A DNA stretch of 64,000 nucleotides from Deroplatys truncata (lineage: Eukaryota; Arthropoda; Insecta; Mantodea; Mantidae). Position numbers and translations under genes: made by a program. A model generated the notes under the pieces. It was not told the origin of the DNA and made no database searches. It saw only the letters and a list, made by a program, of their open reading frames with translations. Positions within the stretch are counted from its first letter, which is position 1, and each line of letters opens with the position of its first letter. Below are positions 1 to 64,000 of this stretch, piece after piece. The stretch is from the NCBI GenBank assembly GCA_030765065.1, contig CM060979.1, positions 17,451,001 through 17,515,000 on the forward strand, in the 5' to 3' direction.

Positions 1-201
1 CGAAGTTAGGTCAAATTTGTTCAGTTAGACAAAGGTAATTTATCTCTATTTTCCTTTTTGTTTTCTTTTCTTTTTCTGTTATTTATTTTGTCAGCATACC
101 TTGTATTTTAAATATGCATGTACGGTCAATGACCGATGCACTAAATACTCGTGTAATAACTTCAATAATTTGAAACCAATAAATATACCTTATCTATCTA
201 T

Positions 202-1061
202 AAAATCTGATGTGTTGCACTCACATGACTTTCTCTAATCTTGTAAAAATATTTTTACAAACGCTTACTGTCCATCTACTTCACGCTAATCGATATAAAC
301 GTTTGCAGAAAGTATCTTATAGCTATTTTCTTGTAGATGCAAGGGGAATTGGTAGGTTTTAAGCGATAGTCAAATGTTTTAAGAGCTGGTTGCTATGTGG
401 AGCATTTCATTGTCTTTGTATGTCCAGGTTATTAAAAAAAACTAATAACGGATTCCCATTTTATAAAAAAGTGTAAGTACTGCTAAATTCAAATAACAAT
501 AAATATCTTGGAAATGGTTTACTCCAAAAATAAAGAAAAAAATGTATGTGACAAATTGTGTGTCTTAACGAGCTATACATTTTTTGTGTAATAAAATGTT
601 GTCTACGTCATACCGTTTACCAGTTATGCAAACGTCATTCAGAGTGAAGAGGACTTTTGGGGACATTCACAGAAAAATCAAGATTTACATTTCATTCGCC
701 ATGAAAATATCTTAAAGATATGATTTTTAATGAAAATCGTTAGACCCTGTTTGGAAAAAATCAAAATGTTCAAAAAAATGTTCCATGTAAAGGGTAGTCG
801 GGGGTGAGGAAGATTTCCTTGAAAATCTACTTGTCCCATCCTTGGAAGATACTAAACTCAAATACCAAGTTTGGTATTTATCAGACTTTTCGTTTTTGAG
901 TTTCATGGACAGACACACACATGGACATGTTACCAAAATGCTTTATTTGGATTCGGGGCACCTAAAACGTGATTTCCGGCGAAATCTCGGTGTCGAATTT
1001 TTGGGTGGAATGCAATACTTAACCTACTTACTATACATAGTAGAGAAAGTAAAAAAAAAAA
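202..1061 (+). repeat. Family A interspersed element, copy 1 (M1+M2)
   Basis: Non-coding repeat. Module M1 opens with AAATCTGATGTGTTGCAC and runs to about 430; M2 follows to the terminal TAGTAGAGAAAGTA plus A-run at 1061. The M2 landmarks seen in all copies are present: a GTTTACCAGTTATGCAAA box at 618, the TTCCATGTAAAGGGTAGT box at 781, a short CA tract at 913 and the GGTGTCGAATTTTTGGGTGG tail. Short open frames here are not conserved between copies and look like chance. The family has no recognised coding capacity, so it would be non-autonomous. Confidence 0.8.
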
Positions 1062-1149
1062 CGATAATTATGAGACAGCTAGACGCCAGTTTCGTTGTTA
1101 TTTTAATTTACGACGACATGATCCCGTCCTATCTTCTCATTCCATAAAA

Positions 1150-1990
1150 TGTGGATTTTGAGGAAACTGGCTCAACATTCAAGAAGCGTCCAGGTAGCAG
1201 AAAGACCAAGCGTAAACCAGAAAATATTGATGCACCAAGTCCAATCCGTTCGGCGATGAAGCATTCTGCTACAATGAACTTATCGGAGGAGACTGTAAGG
1301 AGGATATTGCACTTCTTCTTCGTGCCTACAAGCTGCAGGTAGTAGTCAAACTAAAGCTTTGTGATTTTTCTCTCACGAATAACATTCTGTGTAGGGATGT
1401 TATTTCACATGAATGAAGATGAATTTATTGACAAATTATGGATGTCCGACAAATCACATGTTTATCTGCCTGGCTTTGTAAACAAAAAGGATTTCAGATG
1501 TTGGTCTCCAAACAATTGCATTCAATTACACGAGAAACCACTGCACAATGAGAAGGTAACCGCTTGGCGTGCCATGTCGTCTTCTGGAATAACTGGCCCT
1601 TTCTTTTTGAGGATGATGAGGGAAAAGCAACGACCGTGACATTAGCCAGGTAAGTGAAACTGACTGAAATCTTTCTTACTAATGAAATTACACGGTTTCT
1701 CTATATTTCCTGGTTTCAACAACATGAAGCCACTAGTCACATTGCCGTAAGGAGGTTTTTCCCAAATCAAATCATCTCCAGTAGAGGTGACATCACCTGG
1801 CCAGCAAGATCCCCAGATTTGACCGTGTGCGATTTCTTCTTGTGGAGATACTTGAAGTGTGTTATCTTTAAAGATCGCCCGCAAAATGTTGGAACACTAA
1901 AGGCATGAAATCACCAGTTCCACTACAACTTGTTGCCTCGCTGTATGCATAACTTGCCGCCGAGGTTTGAAGAGGTCCGCGAGTGAATAG
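1150..1990 (+). pseudogene. Mariner-like transposase relic, multiply frameshifted
   Basis: Three frames must be joined to follow the protein. An N-terminal part (1151-1342) reads FEETGSTFKKRPG...ENIDAPSPIRS, typical of the linker after a paired helix-turn-helix DNA-binding domain, and ends in a leucine/arginine-rich helix (SEETVRRILH). A middle part (1361-1639) carries LWMSDKSHVYLPGFVNKKDF, where family members have a catalytic D followed by E; here DK is seen. A C-terminal part (1654-1908) carries WFQQHEATSH, where the second catalytic D is replaced by H, then ARSPDLTVCDFFLW with the third D. Changed catalytic residues and stops show it is dead. It follows family A copy 1 directly and stops just before the next element at 2083. 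Its own termini are not recognisable. IS630/Tc1/mariner assignment is firm; the subfamily is not. Confidence 0.75.
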
Positions 1991-2082
1991 TCGTCACTTG
2001 AAACATGTTATTTTCAAAGAATAAATGGCATATTATGTTGGTAAAGCACCACATATTATACTTATGAAAAACTGTTTTGTTA

Positions 2083-3379
2083 TACAGCGTGTATCTATAT
2101 TGGTGTCAAATATTTGGGAGACGTGTTCTTGACATCAAAACAGTAAAAAATAAGTTCATATGAACAGGGGTCTGAAAATCATTTATTTTAGAGTTGCAAC
2201 ACGAAATCGAAAGTTACAAAAATTGCTCTAAATGGTTTCCTCTTGCTTCGTTGTATGCTCTGTTGAAAATTACAGGTGTGTTTCATATTTGGTCAAATCC
2301 AGTTTGGATACCCCTCTCAAAATGTCAACACCAGGTACAGGAGTCGCATAGACCAAGGACTACAAATGTCCCCAGACGAAGAAATCCATTGCATTCAAAT
2401 CAGGTGATCGAACAGGCCATGCAGTGGGTCCCCCTCGATCAATCCATCTTTGCGGAAATCGATAATCCAAAAACTTCCGAACTATCATACTGAAATGAGC
2501 TGGAGCACCGTCGTGTAAAAACAGCATTCGTCGGATGATGTCCAGAAGCACATTATCAGTTAAATGATGCAACTCATTTCTGAGAAACTGGAGATAGGTT
2601 TGTCCATTCAGACGTGGAGGGAAGAAGTAGGGACCAATAAGGTGATCATGAATGATTCCACCCCAAACGTTGAGGTAGAATCTGTATTGATGGTTGTCCT
2701 GTCGTACTTCATTAGGACTTTCAAATGCCCAGTTATGAGTGTTACGAAAATTGAAGATGCCGTCGCGGGTAAAACCAGCCTCATCCGTGAATAAGATACA
2801 GGCTAGGAAATTGATGAACACAGCGCACTGCTGTAACATACGTTGACACAGAAGTATTCTTGGATCAAAGTCCGCCTCATTTAATCCTTGCACACGTTGA
2901 AGGTGATACGGGTACAGGAGATTTTCATGCAGAATCCTCCAGATAGTCATATGACTAACTCTATTCCTTACAACCATACGCCTTGTGCTTTGTGATGGGT
3001 CTGCATCCACAGCACGAAGAACTCGTTCTTCAAGCTCAATGCCTCGTACCGCTCTTGGTCTCCCAACATCCCTAGTACTCCTCTCAAATGTGCCATTCTC
3101 TCTCAAGCGTTGGTGAATTCGTGCGAATATTCTTGCACACGGTAATGGCCTGTCAGCGTACCTTTCTGCATAAAGTTCACGTGCTCGAGCTGCATTGCCG
3201 TCTGCACGGTCATACGTGTAGTGCATATCCGTCTGTTCACTCATGGAATACATCTTCTTTGACCTATAACAACGAAACGATTGATTTTCAGACCCATGCA
3301 CATATGAACTTTTTTTTACTGTTTTGATGTCAAGAACACGTCCCCCAAATATATGACACCAATAGAGATACATCCTGTA
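2083..3379 (-). mobile_element. Mariner-like DNA transposon with 98-bp TIRs (DD41D type)
   Basis: Complete 1,297-bp element bounded by a TA duplication (2081-2082 and 3380-3381). The terminal inverted repeats are unusually long: 2083-2181 matches the reverse complement of 3282-3379 over about 98 bp with few mismatches, starting TACAG(C/G)(G/A)TGTATCT. The interior holds one transposase frame on the minus strand. It abuts the older relic on its left and family A sequence on its right. TIR ends, TA target and coding content all agree, so the boundaries are secure; the subfamily rests on residue spacing only. Confidence 0.9.
2360..3244 (-). pseudogene. Transposase, DD41D mariner-like, truncated by one nonsense codon
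   Basis: Frame of 294 codons from ATG at 3244 (MSEQTDMHYTYDRADG), chosen because upstream codons lie in the TIR. Residues about 1-110 form the N-terminal DNA-binding part, including RRMVVRNRVSHMTIWRILHE, a helix-turn-helix. The catalytic domain shows LFTDEAGFTRDG (first D), FLHDGAPAHFS (second D) and RSPDLNAMDFFVWGHL (third D). I count 41 residues between the second and third D, the DD41D spacing described for one insect IS630/Tc1/mariner family. A TAG follows WGHL directly, where related proteins continue with K and about 60 more residues; the downstream frame still reads SLVYATPVP but has further stops. All three catalytic residues are intact, so this is a recent casualty. It cuts and pastes DNA at TA sites in the nucleus. 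Confidence 0.85.
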
Positions 3380-3432
3380 TAGAATATTCGCCCGTTTCAC
3401 TGCCGGACCCCACGCTGATTTTAACTTTCAGC

Positions 3433-4437
3433 TGAAACTAAAATCTCAGTATCGAATTTTTGAGTGGAATGCAATACTTTCCCTACTTAACATAGATAAC
3501 TAGGTGCTGTATAAAGTAAAAAAAATCTGATGTGTTACACTTACATGACTTTCTCTACTCTTGTGCAAACTATTTTTACAAACGCTTATTCTCCATATGC
3601 TTCATGTTAATCTTATTGCTAATTTTCTTGTAGATGCAAGGGGAATTGCTAGGCTTTAAGCGATAGTCAAATATTTTAAGAGCTGGTTGCTATGTGGAGC
3701 TTTCCATTCTCTTTGTATTACCAGGACAAAAAAAATCTGATGTGTTACACTCACATGACTTTCTCTACTCTTATAAAACTAATTTTAAAAACGCTTATTC
3801 TCCATATGCTTCATGTTAATCGAGATATCGAGATGTCAATATTATTGCTAATTTTCTTGTAGATGCAAGGGGAATATGGTAGGTTTTAAGCGATAGTCAA
3901 ATATTTAAGCGCTGGTTGCTATGTGGCGCATTCCATTCTCTTTGCATGTCCAGGACAAAAAAATGAGCAACGAATTTGAGAAAAAGTATAAGTATTGGAA
4001 AATTTAAGGGAATAACAAGCAATATCTCGAAAACGGTTCACTCAACAAAAAAAAATGTATATGACATAAATTGTGTATTGTAACGCGATCTACATTTTTT
4101 GTGCAGTAAAATTTTGTCTATCTCTTATGGTTTACCAGTTATGCAAAAGTCGTTCAGAATGAAGAACACTTTTGGAGACATTCCCAGAAAATTCGAGATA
4201 TACATTTCATTTGTCATGACATTACCCTAAACATATGACATTTTCATCAAAATCGTTAGAGCCATTTTTGAGAAAATTAAAATTTTCGAAAAATGTTCCA
4301 TGTAAAGGGTAGTCTGGGATGGGGGGATTTTCTTGAAAACCTTCGTGTCGCATCTCTGGAAGATACTGAACCTAAATACCAAGTTTGGTGTTTATCCGAC
4401 TGTTCGTTTCTGAGTTATGCTGTTCACAGACACACAG

Positions 4438-4469
<32 letters not shown>

Positions 4470-5094
4470 ACACACACACAGACACACACAATGACATGTT
4501 TCCAAAAATGCTTTTTTTGGATTCAGGAGGTCTCAAAACATGTATTTCCGGTGAAATCTCGGTATCGAATTTTTGGGTGGAATGCAATACTTCCCCTACT
4601 TACTATACGTAGTAGAGAAAGTAAAAATTAATAACGAATTTGAGAAAAAGTATAAGTATTGGAAAATTTAAGGGAATAACAAGCAATATCCCGAAAATGG
4701 TTCACTCACAAAAAAAAATGTATGACATAAACTGTATATTTTAACGCATCTACATTTTTTGTGTAGTAAACTTTTGTCTATCTCTTATGGTTTACCAGTT
4801 ATGCAAAAGTTGTTCACAATGAAGAATACTTTTGGAGATATTCCCAGAATATTCGAGATATACATTTCATTTGTCATGAAAATGTCTTAAACATATGATA
4901 TTTTAATCAAAATCGTTAGAGCCATTTTTGAGAATAATAAAATTTTCGAAAAATGTTCCATGTAAAGGGTAATCTGGGGTGGGGGGATTTTCTTCAAAAC
5001 CATCTTGTCGCATCTGTGGAAGATACTGAACCTAAATATCCAGTTTGGTGTTTATCCAGCTGTTCGTTTTTGAGTTATGCTGTTCACAGACACA

Positions 5095-5129
<35 letters not shown>

Positions 5130-5169
5130 TTCCAAAAAATGCTTACTATACGTAGTAGTGAAAGTAATA
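3433..5169 (+). repeat. Family A cluster: M2 tail, M1, M1+M2, M2 in tandem
   Basis: Four head-to-tail pieces abut exactly at module ends: an M2 tail (3433-3521), an M1 (3522-3727), a complete M1+M2 (3728-4627) and an M2 (4628-5169) that begins at AATAACGAATTTGAG. The complete unit has a long CA tract (4428-4492, interrupted by AGA). In the last unit about 70 bp between the CA tract and the terminal CTTACTATACGTAGTAG are deleted. Junctions fall repeatedly at A-runs between GTAAAAA and TCTGATG, so modules can be gained or lost as blocks. Confidence 0.8.
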
Positions 5170-6040
5170 TAATTATCTTCGTTTTCCACCCATGAAAACA
5201 CTCTTGTTATAAACTCCGCGGTTCCATTAACGTTCAGATTTAAAAGTCTAGTGTTTCTACTCCGTTTTTATACTCTTGGGCAAGGGTAATGGCAGGAGTA
5301 AGAGAATCTATACAACGGATGTTGCTTTTAAATACATTTTATAAACAAAACTCCCATGAGCAACTCCCCTCTTCAGGTAATTTGTAATCAGGAATACCGG
5401 TAAGTGATATGAAACCCTCCAAAGCACTGAAAAAAAAACAGGAAATGGACCGTGCACGTCCCTGCTTCATTAATCTTGGGTTCGATACCAGAGAAACGTC
5501 CAAGACAGCCAAGGAGCTACTTGGTATGTCACGACCACTGAAGTACCAATAAACAAGAGGCTGGAATTGATGTTCCGGGGAGTTGGAGGAGGAACAGATT
5601 GGATTCCTATATCGACTGCAGCCGCCTGGAAACATATTGGTTCGGATAATGGGGCCAGTATTGGCTGGAGAGAGAAAACCAACAGAGCGAAATGTGGTTC
5701 ACCGGGGAGGATTCCACACCCCCTACCGTCGGGGGAAGGATGTCCGGTACAGCTTCTTCTAGATAACAATAATTATCGGTGTAGCGTCAGTAGTATAGCC
5801 TGGCTCCAGGTAACGTTTCTCTCCCACTGGGAATCCCCTCTACATCTGTGTTACTTCGTTTTATTGAGTTATGCTGCTGAATCACGAGCAGTGGCAACTA
5901 ATAATGGGGTAGGCACCCCGCCACCGTTAGCAGGCATCATTGTGATATCTAATGGTAATTCCTGGTAGCAGTTCCTTTCTCACTCTCTCTTCAGGCTTCA
6001 TAACAACTTCTTGGTAAATCCCTTCAAATCGATCACTTCA
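5170..6040. other. Unassigned interval between two family A copies
   Basis: About 870 bp of moderately higher GC sequence. It has an open frame on the plus strand (5567-5968, 133 codons) and overlapping frames on the minus strand (5339-5769). The peptides match no family I recognise, and neither strand is clearly favoured. Because family A flanks both sides it may be another inserted element, but I found no terminal repeats or target duplication. Confidence 0.4.
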
Positions 6041-6845
6041 TGAGAAAAAAATCTGATGTGTTACACTCACATGACTTTCTCTACTCTTGTACAAAATGTT
6101 TTTACAAACGCTTATTCTCCATATGCTTCATGTTAATCGAGATGTTAATCTTATTGCTAATTTTATTGTAGATGCAAGGGGAATTGGTAGCCTTTAAGCG
6201 ATAGTCAAAATTTAAAGACCTGGTTGCTATGTGGAGTATTCCATTCTCTTTGCATTACCAGGACAAAAAAAATGAATAACGAATTCCAATTTGAAAAAAG
6301 TATAAGCATTGGAAAATTTAAGGGAATAACCAGCAATACCTCGAAAATGGTCCCCTCAATAAAAAAAATGTATATAACATAAATTGTGTATTTTAACGCG
6401 ATCTACATTTTTTGTGTAGTAAAATTTTGTCTATCTCTTATGGTTTACGAGTTATGCAAAAGTCGTTCACAATGAAGAATACTTTTGGAGACATTCCCAG
6501 AAAATTCAAGATATACATTTTATTTGTCATGAAAATAGCTTAAACATATGATATTTTAATCAAAATCGTTAGAGCCACGAGTTCCATAAGTAATCTGGGG
6601 TGGAGGGAATTTTCTTGAAAACCTTCGTGTCGCATCTCTGGAAGAAGCTGAATCTAAATACCAAGTTTGGTGTTTATCCGATTGTTCGTTTCTGAGTTAC
6701 GCTGTTCACAGACACACACGGACATGTTTCCAAAAATGCCTTTTTTGGATTCAGGGGGCCTCAAAATATATATTTCCGGTGAAATCTCGGTAGCGAATTT
6801 TTGAGTGGAATACAATATTTCCCCTACCTAGTAGTAGAAAAAGTA
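6041..6845 (+). repeat. Family A element (M1+M2)
   Basis: M1 starts at AAAAAAATCTGATGTGTTAC and ends at CCAGGACAAAAAAAATG (about 6270). M2 follows with all landmarks. A small deletion removes the TGTTCCATGTAAAGGG box at about 6580, and the CA tract is short (6710-6720). Ends near AGTAGTAGAAAAAGTAAA. Confidence 0.8.
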
Positions 6846-6879
6846 AATATTCTTGTGGCTTACATTCGCATGAATTTCA

Positions 6880-8900
6880 TTACCCATTATCGTTCATTAT
6901 TTTCTGTATCACGTACATAGTAGGTAGAAAAGGTGTTGCTTTCCACCCAAAAATACGATACCGTGATTTACCGGAAATGCATGTTTTGAGGTCCCCTGAA
7001 TTAAAGAAAATAGAAAAATGTCCGTGTTTGTATTTGTCTGTCTGTGTGTCTTTGAACACCATAACCCAAAAACGAAATGTCGGATAAATATAAAAATTGG
7101 TATTTAAGTTCATAACTTCGGAAGATGCGGCACGAAATGTTCAAGAAAAACCCGCACCACAAACTACCTAGGTACACTTTAAATGGAACAAATGTTTAAT
7201 TTTTTGATTGTCTGAAAAATGGCTCCAAAGAATACATTGTCATTATTCGCTGTTCTCTTTGTATGTGTAACGAAATGTGCAATGTAGCTATTTCTGCAAA
7301 GGTTTAGTAGACAGGAAAACTGACTTTCGTATAAATAATTTATGTACCAACTAATATGCGATAGAGGCTAAACAAAGTTATATGAATGTAACACATCAGG
7401 TGTTTTTTTCTATCTTCTTCACGATAACGGAATTTGCAGAAATAGTGTTCATTACACATTTTAAAGGTAGAAGGACAGAGGAACTATAATCGATAATATG
7501 TTTAAAGGCGAGTGACTTTATGGTGGCTTTGAAATTCCATAATCTTTCTATGACATTCACGAGAAACAACTGAATAGCGACGGCACCTTAAAAAAGTACG
7601 AAGGATTTAAAAATTCACACCAATAATGAGGATACCTTGGAAATGGCTGATGCCAGAAAAAGAAAGTTATTTGAAACAAAGTAACGTTGTTTTAAAGAGA
7701 TCACATTTTGAATGCTGCACGCTTTATCTATAAATGTTTACCAGTTATACAAACTTATCTCCTAATGAATACTTCGCAAAACATTACAGATGTGTTAGAA
7801 TCGCATGACTTTCTCTACCCTCTATCGTTTATTATGCGTATACAAACTATTTTTACGAAAGCTTATTTTTCTGTCTACTTCATTTTGATGCGATGAACTT
7901 TTGCGGAGGTTACGTTTGCACATTTTCATAGGTAGGTACAAAGGGATCAGGGATAATCAAATATTTAAGAAATGAACGTTATATGCCGGTCTTAAAATCC
8001 AATATTGATTCCATGACATCGCGAGAAACAACTAAAGTCGACAGGAGTTTACAAGAATGACGAAGTATTGAACAATTCGAATCATTAACAATGGATACCT
8101 CGTAAATGGTTGATGCCACGAAAAAGTTATTTGAAATAAATTGTGTGTTTTAAAGAGATCTACCTTTTTTGTGTAGTACATTTTCGTCATCATTTGACGT
8201 TTATGAGGTATACAAGATTATACAAAATTCTTTGCGAATAAAAAGGACTTCACGGGCTATTCCCAGAAAAACTCAATATCTGCATTTTATTTGTCTTTTA
8301 AATATCTTAATAATATGATATCTTAATCAAAATCGTTAGAGCCACTTTTCGGAAAATCCAATATTTGAAAAATCATCAATGTAAAAGGTAGTTTTGCTAG
8401 GGAGGGTTGTAGGTGCGTTTGTGTGAACAAACAAACTAACAAAAACAACCCTTGGAATAAGCTCCGCACACGTACGGATGTATCTGCGCGCGCGCGCGTG
8501 TTTGTGTGTGTGTGTTTGTGAACTTAGCCACAAATCGAAGAGTTGGATAAATACAAAGGTGCTACACGAAGATTTTCAAGAAAATCCCGCACCCCAAACT
8601 AGTCTTTACGTATAAAATGTTTCGTCATTTTTAATTTTCTCAAAAATTAGCTCTAATATAGTTCTATATAACTGGTAAACCATAAAAAGGACAAAAACTT
8701 GACGCAGCAAATGTTGATTCCAACAAGCTTTTTGTGGTGCCAGCCATTTCCGAATATCCATTAATAGTGTTTTCAATTTTCCAATACTTCGTCATTTTTT
8801 GAAGCGGTCATCATTCAGCTGTTCTTGCGATGTCATGGAAAGAGTGTAGAATTTCATGGCCAACATGCAGAGACACGATTATCGATTTCGTTTCTGGTGT
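6880..8900. repeat. Degraded family A relics in mixed orientation
   Basis: 6900-7170 is a diverged M2 on the minus strand. 7230-7420 is an old M1 on the minus strand ending in GAATGTAACACATCAGG. 7410-8400 is plus-strand old-subfamily sequence with a second start at AGATGTGTTAGAATCGCATG (7788). 8450-8900 returns to the minus strand. A GCGCGCGCGC tract (8487-8497) next to GT repeats marks the internal microsatellite. No gene is supported. Confidence 0.6.
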
Positions 8901-9214
8901 CCCTCTGGCTAGAAAAAGTCATCCGATTCTGTCACATGATTCTTTCTACAGTATCGATTGTGTTTCAATATACAGGCTGAAATTTAACATCCAAATAGGA
9001 TTAGACAGACAGGAAAGGGGAAAAAAGTATTGCCCAGTTCGGAATGAAGCGCCTTGCTGTTTCGGCAACTTCTCCTTCACATGTGGTGAGCGGGTTTGCC
9101 TGTACTTGCTTTTAAGAGCCCTCCTACTGGCTGTTACCTTGTTACCGTAAAAGCTTGTTAATACAATCCGTTCCCCTTTTTCCTCCGTTTTTACTTTCTC
9201 TGCTAATTTACCTT

Positions 9215-10860
9215 TACCTATAGTAAAGCAGAGGAAGTATTGCATTCCACCCAAATACCCGATGCCGAGATTTCACCGGAAATACACGCTTTGAAACTCC
9301 CTGAATCCAAAAAGAGCATTTTAGGAAAAGGTCTCTCTCTGTGTACCAAGTCGGCTAATTACTAAACTGAGTATCTTCAATATATATAGTTCAATAACAG
9401 CCCGCCTTAAAGCAACATGTGTATGTAACAATATATAAAAAGAGTATATTACAGTCATTGTATATGTTTATATTATTGTATACGTGTGTAATAATGTTAT
9501 GTGAATGTATTACGTAATTTAATAATGTAGGAGCTGTGAGAAATATAGGTTAAAAGTTGCTAACAATGAGGTAACCTTGCGGCAATAATGAATATGAAAG
9601 TTTAACAATACTACTTGTAATTCTTGGAAGCAATAATGTAATTTTTGTGAGTTTATAAAGTAGCCAATCAACAACCAGAAAAAGCTTTAGTTAAATGAAG
9701 GTATTCTATTGGACTAGGATTAGCCAATCAGAAACTGAAATATAGCAAAATTTACGAATTCAGAGTTAAGTTGCTTGTAGACAGTGTTCCTAACCGAATG
9801 TGAGATGCGTCCTCGAGAAATTTAATACGTATTTTGTGTGAGACAAAAATAGTTTACGTGTTAAAATGTGCAAGTAATTAATAAAAAAATCTCACTGTTC
9901 TCTATATCAGTGAAATGTTATTTAAATCGTGTCAAGCATTAATAAAAGAAGTGAAGTAAAATTATAATCTGTGTAAGCGTACATTCTTCAGTCGCACCAC
10001 TCCCTGTTAAGACATTCATGTCTCTAAAAATAAAGACTGACGCAGCCGAGGCAAACATAAATATATAATATTTAAAGAAACAGTCAAATTACAAAGTTAA
10101 TATTTTTAAACTTGGGGCAAAGGCCACCGGAAAATACATTTGGGGCGAAGGCTACCGGAAACCATACGTGCGGTTGCAACTACTTCAAGTTCGGCTCCCC
10201 AACATTTGAACTACAATATAACTCCCACTTCAAATCGGCTTCCATACATAGCAGTAACAAACCTTCTTCAAATTGGCGCCCAACTTGGGGCAAATAACAA
10301 TACAAGAAAAAAAAACTTCCTCAAAATGGAAAATGTTTATTTTCTCAAAAATAGCTCTAACGATTTGGATTAAAATACTATATGTTCAAAATATTTTCAA
10401 AATAAATGAAATGGATATCTTGTATTTTCTAGGAATAGCCTCCGAAGATCCCCTCATTCTAAACGACCGTTGCATAACTGGTAAACGGTAAGTTATACGC
10501 AAAATCTTTCTATTCAAAAATGTACATCTCGTTAAAGTACACTGTTTATGTCAAATACTCATTTTAGGGGAAAGAGTTACCCATTTTCGAGATATTCCTT
10601 GTTACTGGTGTGAACTTTCAGATACAACTCGTTAATCGTTACTTTCTCCTGGTCATGCAAAGGGAACGAATTTCCAAGTCCTCACGTAACGATCAGCTCT
10701 TAAAAGATGTGACTATCGCTATAAAGGAATATGTAACAAAACCATTTCTACAAATGTTTCTCTCGATTAGTATGAACTAGATAAGATTCTGAAAGAATAT
10801 TTTGTTGCAGAATGGATAGAAAAAGTCATGTGAAGGTAACAAGATTTTTACTTTCTCTAC
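9215..10860 (-). repeat. Family A element split by an LTR (host copy)
   Basis: The minus-strand M2 tail (9215-9376: CACCCAAATACCCGATGCC through GAGTATCTTC) stops where a family B LTR begins. It resumes at about 10305 with TTTTCTCAAAAATAGCTCTAACG and runs through the M2 and M1 landmarks to about 10860. The two halves are adjacent in intact copies, apart from roughly 100 bp lost at the junction. Confidence 0.65.
9383..10302 (+). mobile_element. Family B LTR copy 1, 5' truncated
   Basis: Matches the other family B LTRs from TTCAATAACAGCCCGCC onward but lacks the first 50-60 bp, including the TGAGGCAGTA start, so no target duplication can be read. It has two CCAAT boxes (about 9663 and 9723), AATAAA signals (about 9880 and 9942) and, at the 3' end, several PBS-like motifs. 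The last, AATTGGCGCCCAACTTGGGG (10271-10290), resembles an LTR-retrotransposon primer binding site. No gag or pol sequence follows. Confidence 0.75.
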
Positions 10861-11680
10861 TACGTATAGGGGATGTCGGGATTTCACCGAAAATATGTTT
10901 TAAGAACTCTTATAGGCCCCCCCCCATAAGGTCCGGGTGTGTGTGAACAGTAACTGAAAAACGAAAAGTCGATAAATACCAAACTTGGTGTTTAAGTTCA
11001 GTATTTTCCAAAGATGACTCAAGAGAATTTTCAACATAATCTCCCCACCCCATACAACGCTTTACATACAAGATTTTTCGAAATTTGTTATTTATTAAAA
11101 ATGATTAACGATTTTTATTAAAAAATATACCCACTTGTTAATGATATTTACCTGACGAATACAACGTATATCTTTAATGTTCTGGGAATAGCTTGTGAAG
11201 TCCTCTTCATTCGGAAGGACTTCTGTGCAATCATCTATAACTGGGAAACGTTAAGGGATAGGCAAAAACGTACCAAGCAAAAAACTAAAAATTTCTTTAA
11301 AACACACAGTTTGTTTCAAATAGCTTTTCTGTGGCATAAGCCATTTCCGAGATATCCGTTATTAATGGTTGGAATACTTCAATACTTTGACATTCGTTTA
11401 AGGTCCTTGCGATATACAGCGGTTTATCCGGATTGCACGCAAAGAGCATGGAATTTTAAAGCCAGTGCATAGCGTCCAGTTGCTAAACATTTGACTATCG
11501 CTATTCCCTTTGTATCTATAATGAAATGCGTAGTGTAGCTACCTCTGGTAAAGTTTATCTCAATTAAAATGAAGGAGATAGGAAAATAAACTCTCGTAAG
11601 AATAATTTCTATACCCACTAATAAGCGATAAGGGTAGAGAAAGTCATGTGAATGTAACACAAGATGTTTACTACTAAGTA
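10850..11680 (-). repeat. Old-subfamily family A element
   Basis: Begins TTTACTTTCTCTACTACGTA, continues through diverged M2, and ends in old M1 with GCGATAAGGGTAGAGAAAGT and GTGAATGTAACACAAGATG. Divergence from the younger copies is visibly high. A 79-codon minus-strand frame (11424-11660) is a chance opening over M1. Confidence 0.65.
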
Positions 11681-11929
11681 ATTATTCCATAATATAGGCT
11701 ATATATCATTTTCTGTGAAAACATATACTAGCAGTATTTGATAAAATTAAACCACTAGTCGGATTATTCACGCCATCGGGCAAAAAAAGAAAGCGGTTAA
11801 TGGAGAGCTGCGCTTCACAACTTAATAGCAGGAACAAACCTTTTCCTTGATGTATGTTTTTATAATGGTTATTTAAAATCACCTTTTCGTTACTTTATGC
11901 TAACTCGCGTTATGAACTGGCATAAAAAA

Positions 11930-12860
11930 ATGCATCATAAAGCAACAATCACCCAAGACAGAAACAACCTGGCTGCCGGACCTTGCACGGTGAGCCTTTT
12001 ACACCCGAATGACAATTTAATTTCATTTACTGCCCCGTTCTTTAGAAATGATTTTTTATAGTGAATTCTCCCCTTTATTCCTTATAACTGCTATTTCCCG
12101 ATACCCAGCTATACCTAAACACGGACGAAGAACCTCTGGTATTCACGCAAAAGGATGTGGAACATCGGCGGGAAGTCGGACTTCCATAACTTCCCCGCGA
12201 CAGTCTTCCAAATTCTGGAAATGCGGCGTTTTCACATAATACCTACCGGAGCCCTTAACATATAGAACGAAAGGGAGGTGAAGCTGGTGAATATGTAGAT
12301 TCCGAACTCCCAGGTTGCCAAGTTAACATCTTTGGACACCGAGCGAGATGGCTCCGCGGTAACGTAGATCCCGGGTTCGATTCCTGTCGACAGCCCACTC
12401 TGAACATGGGCTTTTCGCGGTGCTCTCTGGTCGATAGGCGAATGCTGGGATGGTCTCGCATCTACCACGATTTCTTTACCATCGTTTCGCTGTATTGCGA
12501 TTCCTTCTTATCTGTGCTTCTAGGTTTCGTGGCGTATAGCGGTTCCGGACAGATGACGCGGATGGTTGGTCAAAGGAACGAGTACCCCCCGTGGACGCTA
12601 GAGGGCTGCTTGGTCAACAGGCCGTCGAACTCCTGAAGTGGGACGGGTCTTCTAGCCCGGAACTGTTATGGACTTTTGCGCGTCTCTGTGGCCTGTCGCC
12701 TCCTGTGGTTCCTTCACTTTATCACCTATTAGGTCACGGTGCGCGAGGTGTCCACCTATAACCTAACATCTTTGAAAAGACATAGAAGAGCAATCTTCTC
12801 AGTTGTTAATTAAGAAATATTCGTTCACAGCTTTCTAATGCTAGCAATTTTCTCTCTTTA
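11930..12860 (+). repeat. Family E repeat, split by a SINE
   Basis: The outer parts (11930-12323 and 12764-12860) match 38401-38995 in order, including CTGGCTGCC(G/C)GAC, GACAGTCTTCCAA and CAATCTTCTCAGTTGTTAAT. A third, inverted copy is at 54120-54391. Class unknown. In both complete copies its right end runs into other repeats (family D here, family A at 38996). Confidence 0.6.
12335..12763 (+). mobile_element. tRNA-derived SINE (family SINE1), complete copy
   Basis: A tRNA-like head has an A-box-like GCGAGATGGCTCCGCGG and a B-box-like GGGTTCGATTCC (12371-12382), the internal RNA polymerase III promoter pattern. A body of about 370 bp follows. The direct repeat TAACATCTTTG flanks it (12324-12334 and 12764-12774), an 11-bp target duplication inside family E. 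Related copies are at 33389-33864 and 51593-51995. Like all SINEs it would rely on a LINE for retrotransposition. Confidence 0.85.
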
Positions 12861-13042
12861 TACAATTATTTAGCATGACCTGTTAACAAAGAATTACACC
12901 ACAAGCATAAATGAAATAAAGCACAATGTTCTTACATGAGGGTTATTAAAATATTACGGCATTGGTATCCCAAACGTATCTTATGAGTATATATACTCGA
13001 TTCTCCTTTATTCCTAAACCACGACCGTCTACATACAATGTA

Positions 13043-14342
13043 TAGATTCTTTCAACAAGAGTGTCCTATCTTTGAACTTAAATAAAACACGTTCTATAAA
13101 TGATAGCGGTTTATTTCTTTTTTTATTTTGGAACATAATTAATGTCATTACGTATGGCAGAGAACATCAGTTAAGTGACCGCCGCGACTTCGTTGGGTTG
13201 CGCGTATACGGTTGACCCAATTTTCAATGGCACGAGAACGTAAATTATGTCCAACTTCACGAATAACACGCGTGGTGTTATTCATAAGATCATTTACTGA
13301 TTCTGGCTTGTTGACATAAACTCGAGATTTAATATAACCCCACAAGAAGTAATCCAACGGCGTTAAATCACATGACCTCGGGGCCAGTTAGCAATACCAC
13401 CACGGGAAATGATGAAACTCTGAACTTCTCCTTCAAAGATCGATTGTTTCGAGAGCAGTATGACATGTGGCACCATCTTGCTGGAACCAGATGTTTCCGA
13501 GATCCATACCATTTAATTGAGGCCAAAAATAGTCCCTTATAAGAGCCCGGTATCTTTCGCCATTGACAGTTAGAGCTTCTCCATCTTCATCTTGGAAAGA
13601 ATATGCACCAATGATTCCACCATACCAAAATCCACACCACACAGTAACCTTTAGGGGAAGAAGTGGTCGTTCTTGAATCTGCATTGGATTGTGATTGCCC
13701 CAATAGCGGCAATTTTGTTTGTTAACACAACCATCCATCCAAAAGTGGACTTCGTCGCTGAAGATGATTTTTCGACAAAAATCCGGGTCAGCTTCCAATT
13801 GGTCCATAGCCCAGTCAGCGAATACGCGGCGCAACCCATGGTCGTTGGGCTTTAGTTCTTAAGTTAATACCATTTTGTAAGCGTAAAACTTCAAGTCCAG
13901 ATGTAGAATTTGCCAAGTTGTGGTTGGTGAATGCCCCAATTCTTGCGCTCGAAGAGCAATTGATTTGCTTCCGTTCTCGCGTGCACTCTCACGAACGGCG
14001 CCTATATTTACGTTGGAGCGCTTACGTCGATTACGCACAGGCGTTCCTTGATCGCTGACAGAACCACTTCTTTCAAATTTATCGATCAAACGCCTAATGG
14101 TTCTCTCGCAGGGACGATTATGCACACCGTAAACTTCACGCAATACACGGAAGGTTTGGCGAACAGATGATCCATTTTGATAATAAATTTTCACAGTTTC
14201 TACGCGTTGCTGAATGCTGTATCGTTCCATGGCTATTTGTCAATAACAACTGTAACCACATGAAAAAGAGACTGCTGTAACTCAATAACAACGGCAGCTA
14301 TCACATGTTAAAGATAGGACACTCTTGTTGAAAGACCCTTTA
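13043..14342 (-). mobile_element. Mariner-like transposon inserted in family D
   Basis: Inverted terminal repeats share TCTTTCAACAAGAGTGTCCT at the left (from 13048), and the same sequence in reverse complement ends near 14336. TA dinucleotides border both ends, so exact ends are uncertain by a few bases. The interior carries one minus-strand transposase frame. The flanking family D sequence is continuous across the insertion when compared with 40375-40975. Confidence 0.85.
13148..14230 (-). pseudogene. Mariner-like transposase, about 360 codons, nearly in one frame
   Basis: Starts at ATG 14230 (MERYSIQQRVETVKIYY). Residues 1-120 form the DNA-binding domain, with RTIRRLIDKFERSGSVSDQG and a second helix-turn-helix (ALRAQELGHSPTTTWQILH). 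An in-frame TAA at about 13857 follows YKMVLT. The same frame continues through IIFSDEVHFWMDGCVN (first D) and IWFQQDGATCHTA (second D). A compensating pair of one-base shifts then produces TGA and TAA between 13435 and 13385; the displaced frame still reads ISRGGIANWP. The original frame returns with CDLTPLDYFLWGYIKSRVY (third D, about 40 residues after the second). All three catalytic D residues survive. One nonsense codon plus one frameshift pair inactivate an otherwise full-length gene. Confidence 0.85.
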
Positions 14343-14723
14343 TATATTTCCTTGGAATGACATATCCGGGCATTTGTTTTATTTTACATGCATATTCTTT
14401 GGAGTAACAACGCCTGGTTTATACTCCAAGGCATTCTCAACTAAAAGTCAAGGCCTTTTCTCAAGCATGTTATTTTGCAACTCCAATGTGCAACGAGGAC
14501 CGAGTGGGACGGCTCAAAAGGCAACATCTGTGACCCACATGCGGGAGGTTCTGGATTCAAACTCCCGGACCGACCAATGTGACCGAAGGTTTTTTTTTCA
14601 TGATTAACTTCGGTCGCTAGGGAATGTTGGGTTGGATAATTTGATCCGCGAATTTTCCATATTTTTCACCGCAAAACCAGCCACTGGGCTGATCACCGAT
14701 CCTGGAGATGCTATAATCCAGAG

Positions 14724-15874
14724 TAGGGATGTGACAAACAGTTATTTTTGAGTAATGGTTATAACTGTCACAGTATCTGCGCGTTAATGGTTACATGTAA
14801 TGCTTACCAGTAACGTTTCAATATGAACGATATCGTTGCTAGCCTTGCGGTACGCGCATATACTGTCACTAAATAGCATTAATTGTTTCTTCATACCCGC
14901 ATAAGCCGTGCAGCTATAATCGTATGTGAATAACCATCTCAATGCAATGCAGTACTGACTGATCGGTCACCTATATTCGAAGGGATACGCAACACGCTGT
15001 AGTAAATAAATGCGCATTTGCAACTCCATGCGAGGATGACTAAAGTTGTAAAGGAATTCAGGTAACTAGTTCCCGATAAGCTATATCAATGCCGTGCACG
15101 TGCAGTGAATGTCATCCAGGCTTGGTAACACTCTCGTTTTTTCAGTAACCGTTAACGCGATAACTAGTAGTCTTCTTATTTTGTTAACCGTTATTAGATA
15201 ATTAGTTATTTCTATTCGCTATTTTGGTAACCGTTATTGGGTAACTAGTTACTTTGTATTTGCTATTTTGGTGAGCCTTATTGGGTAACTAGTTACTTTG
15301 TATTTGCTATTTTTGTAACCGTTATTGGGTAACTAGTTACTTTGTATTTGCTGTTTTGGTAACCGTTATTGTGTAACTAGTTAATCTGTATTTGCTATTT
15401 TGGTGAGCCTTATTGGGTAACTAGTTACTTTGTATTTGCTATTTTTGTAACCGTTATTGTGTAACTAGTTACTTTGTATTTGCTATTTTTGTAACCGTTA
15501 TTGTGTAACTAGTTACTTTGTATTTGCTATTTTTGTAACCGTTATTGGGTAACTAGTTACTTTGTATTCGCTGTTTTGGTAACCGTTATTGTGTAACTAG
15601 TTACTTTGTATTTGCTATTTTTGTAACCGTTATTGGGTAACTAGTTACTCTGTATTTGCTATTTTGGTGAGCCTTATTGGGTAACTAGTTACTTTGTATT
15701 TGCTATTTTTGTAACCGTTATTGTGTAACTAGTTACTCTGTACTTGCTATTTTGGTGAGCCTTATTGGGTAACTAGTTACTTTGTATTTGCTATTTTTGT
15801 AACCGTTATTGGGTAACTAGTTACTTTGTATTCGTTACTTTGGTAACCGTTACGTTATTCTCTGTCCATCCCTA
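14724..15874. mobile_element. hAT-type MITE containing a satellite array
   Basis: Ends are TAGGGATGTGACAAACAG on the left and the complement of TAGGGATGGACAGAG on the right. The exact 8-bp direct repeat ATCCAGAG flanks them (14716-14723 and 15875-15882). An 8-bp duplication with a TAGGG-type terminus is the hAT signature. There is no transposase. The interior is about 400 bp of unique sequence followed by the 44-bp tandem array. Confidence 0.85.
15125..15856 (+). repeat. 44-bp tandem array (about 16 units)
   Basis: The unit is 44 bp, centred on the perfect palindrome GTAACTAGTTAC and followed by TTTGTATTTGCTATTTT. Starts at 15241, 15285 and 15329 confirm the period. Two unit types alternate irregularly, GTAACCGTTATTG and GTGAGCCTTATTG. 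The first two units are degenerate. The array runs up to the right end of the hAT MITE, where a last GTAACCGTTACG lies about 15 bp from the TIR. Confidence 0.95.
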
Positions 15875-16175
15875 ATCCAGAGATTGCTTGCTCCTCGACA
15901 GGCTACTGACCCAAAACATCGGCTTGTAAGCCTTTGGGGATGTAAGTCCTACAAAGAGGAGGATAATTCTTTAGAAAGGATGTGTTACAAGTCCTTTTTA
16001 ATCTTTTAGTAATTTATGTAACGAACTTCGAGGTGTTTTGTAACCCCAAGTCCGTCAGGAATACTTGGGATTTGAAAAGTGAAAGAATTACCAAAATCAA
16101 TTGTGTAGTTTTTGAGATTACCCTACACATATACACAATTTTTCTCTTTTTGTAATATTAACATAGATGAAGTGG

Positions 16176-17999
16176 CCATAAGGGGGCCACATACTTTAAG
16201 GCTGGTTGCTATCTGTGGGCTACAAGTTATTTAAAGTGCCGAACTAACCCCTCTAAATCGTCTTCCCAACATCGATTTTCTTCTTTTCTTACGTTCGCCT
16301 CCTTGGTCCTCTGTTTATCAAACCGTGTGTGGTGTTTTGGTGCTTGTAGAAGCTGGTCATGCTCGTAAATAAACTACTATCTTTTGAGAACGTCACAACA
16401 GATGTTTTTTATGTTATTTTCCTCTTCCAATCCCCTCTCCGACTTGTGCGCACCTACAGAGGTTCCAAAAACGTGTGCCAGGCGACAGGTCATGAACCTC
16501 GACATCACCGTATCCTAGCAACGGCCACCTCTGTCTCGCAAACAAATAAAAAGAACTTCATTGTATTCGGCAAAATCAGTCTCCTTTCCTGTCTTTCATA
16601 ACGAGAATTTTTCCGCAGGTAAATGTTCTCTGCTGAAATACGACGTAAGTGAAAAGAGCAACTCAGTGACTTTGCAGTTTTTGGAATAAGGAAATACTCC
16701 CATTAAAAAAATGCCTTGGAACAGGGTTCACAACCTTCTCTAGTGACGTAAGCAGCGTTTTAGAAGTACCAGTAAGCAAACTTTACGAGAGAAATGCCTT
16801 ATTTTCCAGTACAAGTGTCAAAACAAACATTATAACTCTGTGGTGTGTCAGTAGCCTGTCTGCCTCACACTCCAGAGGTCCTGAGTTGTAATCTAGTTAC
16901 GGCGAGTTACATAAATATGGTTTTTTCCGTGTTTTCTCTTATCCTGAATATATGAATATCGGGCAAATTTCAGCTCTTGGGACCACGGGCTCATCTGCGT
17001 ATCCTATTGCCCATTTCATTCATTCATCGTCCGATACGACATACTCGGTTAAGGAATATATAGTTATCCGTAGATAAACAAAGATACGTCGCGCTCGCGC
17101 CCGCGTAAACACCAGTAGAGCTATCCGCAGATAACGTCAATTTTCTGGAAGTTTCTTTCCCCCCTCTGTGGAAGATTGCATTGGCTATAATTATAGGACA
17201 GCGTTCTCGGGAGAGGAATCAGTGAGCGAGTTAGCGAAAGCATTTCTGCAGCGACATCAAGCGCACTTCTCCGAGCGAGTTAGTGTATATTGCCGTAACG
17301 TGCAGCGAGTGTTATTGCAGAGCGAGAGCTTGTGGACGTCCTGTGTTCGACGCCCTAGCGAGTGAACCGTCCGGAAGAAGCGAGTATTGCATTACGCCGC
17401 TACGTCAAGGAAAGTGAAGTGAAATAGATCCAGTTGATATTAGTGAAGTGACATGGTAAATTAAGTGAAGTCCCAGTTAAAGCTGAACCATATCCAAAGT
17501 AACAGTGAGAACTGAGAAAAGTGACAGCTGAAAAACTGAACTAACTCACAACATGTGTGTCTGTGTGCGTGTATTATAATAGCATATAACATAACAGTAC
17601 TACAGATTTGTTTATTTATTATACCAGTATTTTAGAATTAGATGTTTACGAGAGAAAAGCTTAAATATCCCTATTCACTGGAGTGTTCTGTGAAATTTCC
17701 TAAAATTAATTCCCTTGAATTTAAAATGTGCGTGGCGCTGTGGGCTAAATCGTGGAGCTCTGATTCCCGGCAACTAATGTCCGCTGCGTCGATCCCACTC
17801 TGGGAGTGCGGAATTTTAAGCCCCGGGTATAGGACCGGTGCCCATTCAGCATCGTGAGGAAAGTGAGGAGCTGCGATAGGTAGTGGTCCTGTCCTCGTGA
17901 GCCAATTTACCGGCTGGGGAATGCGTTATCTCCCCGTATAGATTAGATGATCGCACACCATTGCCGTGCGTACGTGGGCGTGAGACGTTTTATATCATT
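16176..17999. other. Unassigned region with weak tRNA-like and promoter-like patches
   Basis: 16843-17045 has a degraded tRNA-like B box (CTGAGTTGTAATCT) and may be an old SINE. 17060-17600 has paired TATCCGTAGATAA and TATCCGCAGATAA motifs, a TATAATTATAG box at about 17181 and ATCAGTGAG about 35 bp downstream, then AGTGAAGTGA repeats; this resembles an LTR U3/R/U5 but no TG...CA ends were found. 17730-17990 is GC-richer, with no recognised product. Confidence 0.3.
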
Positions 18000-18456
18000 A
18001 ACCATCTCTGAGATATCCGTTATTAATGGTTCGAATTATTCATTATTAGGTCATTCTTTTAAAGTCCTTTCAGCATTCAGTTGTTTCTGTCATGGAAACA
18101 GTATGGAATTTTAAGGCCAGCATATAGCGTCCAGTTGTTAAACATTTGACTATCGCTGTTCTCTTTGTATATATAACGAAATGTGTAATGTAGCTGTTTC
18201 TGTAAAGGGTTATTTGGAATTAAAATGTAGTAGACAGAAAAATAAGATTTAGTAAGAATAGTTCGTATACTCACTAATAAACGATAGAGGATAGAGAAAG
18301 TCATGTGAACGTATCCTATCAGATTTTTAAAATATTAGACTACTGTTGTCTCCTGTATTATCCTTGTACCTGCACGAAATGTGTAAGAAACGATCTCTGC
18401 GAAAGTTTATCTGGATTAACCTAAAGAAAATTGAAAAATAAAACTTTTGTCGCAAA

Positions 18457-19720
18457 AGTTTGTAGGCTCTCATCGAGTGAACACGGGGCACCAGCTCCGC
18501 AGCCTTCAAGCTTCCCTCCCGTAAGGGAAAGGAAGAGATCAACGCAACCGAACAAGATCTTCCGGCCATTTCGCCGCCGCCTGCCGAAGCAACCACTAAC
18601 TCGCCGACCAGCACAGCCTACCGCACACTGCCGAACCGCTTCTCCGCCGTTGTCCTTGGTGTGCATTGCCAACTCCCGGCAACCCTACTCCTCAACACCG
18701 CACAACGCTTCTGGCCGTCTGCGGCCAGGGCTACGAGGATCAGGAATGGACGAGGTCCTACACCGCTGGTCAGATTGGAATTCATGGACTGCTTTGGGCG
18801 CAGGGCTGCCCTTGTTAGGGTAAACCCTGCCGCTTGAGGCTGGCCGAAGTGTTCGCCATACGCCACATCGCCGCCGCTCCCCGCTGCCATTACTACGGGA
18901 ATGCATCACTCACCGCCGACTGCAGGGCACACGACCTGACACATCGCCGCCGCTTCTGCGCCTCTTGTGGAGGCCAGGCACTATACCGGCCAGGCCGCGT
19001 GCCCACTTCATGCACACCGAACTCTACCGACGCAGAACTTCGCACCGCCTCCCCAGGCTCAGGCTCTGCACATCACAACCGACGCTGCCCCTGAAATACT
19101 CCAGAAGCTGGAGGAGATTCAGGCGGAACTGCTGCACCTATCGGAGAAGATTTCAACCCTGGAGGAGGATGTCACCGAAGCAATCAGGTTCCCGCTCGTC
19201 AACACAGTGGTGCTGACGGACAAGGTAGCCCACATAACCACATCTATCAGAAAGTACGTCAAGGAGGTGGTGGCAGCTCTCAGACGATGCTGGACGAAAG
19301 ACTTCCAACGCCCACACTCAGCCAGGTTCCGGCTTCAAAGTCTCGCGGTGGCCGGTTTGGCCGCTAGCGCACACACACCCAGCTACTTCCTCTACACCCG
19401 CACATTACACTTCCTATACATTCCATACACCCTGAATTCCCAAAGGCGCAAGTAGCGCCTCGGTCATGCTTGCGTCCTGGCGCCTTACCTTCACCTGGCT
19501 TAGGCCCTAGTGGCCGGCCAATATATCCTTACCTCTGAATACGCTGGTGCAACAGTTTACAGCCTCACTAACACACATGACTTCCTCGTTTTCCTTCTTC
19601 CATATTTTCCTTCCGGTGGAGGAGTTTTTAGTGGGTATGCCGACTATTGGTAAGTCCCACACTCTTAATCCCGACTCCCATCGGAATCATTTTCTCCTCC
19701 ACTCGAAAAAAAGAAGAAAT
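18457..19720 (+). mobile_element. GC-rich retro-insertion of unknown origin, A-rich tail
   Basis: This 1.26-kb block is far more GC-rich than anything around it. It interrupts an old family A copy, is bordered by GCAAAA on both sides (18452-18457 and 19721-19726) and ends in an A-rich tract beginning CTCGAAAAAAAGAAGAAATG. That pattern fits retrotransposition of a plus-strand transcript: a LINE fragment or a processed pseudogene. The 6-bp duplication is short and could be coincidence. Confidence 0.5.
18967..19455 (+). CDS. Unrecognised open frame with a coiled-coil segment
   Basis: The frame is open from the stop at 18937-18939 to the stop at 19453-19455 (about 171 codons), with no ATG near its beginning. 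It is therefore either the 3' part of a longer product or not translated. Residues about 40-70 from 18967 contain EILQKLEEIQAELLHLSEKI and STLEEDVTEAI, a clear heptad pattern of a short coiled coil. The C-terminal part is rich in aromatic residues (YFLYTRTLHFLYIPYTL). Coiled coils of this kind occur in LINE ORF1 proteins and many others; I do not recognise the family. Shorter open frames in the other phases upstream (18431-18823) are probably a consequence of high GC. It sits wholly inside the retro-insertion. Confidence 0.25.
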   Translation: MEARHYTGQAACPLHAHRTLPTQNFAPPPQAQALHITTDAAPEILQKLEEIQAELLHLSEKISTLEEDVTEAIRFPLVNTVVLTDKVAHITTSIRKYVKEVVAALRRCWTKDFQRPHSARFRLQSLAVAGLAASAHTPSYFLYTRTLHFLYIPYTLNSQRRK

Positions 19721-19904
19721 GCAAAAATAAACGACAGTGGGTAGAAAAGTCACGTGAAAGTAATATCTTTTTTTTTGTTCTTGCGAAACGTCCTTTTCTT
19801 TTGCACTTTTACACTTGCTGACTCCTACAATATCAGTTTTGGCACATAAACCACAGTTACTTTTAATGGAAAGACATTTTTAATGAAGCTAAAACACTAC
19901 ACTC

Positions 19905-20585
19905 GTTGCTAATTGCAAATCACTAAAATATCTAATGTGTTGCATTCACATGATGTTCTAAATCACTTCTCTACCTACCAACTGTTCCTACAGAAGCTTA
20001 TGTTATCTGCTTCACGTATTTGTAGAAAAGCTTTTTTTGTTTTTCTTTGCATGACCACGAGAAAACAACGAATAGCGACTTCGAACTTGAAGGAAGATAA
20101 GTACTTGAAAATTCAAAACAATAACTAAAGAATATCTCTAAAATTGTAAACATTACGACATTTTTACATATATTGGGTGCTTTTACGAGATGAGCATTTT
20201 TTTTAAGTGAGATTTCTTACGGTTTACCAATATCCTTCCGAATGAAGAGGACTTCACACGCTATTCCTAGAAAATTCAAAGTATACATTTTATTTGCGAT
20301 GAAAATATCTTTAATATACGACATTTTAATAAAAATCGTTACAGCCATTTCTGAGAAAATAAAATCAACGAAAAATGTTCTACTAAAAGGGTAGTTTGGG
20401 GTGAGGGATTGTGTTGAAAATCTTCGTCTCGCTTCCTTGGAAAATGTTGAACATAAATACCAGGTTTTGGTATTTTTGAGTTATGCTGCGCACATGCAGA
20501 CGGACAAGAGAGACAGACAGGTACGCACACAGGGGCGGACCTTCTGCTATTTTTGCTAGATTTAGGGGACCTCAAAACGTGCACG
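19905..20585 (+). repeat. Old-subfamily family A element
   Basis: M1 begins ATCTAATGTGTTGCATTCAC and ends about 20060. M2 continues through TTACGGTTTACCA and GGGTAGTTTGGGGTGAGGG to the tail with GGGGACCTCAAAACGTG. The microsatellite position holds only AGACAGACAGGTACGCACAC. Confidence 0.65.
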
Positions 20586-20624
20586 TGACGTTAAGTAACA
20601 ATATCCTAATAAGTTAAGTTTAAT

Positions 20625-20872
20625 TTATATCCCGCCTTTAAATACAGTGGTCTTATCGGCAGCCTTTCCTTTGGAACATATTCCCTATAGGCAATGGTGT
20701 TAACTCGTGTTCGCTTGTATTTGGATTTCTGGTAACTTTGGGTTTTAATCATTAGATCCCACATTTACGCTCTTTCAGACACTGGGGAGGATAGGGAATA
20801 ATCGGGTTAGATTCCCGACTCCTCGTACAGCAGCCAGCTGCTCTACCGACTGAGCTACGGGGTCAGCCGGTT
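20625..20872 (-). mobile_element. tRNA-derived SINE (family SINE3), minus strand
   Basis: Reading the minus strand from 20865, the head contains TAGCTCAGTCGGTAGAGCAG, a canonical tRNA D-arm/A-box. The B-box position is degenerate (GGGAATCTAACCC). The body shares TGGTGTTAACTCGTGTTCGC (plus-strand reading) with copies at 44835-45425 and 51337-51592. Confidence 0.7.
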
Positions 20873-20879
20873 CCAATTG

Positions 20880-21140
20880 TTCAATTCATAGACATTTTTA
20901 TAAAGTCCTTTCAACATTCAGTTGTTTCTCGCGATGTCATGGAAACAGTATGCAATTTTAAGGCCAGCATGTAGCGTCCAGTTGTTAAACATTTGACTAT
21001 CGCTGTTCTCTTTGTATCTATAACGAAACATGTAGTACAGATATTTCCGAAAATAAACTTTCGTAAGTATAATTTGTATAGCCCCTAATAAGCGACAGAG
21101 GGCAGAGAAAGCCATATAAATGTAACACATAAGATGTTTT
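20880..21140 (-). repeat. Old family A M1 fragment
   Basis: Matches 18060-18310 closely (CAGTTGTTTCTCGCGATGTC, TAAGGCCAGCATGTAGCGTC). About 80 bp are deleted in the middle. Ends with AAATGTAACACATAAGATG. Confidence 0.65.
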
Positions 21141-21815
21141 TTTGTTCATTCTTTCTTACTTTTTTATCCCTCCTCCGCCGTTTCAGCTAAGCCCGGTTAA
21201 GCGGGGTTTTATTGCATATAAAACACATGCAGTTTCCTTGGAAGCACAGCATATTCTAAAACAAATGCATTTTAATATAGCATAGTTTAGAGTACAATAT
21301 GAAGAAAATGTAAAATATGGTTACCACAGATTTTGCTAAAAGCGCCACTACTAACTAAAAATAAAAGTAGGTCAAATAACCAAATTTATAAATTCACATG
21401 TTTCAGTGAATGTGTGAGTCATCCTGGGTTGCTATTCCTCGTTTACGAGAGAAGGAAACACAACTGAGCGTTCTCTCTGTGCTTGTTTCGAGAATGCAAT
21501 TTTCCATTTATTCATTCCACATTCATTTCGAAGATTTCATTTCGTAGTTTGTTGCTTTCCTGAATACGCTTCTATCTGCGCTTCTGCGTTACTAAAGCTT
21601 GGTTTCATGCAAAAGCATTTGCATTTCCAATGAACTCACCTTCTCAGGGAATGCTGCATAACGTCAAGGAAAATTTTCTGAAGAGAAACTAGAAAGAACA
21701 TCCGAAAGTGACTTGACTTCAGAATATTAATTTTAAAAGATCTTCGTCCCTTTTCGTATACTTATTGCAACCAGGTACCATTTTACTTCTTAGAATTCAA
21801 AATAAAATTTAAGTG
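21141..21815. other. Unassigned region with a repeat shared at 45.7 and 41.3 kb
   Basis: 21170-21290 contains CCCGGTTAAGCGGGGTTTTA and CATGCAGTTTCCTTGGAAGC. The latter is shared with 45785-45830 and, more loosely, 41280-41310. The CGGTTAAGCGGGGTTTTATTG end resembles a pogo/Tigger terminal repeat, but no second end was found. The rest (21300-21815) shows nothing recognisable. Confidence 0.35.
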
Positions 21816-23690
21816 TTAGATAGAAAAATCTGATGGGTTACATTCACATGATTCTCTCTAACCTCCTTCGTTTATCAGTAAGTAAACAGATTATTCTACT
21901 TCATTTTAATCCAGATAAACCTGTGCAGAAATAGCTATATTACACATTTAATTATATATATATATATATATATTGTGGCAGTAATTTATATCACAACAAT
22001 GTAAATGCCAGAGTGATTGTAGTGTAAATAAGCATTATTGTATGACATTGATTTAAGATATTTGTTAATTATAAGCATTGTTAGGAAATACGTTTACACG
22101 GCCTCACTGAAACTGACAATAAGAGTGGAAAACAATGAGCGAGGGGGTGAGTTGAATATTAATTAGAAGAGACAAACAAATGAGGTCAGATTGGCGCGCT
22201 TTTCTTAGAAATGGCGGGAATTTCTTCCCTAGAGCATATGTTTTCGTAATTTTTGATTGGATATAAAAATAGACGCTAATGTTGGCGCGTTTTATTAACC
22301 AATAGCAGCTCGGTTATAATCTTTAGGCATATTGGGGTGTGGGAGTATAAAAAGCTAAAGCCAGAGGCAAGTATTGCCCAGTTCAACAAAATCATCCACG
22401 CGTTACACGTCGCTGAGGCCAACAGAATCATTCAGAAGTTAAACGTCGCTCAGTTCATCAGAATCATTCGTGGGTTATACGTCACAAAGTTTAAGAGAAT
22501 CGTCGCGCAATCCTACAAAATCTCTCGCGTCGTAAAGTTAGTTTAAATGTGAAATACGCGAATTAATAAAGTGCGGCAAATAAGTGATTAAAATAACATT
22601 AGAAAACATAACAGTTTCAGTCTGGCGTGTATCAAAAGAAAATGTGAAATGAATAAAGTGTGACGGCAATAAAAGTGTAAAAACAAATTCTTTTATCAGG
22701 GTTATCTTTTAGTAAAAACTCCTTTCCGTTTACACACCCTGTTTAAGAGATATGCTCGACTGAGAAATAATAGCTAGCCGGAGGACAATGAACCCAACAT
22801 TTAAAGTAGTAAAACAATAACAGGCGCTCAGAAATAAGATAACACGACGTGACCGCGACAAATTGGCTTCCATACGTAGGGCATATAAACATGAAGCATC
22901 TTCCAACTACCAAATACCCACAAATATTCCACTTCAATATATATATATATATATATACATACACACACACACACAAAGGGAATAGCAACAGTCAAATGTT
23001 TAAGAACTGGACGCTATATGCTGGCCTTAATATTCCATACTGTTTCCATGACATCGTGAGAAACAACTGAATGTCGACAGGAATTTGAAAGGATAAGAAG
23101 AAAGTGTTGAACAATTCGAACCATTAACAACGGATGTCTCATAAATGGCTTATGCTACAATAAACTAGATATAAATTGCGTTTTTTTAAGAGATCCAATT
23201 TTTTATTTATTTATTTATTTATTTTTTGTGAAGTACATTTTTCGTCATTCGTTTACCAGTTATATAAGTTTATATAAAATTCCTTTCGATGAAGTCAACT
23301 TCACAAACTCTTCCCAGAAAATTCAAAATATACGGTTTATATGTCATGGAAGTATCTTTAATATATGGTATTTTAAACAAAATTGTTAGTCATTTTTCAG
23401 AAAATAATAAATTTCGTAAATCTTCCATGTTATGGGTAATTTTGGATGGGATAATTTTCTTGAGATTTTTTCTCTGGCATCTTGGGAAGATGCTGAACTT
23501 AAACACCAAGTTATGCGACCTTTCGTTCTTGAGTTATGTTGTTACGAAGACAGACGGAACTTTTTCAAAAAACTTTTTTGGATTTAGGGGACCTCAAAAC
23601 ATGTATTTCCAGTGGAATATCGCTAATGAATTTTTGGGTGAAGTGCAATACGTTCTCTACCTGCTATGTCCGCGGTATAGAATGTAAAAA
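21816..23690 (+). repeat. Old family A element split by LTR C1
   Basis: M1 starts at 21820 (GAAAAATCTGATGGGTTAC) and reaches an AT dinucleotide tract. The LTR at 21974-22936 interrupts that tract. M1 resumes at 22937 with ATATATAT...CACACAAAGGGAATAGC, then M2 runs to the TTTTTGGGTGAAGTGCAATA tail near 23690. Confidence 0.7.
21974..22936 (+). mobile_element. Solo LTR, family C copy 1, inserted in an (AT)n tract
   Basis: 963 bp beginning TGTGGCAGTAATTT and ending CCACTTCA, with ATAT on both sides inside an AT microsatellite. Promoter landmarks: a CCAAT box (22298-22304), TATA box GAGTATAAAAAG (about 22343) and AATAAA in GGCAATAAAAGTG (about 22668). Downstream of the TATA box are about four 36-bp tandem units with AGTTCA.CA.AATCATTC and ACGTCGC cores (22378-22530); these create a short open frame that is not a gene. 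PBS-like motifs lie near the 3' end (CAGGCGCTCAG at 22819; AATTGGCTTCCATACGTAGG at 22860). Confidence 0.8.
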
Positions 23691-24200
23691 TAGTAGGTAT
23701 ATTAGGATACAAAACGAGCCGAAGTTTTATATAATGGAATAGGAGTACTTAATCACTCTCAGTTTTTTACCTCTTGGATCTCCTTTTTTAGAATTATTCT
23801 TAGAGATATACAGATAAAAGTTCTAAGATAAGAATTTTGGGCCTATATTTGTGCCTTGTTCATCTGATGACTAACCGTCAGTGTCCACCGTCTGTGTTGA
23901 CCTATGCAGTAAGCACGGGCGTTAAAAACAGCGCGGTCGTTTAAAGGTGAGGCCAGCTATACGCGTATCACGCTCTACTGCAGTGACCTGGGTACTTTTG
24001 CGATGCCCAACTCGCGGCGCATGACGCAGTCAAGGTTATCTTTATCGGCTGCCCTTCAGTCGCTGCTTTGTGTTCGTACTGTACATCATGCATCTGAAAG
24101 GTGAAACTTTATTCACATCTGTGTTGTGTGTGACTTGCTTAATATTGTTAATGTCTTGTTATTAATCCACTGTAATGCTTCTTCTTCTTCTTCTTCTTCT

Positions 24201-24560
24201 TCAGGCATTAGACCTCACGATCTGTTGCGCCTCATTCGTCCGACCATCTTCTCTTTCCCCTCTCGGCTTGTACTTTAGAATCTTCTTTGGCATTCTTTCA
24301 TTACCCATTGTATTAACGTGGTCTTCCCATGTCTGTCTATAATCAGCTATTTTATCACTTAATTCATATATTTCCAGACAATTACCAATGTCTTCATTGT
24401 ATAATCTATCTATTTTTGTGACTCCTAGACATCCTCTCAAAAATTTCATCTCTACTGTTTGTATCCTTCTACGTGTTTTTGTATCAAGGGTCCAAGTCTC
24501 ACTGCCATATAATACACATGGTACCGCCATCCTTTTGTAAAATTTCATGTGTGTGTCCCT
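24201..24560 (-). pseudogene. LINE reverse transcriptase, C-terminal end
   Basis: About 119 residues of the region behind the reverse transcriptase domain of a non-LTR retrotransposon ORF2. The visible signature is MKFYKRMAVPCVLYGSETWT followed by RRRIQTVEMKFLRGCLGV, then DYRQTWEDHVNTMGNERMPK and a basic tail. In family members this follows the RT thumb. The coding sequence is interrupted upstream by the LTR at 24561 and continues for a few codons at 25460-25474 (SRDTH bridging), where the element is truncated. The catalytic YxDD region is not present, so the copy was dead on arrival. It ends at TGA 24201-24203, which overlaps the start of the trinucleotide tail. Confidence 0.85.
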
Positions 24561-25459
24561 TGAGGCAGTATTTTTAACACTTAAATGAATTCAGTCAAAT
24601 TATATAATATATATGTATACAAAGCAATATGTGTATGTAACAATATACAAAAAGTGTATATTACAGTCATTGTAAATGTTTATATTATTGTATCCATGTG
24701 TAATAATGTTATGTGAATGTATTACGTAATTTAATAATGTAGGAGCTTTGAGAATAATAGGTTAAAAGTTGCTAACAATGAGGTAACCTTGAGGCAATAA
24801 TGAATTTGAAAGTTTAAATGCTACTAGTCATTATTGGAGCAACAATAATGTAAACTTTGAGACAGTTTAAAAATAGCCAATCACCAACCAGAAAAAGCTT
24901 TAGTTAAATGAAGGTATTCTATTGGACGAGGATTAGCCAATCAAAAACTGAAATATAGCAAAATTTACAAATCTAGAAGTCAGTTGCTTGTAGACAGTGC
25001 TCATAACTGGACGCGTTGCTTGTAGACAGTGTTACTAATCAGACGCGAGATGTGTCCTCGAGAAATTTAATATGTATTCGTGTGAGAAAAATAGTTTACG
25101 TGTTAAAAGGTGCATGTAATTAATAAAACAAATCTAACAGCTCTCTCTGTATCAGTGAAGTGTTATTTAAAATCGTGTCAAGCATCAATAAAAGGAGTGA
25201 AGTAATATAATCTGTCGCACCACCCTGCCAAGAGAAACATGTCTCTAACAATAGTACTGACGCAGCCGAGGCAAACATAAATATAATATTTAAAGAAACA
25301 GTCAAATTACAAAGTTAATATTTTTAAATTTTGGGACGAAGGCTACCGGGTACCATGCGTGCGGTTGCAACTACTTCAAGTTCGGCTCCCCAACAGTTGA
25401 AATATAATACATCTTCAAACTGACTTTCCATACGTAGCAGGAACAAAACACCTTCTTCA
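24561..25459 (+). mobile_element. Solo LTR, family B copy 2
   Basis: 899 bp, TGAGGCAGTATTTTTAACAC to CACCTTCTTCA, flanked by CCCT (24557-24560 and 25460-25463). CCAAT boxes at about 24875 and 24936; AATAAA at about 25122 and 25188. It splits the LINE open frame, whose reading continues across the site when the LTR and one CCCT are disregarded. In copies with more 3' sequence the next bases would be AATTGGCGCCC, a PBS motif, as expected immediately after an LTR. Confidence 0.9.
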
Positions 25460-25485
25460 CCCTGCTGACCGTACATCCACTGCAA

Positions 25486-25905
25486 TGCCTGCCGATAAAT
25501 TCACGCTGGAACAAGGAAATTTTATGTACGATACATACGTAAACGCCGAATCATGAAGATAGGTGTGTAGACAGTTTCAGGAGAAATTTCCTGAAATGTG
25601 AGTTGCAGGTAGAGAAACTGCTAGACCTCTGATCGCTAAACGCTAAATCTAAGAAAACGAGATTTTCTAATGGAGGAAAACAAACTGACGAAACTGGTGC
25701 ATCTATTTGTGTGGAAATCTAAAAAATAAAGTTTATAGGAACAATCCCCACACAATAGGCGAACATAAGGCCAATATAAAAGCAAAAATTATGAACATTA
25801 CGCGAGAAGAACTTATGCATGTGAATGAAAATTTCATCCAAAGATGCCAGGAATTTCTTCACACGATGGACACCACTTATAACAAGGCTAATACTCATTA
25901 TAGTG
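25486..25905 (+). pseudogene. Mariner-like transposase remnant: N-terminus fused to C-terminus
   Basis: ATG at 25486 begins MPADKFTLEQGNFMYDTYVN, a DNA-binding N-terminus common in insect mariner-like transposases (typically MPA..YSLEQR.FIYDTY). After about 60 degraded codons the reading jumps to the C-terminal segment CGNLKNKVYRNNPHTIGEHK and ITREELMHVNENFIQRCQEF. In full-length relatives that segment follows the last catalytic D. The whole catalytic core is absent. The same junction is found at 35562-35960, so the deletion predates the spread of these copies. Confidence 0.7.
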
Positions 25906-26030
25906 CATGTTACATCACTAGTAAGTAACGCGGGAATTACGGAACCAAAACCCCCAGTGTAAGCGTGACCTCGCCATAAAACGACTCTGTACTGTTCAGA
26001 AATGTCTTATTGACTTGTGTAGTGCAGGTG

Positions 26031-26810
26031 TGAGGCAGTATTTTATATCATAACATGCTGTGAATGCCAGAGTGATTGTAGTGTAAATTAATATTATTGT
26101 ATGTACAGGATTTTAGATGTTTGTTAGCCATAAGTATTGTTAGGAAATAAGTTTACACGCCTCACTGAAACTGACAATAGAAATGGGTAACAATAAACCG
26201 AGGGGGTGAGTTGTTTATCACTAAGAAGAGACAAACAAATGACGTCAGGGTAGCGTGCCTTTATTAGAAATGGAGCGAATATCTTCCCTAGAGCATATAT
26301 GTTAGTAGTAGTGATTGGCTGACAAAACAGACGCTAAAGTGGGCGCGATTTGGTAACCAATAGCAGCTCTATTATAATGTTTAGGAAATTCGAGGAGGTG
26401 AAGGAGTATATATTCTCGAGCCATAAGCAAGTATCGCGCAGTTCTGAAGAATCTCTCGCGAGGTGCACGTCGCAGACTTAGTTACAAAAATGTAAAGTAC
26501 GCGAAGTAATTGGTACGCAGCACTATAACGACTGTAGTTACATTGAGAAATATCACAGTTTCAGTCAGGCGTGTATAAAGATTAAATATGTGAATTATTA
26601 ATTAAGTGTGACGGCAATAAAAGTGTAGAAGCAAATTATTTTATCAGTGTTATCTTTTAGCAACAACTCCTTTCCGTTTACAAGCCCTGCTTAGAGATAC
26701 TTGCTCGACTGAGTTGTAATAGCTAGCCGGAGGACAAAGAACTCAAATTTAAAATAATAAAACAAGAGGCGCCCAGTAAATAAGATACCACGAGCCAGAG
26801 AACTGCGACA
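26031..26810 (+). mobile_element. Solo LTR, family C copy 2
   Basis: 780 bp, TGAGGCAGTATTTTATATC to GAACTGCGACA, flanked by GGTG (26027-26030 and 26811-26814) inside mariner-like element G1. CCAAT box at about 26358, TATA-like GAGTATATATTC at about 26408, AATAAA in GGCAATAAAAGTG at about 26616. Only one copy of the 36-bp unit that is tandem in C1 is present. A GAGGCGCCCAGTAAATAAG PBS-like motif lies about 45 bp inside the 3' end. Confidence 0.9.
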
Positions 26811-27336
26811 GGTGTTACCAACTTCAGAAGAGTTGCTGCAAAATACTAACGCTTTAAGCAACAAAAAGTCCTTGTTACTCTTCAGCACAGAATTTGCAGC
26901 AAACCAAGTTGAAGTCATGTGCAAACACATTCAACAATGATTGTTCAGCTCATTGGAGCCGAATGCACATTCAACAGGTTGAAAGTGTGTACATAATGGC
27001 GAGGTAGTTCAGGTTTCGCTATTTACTATTCTCTTCCAAGCAGGGTGAGCGGCAATAAAGCATGTTATGTCAAAAACTATTCGAGACTGAAAATGGAAGC
27101 AAACGATACATGTAAATCAACTGTTACATACGTAGTTCAACATCTCACCACATACTCTCAGCATCCTTCGCTCATTGACTGTAGTTTAAAACTACTTAAT
27201 ACTGGAATTCTGGTAGAGTTTGCCATTTTTACCTCCTCTGTCACATCCACATGGCAGAGGCAGAGGAGGTATTGTACTTCAGCTCGTACTTAATGTATGA
27301 TTTCAATAGAGATATAAGATTTGAGGCCCAGAATCT

Positions 27337-28148
27337 AAAAAAATCTGATGTGTTGCACTCACATGAGTTTCTCTACTCTTGTACAAACTATTTTTACAAA
27401 CGCTTATTCTCCATATGCTTCATGTTAATCGAGATGTTAATCTTATTGGTAATTTTCTTGTAGATGCAAGGGGAATTGGTAGGCTTTAAGCGATAGTCAA
27501 ATATTTTAAACGCTGGTTGCTATGTGGAGCATTCCATTCTCTTTGCATGTCCAGGACATAAAATAAAATGAATAACGAATTTGAGAAAAAGTATAAGTAT
27601 TGGAAAATTTAAGAGAATAACAAGCAATATCTCGAAAATGGTTCGCTCAACAAAAAAAATGTATTTGACATAAATTGTGCATTTTAACGCCGTCTACATT
27701 TTTTGTGTAGTAAAATTTTGTCTATCTCTTATGGTTTACCAGTTATTCAAACGTCGTTCACAATGAAGAATAATTCTGGAGACACTTTCGAGATATACAT
27801 TGTCATGAAAATATCTTATACATATTATATTTTAATCAAAATCTTTAGCACCATTTTTGAGAAAATTAAAATTTTCGAAAAATGTTCCATGTAAAGGGTA
27901 GTCTGGGATGGGGGGATTTTCTTGAAAACCTTCGTGTCGCATCTCTGGAAGATACTGAACCTAAATACCAGTTTGGTGTTTATCCGACTGTTCGTTTCTG
28001 AGTTATGCTCTTCACAGACAGACACACACACACGGACATGTTTCCAAAACTGCTCTTTTTGGATTCAGGGGGTCTCAAAGCATATCGAATTTTTGGGTGG
28101 AGTACAATACCTCCCCTACTTACTATACGTAGTAGAGAAAGTAAAAAC
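27337..28148 (+). repeat. Family A element (M1+M2)
   Basis: M1 (27337-27560) and M2 (27560-28148), young subfamily. The tail lacks about 20 bp between AAAGCATATCGAATTTTTGGG and the usual GTATTTCCGGTGAAATCTCG, and the CA tract is short. 27235-27335 just upstream is a degraded M2 tail on the other strand. Confidence 0.8.
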
Positions 28149-28149
28149 A

Positions 28150-28169
28150 GATCCGAGTGAGAGAGAGAG

Positions 28170-28205
<36 letters not shown>

Positions 28206-28606
28206 CGCGCGTCTGCCGTTCTATAAACAGCATAATTCAAAAGCGAAAACGCTATTGTTGCCTTTGTAACAAGACTAATGGTCTAATTCATAGTCGTCGC
28301 TTATTTTAAAGAAGTCCTTAAGCAGCGATTTTAAATACACAGACGCTACTCTTTCAGACGAATAAGGAAATGCTTATTCATATAAGGAAGCTCTGACCTC
28401 CGGTTATACCCAATAAGGAGAGCCGACGCCCTCTCGCATCAACTGCCTACAACGGAGGTTAACGATAACAGCGATTTCGTGGAGTATACGAAATTGTACT
28501 GCGCATTAATAAATGTATTTGCGTGATTTGCAGAATTCACTTGAAACGTACAAAGATGCTGAATTTAAGAAGAGATGTAGGTTTACCAAATCCGCTGTTG
28601 TAATAA
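28150..28606. other. GT/GA microsatellite and unassigned sequence
   Basis: 28158-28204 is a GA tract followed by a pure GT tract of about 15 repeats. The rest to 28606 shows no open frame or repeat that I recognise. Confidence 0.5.
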
Positions 28607-28608
28607 TA

Positions 28609-29361
28609 CAGGGAGAGCCAAAAAACTACGAACCGCCCGCGCGGTGTTTTTCCTGTACGCGTCCTCGGCCCTCGTTGCCGTCTGCCCTTATCATAGAAAG
28701 GCGCGGATGAAACCATACATTTTTAAAACTACTTTTAAAGGTTTTACTTACCAACTTTATGAAACGAAATGATGAAACTGGCCTCCGTCGTTCTCCATAC
28801 ATTTTTGGCACCTCTTTAGGAAACTATCCATCACTCGCCAAATTTTTTCGAGTCAACAGAATTAACAAGCAGGGAGCGTGATTTTGCCTTTCTTCAACAA
28901 GACTTTGCAACAGCTTATACGGCCAATATTTCGATGAGAAAAATTGAGAGTGTGTTTGAGGACAGACTTATTAGTATAGATTTGTCGCCTCCTCGGTCCC
29001 CCGACTTGACGATTTCTATCTCTGGGGTAACTTAAAACAAAGTATACAAGACAAACCCACACAACCTGGAAGAATTAAAACAAAATATCCGTCAGGAAAT
29101 TGCCACCATTTCTCAACTTGAACTACGGCGAGTGATGGATAGTTTCCTTAAGATGTGCCAAAAATGTATGGACAACGACGGTAGCCAGTTTCAGCATTTC
29201 CTTTCATAAAGTTGGTAAGTAGAATCTTTAAAACTAGTTTTATAAATGTTGTATGGTTTCATCCGCGCCTTTCTATGATAGCGGCACACGGCAGCGAGCG
29301 CCGAGGACGCTGACAGGAAAAACACCGCGCAGCCGGTTCGTAGTTTTTTTGGCTCACCCTG
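28609..29361 (+). mobile_element. Fold-back mariner derivative with TIRs over 200 bp
   Basis: Flanked by TA (28607-28608 and 29362-29363). Ends begin CAGGG(A/T)GAGCCAAAAAA. The left arm (28609 to about 28835) is the inverted counterpart of about 29125-29361, with roughly 90% similarity by eye, some small indels, and shared TCTTTCATAAAGTTGGTAAG-like and AACTATCCATCACTCGCC blocks. The right arm includes the 3' end of a transposase gene, so the left arm carries an antisense copy of it. Confidence 0.85.
28895..29207 (+). pseudogene. Mariner-like transposase, C-terminal third only
   Basis: Visible pieces are QQDFATAYTANISMRK (position of the second catalytic D, normally QQDGA.AHTA), PPRSPDLTISISG (normally SPDL..DF.LWG; the third D is lost through a small deletion), then NKVYKTNPHNLEELKQNIRQ and RRVMDSFLKMCQKCM to the stop near 29207. 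The DNA-binding domain and first catalytic D are missing. The last 27 or so codons lie in the right inverted arm. Dead element; mobilisation would need a transposase supplied elsewhere. Confidence 0.75.
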
Positions 29362-29363
29362 TA

Positions 29364-30234
29364 TAATCTAATGCCTCTGCTAAACAACGTAACCTTAACA
29401 CAAGTTATTAAGTCGCAAGGTGAGACTGGCTTACTTGAAAAGATAATGCATAGCATTTCAGTGCTATAACACAATCCATATGCTTTCTGTTCAGACGTTT
29501 TTCCACTTATGTTGTCCAAAATCCTTAGGTCCTTAGAAAACGTGATTCCGCTGCATTTATTCAGAATTAGTTAATAAAATGCGAAAATATTTCTGCAATA
29601 GATAAAGTACATCTCTCCAGTGCTTTTCTCGATCAAATTGTCTATTTTTCATAATCATTACGAGTGCAATGAATCACTTAAGTCACACGTCTTTACCATT
29701 AATTCACAAATATACGATGGGTTACCCCAATCTTGAACAGGGGTTTACCTATTTCGCACGTAAAACCTTTTCAAGCAAACATTGTACGTTATTGGCTACT
29801 TTGCTATTCTGTTTGTGCTAGATGGTGTAGTAATTGCATTTGTGATTTGCTTCCATGCATGCACATACACAGTGCGCATATTGTAAATACTTCTAGCTAC
29901 TAACACTTTACGCTAGAAAGTCAGTCCACGAGTAAATACCACTTGAGGCCAGTGCATCACACAGCGTCCGATTGCCTGCATACTACGATGTCTTTGTATC
30001 TTAGCACCAACTCTTTTAGTTGGTTTCTTTCCTGCTCGCTGAATTTACAATCTACTTGATTTTAAACTGAAGTTGACCAATTAATAAATGTACCATTTAA
30101 AACTCGCAAACTTCTACCCCGTGCTCAACAGTTGTAAACAAAACAACAAGAAATGAAAATGGCGGCTGGCTATGTGGTCGCCTGCATATTCGTTTACGCA
30201 TTAATTCGCGCAGCCGAGTGGCTGTGAAACAACT
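29364..30234. other. Unassigned interval
   Basis: AT-rich, no open frame longer than about 70 codons in a plausible context, no recognised repeat. 30160-30234 is somewhat GC-richer and ends in the AACT target of the next LTR. Confidence 0.4.
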
Positions 30235-31149
30235 TGAGGCCGTATTTATAACATTTAAATGATTTTCAGCCAAATTATATAATATTTAAATTCAATAACA
30301 GCCCACCTTGAAGCAATATGTGTATGTAATAATTTGTAAAATGTACATATTACAGTCATTGCAAATGTTTATATTATTGTATCCATGTTTAATATTATGT
30401 GAATGTATTACGTAATTTAATAATGTAGGAGCTGTGAGAATAATAAGTTAAAAGTTGCTAACAATGAGTAACAATGAGGTAACCTTGAGTCGATAATGAG
30501 TAAGAAAGTCTAACAGTAATACTTGTGATTCTTGGAGTGACAATAACGTAATTTTTTAGACAGTTTAAAAATGGCCAATCAACAACCAGAAAAAGCTTTA
30601 GTTAAATGAAGGTATTCTATTGGAGTAGGATTAGCCAATCAGAAACTGAAAAGGAGAAAAGTTTACAAATTTAGAGTTCAGTTGCCTGCAGACAGCGTTA
30701 CTAACCAGACGCAAAAAGTGTCCTCATGAAATATATGTATTTGTGTGAGACGAAAAATAAGTTTACGTGTTAAAAAGTGCAATTAATTAATTAAAGAATC
30801 TCACAGCTCTCTATATCAGTGAAGTGTTATTTAAATCGTATCAAGTATTAATAAAAGGAGTGTAGTAAAATTATAATCTGTGTAAGCCTACATTCTTGTC
30901 GCATCACAACCCTGATAAGAGAAACGTGTCTCTAACTATAATACTGATGCAGCCGAGGCAAACATAAATATATAATATTTAAAGAACTAGACAAATTACA
31001 AAGATAATATTTTTTTTAAACTTGGGCTAAGGCTACCGGAAACTGTTTACTATACGTGCGGTTGCAAAGTTCGGTTCCCCAACAGTCGAAATACGATACA
31101 CCTTTCTCAAATTGGCTTTCCATACGTGGGACAGAAATTACCTTTATCA
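30235..31149 (+). mobile_element. Solo LTR, family B copy 3
   Basis: 915 bp, TGAGGCCGTATTTATAACAT to ACCTTTATCA, flanked by AACT (30231-30234 and 31150-31153). CCAAT boxes at about 30574 and 30632, AATAAA at about 30851. The 3' end falls at the same PBS-like step as copy 2. Family A sequence follows directly; the left flank is not family A. Confidence 0.85.
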
Positions 31150-31160
31150 AACTGTTCACA

Positions 31161-31218
<58 letters not shown>

Positions 31219-31362
31219 TACACACACGGACATGTTTCCAAAAAGACTTTTTTTGGATTCAGGGGTCTCAAAGCATGTATTTCCGGTGAAATCTTGGTAT
31301 CGAAGTTTTGGGTGGAATACAATACTTCCCCTACTTACTATACGTAGTACAGAAAGTAAGAA
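31150..31362 (+). repeat. Family A M2 tail with a long CA tract
   Basis: Begins at CTGTTCACAGACACAC; CA repeat 31161-31216 of about 28 units, the purest in the window; ends ACTATACGTAGTACAGAAAGTA. The frames of both strands are open across the repeat only because CA/GT codons contain no stops. Confidence 0.85.
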
Positions 31363-32169
31363 GTTTACAATTCTACACAAAGGAACAAAACAGAGAAATG
31401 CTGAATTCTAATCATCAAAGTTTTGCCACATTAATCTTTGATCTTCGCTAAGGAATATAACCAATCAGTGTTTTGAAATGCTGCAGTATTGCAGCACAGC
31501 ATTTGAAGTTCTTGGCAGATCTTATTCGCCTCTAGCCGACTGATGCTAGCAGTGGGAGTCAGATAATATATGAAGCATCTGCCGGTGTCAACGTGTAATT
31601 AAAATGCCCCCGAATGAACTTACAAGCGACCCGCTTCCCCTTGTGCTTCCGCCAAACATGTCGGCATTATCGACGAATTGTCGAGACGTTAATCTCACCG
31701 AGTCCTCCTCCCCTTGCTGCGATATGGTCAGTCAATATGGAAGAGGGTAGAGAAGAGCGGAGGGCAAATCCCCGAGTTCACTCCCAGTAATTGGCTCCCT
31801 CGGGACCGTCCTCGCGCTGCGTCCTGACACAAATCAAATCACCAGAAGTGTCCAAGGTGTTGGCTTCCCGCTCACGCTTCAAATCGTTATCATCAATCGA
31901 AAAAGGACAGAGATATAAAATGTGGAGGTAGCTAAGGAAATGTGACCTTTTCTCCGTGCTGCCTATAACGGTGACATATGAGCAAGAAGTACTTCACTAT
32001 TCGGGGGGGGGGTTAACGACAGTCGAATTTGGGGAGTATGGATGACCTACGATTTTCCGAAATAAAAATCGTATATATAATATTCTTCATAAAGTATTTA
32101 CAAGAAGCACTATGTTCTTTTATTATGCGTTTATAACTTACGGAGGCAAATTTTTTGGGTTAATATACA
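31363..32169. other. Unassigned interval
   Basis: 31570-31890 is GC-richer than its surroundings, and a run of ten G is at about 32004. No open frame of note, no recognisable repeat termini. 32040-32165 is AT-rich. Confidence 0.4.
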
Positions 32170-32171
32170 TA

Positions 32172-33376
32172 CACTACGTGATCAAAAGTATCCGGACACC
32201 TGGCTGAAAATAATGTACAAGTTCGTGGCGCCCTCCATCGGTAATGCTGGAAGTCAATATGGTGTTGGCCCACCCTTAGCCTTGATGACGACGTTCACTC
32301 TCGCAGGCATACCTTCAATCAGGTGCTGGAAGGTTTTTTGGGGAATGGCAGCCCATTCTTCACGGAGTGCGGAACTGAGGAGAGGTATCGATGTAGGTTG
32401 GTGAGGCCTGGCACGAAGTCGGCGTTCCAAAACATCCCAAAGGTGTTCTATAGGATTCAAGTCAGGACTCTGTGCAGGCCACTCCATTACAGGGATGTTA
32501 TTGTCGTGTAACCACTCCGTCACAGCCCGTGCAGTATGAACAGGTGCTCGATCGTGTTGAAAGATGCAATCACCATCCCCGAATTGCTTTTCAACAGTGG
32601 GAAGCAAGAAGGTGCTTAAAATATCAATGTAGGTCTGCGCTGTGATCGTGCCACGCAAAACAACAAGGGGTGCAAGCCCCCTCCAGGAAAAACACGATCA
32701 CACCATAACACCACCACCTCCGAATTTCTCTGTTGGCACTACACGCGCTGGCAGATGACGTTCACCGGACATTCGCCATACCCACACCCTGCCATTAGAT
32801 CGCCACATTGTGTACGGTGATTCGGCACTACACACAACGTTTTGCCACTGTTCAATCGTGTAATGTTGATGCTCCTTACACCACGCGAGGCGTCGTTTGG
32901 CATTTTCCTGCGTGATGTGTTTCTCATCTCACGTCTAACTGTCATAGTACTTGAGTGGATCCTGATGCAGTTTGGAATTCCTGTATGATGGTCTGGATAG
33001 ATGTCTGCCTATTACTCCTTACGACCTTCTTGAAATGTGGCGGTCTGTGTCAGTCAACAGACGAGTTCGGCCTGTACGCTTTTGTGCTGTACATGTCCCT
33101 CCACGTTTCCACTTCACTATCACATCAGAAACAGTGGACCTAGGGATGTTTAGGAGTGTGGAAATCTGGCGTACAGACTTCTGACACAAGTGACACCCAA
33201 TCACCTGACCACGTTCGAAGTCCGTGAGTTCCAAGGAGCGTCCCATTCTGCTGTTTCACGATGCCCAATGACTACTGAGGTCGCGGATGAGTTCCAGGCA
33301 GTAGATGGCAGCACAATACACCTAAGATGAAAAACGTATGTTTGTGGGGGTGTCGGATACTTTTTATCACATAGAG
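32172..33376 (-). mobile_element. Tc1-like transposon (DD34E), copy 1
   Basis: 1,205 bp bounded by TA (32170-32171 and 33377-33378). Left end CACTACGTGATCAAAAGTAT and right end (reverse complement) CTCTATGTGATAAAAAGTAT continue as CCGGACACC and CCGACACC, giving TIRs of about 28 bp. Transposase is on the minus strand. A sister copy lies at 43157-44378 in the opposite orientation. Confidence 0.92.
32254..33246 (-). pseudogene. Tc1 transposase, frameshifted
   Basis: ATG at 33246 starts [20 protein letters not shown], then the paired helix-turn-helix ([17 protein letters not shown]) to about 33019. Frame is lost in the middle, where the first catalytic D region lies. It is recovered at 32658 and stays open to the end at 32254. 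That part shows CIFQHDRAPVHTARAV (second D) and SPDLNPIEHLWDVLERRLRA, with the catalytic E 34 residues after the D, the DD34E spacing of Tc1. Full length would be about 330-340 residues, normal for the family. The protein binds its TIRs and moves the element into TA sites in the nucleus. Several frameshifts make this copy inactive. Confidence 0.88.
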
Positions 33377-33388
33377 TACACACAGTTA

Positions 33389-33864
33389 GGGTCTAGGGCA
33401 TACAACGGAGAGGGACACCTCGGGCACTGCTACCTCCTTGAGATCTATTTTGGCTACCACCCCCCAGGAGGAAGGGACAAAGTGAAGGAACCACAGGAGA
33501 ATCCAGGCCACAGAGGCGCGCGGAGATTCCTAACAGTTCCAGGCTTGAAGACCCGTACCACTGCTGGAGCTGCTAGAGAGGGCGACGAACGGCCTGTCAC
33601 CAAGCAGCCCTCTAGTGTCTACGGGCGTACTCGATGCTTTGAGCGAGCATCGGCGCCATCTAGAAACACATCTGAAAGATGAAAAGGAAACGGAATGAAA
33701 GGAAAATGATGGAAAGGAAACCGTGGGAGATGAGAAACCAACCCAACATTCGCCTACCGCAAGAGAAAACCAAGGCAGAGTGGGTGGTCGACGGGAATCG
33801 AACCCGGGACCATCCGGGTGGGAGCCTCACAAAATACCACGGAGTCATCTCGCTCGGTCATAAC
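33389..33864 (-). mobile_element. tRNA-derived SINE (family SINE1), complete, minus strand
   Basis: Minus-strand head GACCGAGCGAGATGACTCCG and B box GGGTTCGATTCCCG (about 33790-33810), then the SINE1 body with AGAGGGCTGCTTGGT and CCTGTGGTTCCTTCACTTT. Flanked by CACAGTTA (33381-33388 and 33865-33872), an 8-bp target duplication just beside the Tc1 element. Best-preserved member of the family here. Confidence 0.88.
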
Positions 33865-33872
33865 CACAGTTA

Positions 33873-34430
33873 TAATTCAGTGTAATAAAAATAAAACCAA
33901 TACTAGACCTATAAATTGATATCTCAAGCACAACTGCATGACCAAAGTTAAGCAATATGGCAGATCTAGCCTGTTACTTCCTCTACCACGCACAGCTGAG
34001 TGCACGGAAAAGTGTCGATGTTGTTTTCCTATAGTGTTTTCTTTACTTAATGTTGGCAGAAACTCTTTATTGCCTGTGTTCCACACCAGCCATGAGAGTA
34101 CCAACCTCTTATTTGTTTCAATTCAACACAAGCATCAGCATCTGAACAACGGTTAAGCCTAGGTGAGTGGCGAAAGGGAAGGAGTACAAAAACATTTCAC
34201 CTGAGTGGCTGTAAGGCATACTTCTAACGACGGTCAACACCAGTCCCTGCACGAGTCCGTATCATACTGGTTTGATGTGAACAGTCTGGTATGCAAGCAT
34301 TAACCCATGAATGTCTTGACTTTAGGCTCAGGAGTGAAGGAAGAGGGCAGGAGAAAACATTAAGTGGAGTGCTAGAACCAGGTAAGGAGTGGGAGCTGGT
34401 TTAGTACTTCCTTACTAACACAAATTATCG
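33873..34430. other. Unassigned interval
   Basis: Two overlapping frames of about 75 codons on opposite strands (33877-34156), neither recognisable. No repeat identified. Confidence 0.4.
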
Positions 34431-35110
34431 TACCTAGTGTGTAGCAGAAGTATTGCAAATGATTATATAGTGAGACTTCACCAAAAATATATGTAGAACC
34501 CCCATGAACACAAAACAGCATTCTTCAGCAAAATGACTAAGTGTGTGTGACTGAACAACGTAACTCAAAAACCAAAAGTCCGAAGAATACCCAACTTGGT
34601 ATGCCATACCTCAACTACAATTTACGATATTTTTTTATTATCTCAAAAATGGCTCTAACGATTTTGATTAATATAACATATATTTACATGGAAGTAAAAC
34701 GCATGTATTGAATTTTCTGAACAATAGCTTACCAAGTCCTCTTCATTCTGGAGGAACTTTGTATAATTTTGAATAAATGATAAACGTTAAGCCACAGACA
34801 AACAAAACTAAACAAAAATTAGAGCTCCTAAACATAGAATTTATTTCAAATAATTTTTTCGTGCATAAATTTTCGAGATATCAGTTATTACTATTTTTTT
34901 TAATTTTTCATAAGTTTGTAATATTCTAAAAAATACTATTGAGTTGTTTCTTGCGATGTCATGAAAAGACTGAAATTTCAAAGCCGCTATATAGCGACCG
35001 GATTTTAAGCATCTGATTATCGATTCGGTTTCTTCTATCTCCCTTCTACGTAAACGAAATGTTGTATGAAACATTTTCTGGAAGGCTTATCTCATTAACT
35101 GAAAGAGATC
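34431..35110 (-). repeat. Old-subfamily family A element
   Basis: Diverged minus-strand M2 then M1: ATATATGTAGAACCCCCATG, ATGGCTCTAACGATTTTGAT, TTTTCGAGATATCAGTTATT, then CTATATAGCGACCGG. The terminal M1 part is lost near 35110. 35111-35280 holds nothing recognised. Confidence 0.6.
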
Positions 35111-35280
35111 ACTATATTAAGCAACAAGATGGTTAATGGTAGTAATTAAGACGTGAATATGTTTATGAATTGAGCGGTTGTGAGTTTCACAATTTTTGCC
35201 CCAAATTGCTCGCCAGACCTGAACATTACTATTGAGTCCATGTCATATTTATTTATTTTTTTAAGGTATCAAAAACAAGA

Positions 35281-36372
35281 CGGGCTTAAATACAGTGCGG
35301 TCGTTTTAAGGTGAGGCCAAAGTCCGGCTATATGCATAGCGCACTGCACTACAGTGATCTCTGGACTTTTCCGATGCGCAACTGGCGGCACATGACGCGT
35401 TCAAGGTTGCCTTTAACAGTAGCGCTTCAGCCGCTGCTTTGTGCTCGTGCTGTAAAGAGATTTGTGCATTGTGCATGTCAAAGGTGAAAGTTTATACAAG
35501 ACATCTGTGTTGTGTGTGATTTGTTTAAGAGTGATAATGTCTTATTACTAGTCCACTACAATGCCTGCCGACACATTCACCCTTGAGCAACGTATTTTTA
35601 CGTATGATACATACTTAAACACTAAATCATGTGTGTAAACAGTATCAAGAAAAATTTCGTGGCATTCCAGTTCCAGGTAGAGAAACTGTTAGCCGTCTGG
35701 TTAATAAGTTTAGAGCACGGGATCGCTGAACGCTAAACCTAAGAAGCGAAAATGAGATGTTCTAAAGGAGGTAAAAAAATTGAAGAAATTGGTTCATCTA
35801 ATTGTGGGGAGCCCTAAAAATAAAGTTTATAGGACAATCCCCACACCGTAGACGAACTTAAGGACAATATAAAACAGTAATTATGAACAGTACGCAAGAA
35901 GAACTTATGCGTCTGAATGAAAATTTCATCCGAAGATACCAGGAAGTCTTCACGCGATGAACACTACTTGTAACAAGGCTAATACTCCTTGTAGCGCACG
36001 TTACTATCACTAGTGAGTAAGTAAGCGGGAATTACTTAACGAAAATCCCCCAGTGCGAGTGTGCGGAGCACGCATACGTGCGATCCGTGGCCTCTCCATA
36101 GACGGCTGCACTGTACTATTCAGAAGAGCCTTATTGACTTATGTATTGCAGGTGTTACAAACTCTGAAAACTTGCTGCAAAATGTGCATATCTAACGCTT
36201 TCAACAACAAAAAGTCCTTATTGCTCAGCAGCACAGAAATTGCAGCAAACGTGAAGTCATGTGCAAACACCTTCAACTATTATTGCTCGGCTTGGCGAGT
36301 ACATTCAACAGGTTGAAACTGTGTGCATAATGGCGAGGTAGTTCAGGTTTTGCTATTTGCTTATTCTCTTCC
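35281..36372 (+). mobile_element. Internally deleted mariner-like element G2 (uninterrupted)
   Basis: 1.09-kb copy of the element that carries the LINE and LTRs at 23.9-27.0 kb. Similarity runs from CGGGCTTAAATACAGTGCGG to TATTCTCTTCC. It has a long 5' leader (about 280 bp), a short degraded coding part and a 3' region ending with AACAGGTTGAAACTGTG. No clear TIRs were seen. Confidence 0.7.
35562..35960 (+). pseudogene. Mariner-like transposase remnant with the same core deletion as G1
   Basis: MPADTFTLEQRIFTYDTYLN begins at 35562. It continues as a frameshifted helix-turn-helix (VPGRETVSRLVNKFRA), better preserved than in G1, and then jumps to the C-terminal NSTQEELMRLNENFIRRYQE. The catalytic domain between them is missing, with the junction in the same place (around AAAATAAAGTTTATAGGA.CA). 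Several stops. It shows that the DNA-binding end of the protein is recognisably mariner-like although TIRs are not visible. Confidence 0.7.
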
Positions 36373-36608
36373 ATGTAAAGCGAAGTAAATCAAATAATTT
36401 ATTACAGTATTAAAATTACAATGAACAGAATTTATTTTATTTTAAATACACCTATTTCTTTGTTTATCTGGAGAATGGATCCGTGTGAACTGATGTTTTG
36501 AAGGTGTTAAAGCAGTAACATCATAATAAGTCGCTGAAGCATAATGGATACCATTATAGCTTTATTTTCATATAATCAGCGCCTTATAGTATGGTCGACA
36601 AAAAAACT

Positions 36609-37535
36609 TTAAGAAGAATGAGTAGAGAAAACCATGTAAATGTTACACATAAGAATGGTTTTAGAAGAGCGAATAGAGAAAGCCATGCGAATGTTGCACA
36701 TAATGGCTTTACAAGAATGAGTAGAGAAAGTCATGTGAATGTTGCACATAAGAATGGTTTGTAGAAGAGTGAGTAGAGAAAAGCATGTGAATGTTACACA
36801 TAACAATGTTTTGTAGAAGAGTGAGTAGAGAAAGCCATGCGAATGTTGCACATAAGAATGGCTTTACAAGAATGAGTAGAGAAAGCCATGTGAATGTTGC
36901 ACATAAGAATGGTTTGTAGAAGAGTGAGTAGAGAAAGCCATGTGAATGTTGCACATAAGAATGGTTTGTAGAAGAGTGAGTAGACAAAGCCATGTGAATG
37001 TTTCACATAAGAATGGTTTGTAGAAGAGTGAGTAGACAAAGCCATGTGAATGTTGCACATATGAATGGTTTGTAGAAGAGTGAGTAGAGAAAGCCATGTG
37101 AATATTGCGCATAAGAATGGTTTGTAGAAGAGTGAGTAGACAAAGCCATGTGAATGTTGCACATAAGAATGGTTTGTAGAAGAGTGAGTAGACAAAGCCA
37201 TGTGAATGTTTCACATAAGAATGGTTTGTAGAAGAGTGAGTAGACAAAGCCATGTGAATGTTGCACATATGAATGGTTTGTAGAAGAGTGAGTAGAGAAA
37301 GCCATGTGAATATTGCGCATAAGAATGGTTTGTAGAAGAGTGAGTAGACGAAGCCATGTGAATGTTGCACATAAGAATGGTTTATAGAAGAGTGAGTAGA
37401 GAAAGTCATGTGAATGTTGCACATAAGAATGAGCAGAGAAAACGATGTGAATGATATACATAAGAATGGTTTGTAGAAGAGTGGGTAGAGAAAGTCATAT
37501 GAATGCTGCACATAAGAATAATTTGTAATGGTAGC
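36609..37535 (-). repeat. 52-bp satellite array with a 208-bp higher-order repeat
   Basis: About 18 units. The consensus contains GGTTTGTAGAAGAGTGAGTA, then GAGAAAGCCATGTGAATGTT, then GCACATAAGAAT. Four variant units form a block repeated exactly 208 bp apart: the TTTCAC variant starts at 37001 and 37209, and the ATTGCGC and CATATG variants recur in the same order. The unit is similar to the end of family A M1 (minus sense GTTTGTACAAGAGTAGAGAA, then AGTCATGTGAGTGTAACAC). Long open frames on the minus strand (up to 228 codons) arise because the unit lacks stops and cycles through frames. Confidence 0.95.
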
Positions 37536-38400
37536 ATGTAGAATAAGCATGTCTGGACGCTCGCTCGGTTACGTCAGCGGTGCATTAGAGGCAGATTGTA
37601 TACATGCTGTGAACACTTAATAACTCCATGCAGGCCAACCATTAGCATAAATCAGCTGCAGAACCCTTAAGGACGAGATACACTCACCACACGCTGTTGC
37701 AAGAAGAGCAGTCAGTACGTATTGATTACAGGACTCACCTGGAACAAAAACAGACACACAGTAAGTTACAGCTCAAGAAAACCCGTTTTAACATTTCATT
37801 AACTGTTTTACACAATATATGTAATTCGACATGAGCAAATAATTTACGGGGTCTTCAGATTTATTCGGCGTTTCCGCCAGTCGATTTTTCGCATATGACG
37901 TCAACACTTTGAAGCGAGAGGAAGCGGTAGATGTCAACAGTTTCGAGGTCACATTAGTGAAATGGCACTTGTATCGTACCTTTCCAGTATTTACATTTGG
38001 AACGTCTTTCGCTTTCGTCTCGTAACCCCGCAGCCTCGGCATGTATCTGATAGGTAATTCAAATAACTGGACGGTTTTTGTGGCGTACTGTCTCGGCTTC
38101 GCACTCAACCGTGCAAATTCTGTGATTTCCACACTGCATCTCGCGTGCAAAGAACGCACATCAACCTGTTTATGAAGTCGGAAACGCATGCAGTCCGAGG
38201 TTCAATTCCGCACCTCCTCTTTGAAATAAACGGCTCGCTGAACTAATAATGACGTCATTCATTTAAACCGGGTGGCGGTAAAGGCAGAATAAATCTGAAG
38301 AGCCATCATAAGGCTAAGCTAGACAATCAACCAACAAAAATAGTCATGATTAGCTGAAAAGTACGATGTTTTAGCTGCACAAAAGACTAAATTACTTGTT
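37536..38400. other. Unassigned interval with a 133-codon minus-strand frame
   Basis: The frame at 37788-38189 (minus) starts MRFRLHKQVDVRSLHARCSV. It has a basic, serine/threonine-rich composition, no signal peptide or membrane segment, and no motif I know. Close upstream on the plus strand is a B-box-like GAGGTTCAATTCC (38202-38214), which hints that part of this block is an old SINE. I would not call a gene here without transcript support. Confidence 0.3.
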
Positions 38401-38995
38401 TATAACCAGCTGGCTGCCCGACGTAGCAGGAGTAGCTTTCTAAAATCTAATGAAGAATTAATTTCATTTACATCATTCCGTCCTTTATAAAATTATTGTT
38501 TAATGATGTCTAAGATTTTTATGGCGACTCCTCTCCTTTTCCCCTTACAATTGTAATTTCGTATTCCTAATAACGGATAAAAAATCCCCGATATTCACGC
38601 AAAACGATGTAAAACATTTGCGGGACGTCTGACTACCTTAGCCTCCCCCTGACAGTCTTCCAAGTTCTGCAAATGCTCCATAGCCTATAAATACCCTTTG
38701 GTAGTGGAAGAATCCTCGTTGGAATGGTCGAGTAAATTGTTAGATAATTACAGGATTATAATTCCAAACGTTTATAGCTTATATTTGGTCCCATAGTTTT
38801 ATAATAACAAAAGCTACACAATTTTCACACAATGCGAAAACCCTTAACATACACAACGAAGTAAGATACCGCACTCCCAGACCACCAAGTTACCTTCTTT
38901 GGAAAAGACACATAGTCTGCGGCCATCAAGAAGAATAATCTTCTCAGTTGTTAATAATATAAAATACGGTTTCACTGATTTCTAAATTTAGTAAT
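38401..38995 (+). repeat. Family E repeat, uninterrupted copy
   Basis: Starts at CCAGCTGGCTGCCCGACGTA and ends TTTCTAAATTTAGTAATTTT, where family A begins. Contains GACAGTCTTCCAAGTTCTGC and CAATGCGAAAACCCTTAACA, shared with 11930-12860 and, inverted, with 54120-54391. Confidence 0.65.
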
Positions 38996-40350
38996 TTTTA
39001 CTTTCTCTACTACGTATAGTAAATAGGGGAAGTATTCTATTCTACCCAAACATTCGATACCGAGATTTCACCGGAAATGCATGTTTTGAGACCCCCTGAA
39101 TCCCAAAAAAATATGGTAACATGTGTGTATGTGTGTGTGTGTGTGTGTGTGTCTGTGTGTGCGCGAACAGCTTAACTCAGAAACGAACAGTCGGATACAC
39201 ACTTTTTCTCAAATGGGAATTCGTTATTCATTTTTACTTTCTCTACTACGTATAGTAAGTAGGGGAAGTATTGTATTCCACCCAAAAATTCGATACCGAG
39301 ATTTCACCGGAAATACATGTTTTGAGACCGCCTGAATCCAAAACAAGGATTTTTGGAAACATGTCCGTGTGTGCGTCTGTTAACAGCATAACTCAGAAAC
39401 GAACAGTCGGATGAACACCACACTTGGTATTTAGGTTCAGTATCTTCCAGAGATGCGACACGAAGGTTTTCAAGAAAATCCCCCACCCAAGATTACACTT
39501 TACATGGAAGATTTTTCGAAAATTTTAATTTTCTCAAAAACGGCTCTAACGATTTTGATTAAAATATCATAAGTTTAAGATATTTTATGAGAAATAAAAT
39601 GTATATCTTGAATTTCCTGGGAATGTCTCCAAAAGTATTCTTCATTGTGAACGACTTTTGCATAACTGGTAAACCATAAGAGATAGACAAAATTTTACTG
39701 CACAACAAATGTAGATTGCGTTAAAATACACAATTTATGTCATAGACATTTCTTTTGTTGAGTGAACCATTTTCGAGATATTACTTGTTATTCCCTTAAA
39801 TTTTTGAATACTTATTTTCTCAAATGGGAATTCGTTATTCATTTTTTGTCTTGAATATGCAAAGAGTATTAATCTGTGGGAAAGGGAATGGTGCTGCACC
39901 TAGCAACCAGCTATTAAGAGATATGTATGTGCTTAAAGGCTACTGTATTTCCAAATTGCCCTTGTAAATATATATTCCTCTTACATCTACATGAAAATTA
40001 GTAATAAGATAGAGTATACAAATGTTTATCTCGATTAACATGAAGTAGATGGAGAATAAGCGTTTGTAAAAATAGTTTGCACAAGAGTAGAGAAAGTCAT
40101 GTGAGTGTAACATATCAGATTTTTTGTCCTGGTAATGCAAAGAGAATGGAACACTCTACATAGCAAGCAGCTCTTAAAACATTTGACTATCGCTTAAAGT
40201 CTACCATATTCCCCTTGCACCTACAAGAAAATTAGCAATAAGATTAACATCTCGATTAACATGAAGCATATGGAGAATAAGCGTTTGTAAAAATAGTTTG
40301 TACAAGAGTAGAGAAAGTCATGTGAGCGTAACACATCAGATTTTTTTTCT
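38996..40350 (-). repeat. Family A array: M2, M2, M1b, M1
   Basis: First M2 (38996-39235) has a large internal deletion after the GT tract (39127-39162). A full M2 follows (39236-39850). Next comes an M1b-type unit (39851-40120) starting GTCTTGAATATGCAAAGAGT, then a standard M1 (40121-40350) ending GTGAGCGTAACACATCAGA. Modules abut at T-runs. Confidence 0.8.
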
Positions 40351-40374
40351 TTTTATACACTTTTTACATGCTCC

Positions 40375-40975
40375 ACTAACGAACTTGATTACAGCATGAA
40401 TACAAAACAAATAAAGCAAAATTGTCTTACATGATGGTTATTAGAAGGTTTTGGCATCTAGAAAATTCAGTGCACACATCTACAGAATTAGAATAAAGGT
40501 CAATCAGAAGCTTTGACATTGTTTCCTTACAAACCCATCTGCAATATTTGATAAATGGTAATTGAATAAATAAATAACACATGATCGATTCGCTGTCTTT
40601 TGTTTTTATACTCCACGTAGTGCAGCAACCATTTATATTCTATGGAGTTACCAGAACTATTTCTACTTCATGGCATTCTCATCTAAAACTCAAAGCCTTC
40701 TTCGTAAGCATGTTCTTTTATAACTCTAGTGTGATCGTATTCAAGTACAAGGGCTTTGTAAATCCTTATTAATATTTTGTTAATGTATGAAATGAAATTA
40801 GAGGATGCTTTGGCGTCCCATGTCCGTCAGAAAAATTGGGCTTTTCAATGCTGAAGAAATTATCAAAATGGGTTGAGTGGTTTTTGAGATTACTACATAC
40901 ACAAACAAAAACACATACACACACAAATTTTCTGTCTTTACAATACTAGTATAGATTTCACTCTTTGTCCTTTCA
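40375..40975 (+). repeat. Family D repeat, uninterrupted copy
   Basis: Reference copy that allows the split copy at 12880-16175 to be reassembled. Ends with a CA-rich stretch (40899-40925) and ACAATACTAGTATAGAT. The small open frame 40581-40772 is not shared with the other copies. Confidence 0.6.
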
Positions 40976-41829
40976 CAATATAAATTAAGAAATGCTACAC
41001 TATGCGTTCCAGTGTCCGTGTCGTTTTGACTAAACCATTACGTCATTACGCGTTCTTTATTTTAAATTTTCGTTTTGCTACATTTGAACTATAGTATTAA
41101 TTCTTTTACAGCGCGTTTCTATTTTTTTAATTCATCATTTTCACTGTATGCTTTAAAGAAAGCGCCACATTGCTACGCGACATTATTTATCACAAGTTTT
41201 CTCTTTTGTCCTTGACGCGGTCTCCGCTCAGGTATGCATATTTACAATGAAATCCTATTAAGCTTAATTACATACGTTTGCAGTTTCCTTGGAAGTACAG
41301 TGTGTCCCAAAACTAAAATACAGCAGAGCCACGTTTAACCGAATTAACGGGGAGCAGAACCGTTTCGGATAAGACGTGGTAACGATTTTAAGCTTGTATT
41401 CTAAATGCATACAATAATACAGAAAAAAACTCCTATTGTACCAGCATTAAAATATGCATTGCAGTATTTACAAATTCTATTCCATAAAATCAGTCAGTTA
41501 TTTCTGTACGTTCTTCTCGTAACGCTTGCGAGCAGCTATACCACGTCACCGCTTCATAAACATTATATCTGTTGGTGTTGATTCACTGCTTTGTTCCACA
41601 AAACTCAAGACAACGTAAAAACAAAAAGCTTTGTGTCATTGATAGTGCCGTAATTCAAAGTTTCCAGTTCAGATATGAATACCAATTTCTAATCTTGCTT
41701 ACCTCTAATGCTTTCAAACACTCGTCCGCTGTTAATCTGTCGCTAACAGGTTCAAGTTTCTGTTTAGTGCTTATTAAATACAAAACGCTTTCTTTTCGAC
41801 ATCTTAAACACAAATAAACCACTCTTAAA
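40976..41829. other. Unassigned interval
   Basis: Contains GCAGTTTCCTTGGAAGTACA (41280), shared with 21230 and 45790, next to GAGCCACGTTTAACCGAATT, again suggesting a pogo-like terminus. An 82-codon frame (41572-41817) is not recognised. Confidence 0.35.
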
Positions 41830-42105
41830 TTATATTGAGTTTTATTTATGGACGCTCTTTAACTGTTGTGGTCCTTAGCGTCCCATTCTATATTGGGCGT
41901 GAAAGACCGGTAATTTTGCTCAAAGGTCTCTTTATCAGGCTTGAGGTTCTTTTATGTGCCGTAAATCTTTACTTACCTTCCAAAAGAAGCCATGCTATGG
42001 ATTTTTACCCCCGAAAAAATCCATCGTCCTCCACCGGGTTAGAACCTGCGACCTCGGGAACAAGAAACTAGCATGATAACTACTACACCACGGAGGACGA
42101 CACAA
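41830..42105 (-). mobile_element. tRNA-derived SINE (family SINE2), minus strand
   Basis: Minus-strand head GTCGTCCTCCGTGGTGTAGT and B-box-like AGGTTCTAACCC (about 42035-42050), then the body with GCACATAAAAGAACCTCAAG and TTTCACGCCCAATATAGAAT. It shares the whole length with 44986-45279. Short frames in this block are spurious. Confidence 0.8.
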
Positions 42106-42249
42106 TATTTCTTGAAATCTGAGGTATGGAGCGAGGATTAACTGCATACAACAATAAAATAATTGCCTATAGGAATTTAGGGTTGGGGTAAAAGAAAACT
42201 GACAATTGTTGCAGTAATGGTGCAAGCACAAATTTGAGCGTTTCGTATT

Positions 42250-43085
42250 TTTATTACTTACTCTACTACGTAGAGTAAGTAGGGGAAGTATTGTATTCCA
42301 CCCAAATATTCGATACCGAGATTTCACCGGAAATACATGTTTTGAGACCCCCTGAATCCAAAAAAAGCATTTTTGGAAACATGTCCGTGTGTGTGTCTGT
42401 GAACAGCATAACTCAGAAACGAACAGTCGGATAAACACCAAACTTGGTATTTAGGTTCAGTATCTTCCAGAGATGCGACACGAAGGTTTTCAAGAAAATC
42501 CCCCCACCCCAGATTACCCTTTACATGGAACATTTTTCGAAAATTTTAATTATCTCAAAAATGGCTCAAACGATTTTTATTAAAATATCATATGTTTAAG
42601 ATATTTTTATGACAAATAAAATGTGTATCTTGAATATTCTGGGAATGTCTCCAAATGTATTCTTCATTGTGAACGACTTTTGCATAACTGGTAAACCATA
42701 AGAGATAGACAAAATTTTACTGCACAAAAAATGTAGATCGCGTTAAAATACACAATTTATGTCATATACATTTTTTGTTGAGTGAACCATTTTCGAGTTA
42801 TTGCTTGTTATTCCCTTAAATTTTGCAGAACTTATACTTTTTCTCAAATTCGTTATTCATTTTTTTATGTCCTGGATATGCAAAGAGAACCACATAGCAA
42901 CCAGCGCTTAAAATATTTCACTATCGCTTAAAACCTACCATATTCCCCTTGCATCTACAAGAAAATTAGCAATAAGATTGACATCTCGATATCTCAATTA
43001 ACATGAAGCATATGGAGAATAAGCGTTTGTAAAAACAGTTTGTACAAGAGTAGAGAAAGTCATGTGAGTGTAACAGATCAGATTT
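42250..43085 (-). repeat. Family A element (M2+M1)
   Basis: M2 42250-42865, M1 42866-43085, complete and in standard order, ending GAGTGTAACAGATCAGATTT. The GT tract is very short (42386-42396), so microsatellite length varies strongly between copies. Confidence 0.85.
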
Positions 43086-43156
43086 TTTCCGTACCACGTG
43101 CATAGCAGCTAGAGCATTGCACCAAGATATTCGATACCGAGATTTCACCGAAAATA

Positions 43157-44378
43157 CAATATATGATCAGAAGTATCCGGACACCTCCACAAACATACGT
43201 TTTTCATCATAGGTGCATTGTGCTGCCATCTAGTGCATGATACTCATCCGCGACCTCAGCAGTCATTAGACATCTTGAAACAGCAGAATGGGACGCTCCA
43301 TGGAACTCACGGACTTCGAACGTGGTCAGGTGATTGGGTGTCAGAAGTCTGTACGCGAGATTTCCACACTCCTAAACATCCCTAGGTCCACTGTTTCTGA
43401 TGTGATAGTGAAGTGGAAACGTGAAGGGACATATACAGCACAAAAGCCTACAGGTCGAACTCGTCTGTTGACTGACAGAGACCGCCGACATTTCAAGAAG
43501 GTCGTAAGGTGTAATAGGCAGACACTTATCCAGACCATCACACAGGAATTCCAAACTGCGTCAGGATCCACTCCAAGTACTATGACAGTTAGGCGTGAGG
43601 TGAGAAACCTCGGATTCCATGATCGAGCGGCTGCTCATAAGCCACACATCACGCAGGAAAATGCCAAAAGACGCCTCGCTTGGTGTAAGGAGCGTCAACA
43701 TTACACGACTGAACAGTGGCAAAACGTTGTGTGGAGTGACGAATCACGGTACGCAATGTGGCGATCCGATGGCAGGATGTGGGTGTGGCGAATGCCCGGT
43801 GAACGTCATCTGCCAGCATGTGTAGTGCCAACAGTGAATTTCGGAGGTGGTGGTGTTATGGTGTGATAGTGTTTTTCTGGAGGGGGCTTGCACCCCTTGT
43901 TGTTTTGCCTAGCACGATCACAGCGCACCCTACATTGATATTTTAAGCACCTTCTTGCTTTCCACTGTTGAAGAGCAATTCGGGGATGGCGATTGCATCT
44001 TTCAAGACGATCGAGCACCTGTTCATACTGCACGGGCTGTGGCGGAGTGGTTACACGGCAATAACATCCCTGTAATGGACTGGCCTGCACAGAGTCCTGA
44101 CTTGAATCCTATAGAACACCTTTGGGATGTTTTGGAACGCCGACTTCGTGCCAGGCCTCACCAACCTACACCGATACCTCTCCTCAGTTCCGCACTCCGT
44201 GAAGAATGGGCTGCAACCTTCCAGCACCTGATTAAAAGTATGCATGCGAGAGTGAACGCTGTCATCAAGGCTAAGGGTGGGTCAGCACCATATTGACTGC
44301 CAGCATTACCGATGGAGGGCGCAACGAACTTGTACGTAATTTTCAGCCAGGTGTCCGGATACTTTTGATCACGTAGTG
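43157..44378 (+). mobile_element. Tc1-like transposon (DD34E), copy 2
   Basis: 1,222 bp bounded by TA (43155-43156 and 44379-44380). Right end is the complement of CACTACGTGATCAAAAGTAT; the left TIR is mutated (CAATATATGATCAGAAGTAT). Same family as 32172-33376, opposite orientation, inserted in family A. Confidence 0.92.
43288..44296 (+). pseudogene. Tc1 transposase with stops and one frameshift
   Basis: ATG at 43288 begins [20 protein letters not shown]. The frame is open for 192 codons through both helix-turn-helix motifs (to about residue 100) and [15 protein letters not shown] (first catalytic D), ending at tandem TGA TAG after GGGGVMV. The same frame then reads CFSGGGL before a further stop. 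After a frameshift the last 114 codons (43955-44296) are open, with CIFQDDRAPVHTARAV (second D) and SPDLNPIEHLWDVL (E, 34 residues later). Relative to the sister copy it lacks three codons after VIGC and four in the EEWAA.FQHL stretch. All three catalytic residues are intact; perhaps four lesions separate it from an open frame. Confidence 0.9.
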
Positions 44379-44834
44379 TACGTGTTTTGAGGCGCCTTGA
44401 ACCCAAAAAAGCATTTTAGGAAAAGATCTGTGTGATGTGTCTGTGAACACCTTAACTCAAAAGTAAAAGTCTGTACCTTCAAAATGCTACACGACAATTT
44501 TCGAGAAAAACCCCTAACCCAAACTACTGTTTTCTTGGAACATTTTCGAAATTTTTGATTTCCTAAAAAAAGTGCATCTAACGATTTTGATTAAAACACC
44601 ATATATTAAAGATATTTTGCATGCCAAATAAAATGTATATCTTGAATTTTATGCGAATGCCTTGTGTAGTACACTTTATTCCGAAGGAATTTGTATAACT
44701 GGTCAATGTTATACGATAGACGAAAACGTGACACACAGAAAATGTACTTAGATCTCTATAAAACACACAATTTGTTTCCTATAAATTTTTGGTGGGCATC
44801 AGCCCTTTCTGAAATATCCATTATTAATGGATCG

Positions 44835-45425
44835 ATATTTTTTTAAATTCCATTTATCTCTCCTTTAAATACAATGGTCTTAACGGCGAAGTTACCTTTG
44901 GAACATATTATTTGCCTATAGGCAATGGTGTTAACTCGTATTCGCTTGTCGTTGGGTTTTAATCATTAAATCACACACTCATTCACGTCGTCCTCCTTGG
45001 TCAAGGGGTACCATTCTACCCTCTGGTTCCCGAAGTCGCGGGTTCGAACCCGGCGGAGGGCGATGAATTTTTTTCGGACTTTAAACTCCTTACCATGGCC
45101 TCCTACGGAAGGGAGATAAAGCCAGCGGTCCCGTGTCGTAGATTTGCGGCACATTAAAGAATTTCAGGCCTGATGATAGAAGCCTCTGAGCAAAATTACC
45201 GGTATTTCACGCCCAATATAGAATTAGTTTCTATGAACCATAGAAATTAAAGAGCGTCAAATAAAGTATAATTTAATTTACACTCTCATTCATACTTCCA
45301 GACTCTGGGGAGGATAGAGAATAACATTGGCTGGAGAAAAATTCCCTACGCAGCCGGAAATCGAACCCGGGAACTCCTCGCACAGCAGGTAGGTGCTCTA
45401 TCGACTGAGCAACGAGGCCAGTCCG
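44835..45425 (-). mobile_element. SINE3 copy split by a SINE2
   Basis: Minus-strand head at 45415-45340: TTGCTCAGTCGATAGAGCAC (A box) and CCCGGGTTCGATTTCCG (B box). The body runs to 45280 and resumes at 44985-44835 after the SINE2, ending near AATACAATGGTCTTAACGGC. Same family as 20625-20872 and 51337-51592. Confidence 0.8.
44986..45279 (+). mobile_element. tRNA-derived SINE (family SINE2) nested in SINE3
   Basis: Head GTCCTCCTTGGTCAAGGGGT with B box GCGGGTTCGAACCCG (45038-45052) and a complementary GGAGGGCG acceptor-like end, an obvious tRNA ancestor. Body shared with 41830-42105, ending AGAGCGTCAAATAAAG. Flanked by ACACTCATTCA (44975-44985) and ACACTCTCATTCA (45280-45292). Confidence 0.85.
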
Positions 45426-45690
45426 TTTGAATTGTTCAATTCTTAGGCATTCTTATAAAGTCCTGTCGATTTTCAGTTGTTTCTACGACTGATGGAAAGA
45501 GTATGTAACTTTAAGGCTAATATATAGCGTCCAAGTCTTAAACATTTGATTATCGCTGTCCCCTTAGTATCTATAACAAAATATGTAATGTAGCTATTTT
45601 CGGATAGGAATATAAACTTCAAGAGTAATTTTCATACCCACCAATAAGCGATAAAGGACAGAGATTACATGCAAATGTAATATATCAGGT
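45426..45690 (-). repeat. Old family A M1 fragment
   Basis: TCAGTTGTTTCTACGACTGA through ATAAGCGATAAAGGACAGAG to GCAAATGTAATATATCAGG. In both this and the 20.6-21.1 kb locus a SINE3 sits at the same point of the old M1/M2 boundary, so the pair may have spread or duplicated together. Confidence 0.6.
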
Positions 45691-46616
45691 TCTTTTGTTC
45701 ATTCTTTGTTGCAATTTTTATCCCTCCTCCACAGTTTTTGTATAAGCAAGAGATAACCGAGGTTTTACTGCACATAAAACGCATGCAGTTTCCTTGGAAG
45801 CACAGCATATCCTAAAACAAATACTTTTTAATATTGCATATGCTAATTTCAAGCAGATGCAGACTGTTTCCATTTCCATAGTGAGCAGTTACCGTATTAT
45901 TCAGGAAAAAAATACACAAGTATATGATTTTCACCAGGTCGGAAGCATCATATCCGAAATAGGGGATACTCCGGCTTATTCAGTGTCCGACTAGGACAGG
46001 TTTAACTGTATAATCGCATCATTCGATCCTTTGAAATGGAGATATTAATGAAGGCTATCTAAATGGATGTGCTGCGTGGTTTTAGAATAGTAATGGTCGT
46101 GAATGAGCTATCAGGTGTTAAATTTTGACAAGTGTTCTACCACTACTGAAAAGCTTATCAGTCACCTCAGATATGTATGTATATCTGATCATAATGCAAA
46201 CCTGTGCGTGATTTAGTGTTGGCTAAACAAGCAAATGATCGGCGAAGCACATCGAAACAGGAGTTGCAAGCAGATGGGTTACAAATGCCATCCTTGTTTG
46301 TCTCATCTCTTACTGTCTGTCACGTTGACGTAACACGTTGCGACATTTACCAGTGCATCGGTCCCTCCTTGTTCATGCGAACTGCTGCAATTTGTCTCCC
46401 TGTGTTTACTACCTCAGAGATCTACTGGCGCAATTCGCGTGATTATCCACTTTATCTTCAGATACGCTATGCCCTTTCCTTAAAATTTCAGTTCTGGAGG
46501 ACCTCCATTACCAAAATTCACCAAAAAGACACATTTTTAGTTTCTCTGTAATCTTATTATTTAAATTACCTTCAATTTGATATATTTTTTGTCCCTGTAG
46601 GCACAAATGTTATATA
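45691..46616. other. Unassigned interval; possible pogo-like end
   Basis: GATAACCGAGGTTTTACTGC (45747-45766) in reverse complement resembles a pogo/Tigger terminus, and CATGCAGTTTCCTTGGAAGC follows, shared with 21.2 kb. The frame 46204-46551 (115 codons, plus) matches nothing I know. 46560-46616 is AT-rich. Confidence 0.35.
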
Positions 46617-46752
46617 TTACATATATTTTAAAACATCCGATGTGTTACATTCACACGACTTTCTACTCAAACCTCTACAAAATATTTTTACAAAAGCTTA
46701 AAGTATTATTTATTTCTTGTTAATGCAGTACGCAAAACGATAGTCTGATTTT
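46617..46752 (+). repeat. Degraded family A M1 fragment
   Basis: AAACATCCGATGTGTTACAT, then TTTTTACAAAAGCTTAAAG and a truncated GATAGTC box. It precedes the better preserved copy that starts at about 46755. Confidence 0.55.
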
Positions 46753-46754
46753 AA

Positions 46755-47880
46755 AAAAAAATCTTTAGTGTTACCTCACATGACCTTTTCTACTCTTGTA
46801 CAAACTATTTTTACAAACGATTATTCTCCACATGCTTCATGTTAATCGAGATGTTGATCTTATTGCTAATTTTCTTGTAGATGCAAGGGGAATTGCTAGG
46901 CTTTAAGCGATAGTCAAATGTTTTAAGTGCTGGTTGCTATGTGGAGTATTGCATTCTCTTTGCATTACCAAGACAAAAAGAATGAATAACGAATTTGAGA
47001 AAAAGTATAATTATTGGAAAATTTAAGGGAATAACAAGCAATATCTTGAAAATGGTTCACTCAACAACAAAAAATGTATATGACATAAATTGTGTATTTT
47101 AACGGGATCTACATTTTTACTTTCTCTACTACGTATAGTAAGTAAGGGAAGTATTGCAATCCACCCAAAAATTCGATACCGAGATTTCACCGGAAATACA
47201 TGTTTTGAGACCTCCTGAATCCAAAAAAAGCATTTTTGGAAACATGTCCGTGTGTGTGTGTGTGTGTGTGTCTGTGTGTGTGTGTCTGTGAACAGCAACG
47301 AACAGTCGGATAAACACCAAACTTGGTATTTAGGTTCAGTATCTTTCAGAGATGCGACACGAAGGTTATCAAGAAAATCCCCCCACCCCAGACTACCCTT
47401 TACATGGAACATTTTTCGAAAATTTTATTTTTCTCAAAAACGGCTCTAACGATTTTGATTAAAATATCATATGTTTAAGATATTGTCATGACAAATAAAA
47501 TGTATATCTCGAATTTCTGGGAATGTCTCCAAAAGTATTCTTCGTTATGAACGACTTTTTCATAACTGGTAAACCATAAGAGATAGACAAAATTTTACTA
47601 CACGAAAAATGTAGATCGCGTTAAAATACACAATATATGTCATATACATTTCTTTTGTTGAGTGAACCGTTTGCGAGATATTGCTTGTTATTCGTTAAAT
47701 GTTCCAATACTTATACTTTTTCTCAAATTCGTTATTCTTTTTTACTTTCTCTACTACGTATAGTAAGTAGGGGAAGTATTGCATTCCACCCAAAAATTCG
47801 ATACCGAGATTTCACCGGAAATACATGTTTTGAGATCTCCTGAATCCAAAAAAAGCATTTTTGGAAACATGTCCGTGTGT

Positions 47881-47917
<37 letters not shown>

Positions 47918-49148
47918 TGTGAACAGCATAACTCAAAAACGAACAGTCGGATAAGCACCAAACTTGGTATTTAGGTTCAGTATCTTCCAGAGATGCGACA
48001 CGAAGGTTTTCAAGAAAATCCCCCCACTCCAGACTACCTTTTACATGGAAAAGTTTTCGAAAATTTTATTTTTCTCAAAAATGGCTCTAACGATTTTGAT
48101 GAAAATATCATATGTTTAAGATAATGTCATGAGAAATGAAATGTATATCTCGAATGTTCTGGGAATGTCTCCAAAAGTATTCTTCATTGTGAACGCCTTT
48201 TGCATAACTCGTAAACCATAAGAGATAGACAAAATTTTACTACACAAAAAATGTAGATCGCGTTAAAATACACAACTTATGTCATATACATTTCTTTTGT
48301 TGAGTGAACCGTTTTCAAGATATTGCTTGTTATTTCCTTAAATTTTCCAATACTTATACTTTTTCTCAAATACGTTATTCATTTTTTTATGTCCTGACAT
48401 GCAAAGAGAATGGAATGCGCCACATAGCAACCAGCGTTAAAATATTTGACTATCGCTTAAAAGCTACCATATTCCCCTTGCATCTACAAGAAAATTACCA
48501 ATAAGATTGACATCTCGATATCTCGATTAACATGAAACATATGGAGAATAGGCGTTTGTAAAATTAGATTGTACAAGAGTAGGGAAAGTCATGTGAGTGT
48601 AACACATCAGATTTTTTTTTATGTCCTGGACATGCAAAGAGAATGGAATGCGCCACATAGCAACCAGCGTTAAAATATCTGACTATCGCTTAAAACCTAC
48701 CATATTCCCCTTGCATCTACAAGAAAAGTATCAATAAGATTGACATCTCGATATCTCCATTAACGTGAAGCATATGGAGAATAAGCGTTTGTAAAAATAG
48801 TTTGTACAAGAGTAGAGAAAGTCATGTGAGTGTAACACATCAGATTTTTTGTATAGTAAACGTTTGTTTATTTCTTATGGTTTACCAGTTATGCAAAAGT
48901 CGTTCACAATGAAGAATACTTTTGGAGACATTCCCAGAAAATTCGAGATATACATTTCATTTGTCATGAAAATATCTTAAACATATGATATTTTAATCAA
49001 AATTTTCGAAAACTGTTCCATTTAAAGGGTAATCTGGAGTGGGGAGATTTTCTTGAAAACCTTCGTGTCGCATCTCTGGAAGATACTGAACCTAAATACC
49101 AAGTTTGGTGTTTACCCGACTGTTCGTTTCTGAGTTATGCTGTTCACA

Positions 49149-49184
<36 letters not shown>

Positions 49185-49318
49185 CATGTTTCCAAAAATG
49201 CTTTTTTTGGATTCAGGGGGTCTCCAAACTTGTATTTCCGGTGAATTCTCGGTATCGAATTTTTGGGTGGAATACAATACTTCCCCTACTTACTATACAT
49301 TGTAGAGAAAGTTAAAAA
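46755..49318 (+). repeat. Family A element split by another family A array
   Basis: The plus-strand copy runs from M1 (AAAAAATCTTTAGTGTTACC) to GGGATCTACATTTTT at 47115. It resumes at about 48849 with GTATAGTAAACGTTTGTTTA, which is the next base in intact copies, and ends at 49318. It contains a GT/CA tract at 49146-49182. Confidence 0.8.
47116..48848 (-). mobile_element. Inserted family A unit: M2, M2, M1, M1 (minus strand)
   Basis: Begins ACTTTCTCTACTACGTATAG and ends GTAACACATCAGATTTTTT. M2 (47116-47738), M2 (47739-48384), M1 (48385-48611), M1 (48612-48848). Both M2 copies carry long GT tracts (47247-47287; 47873-47915). Insertion in a T-run leaves the target duplication ambiguous (about 5 T). 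This event shows the true outer ends of the family. Confidence 0.75.
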
Positions 49319-49344
49319 CAAAAAAACAAAAAAAAAACAAAAAA

Positions 49345-49445
49345 ACATGGGTCAGAGTGGGTGGTTGCCGGGGATCGATCCGGGGACCTCTCGAATGCGA
49401 GTCGCATACTTTCCACGGCGCCACCTCGCACGTAGTCGTGTGAAT
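49345..49445 (-). mobile_element. SINE1 head fragment
   Basis: Minus strand: TGCGAGGTGGCGCCGTGGAA and GGATCGATCCCCGGCAACCA are the A- and B-box parts of a SINE1-type tRNA head. The body is missing. A poly-A-like AAAAACAAAAAAAC tract joins it to the preceding family A end. Confidence 0.6.
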
Positions 49446-49547
49446 TACATTTCGTTTTGATGTTTCATAAAGTGAGATTTAGTTATGCAGTGTACCTGAT
49501 ATTATACTGCATCCAGCCGAGAGAATTGGTTCCGCGGTAATTTTTAG

Positions 49548-49674
49548 TTTCCCTACTACGTATAGTAAGTAGGGGAAGTATTGTATTCCACCGAAAAATT
49601 CGATACCGATATTTCACCGGAAATACATGTTTTGAGACCCCTGAATGCAAAAAAAGAATTTTTGGAAACGTGTC

Positions 49675-49712
<38 letters not shown>

Positions 49713-51336
49713 TGTGAACAGCATAACTCAGAAACGAAAAGTCGGATAAACACCAAACTTGGTATTTAGGTTCAGTATCTTCCAGAGATGCGACACGAAG
49801 GGTTTCAAGAAAATCCCCCCACCCCCAGAATACCCTTTAAATGGAACATTTTTCGAAAATTTTGATTAAAATATCATATGTTTAAGATATTTTCATGACA
49901 AATGAAATGTATACCTCGAATTTTCTGGGAATGTCTCCAAAAGTATTCTTCATTGTGAACGACTTTTGCATAACTGGTAAACCATAAGAGATACACAAAA
50001 TTTTACAACACGAAAAATTTAGATCGCGTTAAAACACACAATTTATGTCATATACATTTCTTTTGTTGAGTGAACCGTTTTCGAGATATTGCTTGTTATT
50101 CCCCTAAATCTTCCAGTACTTATACCTTTTCTCAATTTCGTTATTCATTTTTTACTTTTTCTACTACGTATAGTAAGTAGGGGAAGTATTGTATTCCACC
50201 CAAAAATTCGATACCGAGATTTCACCGGAAAAACATGTTTTGAGGCCCCCTGAATCCAAAAAAAGCGTTTTGGGAAACATGTCCGTGTGTGTCTGTGTGT
50301 CTGTGAACAGCATAACTCAGAAACGAACTGTTGGATAAACACCAAACTTGGTATTTAGGTTCAGTATCTTCCAGAGATGGGACACGAAGGTTTTCAAGAA
50401 AATTCACCCATTCCCAGACTACCCTTTACATGGAACATTTTTCGAAAATTTTAATTTTCTCAAAAATGGCTCTAACGATTTTTATCAAAGTATCGTATGT
50501 TTAAGATATTGTCATGAGAAATGAAATGTATATCTCGAATTTTCTGGGAATGTCTCCAAAATTATTCTTCATTGTGAACGACTTTTGTATAACTGGTAAA
50601 CCATAAGAGATAGACAAAATTTTACTACACAAAAAATGTAGATCGCGTTAAAATACACAATTTAAGTCATATACATTTCTTTTGTTGAGTGAACCGTTTT
50701 CGAGATATTACTTGTTATTCCCTTAAATTTTTCAATACTTATTTTCTCAAATGAGAATTCGTTATTCATTTTTTTTTGTCTTGGATATGCAAAGAGTATT
50801 AATCTGTGGCAAAGAGAATGGTGCTGTACCTAGCAACCAGCTATTAAGAGATATGTGTATGCTTAAAGGCTACTGTATTTCTATATTGCCCTTTCAAATA
50901 CAAAACAAGGGGAACATAGTACGCCTTAAGCGATAGTCAAATATTTTTAGAACTGGTCGCTGTGTGTAAAATGTAATTCTCTTTGCATGTCAAAAGATGT
51001 TTCTGCAAATGTTTATATCGATTAATATGAAATAGATGGAGAATAAGAGTTTGTAAAAATAGTTTGTACAAGAGTAGAGAAAGTCATGTGAGTGTAACAC
51101 ATCAGATTTTTTTTATGTCCTGAACATACAAAGAGAATGGAATGCGTCACATAGCAACCAGCGTTAAAATATTTGACTATCGCTTAAAGCCTACCAATCC
51201 CCTTGCATCTACAAGAAAATTACCAATAAGATTAAAATCTCGATTAACATGAAGCATATGGAGAATAAGCGTTTGTAAAAATAGTTTATACAAGAGTAGA
51301 GAAAGTCATGTGAGTGTAACACATCAGATTTTTTTT
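49548..51336 (-). repeat. Family A array: M2, M2, M1b (hairpin form), M1
   Basis: M2 49548-50150 (GT tract 49680-49711), M2 50151-50775, M1b 50776-51110, M1 51111-51336. In M1b a block in the opposite orientation (50908-50998, GGGGAACATAGTACGCCTTA to CTTTGCATGTC) sits inside the module, giving self-complementary arms. The same structure recurs at 53770-54112. Confidence 0.8.
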
Positions 51337-51592
51337 AGTTCCGCCTTCCACTGCATCGGTCTTATGGGCGACCTTTCCTTTGGAACTCATTGCCTAGTGG
51401 CAGTGGTGTTAACTCGTGTAACTCTTGTCGTTGGGTTACTTGTACTTTGGTTTTTAATCATTAGATCATATACATTCACACTCTCATTCATACTTCCAGA
51501 CCCTGGAGAGGATAAGGATTAATCTCGGCTAGAGAAAAATTCCCACCCCCCAGCCGGGAATCGAACCCGGGACCCTTCACACAGCAGGCAGT
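51337..51592 (-). mobile_element. SINE3 copy, head interrupted by SINE1
   Basis: Body TTCCTTTGGAACTCATTGCC and B-box region CCCGGGTTCGATTCCCGG (minus strand, 51553-51570). The A-box half is replaced by the SINE1 that starts after GCAGGCAG. Confidence 0.75.
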
Positions 51593-51995
51593 AATGTTTA
51601 GGGCACACATTCGGGAGGTACTAGATTCGTTTCCCGTCCACGGCCCACTCTGGCTTTGGGTCTTTCGTGGTTTTTCTCTATCGATATGCGGATGCTCGGG
51701 TGGTTTCTGAACTACCACGCTTTTCTTTTTATCTTTTAGGTGTGCTCCTAAGTTTCGTGGCGTGAGGTGGTGCCGGACGTGTGGTGGGGATGCCTGCTGC
51801 AAGTAAGGAGTCCCGTGGCCACTAAGGGCTAAATAGTTGGACGAGTTCTTCTCACCCTCTCTGGGTAGCTCCAGTAGTGGGACGGGTCTTGAAACGAGGA
51901 GCTGTTAGAGACTTCCGCGCGTCTCTGTAGCATGTAATCTCCTATAGTTCCATCGCTTCCTACTGGGGGTGGTACCGGCCGAGGTGTGCCACCCT
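51593..51995 (+). mobile_element. SINE1 copy, diverged
   Basis: Head with TAGATTCGTTTCCCGTC (degenerate B box), then CACGGCCCACTCTGGCTTTG, TAGTGGGACGGGTCTTGAAA and GGTGGTACCGGCCGAGGTGT, all shared with SINE1 at 12.3 and 33.4 kb. Confidence 0.7.
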
Positions 51996-52644
51996 GTTGT
52001 ATAACGTGTACTGCAACTGCGACCCTTTATACCTACCCTCAAAATGCTTAGTTTGGTATTGTCTTCCTACTCTACAATTTCCCTCGCCTGTATGTGCGGG
52101 ATAAAGCCAGCAACAGCCTTCTCTTGCGTGATTTCCGAATATAAGTTCATGCATTAAACGTGAAAGCTTAAGAGAGAAAAAGGAAAAGATGGGCGTTTTA
52201 CTGAACTCGCTGGGGTGGAGTAACCGCACGTTAAGACAACAAACGTAGCTTGGATTATCTGAGAGAGAATCGGAATTTAAACGCATTACAAGCAGTGCAA
52301 ACAAAGACGCTCTCCTTCTGTTAGCTTTAGATAGTATTTGCTATGTAAATTACTGCGCTCTGACACAAAACAGAAGTGAACGCTAATGTTTTAAGGCCCT
52401 TCCTTGTAGGTATATGTTCCAAATCCCACTGCATCAGCTACATTGTCATTCGTAATAGGCTAGCAAACGGCAGAAAGCTCTCTCAGGGTAAACTATGGAA
52501 TTCCAGTACCTTCTAAAGCTGCCCTTCCTGAAAATGAATCAAAATACACCAGCAAATCTAATTGGCGTAAGCAGAAACTAATGGAGACACAAAATAAATA
52601 TATTACATGGATATTTTAAAAGGATTTCAGGCACTAAAAGCCTA
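51996..52644. other. Unassigned interval
   Basis: Minus-strand frame 51960-52304 (115 codons) begins MFALLVMRLNSDSLSDNPSY and overlaps the SINE end. It shows no known motif. The remainder has no repeat or gene that I recognise. Confidence 0.35.
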
Positions 52645-52905
52645 CTACATCTTATATCTACATTAATATTATAAAAGGAGAAAGTGTGTGTGTGTGTATG
52701 TAGGGTAATCTCAAAAACCACTCAACCGATTTCGATAACACTTTCACCATCGAAAACACAACTCGTTCTAACGGACATGGAGCGATAAAGCACCCTTTAA
52801 TTTCATTTTATAAGTTACTAAAATATTAAAAGGGATTTACAAAGCCCTTGTACTTAAATGCAAACACAGACTCCGTTAGTCTGACGTCAGAGCTAGCCGT
52901 TGCCA
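52645..52905 (-). repeat. Family D fragment, minus strand
   Basis: TTAATATTATAAAAGGAGAA, then a GT tract and GGTAATCTCAAAAACCACTC, through GGATTTACAAAGCCCTTGTA. This is the reverse complement of the 3' half of 40375-40975. 52906-53160 holds nothing recognised. Confidence 0.65.
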
Positions 52906-53160
52906 TGGAGATCGCCATTTTGCTTTCCAAACAACATTGATTCCTACAGCGAGGTTTTGGAAGTCTTTCATATAACTATTAATATCTAGTGTAATTGCGT
53001 TGTAATATATTACCTTCAGTTACTTTGGGCAGAGGCAAAGTGTTTCGAATAGCTGAAGCAGGGGCAAGAGCGTTTCTCTCGCATTGGTTATGTTTTTTGT
53101 TCCTGACTGCAAACACTATAGTGAACTCCAGTCTAAAAACTCCCTAGGTAAGTCCCCCCT

Positions 53161-54112
53161 TTTTACTTTCTGTACTCAGTATAGTAAGTAGAGGAAGTAT
53201 TGCATTCCTCCCAAAAATTCATACCGAGATTTCACCGGAAATACATGTTTGGGGCCTCCTGAATCCAAAAAAATTATTTTTGGAAACATGTCCGTGTGTG
53301 TTTGTGTCTATCTGTCTGTCTGTGAACAGCATAACTCAGAAACGAACAGTCGATAAACACCAAACTTGGATTTAGGTTCAGTATCTTCCAGAGATGCGAC
53401 ACGAAGGTTTTCAAGAAAATCCCCCATCCCAAATTACCCTTTACATAGAACATTTTACGAAAATTTTAATTTTCTCAAACATGGCTCTAACAATTTTGAT
53501 TAAACTACCATATTTTTAAGATATTTTCATGACAAATGAAATGTATATCTCCAATTTGCTGGGAATGTCTCCAAAAGTATTCTTCATTGTGAACGACTTT
53601 TGCATAACTGGTAAACCATAAGAGATAGACAAAATTTTACTACACTAAAATGTAGATCGCGTTTAAATACACAATTTATGTTATATACATTTTTTTGTTG
53701 AGTGAACCATTGCTTGTTATTCCCTTAAATTTTCAATACTTATTTTCTCAAATGGGAATTCGTTTTTCATTTTTTTGTCTTGGATATGCAAAGAGTATTA
53801 ATCTGTGGCAAAGAGAACGGTGCTGCACCTAGCAACCAGCAATTAAGAGATATGTGTATGCTTAAAGGCTACTGTGTTTCTATATTGCCCTTGCAAATAC
53901 AAAACAAGGGGAACATAGTACGCCTTAAGCGATAGTCAAATATTTTTAGAACTGGTCGCTATGTGTAAAATGTAATTCTCTTTGCATGCCAAAAGATCGT
54001 TTCTGCAAACGTTTATCTCCATTAATATGAAATAGATGGAGAATAAGAGTTTGTAAAAATAGTTTGTACAAGAGTAGAGAAAGTCATGCGAGTGTAACAC
54101 ATCAGATTTTTC
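53161..54112 (-). repeat. Family A element: M2 then hairpin-form M1b
   Basis: M2 53161-53770 (short GT tract 53294-53318 with TCTG units). M1b 53770-54112 has an internal inverted block at about 53905-53993 (GGGGAACATAGTACGCCTTA to CTTTGCATGCC). Near identical in layout to 50151-51110. Confidence 0.8.
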
Positions 54113-54119
54113 TCGATGA

Positions 54120-54391
54120 TCCCAGACTGTGTGTATTTTCCAGAGACGGCCTGGGAGTGCGGAATCGTATTTCGTTGCATACCTATGTTAAGGGTTTATG
54201 CAATGTGTGAAAATTGTATAAGTTTTGTTATTTAATAACTATGGGCCTAAAAAGAAGGTTCAACGGTTTATAATTTAACCTACTATAAGTTCTTTAACAA
54301 GTTACTGGACTATCCCGACCGGGGATTCTTCCACCGTCAAAGGTACTTTCAGGCTATGCAGCATAAAATCTACCCCTTCAACGTCGTATTA
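54120..54391 (-). repeat. Family E fragment, inverted copy
   Basis: GTGCGGAATCGTATTTCGTT, CTATGTTAAGGGTTTATGCA and GGGGATTCTTCCACCGTCAA are the reverse complement of 38690-38900. The mariner at 54394 interrupts it. Confidence 0.6.
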
Positions 54392-54393
54392 TA

Positions 54394-55633
54394 CGAGGGG
54401 TCGGCTGATAAGTCCCGGGTCTCACACAGAGATGGCCCCACTAGGCCAGTTAGACGGTAGCATCGTATAGTTTTACTCTAGACTAGCTTGTATCCATAGT
54501 TACAGGTGAATAGTTTTCACGAATATGGAGGATTTGGAAAACTGAGCAGTGATTAAATACTTCCATTTGAAAGGCTTAACGTCTAAAGAAATCAAAGAGG
54601 AAATGAGCAGTACATTGAAAACTCTGCCCCTTCATATTCAATGATTAGAAGGTGGGTTGCAGAGTTTAAAATGGGACGTACGAGCACTAGTGATGAGCGT
54701 CGGTCTGGACGCCCTGTGGAAGTCTCAACTCCAGAGATGATTGAAAAAAATTCATGGTTTAGTACTGGAAGACCGCAGATTAAAGTTGTTTGAGATAGCA
54801 GAGGCTGTAAACGTATCAAAAGAATGTGCAGGTAATATTTTAAGTAATGTTTTGAACTTTCACAAGGTCTGTGCCAGCTGGGTGCCGCGTTTGTTGACAC
54901 CTGATCAAAAGTTGCATAGAAAAACTGTTTCTGTTAAGAACGTGGAGCTCTACCGTAAAAATCCCAATGAATTGTTGAGGCGGCTATTTATTACCAAGGA
55001 TGGAACTTGGATACATCACTACACTCCAGAAAGTAAATCAAAGTCAAAACCGAGGATTGCGCCAGGTGAGCCAACTCCAAAAAAGGCAAAGTCAATTTTG
55101 TCAGCTAACAAGTTTATGGCGAGTGTTCTCTGGGATGCACAGGGAATTATTTTTATTGGTTACTTGTAAAAGGGTAAAATTATCACTGGTGACTACTACG
55201 CAAACTTACTGCAACGTTTGAGTGATGAGGTGAAAAGACAAAGTGCTCATTTTGCAAAAACCAAATCTTGTTTCACACGACAATGCTCCGGCCCATCGTT
55301 CAGACATTGCAATGGGGAAAATTTGCGAATTAAAGTTCGAATTGCTTGAACATCCACCCGATTCGCCAGATCTAGGACCAGTGACTATCACCTGTTCCAT
55401 AATCTCAAAAAAGTTTTTGGATGACGAAGATTTCACAGCAACGAGGAGGCCATTGATGCGGTAAACAGCTATTTTGAGGACCTTGATAAATCGCACTACA
55501 GAGATGGTTTAAAAGAAATAGAACACCGGTATGACAAATGTATTAACCTTTCTGGAGATTATGTTGAGAAATTAAAAAACAAATTTAAATGTTGTTTTCA
55601 TTTAGAGGCCCGGGACTTATCAGCCGAACCTCG
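54394..55633 (+). mobile_element. Mariner transposon, irritans-type (DD34D)
   Basis: 1,240 bp between TA dinucleotides (54392-54393 and 55634-55635). TIRs CGAGGGGTCGGCTGATAAGT and CGAGGTTCGGCTGATAAGTC continue into CCCGGG, about 28 bp. The ATAAGTCCC core is typical of irritans-group mariners. Confidence 0.9.
54523..55590 (+). pseudogene. Irritans-type mariner transposase, frameshifted
   Basis: The start region reads MEDLEN then a stop, YFHLKGLTSKEIKEEMSST, and a frameshift. The long middle frame (54741-55169) contains the second helix-turn-helix (LFEIAEAVNVSKECAGNILS), WVPRLLTPDQKLHR, a mariner hallmark, and LFITKDGTWIHHYTPESKSK, where the first catalytic D is followed by G instead of E. After a stop at GYL the next frame reads LVSHDNAPAHRSDIAMGK (second D) and HPPDSPDLGP. 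A one-base shift then restores the SDYHL context of the third D, 34 residues on. The C-terminus (RYDKCINLSGDYVEKLKN) is preserved to 55590. At least four lesions; inactive. Confidence 0.88.
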
Positions 55634-55689
55634 TACAAAAGTCTTTATACATCCTTGAACCGATTTCGACCAAATTTCGCACACATTGT

Positions 55690-57500
55690 TTGGGACAACG
55701 AAAAGCAATCGTTCGTTTTCATTTATACGACCTTCTCTACCCACAATAGTTTATTTTCATATAGCTTCTACAAAGCCTTCCTATTTTTCACCTATGTACT
55801 TTATGTAAATCAAGATAAGCCTTTGCAATAATATTTGCATTACACATGTCGTTATAGATATATGGGTGATATAGAAAACCGAACCAATAAGATGTTTAAA
55901 AGTGACTGGCTAAATGCTAACCTTGAAATTCCATATTCTTTCCATTATATCGCGAGCGCACTTTCAAAAAGTATGCCACAAAAAGGCTATAACAAATTGT
56001 ATGTTTTAAAGATATCTGGATTTTTTGTGAGGTATGCTTTTTGTTTATTTCTTACAGTTTACCAGTTATACAAAATTCCTTCTGAATGAAGGTAACTTCA
56101 CAGGTTATTCCCAGAAAATTAAAGATATAGATTTTATCTGTCGTGTAAATATATTTAATATATGGTATTTTAATCTAAATTGATAGTCTTTTTTAGAAAA
56201 TAAAAAATGTCGAAAATGTTCCATCTAAAGGGTAGTTGGGGGTGGGAGGATTTTCTTGAAAATCTTCGCGTCCATTCTTTGGAAGATACTGAACTTAAAT
56301 ACTAAGTTTGGTATTTTGAGGCAGTATTTTTAACACTTAAATGATATCAGCCTAATTATATAATATAAAATATAATAACAGCCCGCCTTCAAGCAATATG
56401 TGTATAATATAATGTGTAAAGTTTATGTTACAGTCATGGTATTATGTTTATATTATTATGTACATGTATAATAATGTTATGTGAATATATTACGTAGTTT
56501 TAACAATGTAGGAGCTGTGAGAATAGAAGCCGAAAGCTGCTAACAATGAGTTAACAATGAGGTAACCTTGAGGCAACAATAAATTAGTAAGTTTAACAAA
56601 GGCTACTAGTAATTATTGAAACAATAATGTAATATTTAAAACAGCTTAAAAATATCCAATCAAAAACTAAAAAAAGCTTAAGTTAAATAAAAGTATTCTA
56701 TTGGAGTAGGCTTAGCCAATCAGAGACTTGAAATAGAGAAAAAGTACAAATTCAGGCGGGAGACGCTACAAGACAGCGTTCCCAACAAGTCCAGTTTACA
56801 TTGCGTCCGATCGGTACGGACGTATTCAGTGTGAGACATCAAAAATGCATTACGGTGTGAATAATATAAAGTTTACGATTTTAAAAAGGTAAAGTAACAA
56901 TAATCTCACAGCTCTACAATAGGATACATCAGTGAAGTGTTATTTAATCGTGTAAACGATTAATAAAATCAAGTTAAATACCATTATAATTTGTGTAAGC
57001 CTTCATTCTTTAGCCGTACTACCCCTGCTAAGGGATACGTGTTTCTGCAAATTACTACTGACGCAGGCGAGGCATACATATATAATATTTAAATAAACAT
57101 TCAGATTACAAGGTTGATTTTTTAAACGTGGGGGCGAAGGCCACCGGAAAACTGAACGTGGGGCGAAATATATCTGCCGTAATACGTGGTGCAAACAGTA
57201 GTAATAAACAATCTCAGGTTTCCTCTCCCATACGTGGGGCATTAACCCCCTCAAGTTTGGCGCCCAAAGCGTGGTGCTAATAACGTAAAGATAATTCTAA
57301 TCCAATTTATGCCACTTCGTTTTTTGAGTTATGCTGTTCACACATAACCGCGCGCGCGCATTCTTTTCCTAAAAAGGCTATTTTGTATTCATGGTGCCTC
57401 AAAACAGTATTATCGGTGAAAGGTCGGTATCGAATTTTTGGATGAAATGCAATACTTCCTGTACTTACTATAGATACATAGTATAGAACTTAATATTTTT
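55690..57500 (+). repeat. Old family A element split by LTR B4
   Basis: Plus-strand old M1 and M2 (GACCTTCTCTACCCACAATA through GGGTAGTTGGGGGTGGGAGG) reach TTTGGTATTT at 56316. They resume at 57309 with ATGCCACTTCGTTTTTTGAG, exactly the next position of the consensus, and end at GTATAGAACTTAATA near 57495. Confidence 0.75.
56317..57304 (+). mobile_element. Solo LTR, family B copy 4 (long 3' end)
   Basis: 988 bp, TGAGGCAGTATTTTTAACAC to GATAATTCTAATCCA, flanked by ATTT (56313-56316 and 57305-57308). The family A host reads continuously across the site, which fixes both ends. Unlike copies 2 and 3 it includes the PBS-like AGTTTGGCGCCCAAAGCG (57254-57271) and about 33 bp beyond. Earlier PBS-like steps ACGTGGGGGCGAAGG and ACGTGGGGCGAAA are also visible. 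Confidence 0.82.
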
Positions 57501-57508
57501 GTTTTGTT

Positions 57509-58511
57509 TGAGGCAGTATTTTTAACACATATGATTTCAGACTGATTATATAATATATAAATTCAATAACAGCCCACCTTAAAACAATATGTGTATGTAA
57601 CAAGATATAAAAAGTGTATATTACAGTCATTGTATATGTTTATATTATTGTATACATGTGTAATAATGTTATGTGAATGTATTACATAATTTAATAATGT
57701 AGAAGCTGGGAGAATAATAGGTTAAAAGTTGCTAACAATGAGGTAACCTTGAGGCAATAATGAGTAAGAAAGTTTAATAATGCTACTAGTCATTATTGGA
57801 GCAACAATAATGTAAATTTTGAGACAGTTTATAAATAGCCAATCAACAACCAGAAAAAGCTTTAATTAAATGAAGGTATTCTATTGGAGTAGGATTAGCC
57901 AATCAGAAACTGAAATATAGCAAAATTTACAAATTCAGAAGTCAGTTGCTTGTAGACAGTGTTCCTAATCGGACAAGAGATGCGTTATCGAGAAATTTAA
58001 TACGTATTCAGTGTGAGACGAAAATGGTTTACGTGTTAAAAAGTGCAAGTAATTGATAACAAAAATCTCACAGCTCTCTATATCAGTGAAGTGTTATTTA
58101 AATTGTGTCAAGCATTAATAAAATGAGTGAAGTAATATTATAATCTGTGTAAGCCTACATTCTTCAGTCGCACCACTTCCTGCTAAGACGTTCATGTATC
58201 TAAAAAAATATAAATACTGACGCAGTCGAGGCAAACATAAATATATAATATATAAAGAAACAGTCAAAATTACAAAGCTAATATTTTATAAACATTTTTG
58301 GGGAAAAGGCCACCGGAAAGTACATTTGGGGCGAAGGCTACCGGAAACCTTTTACCATACGTGCTGTTGCAACTACTTCAAGTTCGGCTCCCCAACATAA
58401 AAATTACAATACAACTCCTACTTCAAATCGGCTTTTCATGCGTGAAGCAACAACCAACTTCACATTGGTTCCCAAAGCGCGGTTCAAATAACAATACAAC
58501 TAAATAACTAC
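57509..58511 (+). mobile_element. LTR, family B copy 5 (long 3' end)
   Basis: Starts TGAGGCAGTATTTTTAACAC after TTGTT (57504-57508). Similarity ends near 58511, followed by TTGTT (58512-58516). The 3' terminus is not CA, so the last base is uncertain. It includes CATTGGTTCCCAAAGCGCGG, a mutated PBS-like motif, plus a further 30 bp. Family A sequence flanks both sides. Confidence 0.7.
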
Positions 58512-58512
58512 T

Positions 58513-58625
58513 TGTTTTTAATTCAGGCAGCCTGAAAACGTGTATTTCCGGTAAAATCACGGTATAGAATTTTTGTGTGGAGTATAGTACTTGCTCTACA
58601 TACTGCACTAGGTAGTGAATTTAAC
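58513..58625 (+). repeat. Family A M2 tail
   Basis: ATTCAGGCAGCCTGAAAACG, CGTGTATTTCCGGTAAAATC and CGGTATAGAATTTTTGTGTG, ending near TAGGTAGTGAATTTAA. Confidence 0.7.
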
Positions 58626-59057
58626 GAGGTCGTGGTTGAAGAGACAAGTTGTGTCGCAAGCCGAAGATGAACAAGGAGGATCGATTAGCACTTGGCAGGA
58701 AGTGTGATCCCATCACACGTGGTAAGTAGAGCAGTCACTACCACAAGTTGTGCTGCTGGTGGCCCTCCTCATTACCCCTACCCCGCTAAGTAGGCAAACT
58801 TCCAAGCTACGGGGATGTTACACCAATTATATTTTATGCTCCGCCTGCTTATGTAGATGGGTCTACTTCAATGGCAAGTGTAAAAGGAGTGCACTGTGCT
58901 CTTACATGCTTTTAGGATTTCAGGCCTAGGAACACATTCACAAACAACTTTACGAGGGGAAGAAACAACTAACACTTCCAAGTGTAGTGCTGGAAGCCTT
59001 GCGACATACTGCATTTGTTTCAGTAATACGCTTAAACAATTTGGAAATCTCATCCTA
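58626..59057. other. Unassigned interval
   Basis: No recognised repeat or open frame. GTAGAGCAGTCACTACCACA and the following GC-rich stretch (58740-58815) do not form a convincing tRNA. Confidence 0.4.
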
Positions 59058-59059
59058 TA

Positions 59060-60289
59060 CGAGGGGCAACCCTGAATGTTGTAGGTGCCATCTGACGTTT
59101 CCAATGGAAAGTTTGACATTTTTGACCATAATCTACTTCAAACACTTTGTCAATAGAGCGTCATTTGTTTTGTTTACATTAACATGAAAATTGTGTGTCA
59201 ACAGAAACATGGAATTAACTCATGAAAATGTTCATGCAATGATTTATTACGACTTTCGACGTGGATTATCAAGACAAGAGTGCATCGATCAAGTAACTTC
59301 CACATTTGGCGACGAAGCTCCATCCTTTGCCACTGTGAAACGCTGGTATAACGAATTTAATCGTGGCCGCCGTTCGCTCAATGATGAAGTTCGTTCCAAA
59401 ATCAGTTGTTGTGCCAGAAAACATTGATGCTGTGCAAAAACTAATAATGAAAGATCGTCATGCGACATATTGTGAGATTGAGGCAACCCTAGGCATTAGT
59501 CCACCAGCATATATAAAATATTGCATGATTATTTAGCCGTGAAAAAGCTTTGCTCTCGTTGGATCCCACATAATTTGACGCAATCTCAAAAAGATGCTCG
59601 TGTCGATTGGTGTAGAAAAATGCTCAAGAAATACAATGGCGGTGCCTCAAAAGACGTATATAAGATTGCAACAGGTGCCGAATCATGGATCTATGCGTAT
59701 GAGCCGGAACGTAAACAGCAGTCGACTGTATGGGTGTTTCAAGATGAAGCAAATCCAACAAAAGTTGTTCGTACTCGAAGCACTTCGAAGCAAATGGTCG
59801 CCTGCTTTTTCAGCAAAACTGGCCATGTGGCAACAGTGCCTTTAGAGGAACGTAAAACGGTCACTGCCGAATGGTGCACAACCATTTGCTTGCCGGAAGT
59901 CTTCGTGAAGTAAGGAAAACCAACAAGAACCGTAGGATCGTTCTTCATAAAGACAATGCGAGCGCACATACATCTCGTCTAACAACAGAGTATTTCAAGG
60001 CTCATACAGTTCTGATTTGGCACCCAATAGCTTCTGTTTGTTCCCGAACATCAAGAATAAATTGCGTGGACAACGATTTTCGTTGGCAGAAGAAGCCGTT
60101 GATGCCTTAAAAAAACATGTTTTGAAGGTGTCTCAAGAAGACTGGAATAAATGCTTTGACAAATGGTTCAAACGAATGCAAAAGCGTATTGATCATAAAA
60201 GAGAATATTTTGAAAAACAGCAAAGCAGTTGTCAATCAGAAATTACTTTGTTTAAATTATTAGGCTCAAAATATAAATAGTGCCCCTCG
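59060..60289 (+). mobile_element. Mariner transposon (DD34D family), second type
   Basis: 1,230 bp between TA pairs (59058-59059 and 60290-60291). Ends CGAGGGGCAACCCTG and, reversed, CGAGGGGCACTATT share only about 9-10 bp. Transposase is on the plus strand. Confidence 0.85.
59211..60270 (+). pseudogene. Mariner transposase lacking the third catalytic Asp
   Basis: ATG at 59211 begins MELTHENVHAMIYYDFRRGL, followed by QECIDQVTSTFGDEAPSFAT and VKRWYNEFNRGR (helix-turn-helix and linker). Frame is lost at about 59400 and recovered as YLAVKKLCSRWIPHNLTQSQ (59521 on). The first catalytic region reads IATGAESWIYAYEPE, with A in place of D. The frame runs to EVFVK at 59913, and in the next frame LHKDNASAHTSRLTTEYF gives the second D. 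The block that normally reads as HPPYSPDLAPND is shortened by about eight codons and the third D is S (DLAPNSFCLFP). The C-terminus (WFKRMQKRIDHKREYFEK) is intact to about 60240. Two catalytic residues are lost, so it is old. The family is widespread in insects and often annotated through its relation to the human SETMAR fusion. Confidence 0.88.
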
Positions 60290-60534
60290 TAATAGAGTAG
60301 GTGCTACAGTTAGGCAATGCTTGCCCCTCCTAGCAGCGCTGCCGAATGTGGTACATCATCTTATGCGCCTGAACTAAGAACATTATCTTTATTAATTACG
60401 CTCAGGTAAATATGTAAAAAATTGTAATTACACAGAATTTTACTCTGTACAAAAATCCTATCTGTGCGATACTTAGAACGCGAGCTATGCTCCTTTTATC
60501 TTCACAAAGTTATCGTCACTCAACATTCATTCAA

Positions 60535-61905
60535 CATTGAGTAGCCTGAAAAACCCAACGATTCCTTTTTCACAACACTTACCTCAAACTTACAGTATAC
60601 TATGAAAATACAACCATTCCTTCCTCACAACTCTTATCTCAAACATACAGTATACTATGAAAATACAACCATTCCTTCCTAAATACAACCATTCCTTCCT
60701 TACAACTCTTATCTCAAACATACTGTATACTATGAAAATACAACCATTCCTTCCTTACAACGCTTATCTCAAACATAGAGTATACTATGAAAATGCAGCC
60801 ATTCCTTCCTCACAACTCTTATCTCAAACATACAGTATACTATGAAAATACAACCATTCCTTCCTCACAACTCTTATCTCAAACATAGAGTATACTATGA
60901 AAATACAACCATTCCTTCCTCACAACTCTTATCTCAAACATAGAGTATACTATGAAAATACAACCATTCCTTCCTCACAACTCTTATCTCAAACATAGAG
61001 TATACTATGAAAATGCAGCCATTCCTTCCTCACAACTCTTATCTCAAACATACAGTATACTATGAAAATACAACCATTCCTTCCTCACAACTCTTATCTC
61101 AAACATAGAGTATACTATGAAAATACAACCATTCCTTCCTGACAACTCTTATCTCAAACTTAGAGTATACTATGAAAATACAACCATTCCTTCCTTACAA
61201 CGCTTATCTCAAACATAGAGTATACTATGAAAATACAACCATTCCTTCCTGACAACTCTTATCTCAAACATAGAGTATACTATGAAAATACAACCATTCC
61301 TTCCTTACAACGCTTATCTCAAACATAGAGTATACTATGAAAATGCAGCCATTCCTTCCTCACAACGCTTATCTCAAACATACTGTATACTATGAAAATA
61401 CAACCATTCCTTCCTTACAACTCTTATCTCAAACATACAGTATACTATGAAAATACAACCATTCCTTCCTTACAACTCTTATCTCAAACATACTGTATAC
61501 TATGAAAATACAACCATTCCTTCCTTACAACTCTTATCTCAAACATACTGTATACTATGAAAATACAACCATTCCTTCCTTACAACTCTTATCTCAAACA
61601 TACAGTATACTATGAAAATACAACCATTCCTTCCTCACAACTCTTATCTCAAACATAGAGTATACTATGAAAATACAACCATTCCTTCCTTACAACGCTT
61701 ATCTCAAACATAGAGTATACTATGAAAATGCAGCCATTCCTTCCTCACAACGCTTATCTCAAACATACTGTATACTATGAAAATACAACCATTCCTTCCT
61801 TACAACTCTTATCTCAAACATACAGTATACTATGAAAATACAAACCATTCCTTCCTCACAACGCTTATCTCAAACATACAGTATACTACGAAAACACAAA
61901 CCATC
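60535..61905 (+). repeat. 55-bp satellite array (about 25 units)
   Basis: Unit AACCATTCCTTCCTCACAAC followed by TCTTATCTCAAACATA(C/G)AG and TATACTATGAAAATAC; 55 bp. Variants: T, C or G after TTCCT; GCTT or TCTT; TACAG, TAGAG or TACTG; AATACAA or AATGCAG. The AATGCAGCC variant starts at 60791, 61011, 61341 and 61726, all multiples of 55 apart. Its neighbourhood at 61300-61440 is repeated 385 bp (seven units) later. AGTATACT is palindromic in every unit. Confidence 0.95.
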
Positions 61906-63254
61906 CAGTTTGAATATGAATGAGTTCAGTTCGTTTCCAGAGCAGTGGTGTGTTACTGTATTATTAAAATTACAGGACATATGTTAAGTCCTGTTAAGAT
62001 ATAAATTACATTGTTCTATTTCTCTTTTTGCGTGTGTTTGTGGTACGAGTAAGCGGGCATGGCCATCGAAGCCGGTGCAACTGATTTTTCGATTAAGAAA
62101 CGTGAAGTGATTAATACCCAGGGTAGAAATATAGTATTTAACGTATATAATTAAAAAAAAAGTCTCCAATCCAACGTGTGTCAAGGGTTAGCACCTACGC
62201 TTTCTACGCTTGGCAAAAGCGCTCTGCGCGAACGTTCATTTGACTAACTTTTTCAGTTAGTCGATCAAATGTTCAAAGAAATGAAATGTTTCTCCCGTGT
62301 TTGAGAGTCCGGTCACAGTGCATTTTGCCATTCTTGAATTTTGACAGAATCTCACCATTTGTGCTTCGCGCCTGCCTTAGATGAGCTATTCTCTAATTGG
62401 ATTTAGCTGAAGTCCGATATGTTAGCTTTACCCTATGAAGGTCAGGCCTTACTGGGCAATAAAGGGGTGGAGAATCGATATATGTCACCTGAATAGTTGA
62501 AACAATATGCCTCCCAAATATTGTCCATACTAGCCCCTGAATGAGTCCGGCTCTTATTGGTTCGGCATTCAGGCATGAGGGATGAAAGGCGTGGCAGAGG
62601 CGATTGATTGCCAATTTAAACCGCGGTCCCTCATTTCGGCACTTTTTTGCACCCGGCTGCACAGGTTAGAGAATGTAAAAATATAGAACTATATTTGGCC
62701 TAAAACATGGTAAGATAACGTACAATAAGCGAGGTAAAGAATAAAGATTATACGACGTTTAAACATTATCCACGGAAGACAACAGAAATATACAAAGGAG
62801 AAATACAGAAAAGCTTTCGTGCGTAAAGCAAAGAAAGGAAGTTGGAAAAGACACGGCAGTAAATCGAAAAGGATATTCATGGAAGAGAAAACTTGCCCCA
62901 TATGGCTTCTCTCAAAGGAATTTAAATATAGGTTTCGACATGAAGGGTTTAATGCTTTCCTTGTTAGAATACCTAGCTCGGTTTAACTACTTAGATAATT
63001 ATGTATCATTGGGCTACAGATATTCAAAATAAAATAAACGATTGTTCCACTTTTGAAACAATAAACAGTTATACAGAAAACCATAAAAGAAACAACTCCA
63101 AATTTTATAAAACAATAGCAGAATCCAGTGTTTGTGAGCGATTCATAGACAACAAAAAATTATGAGAAGCAAATACAAACTATAAAGATTAAAATATACG
63201 AGAGGTGAAGTGCAACGTGGACATTTTCCCACTATTATGTGATAAGTAAAGAAA
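61906..63254. other. Unassigned interval
   Basis: About 1.35 kb without a supported gene. 62228-62276 has an imperfect inverted repeat around GACTAACTTTTTCAGTTAGTC. 62393-62662 has a 90-codon minus-strand frame and 62689-62901 a hydrophobic 70-codon minus-strand frame, neither recognised. Confidence 0.4.
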
Positions 63255-64000
63255 GTTGTCTTTATGTTGTTTGCACCACGCTTTGGGCGTCAATTTGAAG
63301 TAGGTAGTACTATATTTCAACTGTTGGGGAGCCGAACTTGAAATAGTTGCAACCGCACGTATGGTAAACAGTTTCCGGTAGCCTTCGCCCCAAGTTTAAA
63401 AAAATGTTAACTTTGTAATTTGACTGTTTCTTTAGATATTATATATTTATGTTTACCTCGGCTACGTCAGTTTTATTGTTAGAGACATGTTTCTCTTTGC
63501 AGGGTTGTGGTGCGACATAAGAATGTAGGCTTGCACAGATTATAATTTTACTTCACTCCTTTTATTAATGCTTGATACGATTTAAATAACGATTCACTGA
63601 AATATGAGAGCTGTAAGATTCTTTTATTAATTACTTGCACTTATAAACACGTAAACTATTTTGTCTCATCACACGAATACGTATGAAATTTCTCGAGGAC
63701 ACATCTCGCACCTGGTTACAATCACTGTCTACAGGCAACTGAATTGATTTCAACCGCCTAAACTTGTCAATTTCTGTATTTCAAGTCTCTGATTGGCTAA
63801 TCCTACTCCAATAGAATACCTTCATTTAACTAAAGTTTTTTCTGGTTGCTGATTGGCTATTTTTTAAACTGTCTCAAAATTTACATTATTGTTGCTACAA
63901 TAATGACTAGTAGCATTTAAACTTTCAAATTCATTATTGCCTCAAGGTTACCTCATTGTTAGCAACTTTTAACCTATTATTGTCACAGCTCCTACATCAT
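63255..64000 (-). mobile_element. LTR, family B copy 6, running off the window
   Basis: Minus-strand copy whose 3' end is at the left. PBS-like motif (reverse complement) AAATTGACGCCCAAAGCGTG at about 63275-63298, preceded by the usual AGTTCGGCTCCCCAACAGTT step. AATAAA (about 63560) and CCAAT boxes (about 63795 and 63855) are in place. The first 150-200 bp of the LTR and its other flank lie beyond the window. Confidence 0.8.

Follow-up and report, generated by a model that had tools for sequence, protein, structure and literature searches.

The window, a 64,000-nt stretch of Deroplatys truncata contig CM060979.1, carries long terminal repeats (LTRs) of two families, B and C, whose 3' parts hold units resembling a tRNA primer-binding site (PBS). 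The copies, with their target-site duplications (TSDs), and the units are:

9368..10325, + strand: B1 LTR, its 5' end damaged and its start therefore approximate; the right boundary is tentatively interpreted as a deletion joint to repeat R
10271..10291, + strand: B1 unit u4, AATTGGCGCCCAACTTGGGGC, one mismatch, after the B2-type end
21974..22936, + strand: C1 solo LTR, long type, containing a PBS1-like unit; 3' end CCACTTCA within an (AT)n run
22861..22882, + strand: PBS1-like unit in C1, AATTGGCTTCCATACGTAGGGC, directly adjoining the C2-type end
24561..25459, + strand: B2 solo LTR, short type, TGAGGCAG...CTTCTTCA, TSD CCCT
26031..26810, + strand: C2 solo LTR, short type, 3' end GCGACA, TSD GGTG
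30235..31149, + strand: B3 solo LTR, short type, 3' end CTTTATCA; TSD AACT is the sole support for its boundary
31111..31132, + strand: B3 unit u3, inside the LTR, ATTGGCTTTCCATACGTGGGAC
56317..57304, + strand: B4 solo LTR, long type, 3' end TCTAATCCA, TSD ATTT
57219..57240, + strand: B4 unit u3, inside the LTR, ..CTCCCATACGTGGGGC
57258..57277, + strand: B4 unit u4, inside the LTR, TGGCGCCCAAAGCGTGGTGC
57509..58507, + strand: B5 LTR, extending past u4; 3' boundary putative
B6, a copy truncated at the edge of the window, with a putative 3' end
63273..63294, - strand: B6 PBS-like unit, ATTGACGCCCAAAGCGTGGTGC

B2 and C2 are bounded by TG...CA termini and a 4-bp target duplication, and both have empty-site support. 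The joined flanks of C2 align through the joint with one window stretch (35972-36292), an empty-site relative, and one reading frame stays open across the B2 joint; this frame, which we take to be LINE-like, gave no match in a Pfam search. Eighteen window stretches align through the joint of the B4 flanks, and the joined flanks of C1 align over their whole length with 18328-18057 and 11669-11397, the (AT)n run itself being poorly aligned; the other six matches spanning the C1 joint are short or repetitive. For B3, whose right flank is repeat R beginning mid-unit, no window stretch spans the joint, and the left flank has no other match within the window. The ends and duplications CCCT, AACT, ATTT and GGTG that the original prediction had assigned to B2, B3, B4 and C2 are present. 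Its claim that short copies stop where longer ones continue was borne out by alignment with B1 and C1, the copies that show what follows a short end and that lie outside 24561..57304: B2 and C2 end immediately before the place of a PBS-like motif in a relative (the B1 bases just past the B2-type end are AATTGGCGCCC), whereas B4 and C1 pass the homologous motif and terminate further downstream. Tandem duplications are also present elsewhere in the LTRs (22379-22501 in C1, 24983-25047 in B2).

The PBS-like motif matches the primer-binding site for tRNA-Lys1,2, printed as TGGCGCCCAACGTGGGGC in a passage of PMC1084362, and clusters on the sense strand of the LTR 3' ends, in the context CA-AAT-TGG, which resembles a fossil LTR/PBS junction. 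Nine window matches to TTGGCGCCCAACGTGGGGC score at least 18: six lie on the sense strand within 1,426 nt of LTR tails, two are minus-strand matches to these same motifs, which are near-palindromic, and one (35198) lies elsewhere. Matches scoring at least 16 numbered 0.1 on average, and 2 at most, in 200 Markov-resampled tail sets, compared to 6 observed. A host tRNA-Lys(CUU) that serves as the primer would be expected to end in ...GCCCCACGTTGGGCG before the added CCA. No unit in B2 or C2 exceeds the threshold (best scores, 4 and 5, respectively); only context and half-motifs identify the B units u1 and u2, as well as u3 in B1, B2 and B5, and u4 of B4, B5 and B6 shares a 2-nt insertion relative to the tRNA complement. 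The 12-mer CTTCAAATTGGC occurs 13 times in the whole window versus 8.1 expected, which is no clear excess (6 of 100 shuffles reach 13), and is informative only by its concentration, with 8 of the 13 occurrences in tails; AACGTGGGGC with up to two mismatches occurs 36 times versus 25.2 expected. Compared over their whole length, C and B tails are similar only within the shuffle range, and equating the C end with the CA preceding u3 of B, which rests on a shared CAAATTGGCTT(T)CCATACGT stretch only, was not used for direction. Rfam and ARAGORN gave no match over the window.

Exact 19-mers number 4,866 in the 4.29-Gb genome, with none for the reversed control, and of the 100 places listed, all of them on contig C1, 25 lie in same-strand clusters within 150 bp. 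We picked 32 loci for holding an exact 19-mer, including all 12 listed clusters, and found an LTR pair with a 4-bp TSD in 20 of them, TG and CA being required by the script; the other 12 had no usable LTR pair with a TSD, and L036 had no LTR pair even with extended sequence. The counted set comprises 19 elements with an LTR pair and a TSD. The 20th, L011, was left out because the CA-TACA at which its end had been set is a chance occurrence and its LTR tails differ from each other; it has neither a clean edge nor a PBS after a shared edge. CA and the TSD were conditions in setting the LTR ends, the end of L025 was set by hand, and for L019 and L030, with two candidate ends each, the PBS-followed end was taken. 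Without the CA and TSD conditions, a block of the raw LTR-pair alignment ends no more than 2 nt from the set end in 16 of the 19 elements, and the block ending near the set end is the longest one in 14.

In all 19 counted elements, a tRNA-Lys1,2 PBS starts 3-5 nt past the LTR, in keeping with the suggestion that the motif is a primer site, and the site just past a copy's LTR is most likely the PBS used. PBS-like copies lie inside the LTRs in 16 of the 19 elements, as had been proposed, and downstream in the leader in 15; the motif read backwards has no match in the same 19 stretches. Nine elements carry an exact PBS at a place other than directly after the LTR; in two of them, L022 and L024, the post-LTR PBS is itself inexact. 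The two LTRs of one element differ in length in L029, L030, L032 and L017; in L029, just one of the LTRs carries a duplication, located upstream of the PBS series.

The copy-specific boundaries predicted from the solo LTRs recur in full-length elements, in which the position of the LTR end along the PBS series varies, and family C presents both end states, each with a target duplication. In L037+L044 (TSD CAAT), the LTR ends at CCGCGACA and is followed by AAT and an exact PBS1, with an exact PBS2 beginning 74 nt past the LTR end. In L032 (TSD ATTG), the LTR ends at CCACTTCA and is followed by AAT and an exact PBS2, and the PBS1 position lies inside both LTRs. The end of C2 is the full-length L037+L044 end and that of C1 the full-length L032 end, such that the edge lies before PBS1 in C2 and L037+L044 and before PBS2 in L032, with C1 ending at the same place. 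A single family-wide LTR edge set by one PBS, as in an ordinary single-PBS element, is not what we found in family C. For family B, the B2/B4 case rests on solo LTRs because the relatives obtained include no close full-length B element; L011 is a 65-70% relative of B over the first 400 nt. A tree of the six B copies did not settle the direction of the steps. Across five copies, B unit u2 has a likeness of 0.97 compared to 0.88 for the LTR body; the values for u3 (0.65, or 0.74 without B6) and the u2 spacer (0.70) lie below that of the body.

Exactness is concentrated at the site after the LTR. The PBS at this site is identical to the printed Lys1,2 PBS in 17 of the 19 elements, compared to 2 of the 29 PBS-like units within LTRs and 7 of the 19 in the leader. 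Redrawing which unit is exact gave 8.18 expected versus 17 observed, and none of 20,000 draws reached 17, in a test that conditions on the 19-mer-based choice of loci and does not remove that bias. In L019 (TSD TTAC) and L024 (TSD CCTT), each of the two LTRs contains an exact PBS, a state that we read as a recent step outward. The PBS at the edge of L022 has one mismatch, and an exact PBS starts 143 nt beyond the LTR end, which suggests that the edge also moves inward, and L014, L016, L017, L034, L037 and L038 carry an exact PBS in the leader plus an exact one at the edge. Duplicated spacers are present in some elements: among 11 that were testable, 5 have a spacer after the in-LTR unit that resembles the one after the active PBS, with identity at 35 of 35 bases in L012. 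The other 6 of the 11 comparisons revealed no similarity, and tandem duplication is therefore not the whole story.

The elements have the TG...CA direct repeats and short TSD of LTR retrotransposons (as do B2, B4, C2 and C1 in the window), a predicted tRNA-complementary PBS just past the 5' LTR in all 19 of the counted elements and, in 9 of these, at least two PBSs per genome. Judged by sequence, the families are probably Ty3/gypsy-like and primed by a tRNA-Lys of the Lys1,2 type. Pol domains in the order RT, RNase H, integrase were seen only in L011, a cousin of B (RVT_1, 3.7e-26; RT_RNaseH_2, 8.9e-21; Integrase_H2C2, 6e-12; rve, 7.1e-07 at 29.9 bits, below its cutoff of 32.6), and the assignment of B, C and the TGATACGG group to the Ty3/gypsy clade is putative; the single L016 ORF that was scanned matched no retroelement family. 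TG...CA LTRs, a 4-bp TSD, a PBS about 3 nt past the LTR and the RT-RNase H-integrase order of L011 are shared with Ty3/gypsy elements that have a tRNA-Lys PBS, from which the present families differ by serial PBS copies across the LTR edge and by an edge that varies within the family. HIV-1 multiple-PBS revertants likewise have more than one PBS per genome, and the HIV-1 PBS reverts towards the tRNA-Lys3 complement, but these arose in cell culture after a PBS change, and the passages available report no old PBS inside LTRs (PMC1084362). Foamy viruses have the same motif as their PBS (TGGCGCCCAACGTGGGG), although the available part of the source gives one PBS and mentions no series (PMC3386198). 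A treatment of LTR structure and evolution notes tandem repeats in U3 but, in the portion available, makes no mention of U5 edge movement along PBS copies (PMC3601003). A literature search, weak in that subscription journals were thinly covered, returned no account of serial PBS copies setting different LTR edges in the text portions available. The LTR-body pattern has no match in prokaryote genome contigs or in viral contigs, and AATTGGCGCCCAACGTGG has none in viral contigs; the sole viral match of the exact 18-mer, L001, has GC-rich open frames without LTR-like repeats and was read as chance.

We propose, at a probability of roughly 0.8, that these are LTR retrotransposons with a PBS array, in which the PBS used sets the U5 edge and LTR length shifts by units, outward and probably inward. 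From the U5 end into the leader, units would follow one another in series. Each unit would open with an LTR end (CA) and continue with about 3 nt, a PBS and a spacer some 30-100 nt long. Any of several PBS copies could prime reverse transcription, and the copy used would fix the 3' edge of U5, the daughter LTR ending just before it; LTR length would change in whole units because of this dependence. Upstream copies would pass into both LTRs and downstream copies would remain in the leader. Use of a downstream PBS would extend the LTR outward and trap the old PBS inside it, and reuse of an upstream copy would probably shorten the LTR inward. The PBS in use would be rewritten as an exact tRNA complement in plus-strand strong-stop synthesis, and unused copies would drift. 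We infer that priming choice is the cause and that renewal proceeds through tRNA copying; tandem duplication is the presumed origin of the units, and the direction of each single step is likewise deduced.

The original prediction held that the LTRs grew stepwise by downstream priming, and old PBSs trapped in LTRs (L032, L019, L024) uphold this part of it. Strict growth in one direction, each step leading downstream after PBS duplication and never being reversed, we consider unlikely: PBS-like fossils inside LTRs do require net outward movement, and the exact copies in both LTRs of L019 and L024 were presumably used recently, but the inexact edge PBS of L022 with an exact one beyond it, as well as the six elements with an exact leader PBS besides the exact edge PBS, argue against it. 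Family B does not favour a short-to-long order either, its most divergent copy, B4, being long and B2 short. The edge thus probably moves both ways along the PBS array.

A functional role of the serial motifs as additional sites of tRNA binding, maintained by selection to aid primer capture or positioning, is doubtful. The high likeness of B unit u2 relative to the LTR body fits such a role, as does the stable use of tRNA-Met that HIV-1 acquires, according to passages of PMC1084362, once U5 is complementary to its anticodon region; the in-LTR units are, however, mostly inexact, and B u3 and the u2 spacer fall below the likeness of the body. Ordinary slippage, by which U5 would gain tandem repeats that merely resemble a PBS and the ends would reflect only subfamily sequence, could draw on the tandem duplications elsewhere in C1 and B2 and on the one-sided duplication in L029, upstream of the PBS series. 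Slippage would keep the LTR edge homologous, whereas the same CA is the true end in C2 and L037 and interior in C1 and L032, and exactness follows the site after the LTR, making this account improbable. Long LTRs might also be aberrant products of plus-strand synthesis reading past the PBS into the tRNA, which would likewise add sequence downstream of the PBS. The sequence after the trapped PBS in C1, L032 and L037 (ATAAACATGAAGCATCTTCC) is nevertheless element leader that aligns with the short-type leader, and we take it to be unlike a tRNA body; readthrough was rejected on this ground and is hardly credible. Returning to an array of alternative PBSs, we lean towards a mobile LTR edge, in which tRNA-Lys would pick the U5 boundary at each cycle, the array would record former sites and only the site used would be renewed.

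The inner edge of U5 is ordinarily located by the PBS, which is treated as a fixed landmark. If this edge moves, it offers a simple route to LTR length change, and solo LTRs would keep a readable history of priming. Annotation that assumes one PBS and one edge may then mis-set boundaries and split families, and LTR length, together with classification based on LTRs, would be labile within a family. The contrast between exact and decayed units provides a natural test of how a tRNA rewrites the PBS from which it primes, and the 4,866 exact sites in the genome could supply statistics on a large scale.

The serial motif in the family B and C LTRs of the window matches TGGCGCCCAACGTGGGGC, which is the primer-binding site (PBS) for Lys1,2 as given in an extract of PMC1084362. 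Six of the nine window matches scoring at least 18 lie in sense-strand LTR 3' ends (the tails; 1,426 nt); at a score of at least 14 the tails hold seven matches to the Lys1,2 motif, plus two on their reverse strand, one to that of Lys3 and none to those of Ile or Met, and 1 of 300 permuted control 18-mers gets to seven. Because 8 of the 13 sites within two mismatches of CTTCAAATTGGC also fall in tails, the units look, at the sequence level, like fossil junctions, with the CA of an LTR end followed by 3 nt and TGG. Across the PBS-like units of family B, numbered in the downstream direction, scores tend to drop going upstream: u4 scores 34 in B1, 29 in B4, 25 in B6 and 14 in B5, u3 scores 18 in both B3 and B4, and u2, together with u3 of B1, B2 and B5, is below the score threshold. 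When five B copies are aligned, columns 981-1040 (LTR 3' ends) are 0.65-0.79 alike per 20 columns versus 0.88 in the LTR body, and u2, just upstream, is 0.97 alike, above the body; columns beyond 1040 contain flanks of short copies and are hence not comparable.

The window holds six B copies and two C copies. The original prediction had assigned 3' ends and 4-bp target duplications to B2, B3, B4 and C2, and all of these are present; the list below adds C1:

24561-25459, B2: TGAGG start, CA end, duplication CCCT
30235-31149, B3: TGAGG start, CA end, duplication AACT, which alone supports the boundary
56317-57304, B4: TGAGG start, CA end, duplication ATTT
26031-26810, C2: duplication GGTG
21974-22936, C1 copy: within an (AT)n run

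Within the window, the B4 joint is spanned by 18 other stretches and that of C2 by one, and the joined flanks of the C1 copy align over their full length to two stretches. Once the B2 flanks are joined a single reading frame stays open, which we take to be LINE-like. The 3' ends of B1, B5 and B6 are putative: the right side of B1 has the appearance of a deletion joint, the B5 flanks are different parts of a repeat, R, and B6 is truncated at the window end. Repeat R has many copies with (CA)n, in both orientations, over window positions 573-58634; B4, and apparently also B1, inserted into it, and B3 and B5 adjoin it. Tandem duplications of 36 bp in the C1 LTR (22379-22501) and 32 bp in the B2 LTR (24983-25047) lie away from the PBS series. 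Other features of the window are:

39231-39845, 42251-42867 and 47114-48388: examples of repeat R
15077-15992: long tandem array, 44-bp unit
36606-37540: long tandem array, 52-bp unit
60516-61970: long tandem array, 55-bp unit
32254-32927: Tc1-like transposase fragment (DDE_3)
43279-44296: Tc1-like transposase fragment (DDE_3 + HTH_Tnp_Tc3_2)

GC skew is strong (-0.43) at 60001-62000, including the 55-bp array, and the two Tc1-like fragments are inverted relative to each other, with arms 90-97% alike and about 11 kb between them.

In the 4.29-Gb assembly searched, where the window lies at C5:17451001-17515000, the exact 19-mer PBS occurs 2,406 + 2,460 times and the reversed 19-mer, as a control, 0 times. 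Among the 100 matches listed, all on assembly contig C1, 25 fall in 12 same-strand clusters within 150 bp, and we took 32 loci from that contig, comprising all 12 listed clusters and 20 single sites. Of these loci, 20 had two LTRs and a 4-bp duplication; the other 12 (L010, L015, L018, L020, L021, L023, L026, L027, L028, L031, L035 and L036) yielded no usable LTR pair with a duplication. We set one element, L011, apart from the other 19 because its two LTR tails differ.

Ends were set by requiring CA and the duplication at the 3' LTR and were then transferred to the 5' LTR by alignment, with the PBS used only as a tie-break in L019 and L030; those of L025 were set by hand. A raw LTR-pair block, free of these conditions, ended no more than 2 nt from the set end in 16/19 elements; in L013, L030 and L034 the distance was 5, 7 and 4 nt. 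In all 19 a PBS starts 3-5 nt past the LTR, and it is exact in 17 (one mismatch in L022, an insertion variant in L024), a rate inflated by choosing loci by the exact 19-mer, a choice on which the following redraw test conditions. PBS-like units (score at least 16) were present in the final 560 nt of the LTR in 16/19 elements and in the following 430 nt in 15/19, with exact copies making up 2 of 29 in-LTR units and 7 of 19 leader units; with units and exact count fixed per element, 8.18/19 exact edges were expected, and 17 was reached in 0 of 20,000 draws. The motif read backwards had 0 matches in the stretches of these elements.

Family C, with an upstream (PBS1) and a downstream (PBS2) site, shows the edge step directly within one family. 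The element L037+L044 reads ...CCGCGACA, LTR edge, AAT TGGCGCCCAACGTGGGGC AGATAAACATGAAGCATCTTCC...CTACTTCA AAT TGGCGCCCAACGTGGGGCG, with the duplication CAAT after CCGCGACA of the 3' LTR; L032 reads ...GTGACA AAT TGGCTTCCATACGTGGTGC ATATAAACATGAAGCATCTTCC...CCACTTCA, LTR edge, AAT TGGCGCCCAACGTGGGGCG, with the duplication ATTG. C2 ends like L037+L044, and C1 like L032; the predicted contrast between C2 and C1 is therefore this step in its solo-LTR form. The step could run in either direction, and the exact PBS2 of L037 could perhaps reflect recent PBS2 use.

In LTR elements, minus-strand strong-stop DNA begins at the PBS used, and whatever lies between that site and the cap forms the R-U5 region of the daughter element. 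Where several PBS copies are present, the one that primes would probably fix the LTR edge, and plus-strand strong-stop DNA, copying 18 tRNA bases, would probably restore the used PBS to the exact complement; such renewal is consistent with exact copies being concentrated at the edge. The original prediction, that priming from a downstream copy lengthens the LTR and traps the old PBS, bears on L019 (duplication TTAC) and L024 (CCTT), in each of which both LTRs, nearly identical (99.5-99.7%), contain an exact PBS, with a later PBS at the edge. L022, with a mismatch in its edge PBS and an exact copy that begins 143 nt beyond the LTR end, points in the opposite direction, and six more elements (L014, L016, L017, L034, L037 and L038) combine an exact edge PBS with an exact copy in the leader. 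Of 11 elements that allowed the comparison, five (L012, 35/35 bases; L034, 29/30; L022, 59/66; L014, 20/22; L030, 12/12) have an in-LTR spacer resembling that past the active PBS and the other six do not, which suggests that units probably multiply at least in part by tandem duplication; the B5 spacers after u2 and u4 share 15/16 bases (best of nine pairs; 2/2,000 shuffles).

If the second CA-TACA is taken as the end of its 3' LTR, L011, a cousin of B (65-70% over 400 nt), has an exact PBS in both LTRs. The tail of its 3' LTR is a repeat (96%, 77 nt) of a stretch lying upstream, which is absent at that place on the 5' side. In L029, L030, L032, L017 and L011 the 5' and 3' LTRs are unequal, with stretches inserted, deleted or replaced, for the most part close to the PBS series; misannealing during strand transfer may be the cause. 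L013 (494-6955) is a tandem element with a shared middle LTR (LTR-internal-LTR-internal-LTR) and copies 99.8-100% alike. The domain order of L011, the only element placed, resembles Ty3/gypsy (RT, RNase H, H2C2 and integrase core, with rve under its cutoff). The LTRs begin similarly: B and L011 share the start TGAGGCAGTA, and the others are TGTGGCAGTA, TGTGGCATTG, TGATACGGTA, TGATGCAGTA and TGAGACGGTA.

Multiple PBSs are already known in HIV-1 revertants (extract of PMC1084362), and a literature search, with most subscription journals outside its coverage, returned no account of LTR edges shifting along serial PBS copies. The probable edge movement along serial PBSs in these elements is an unusually clear, testable case.
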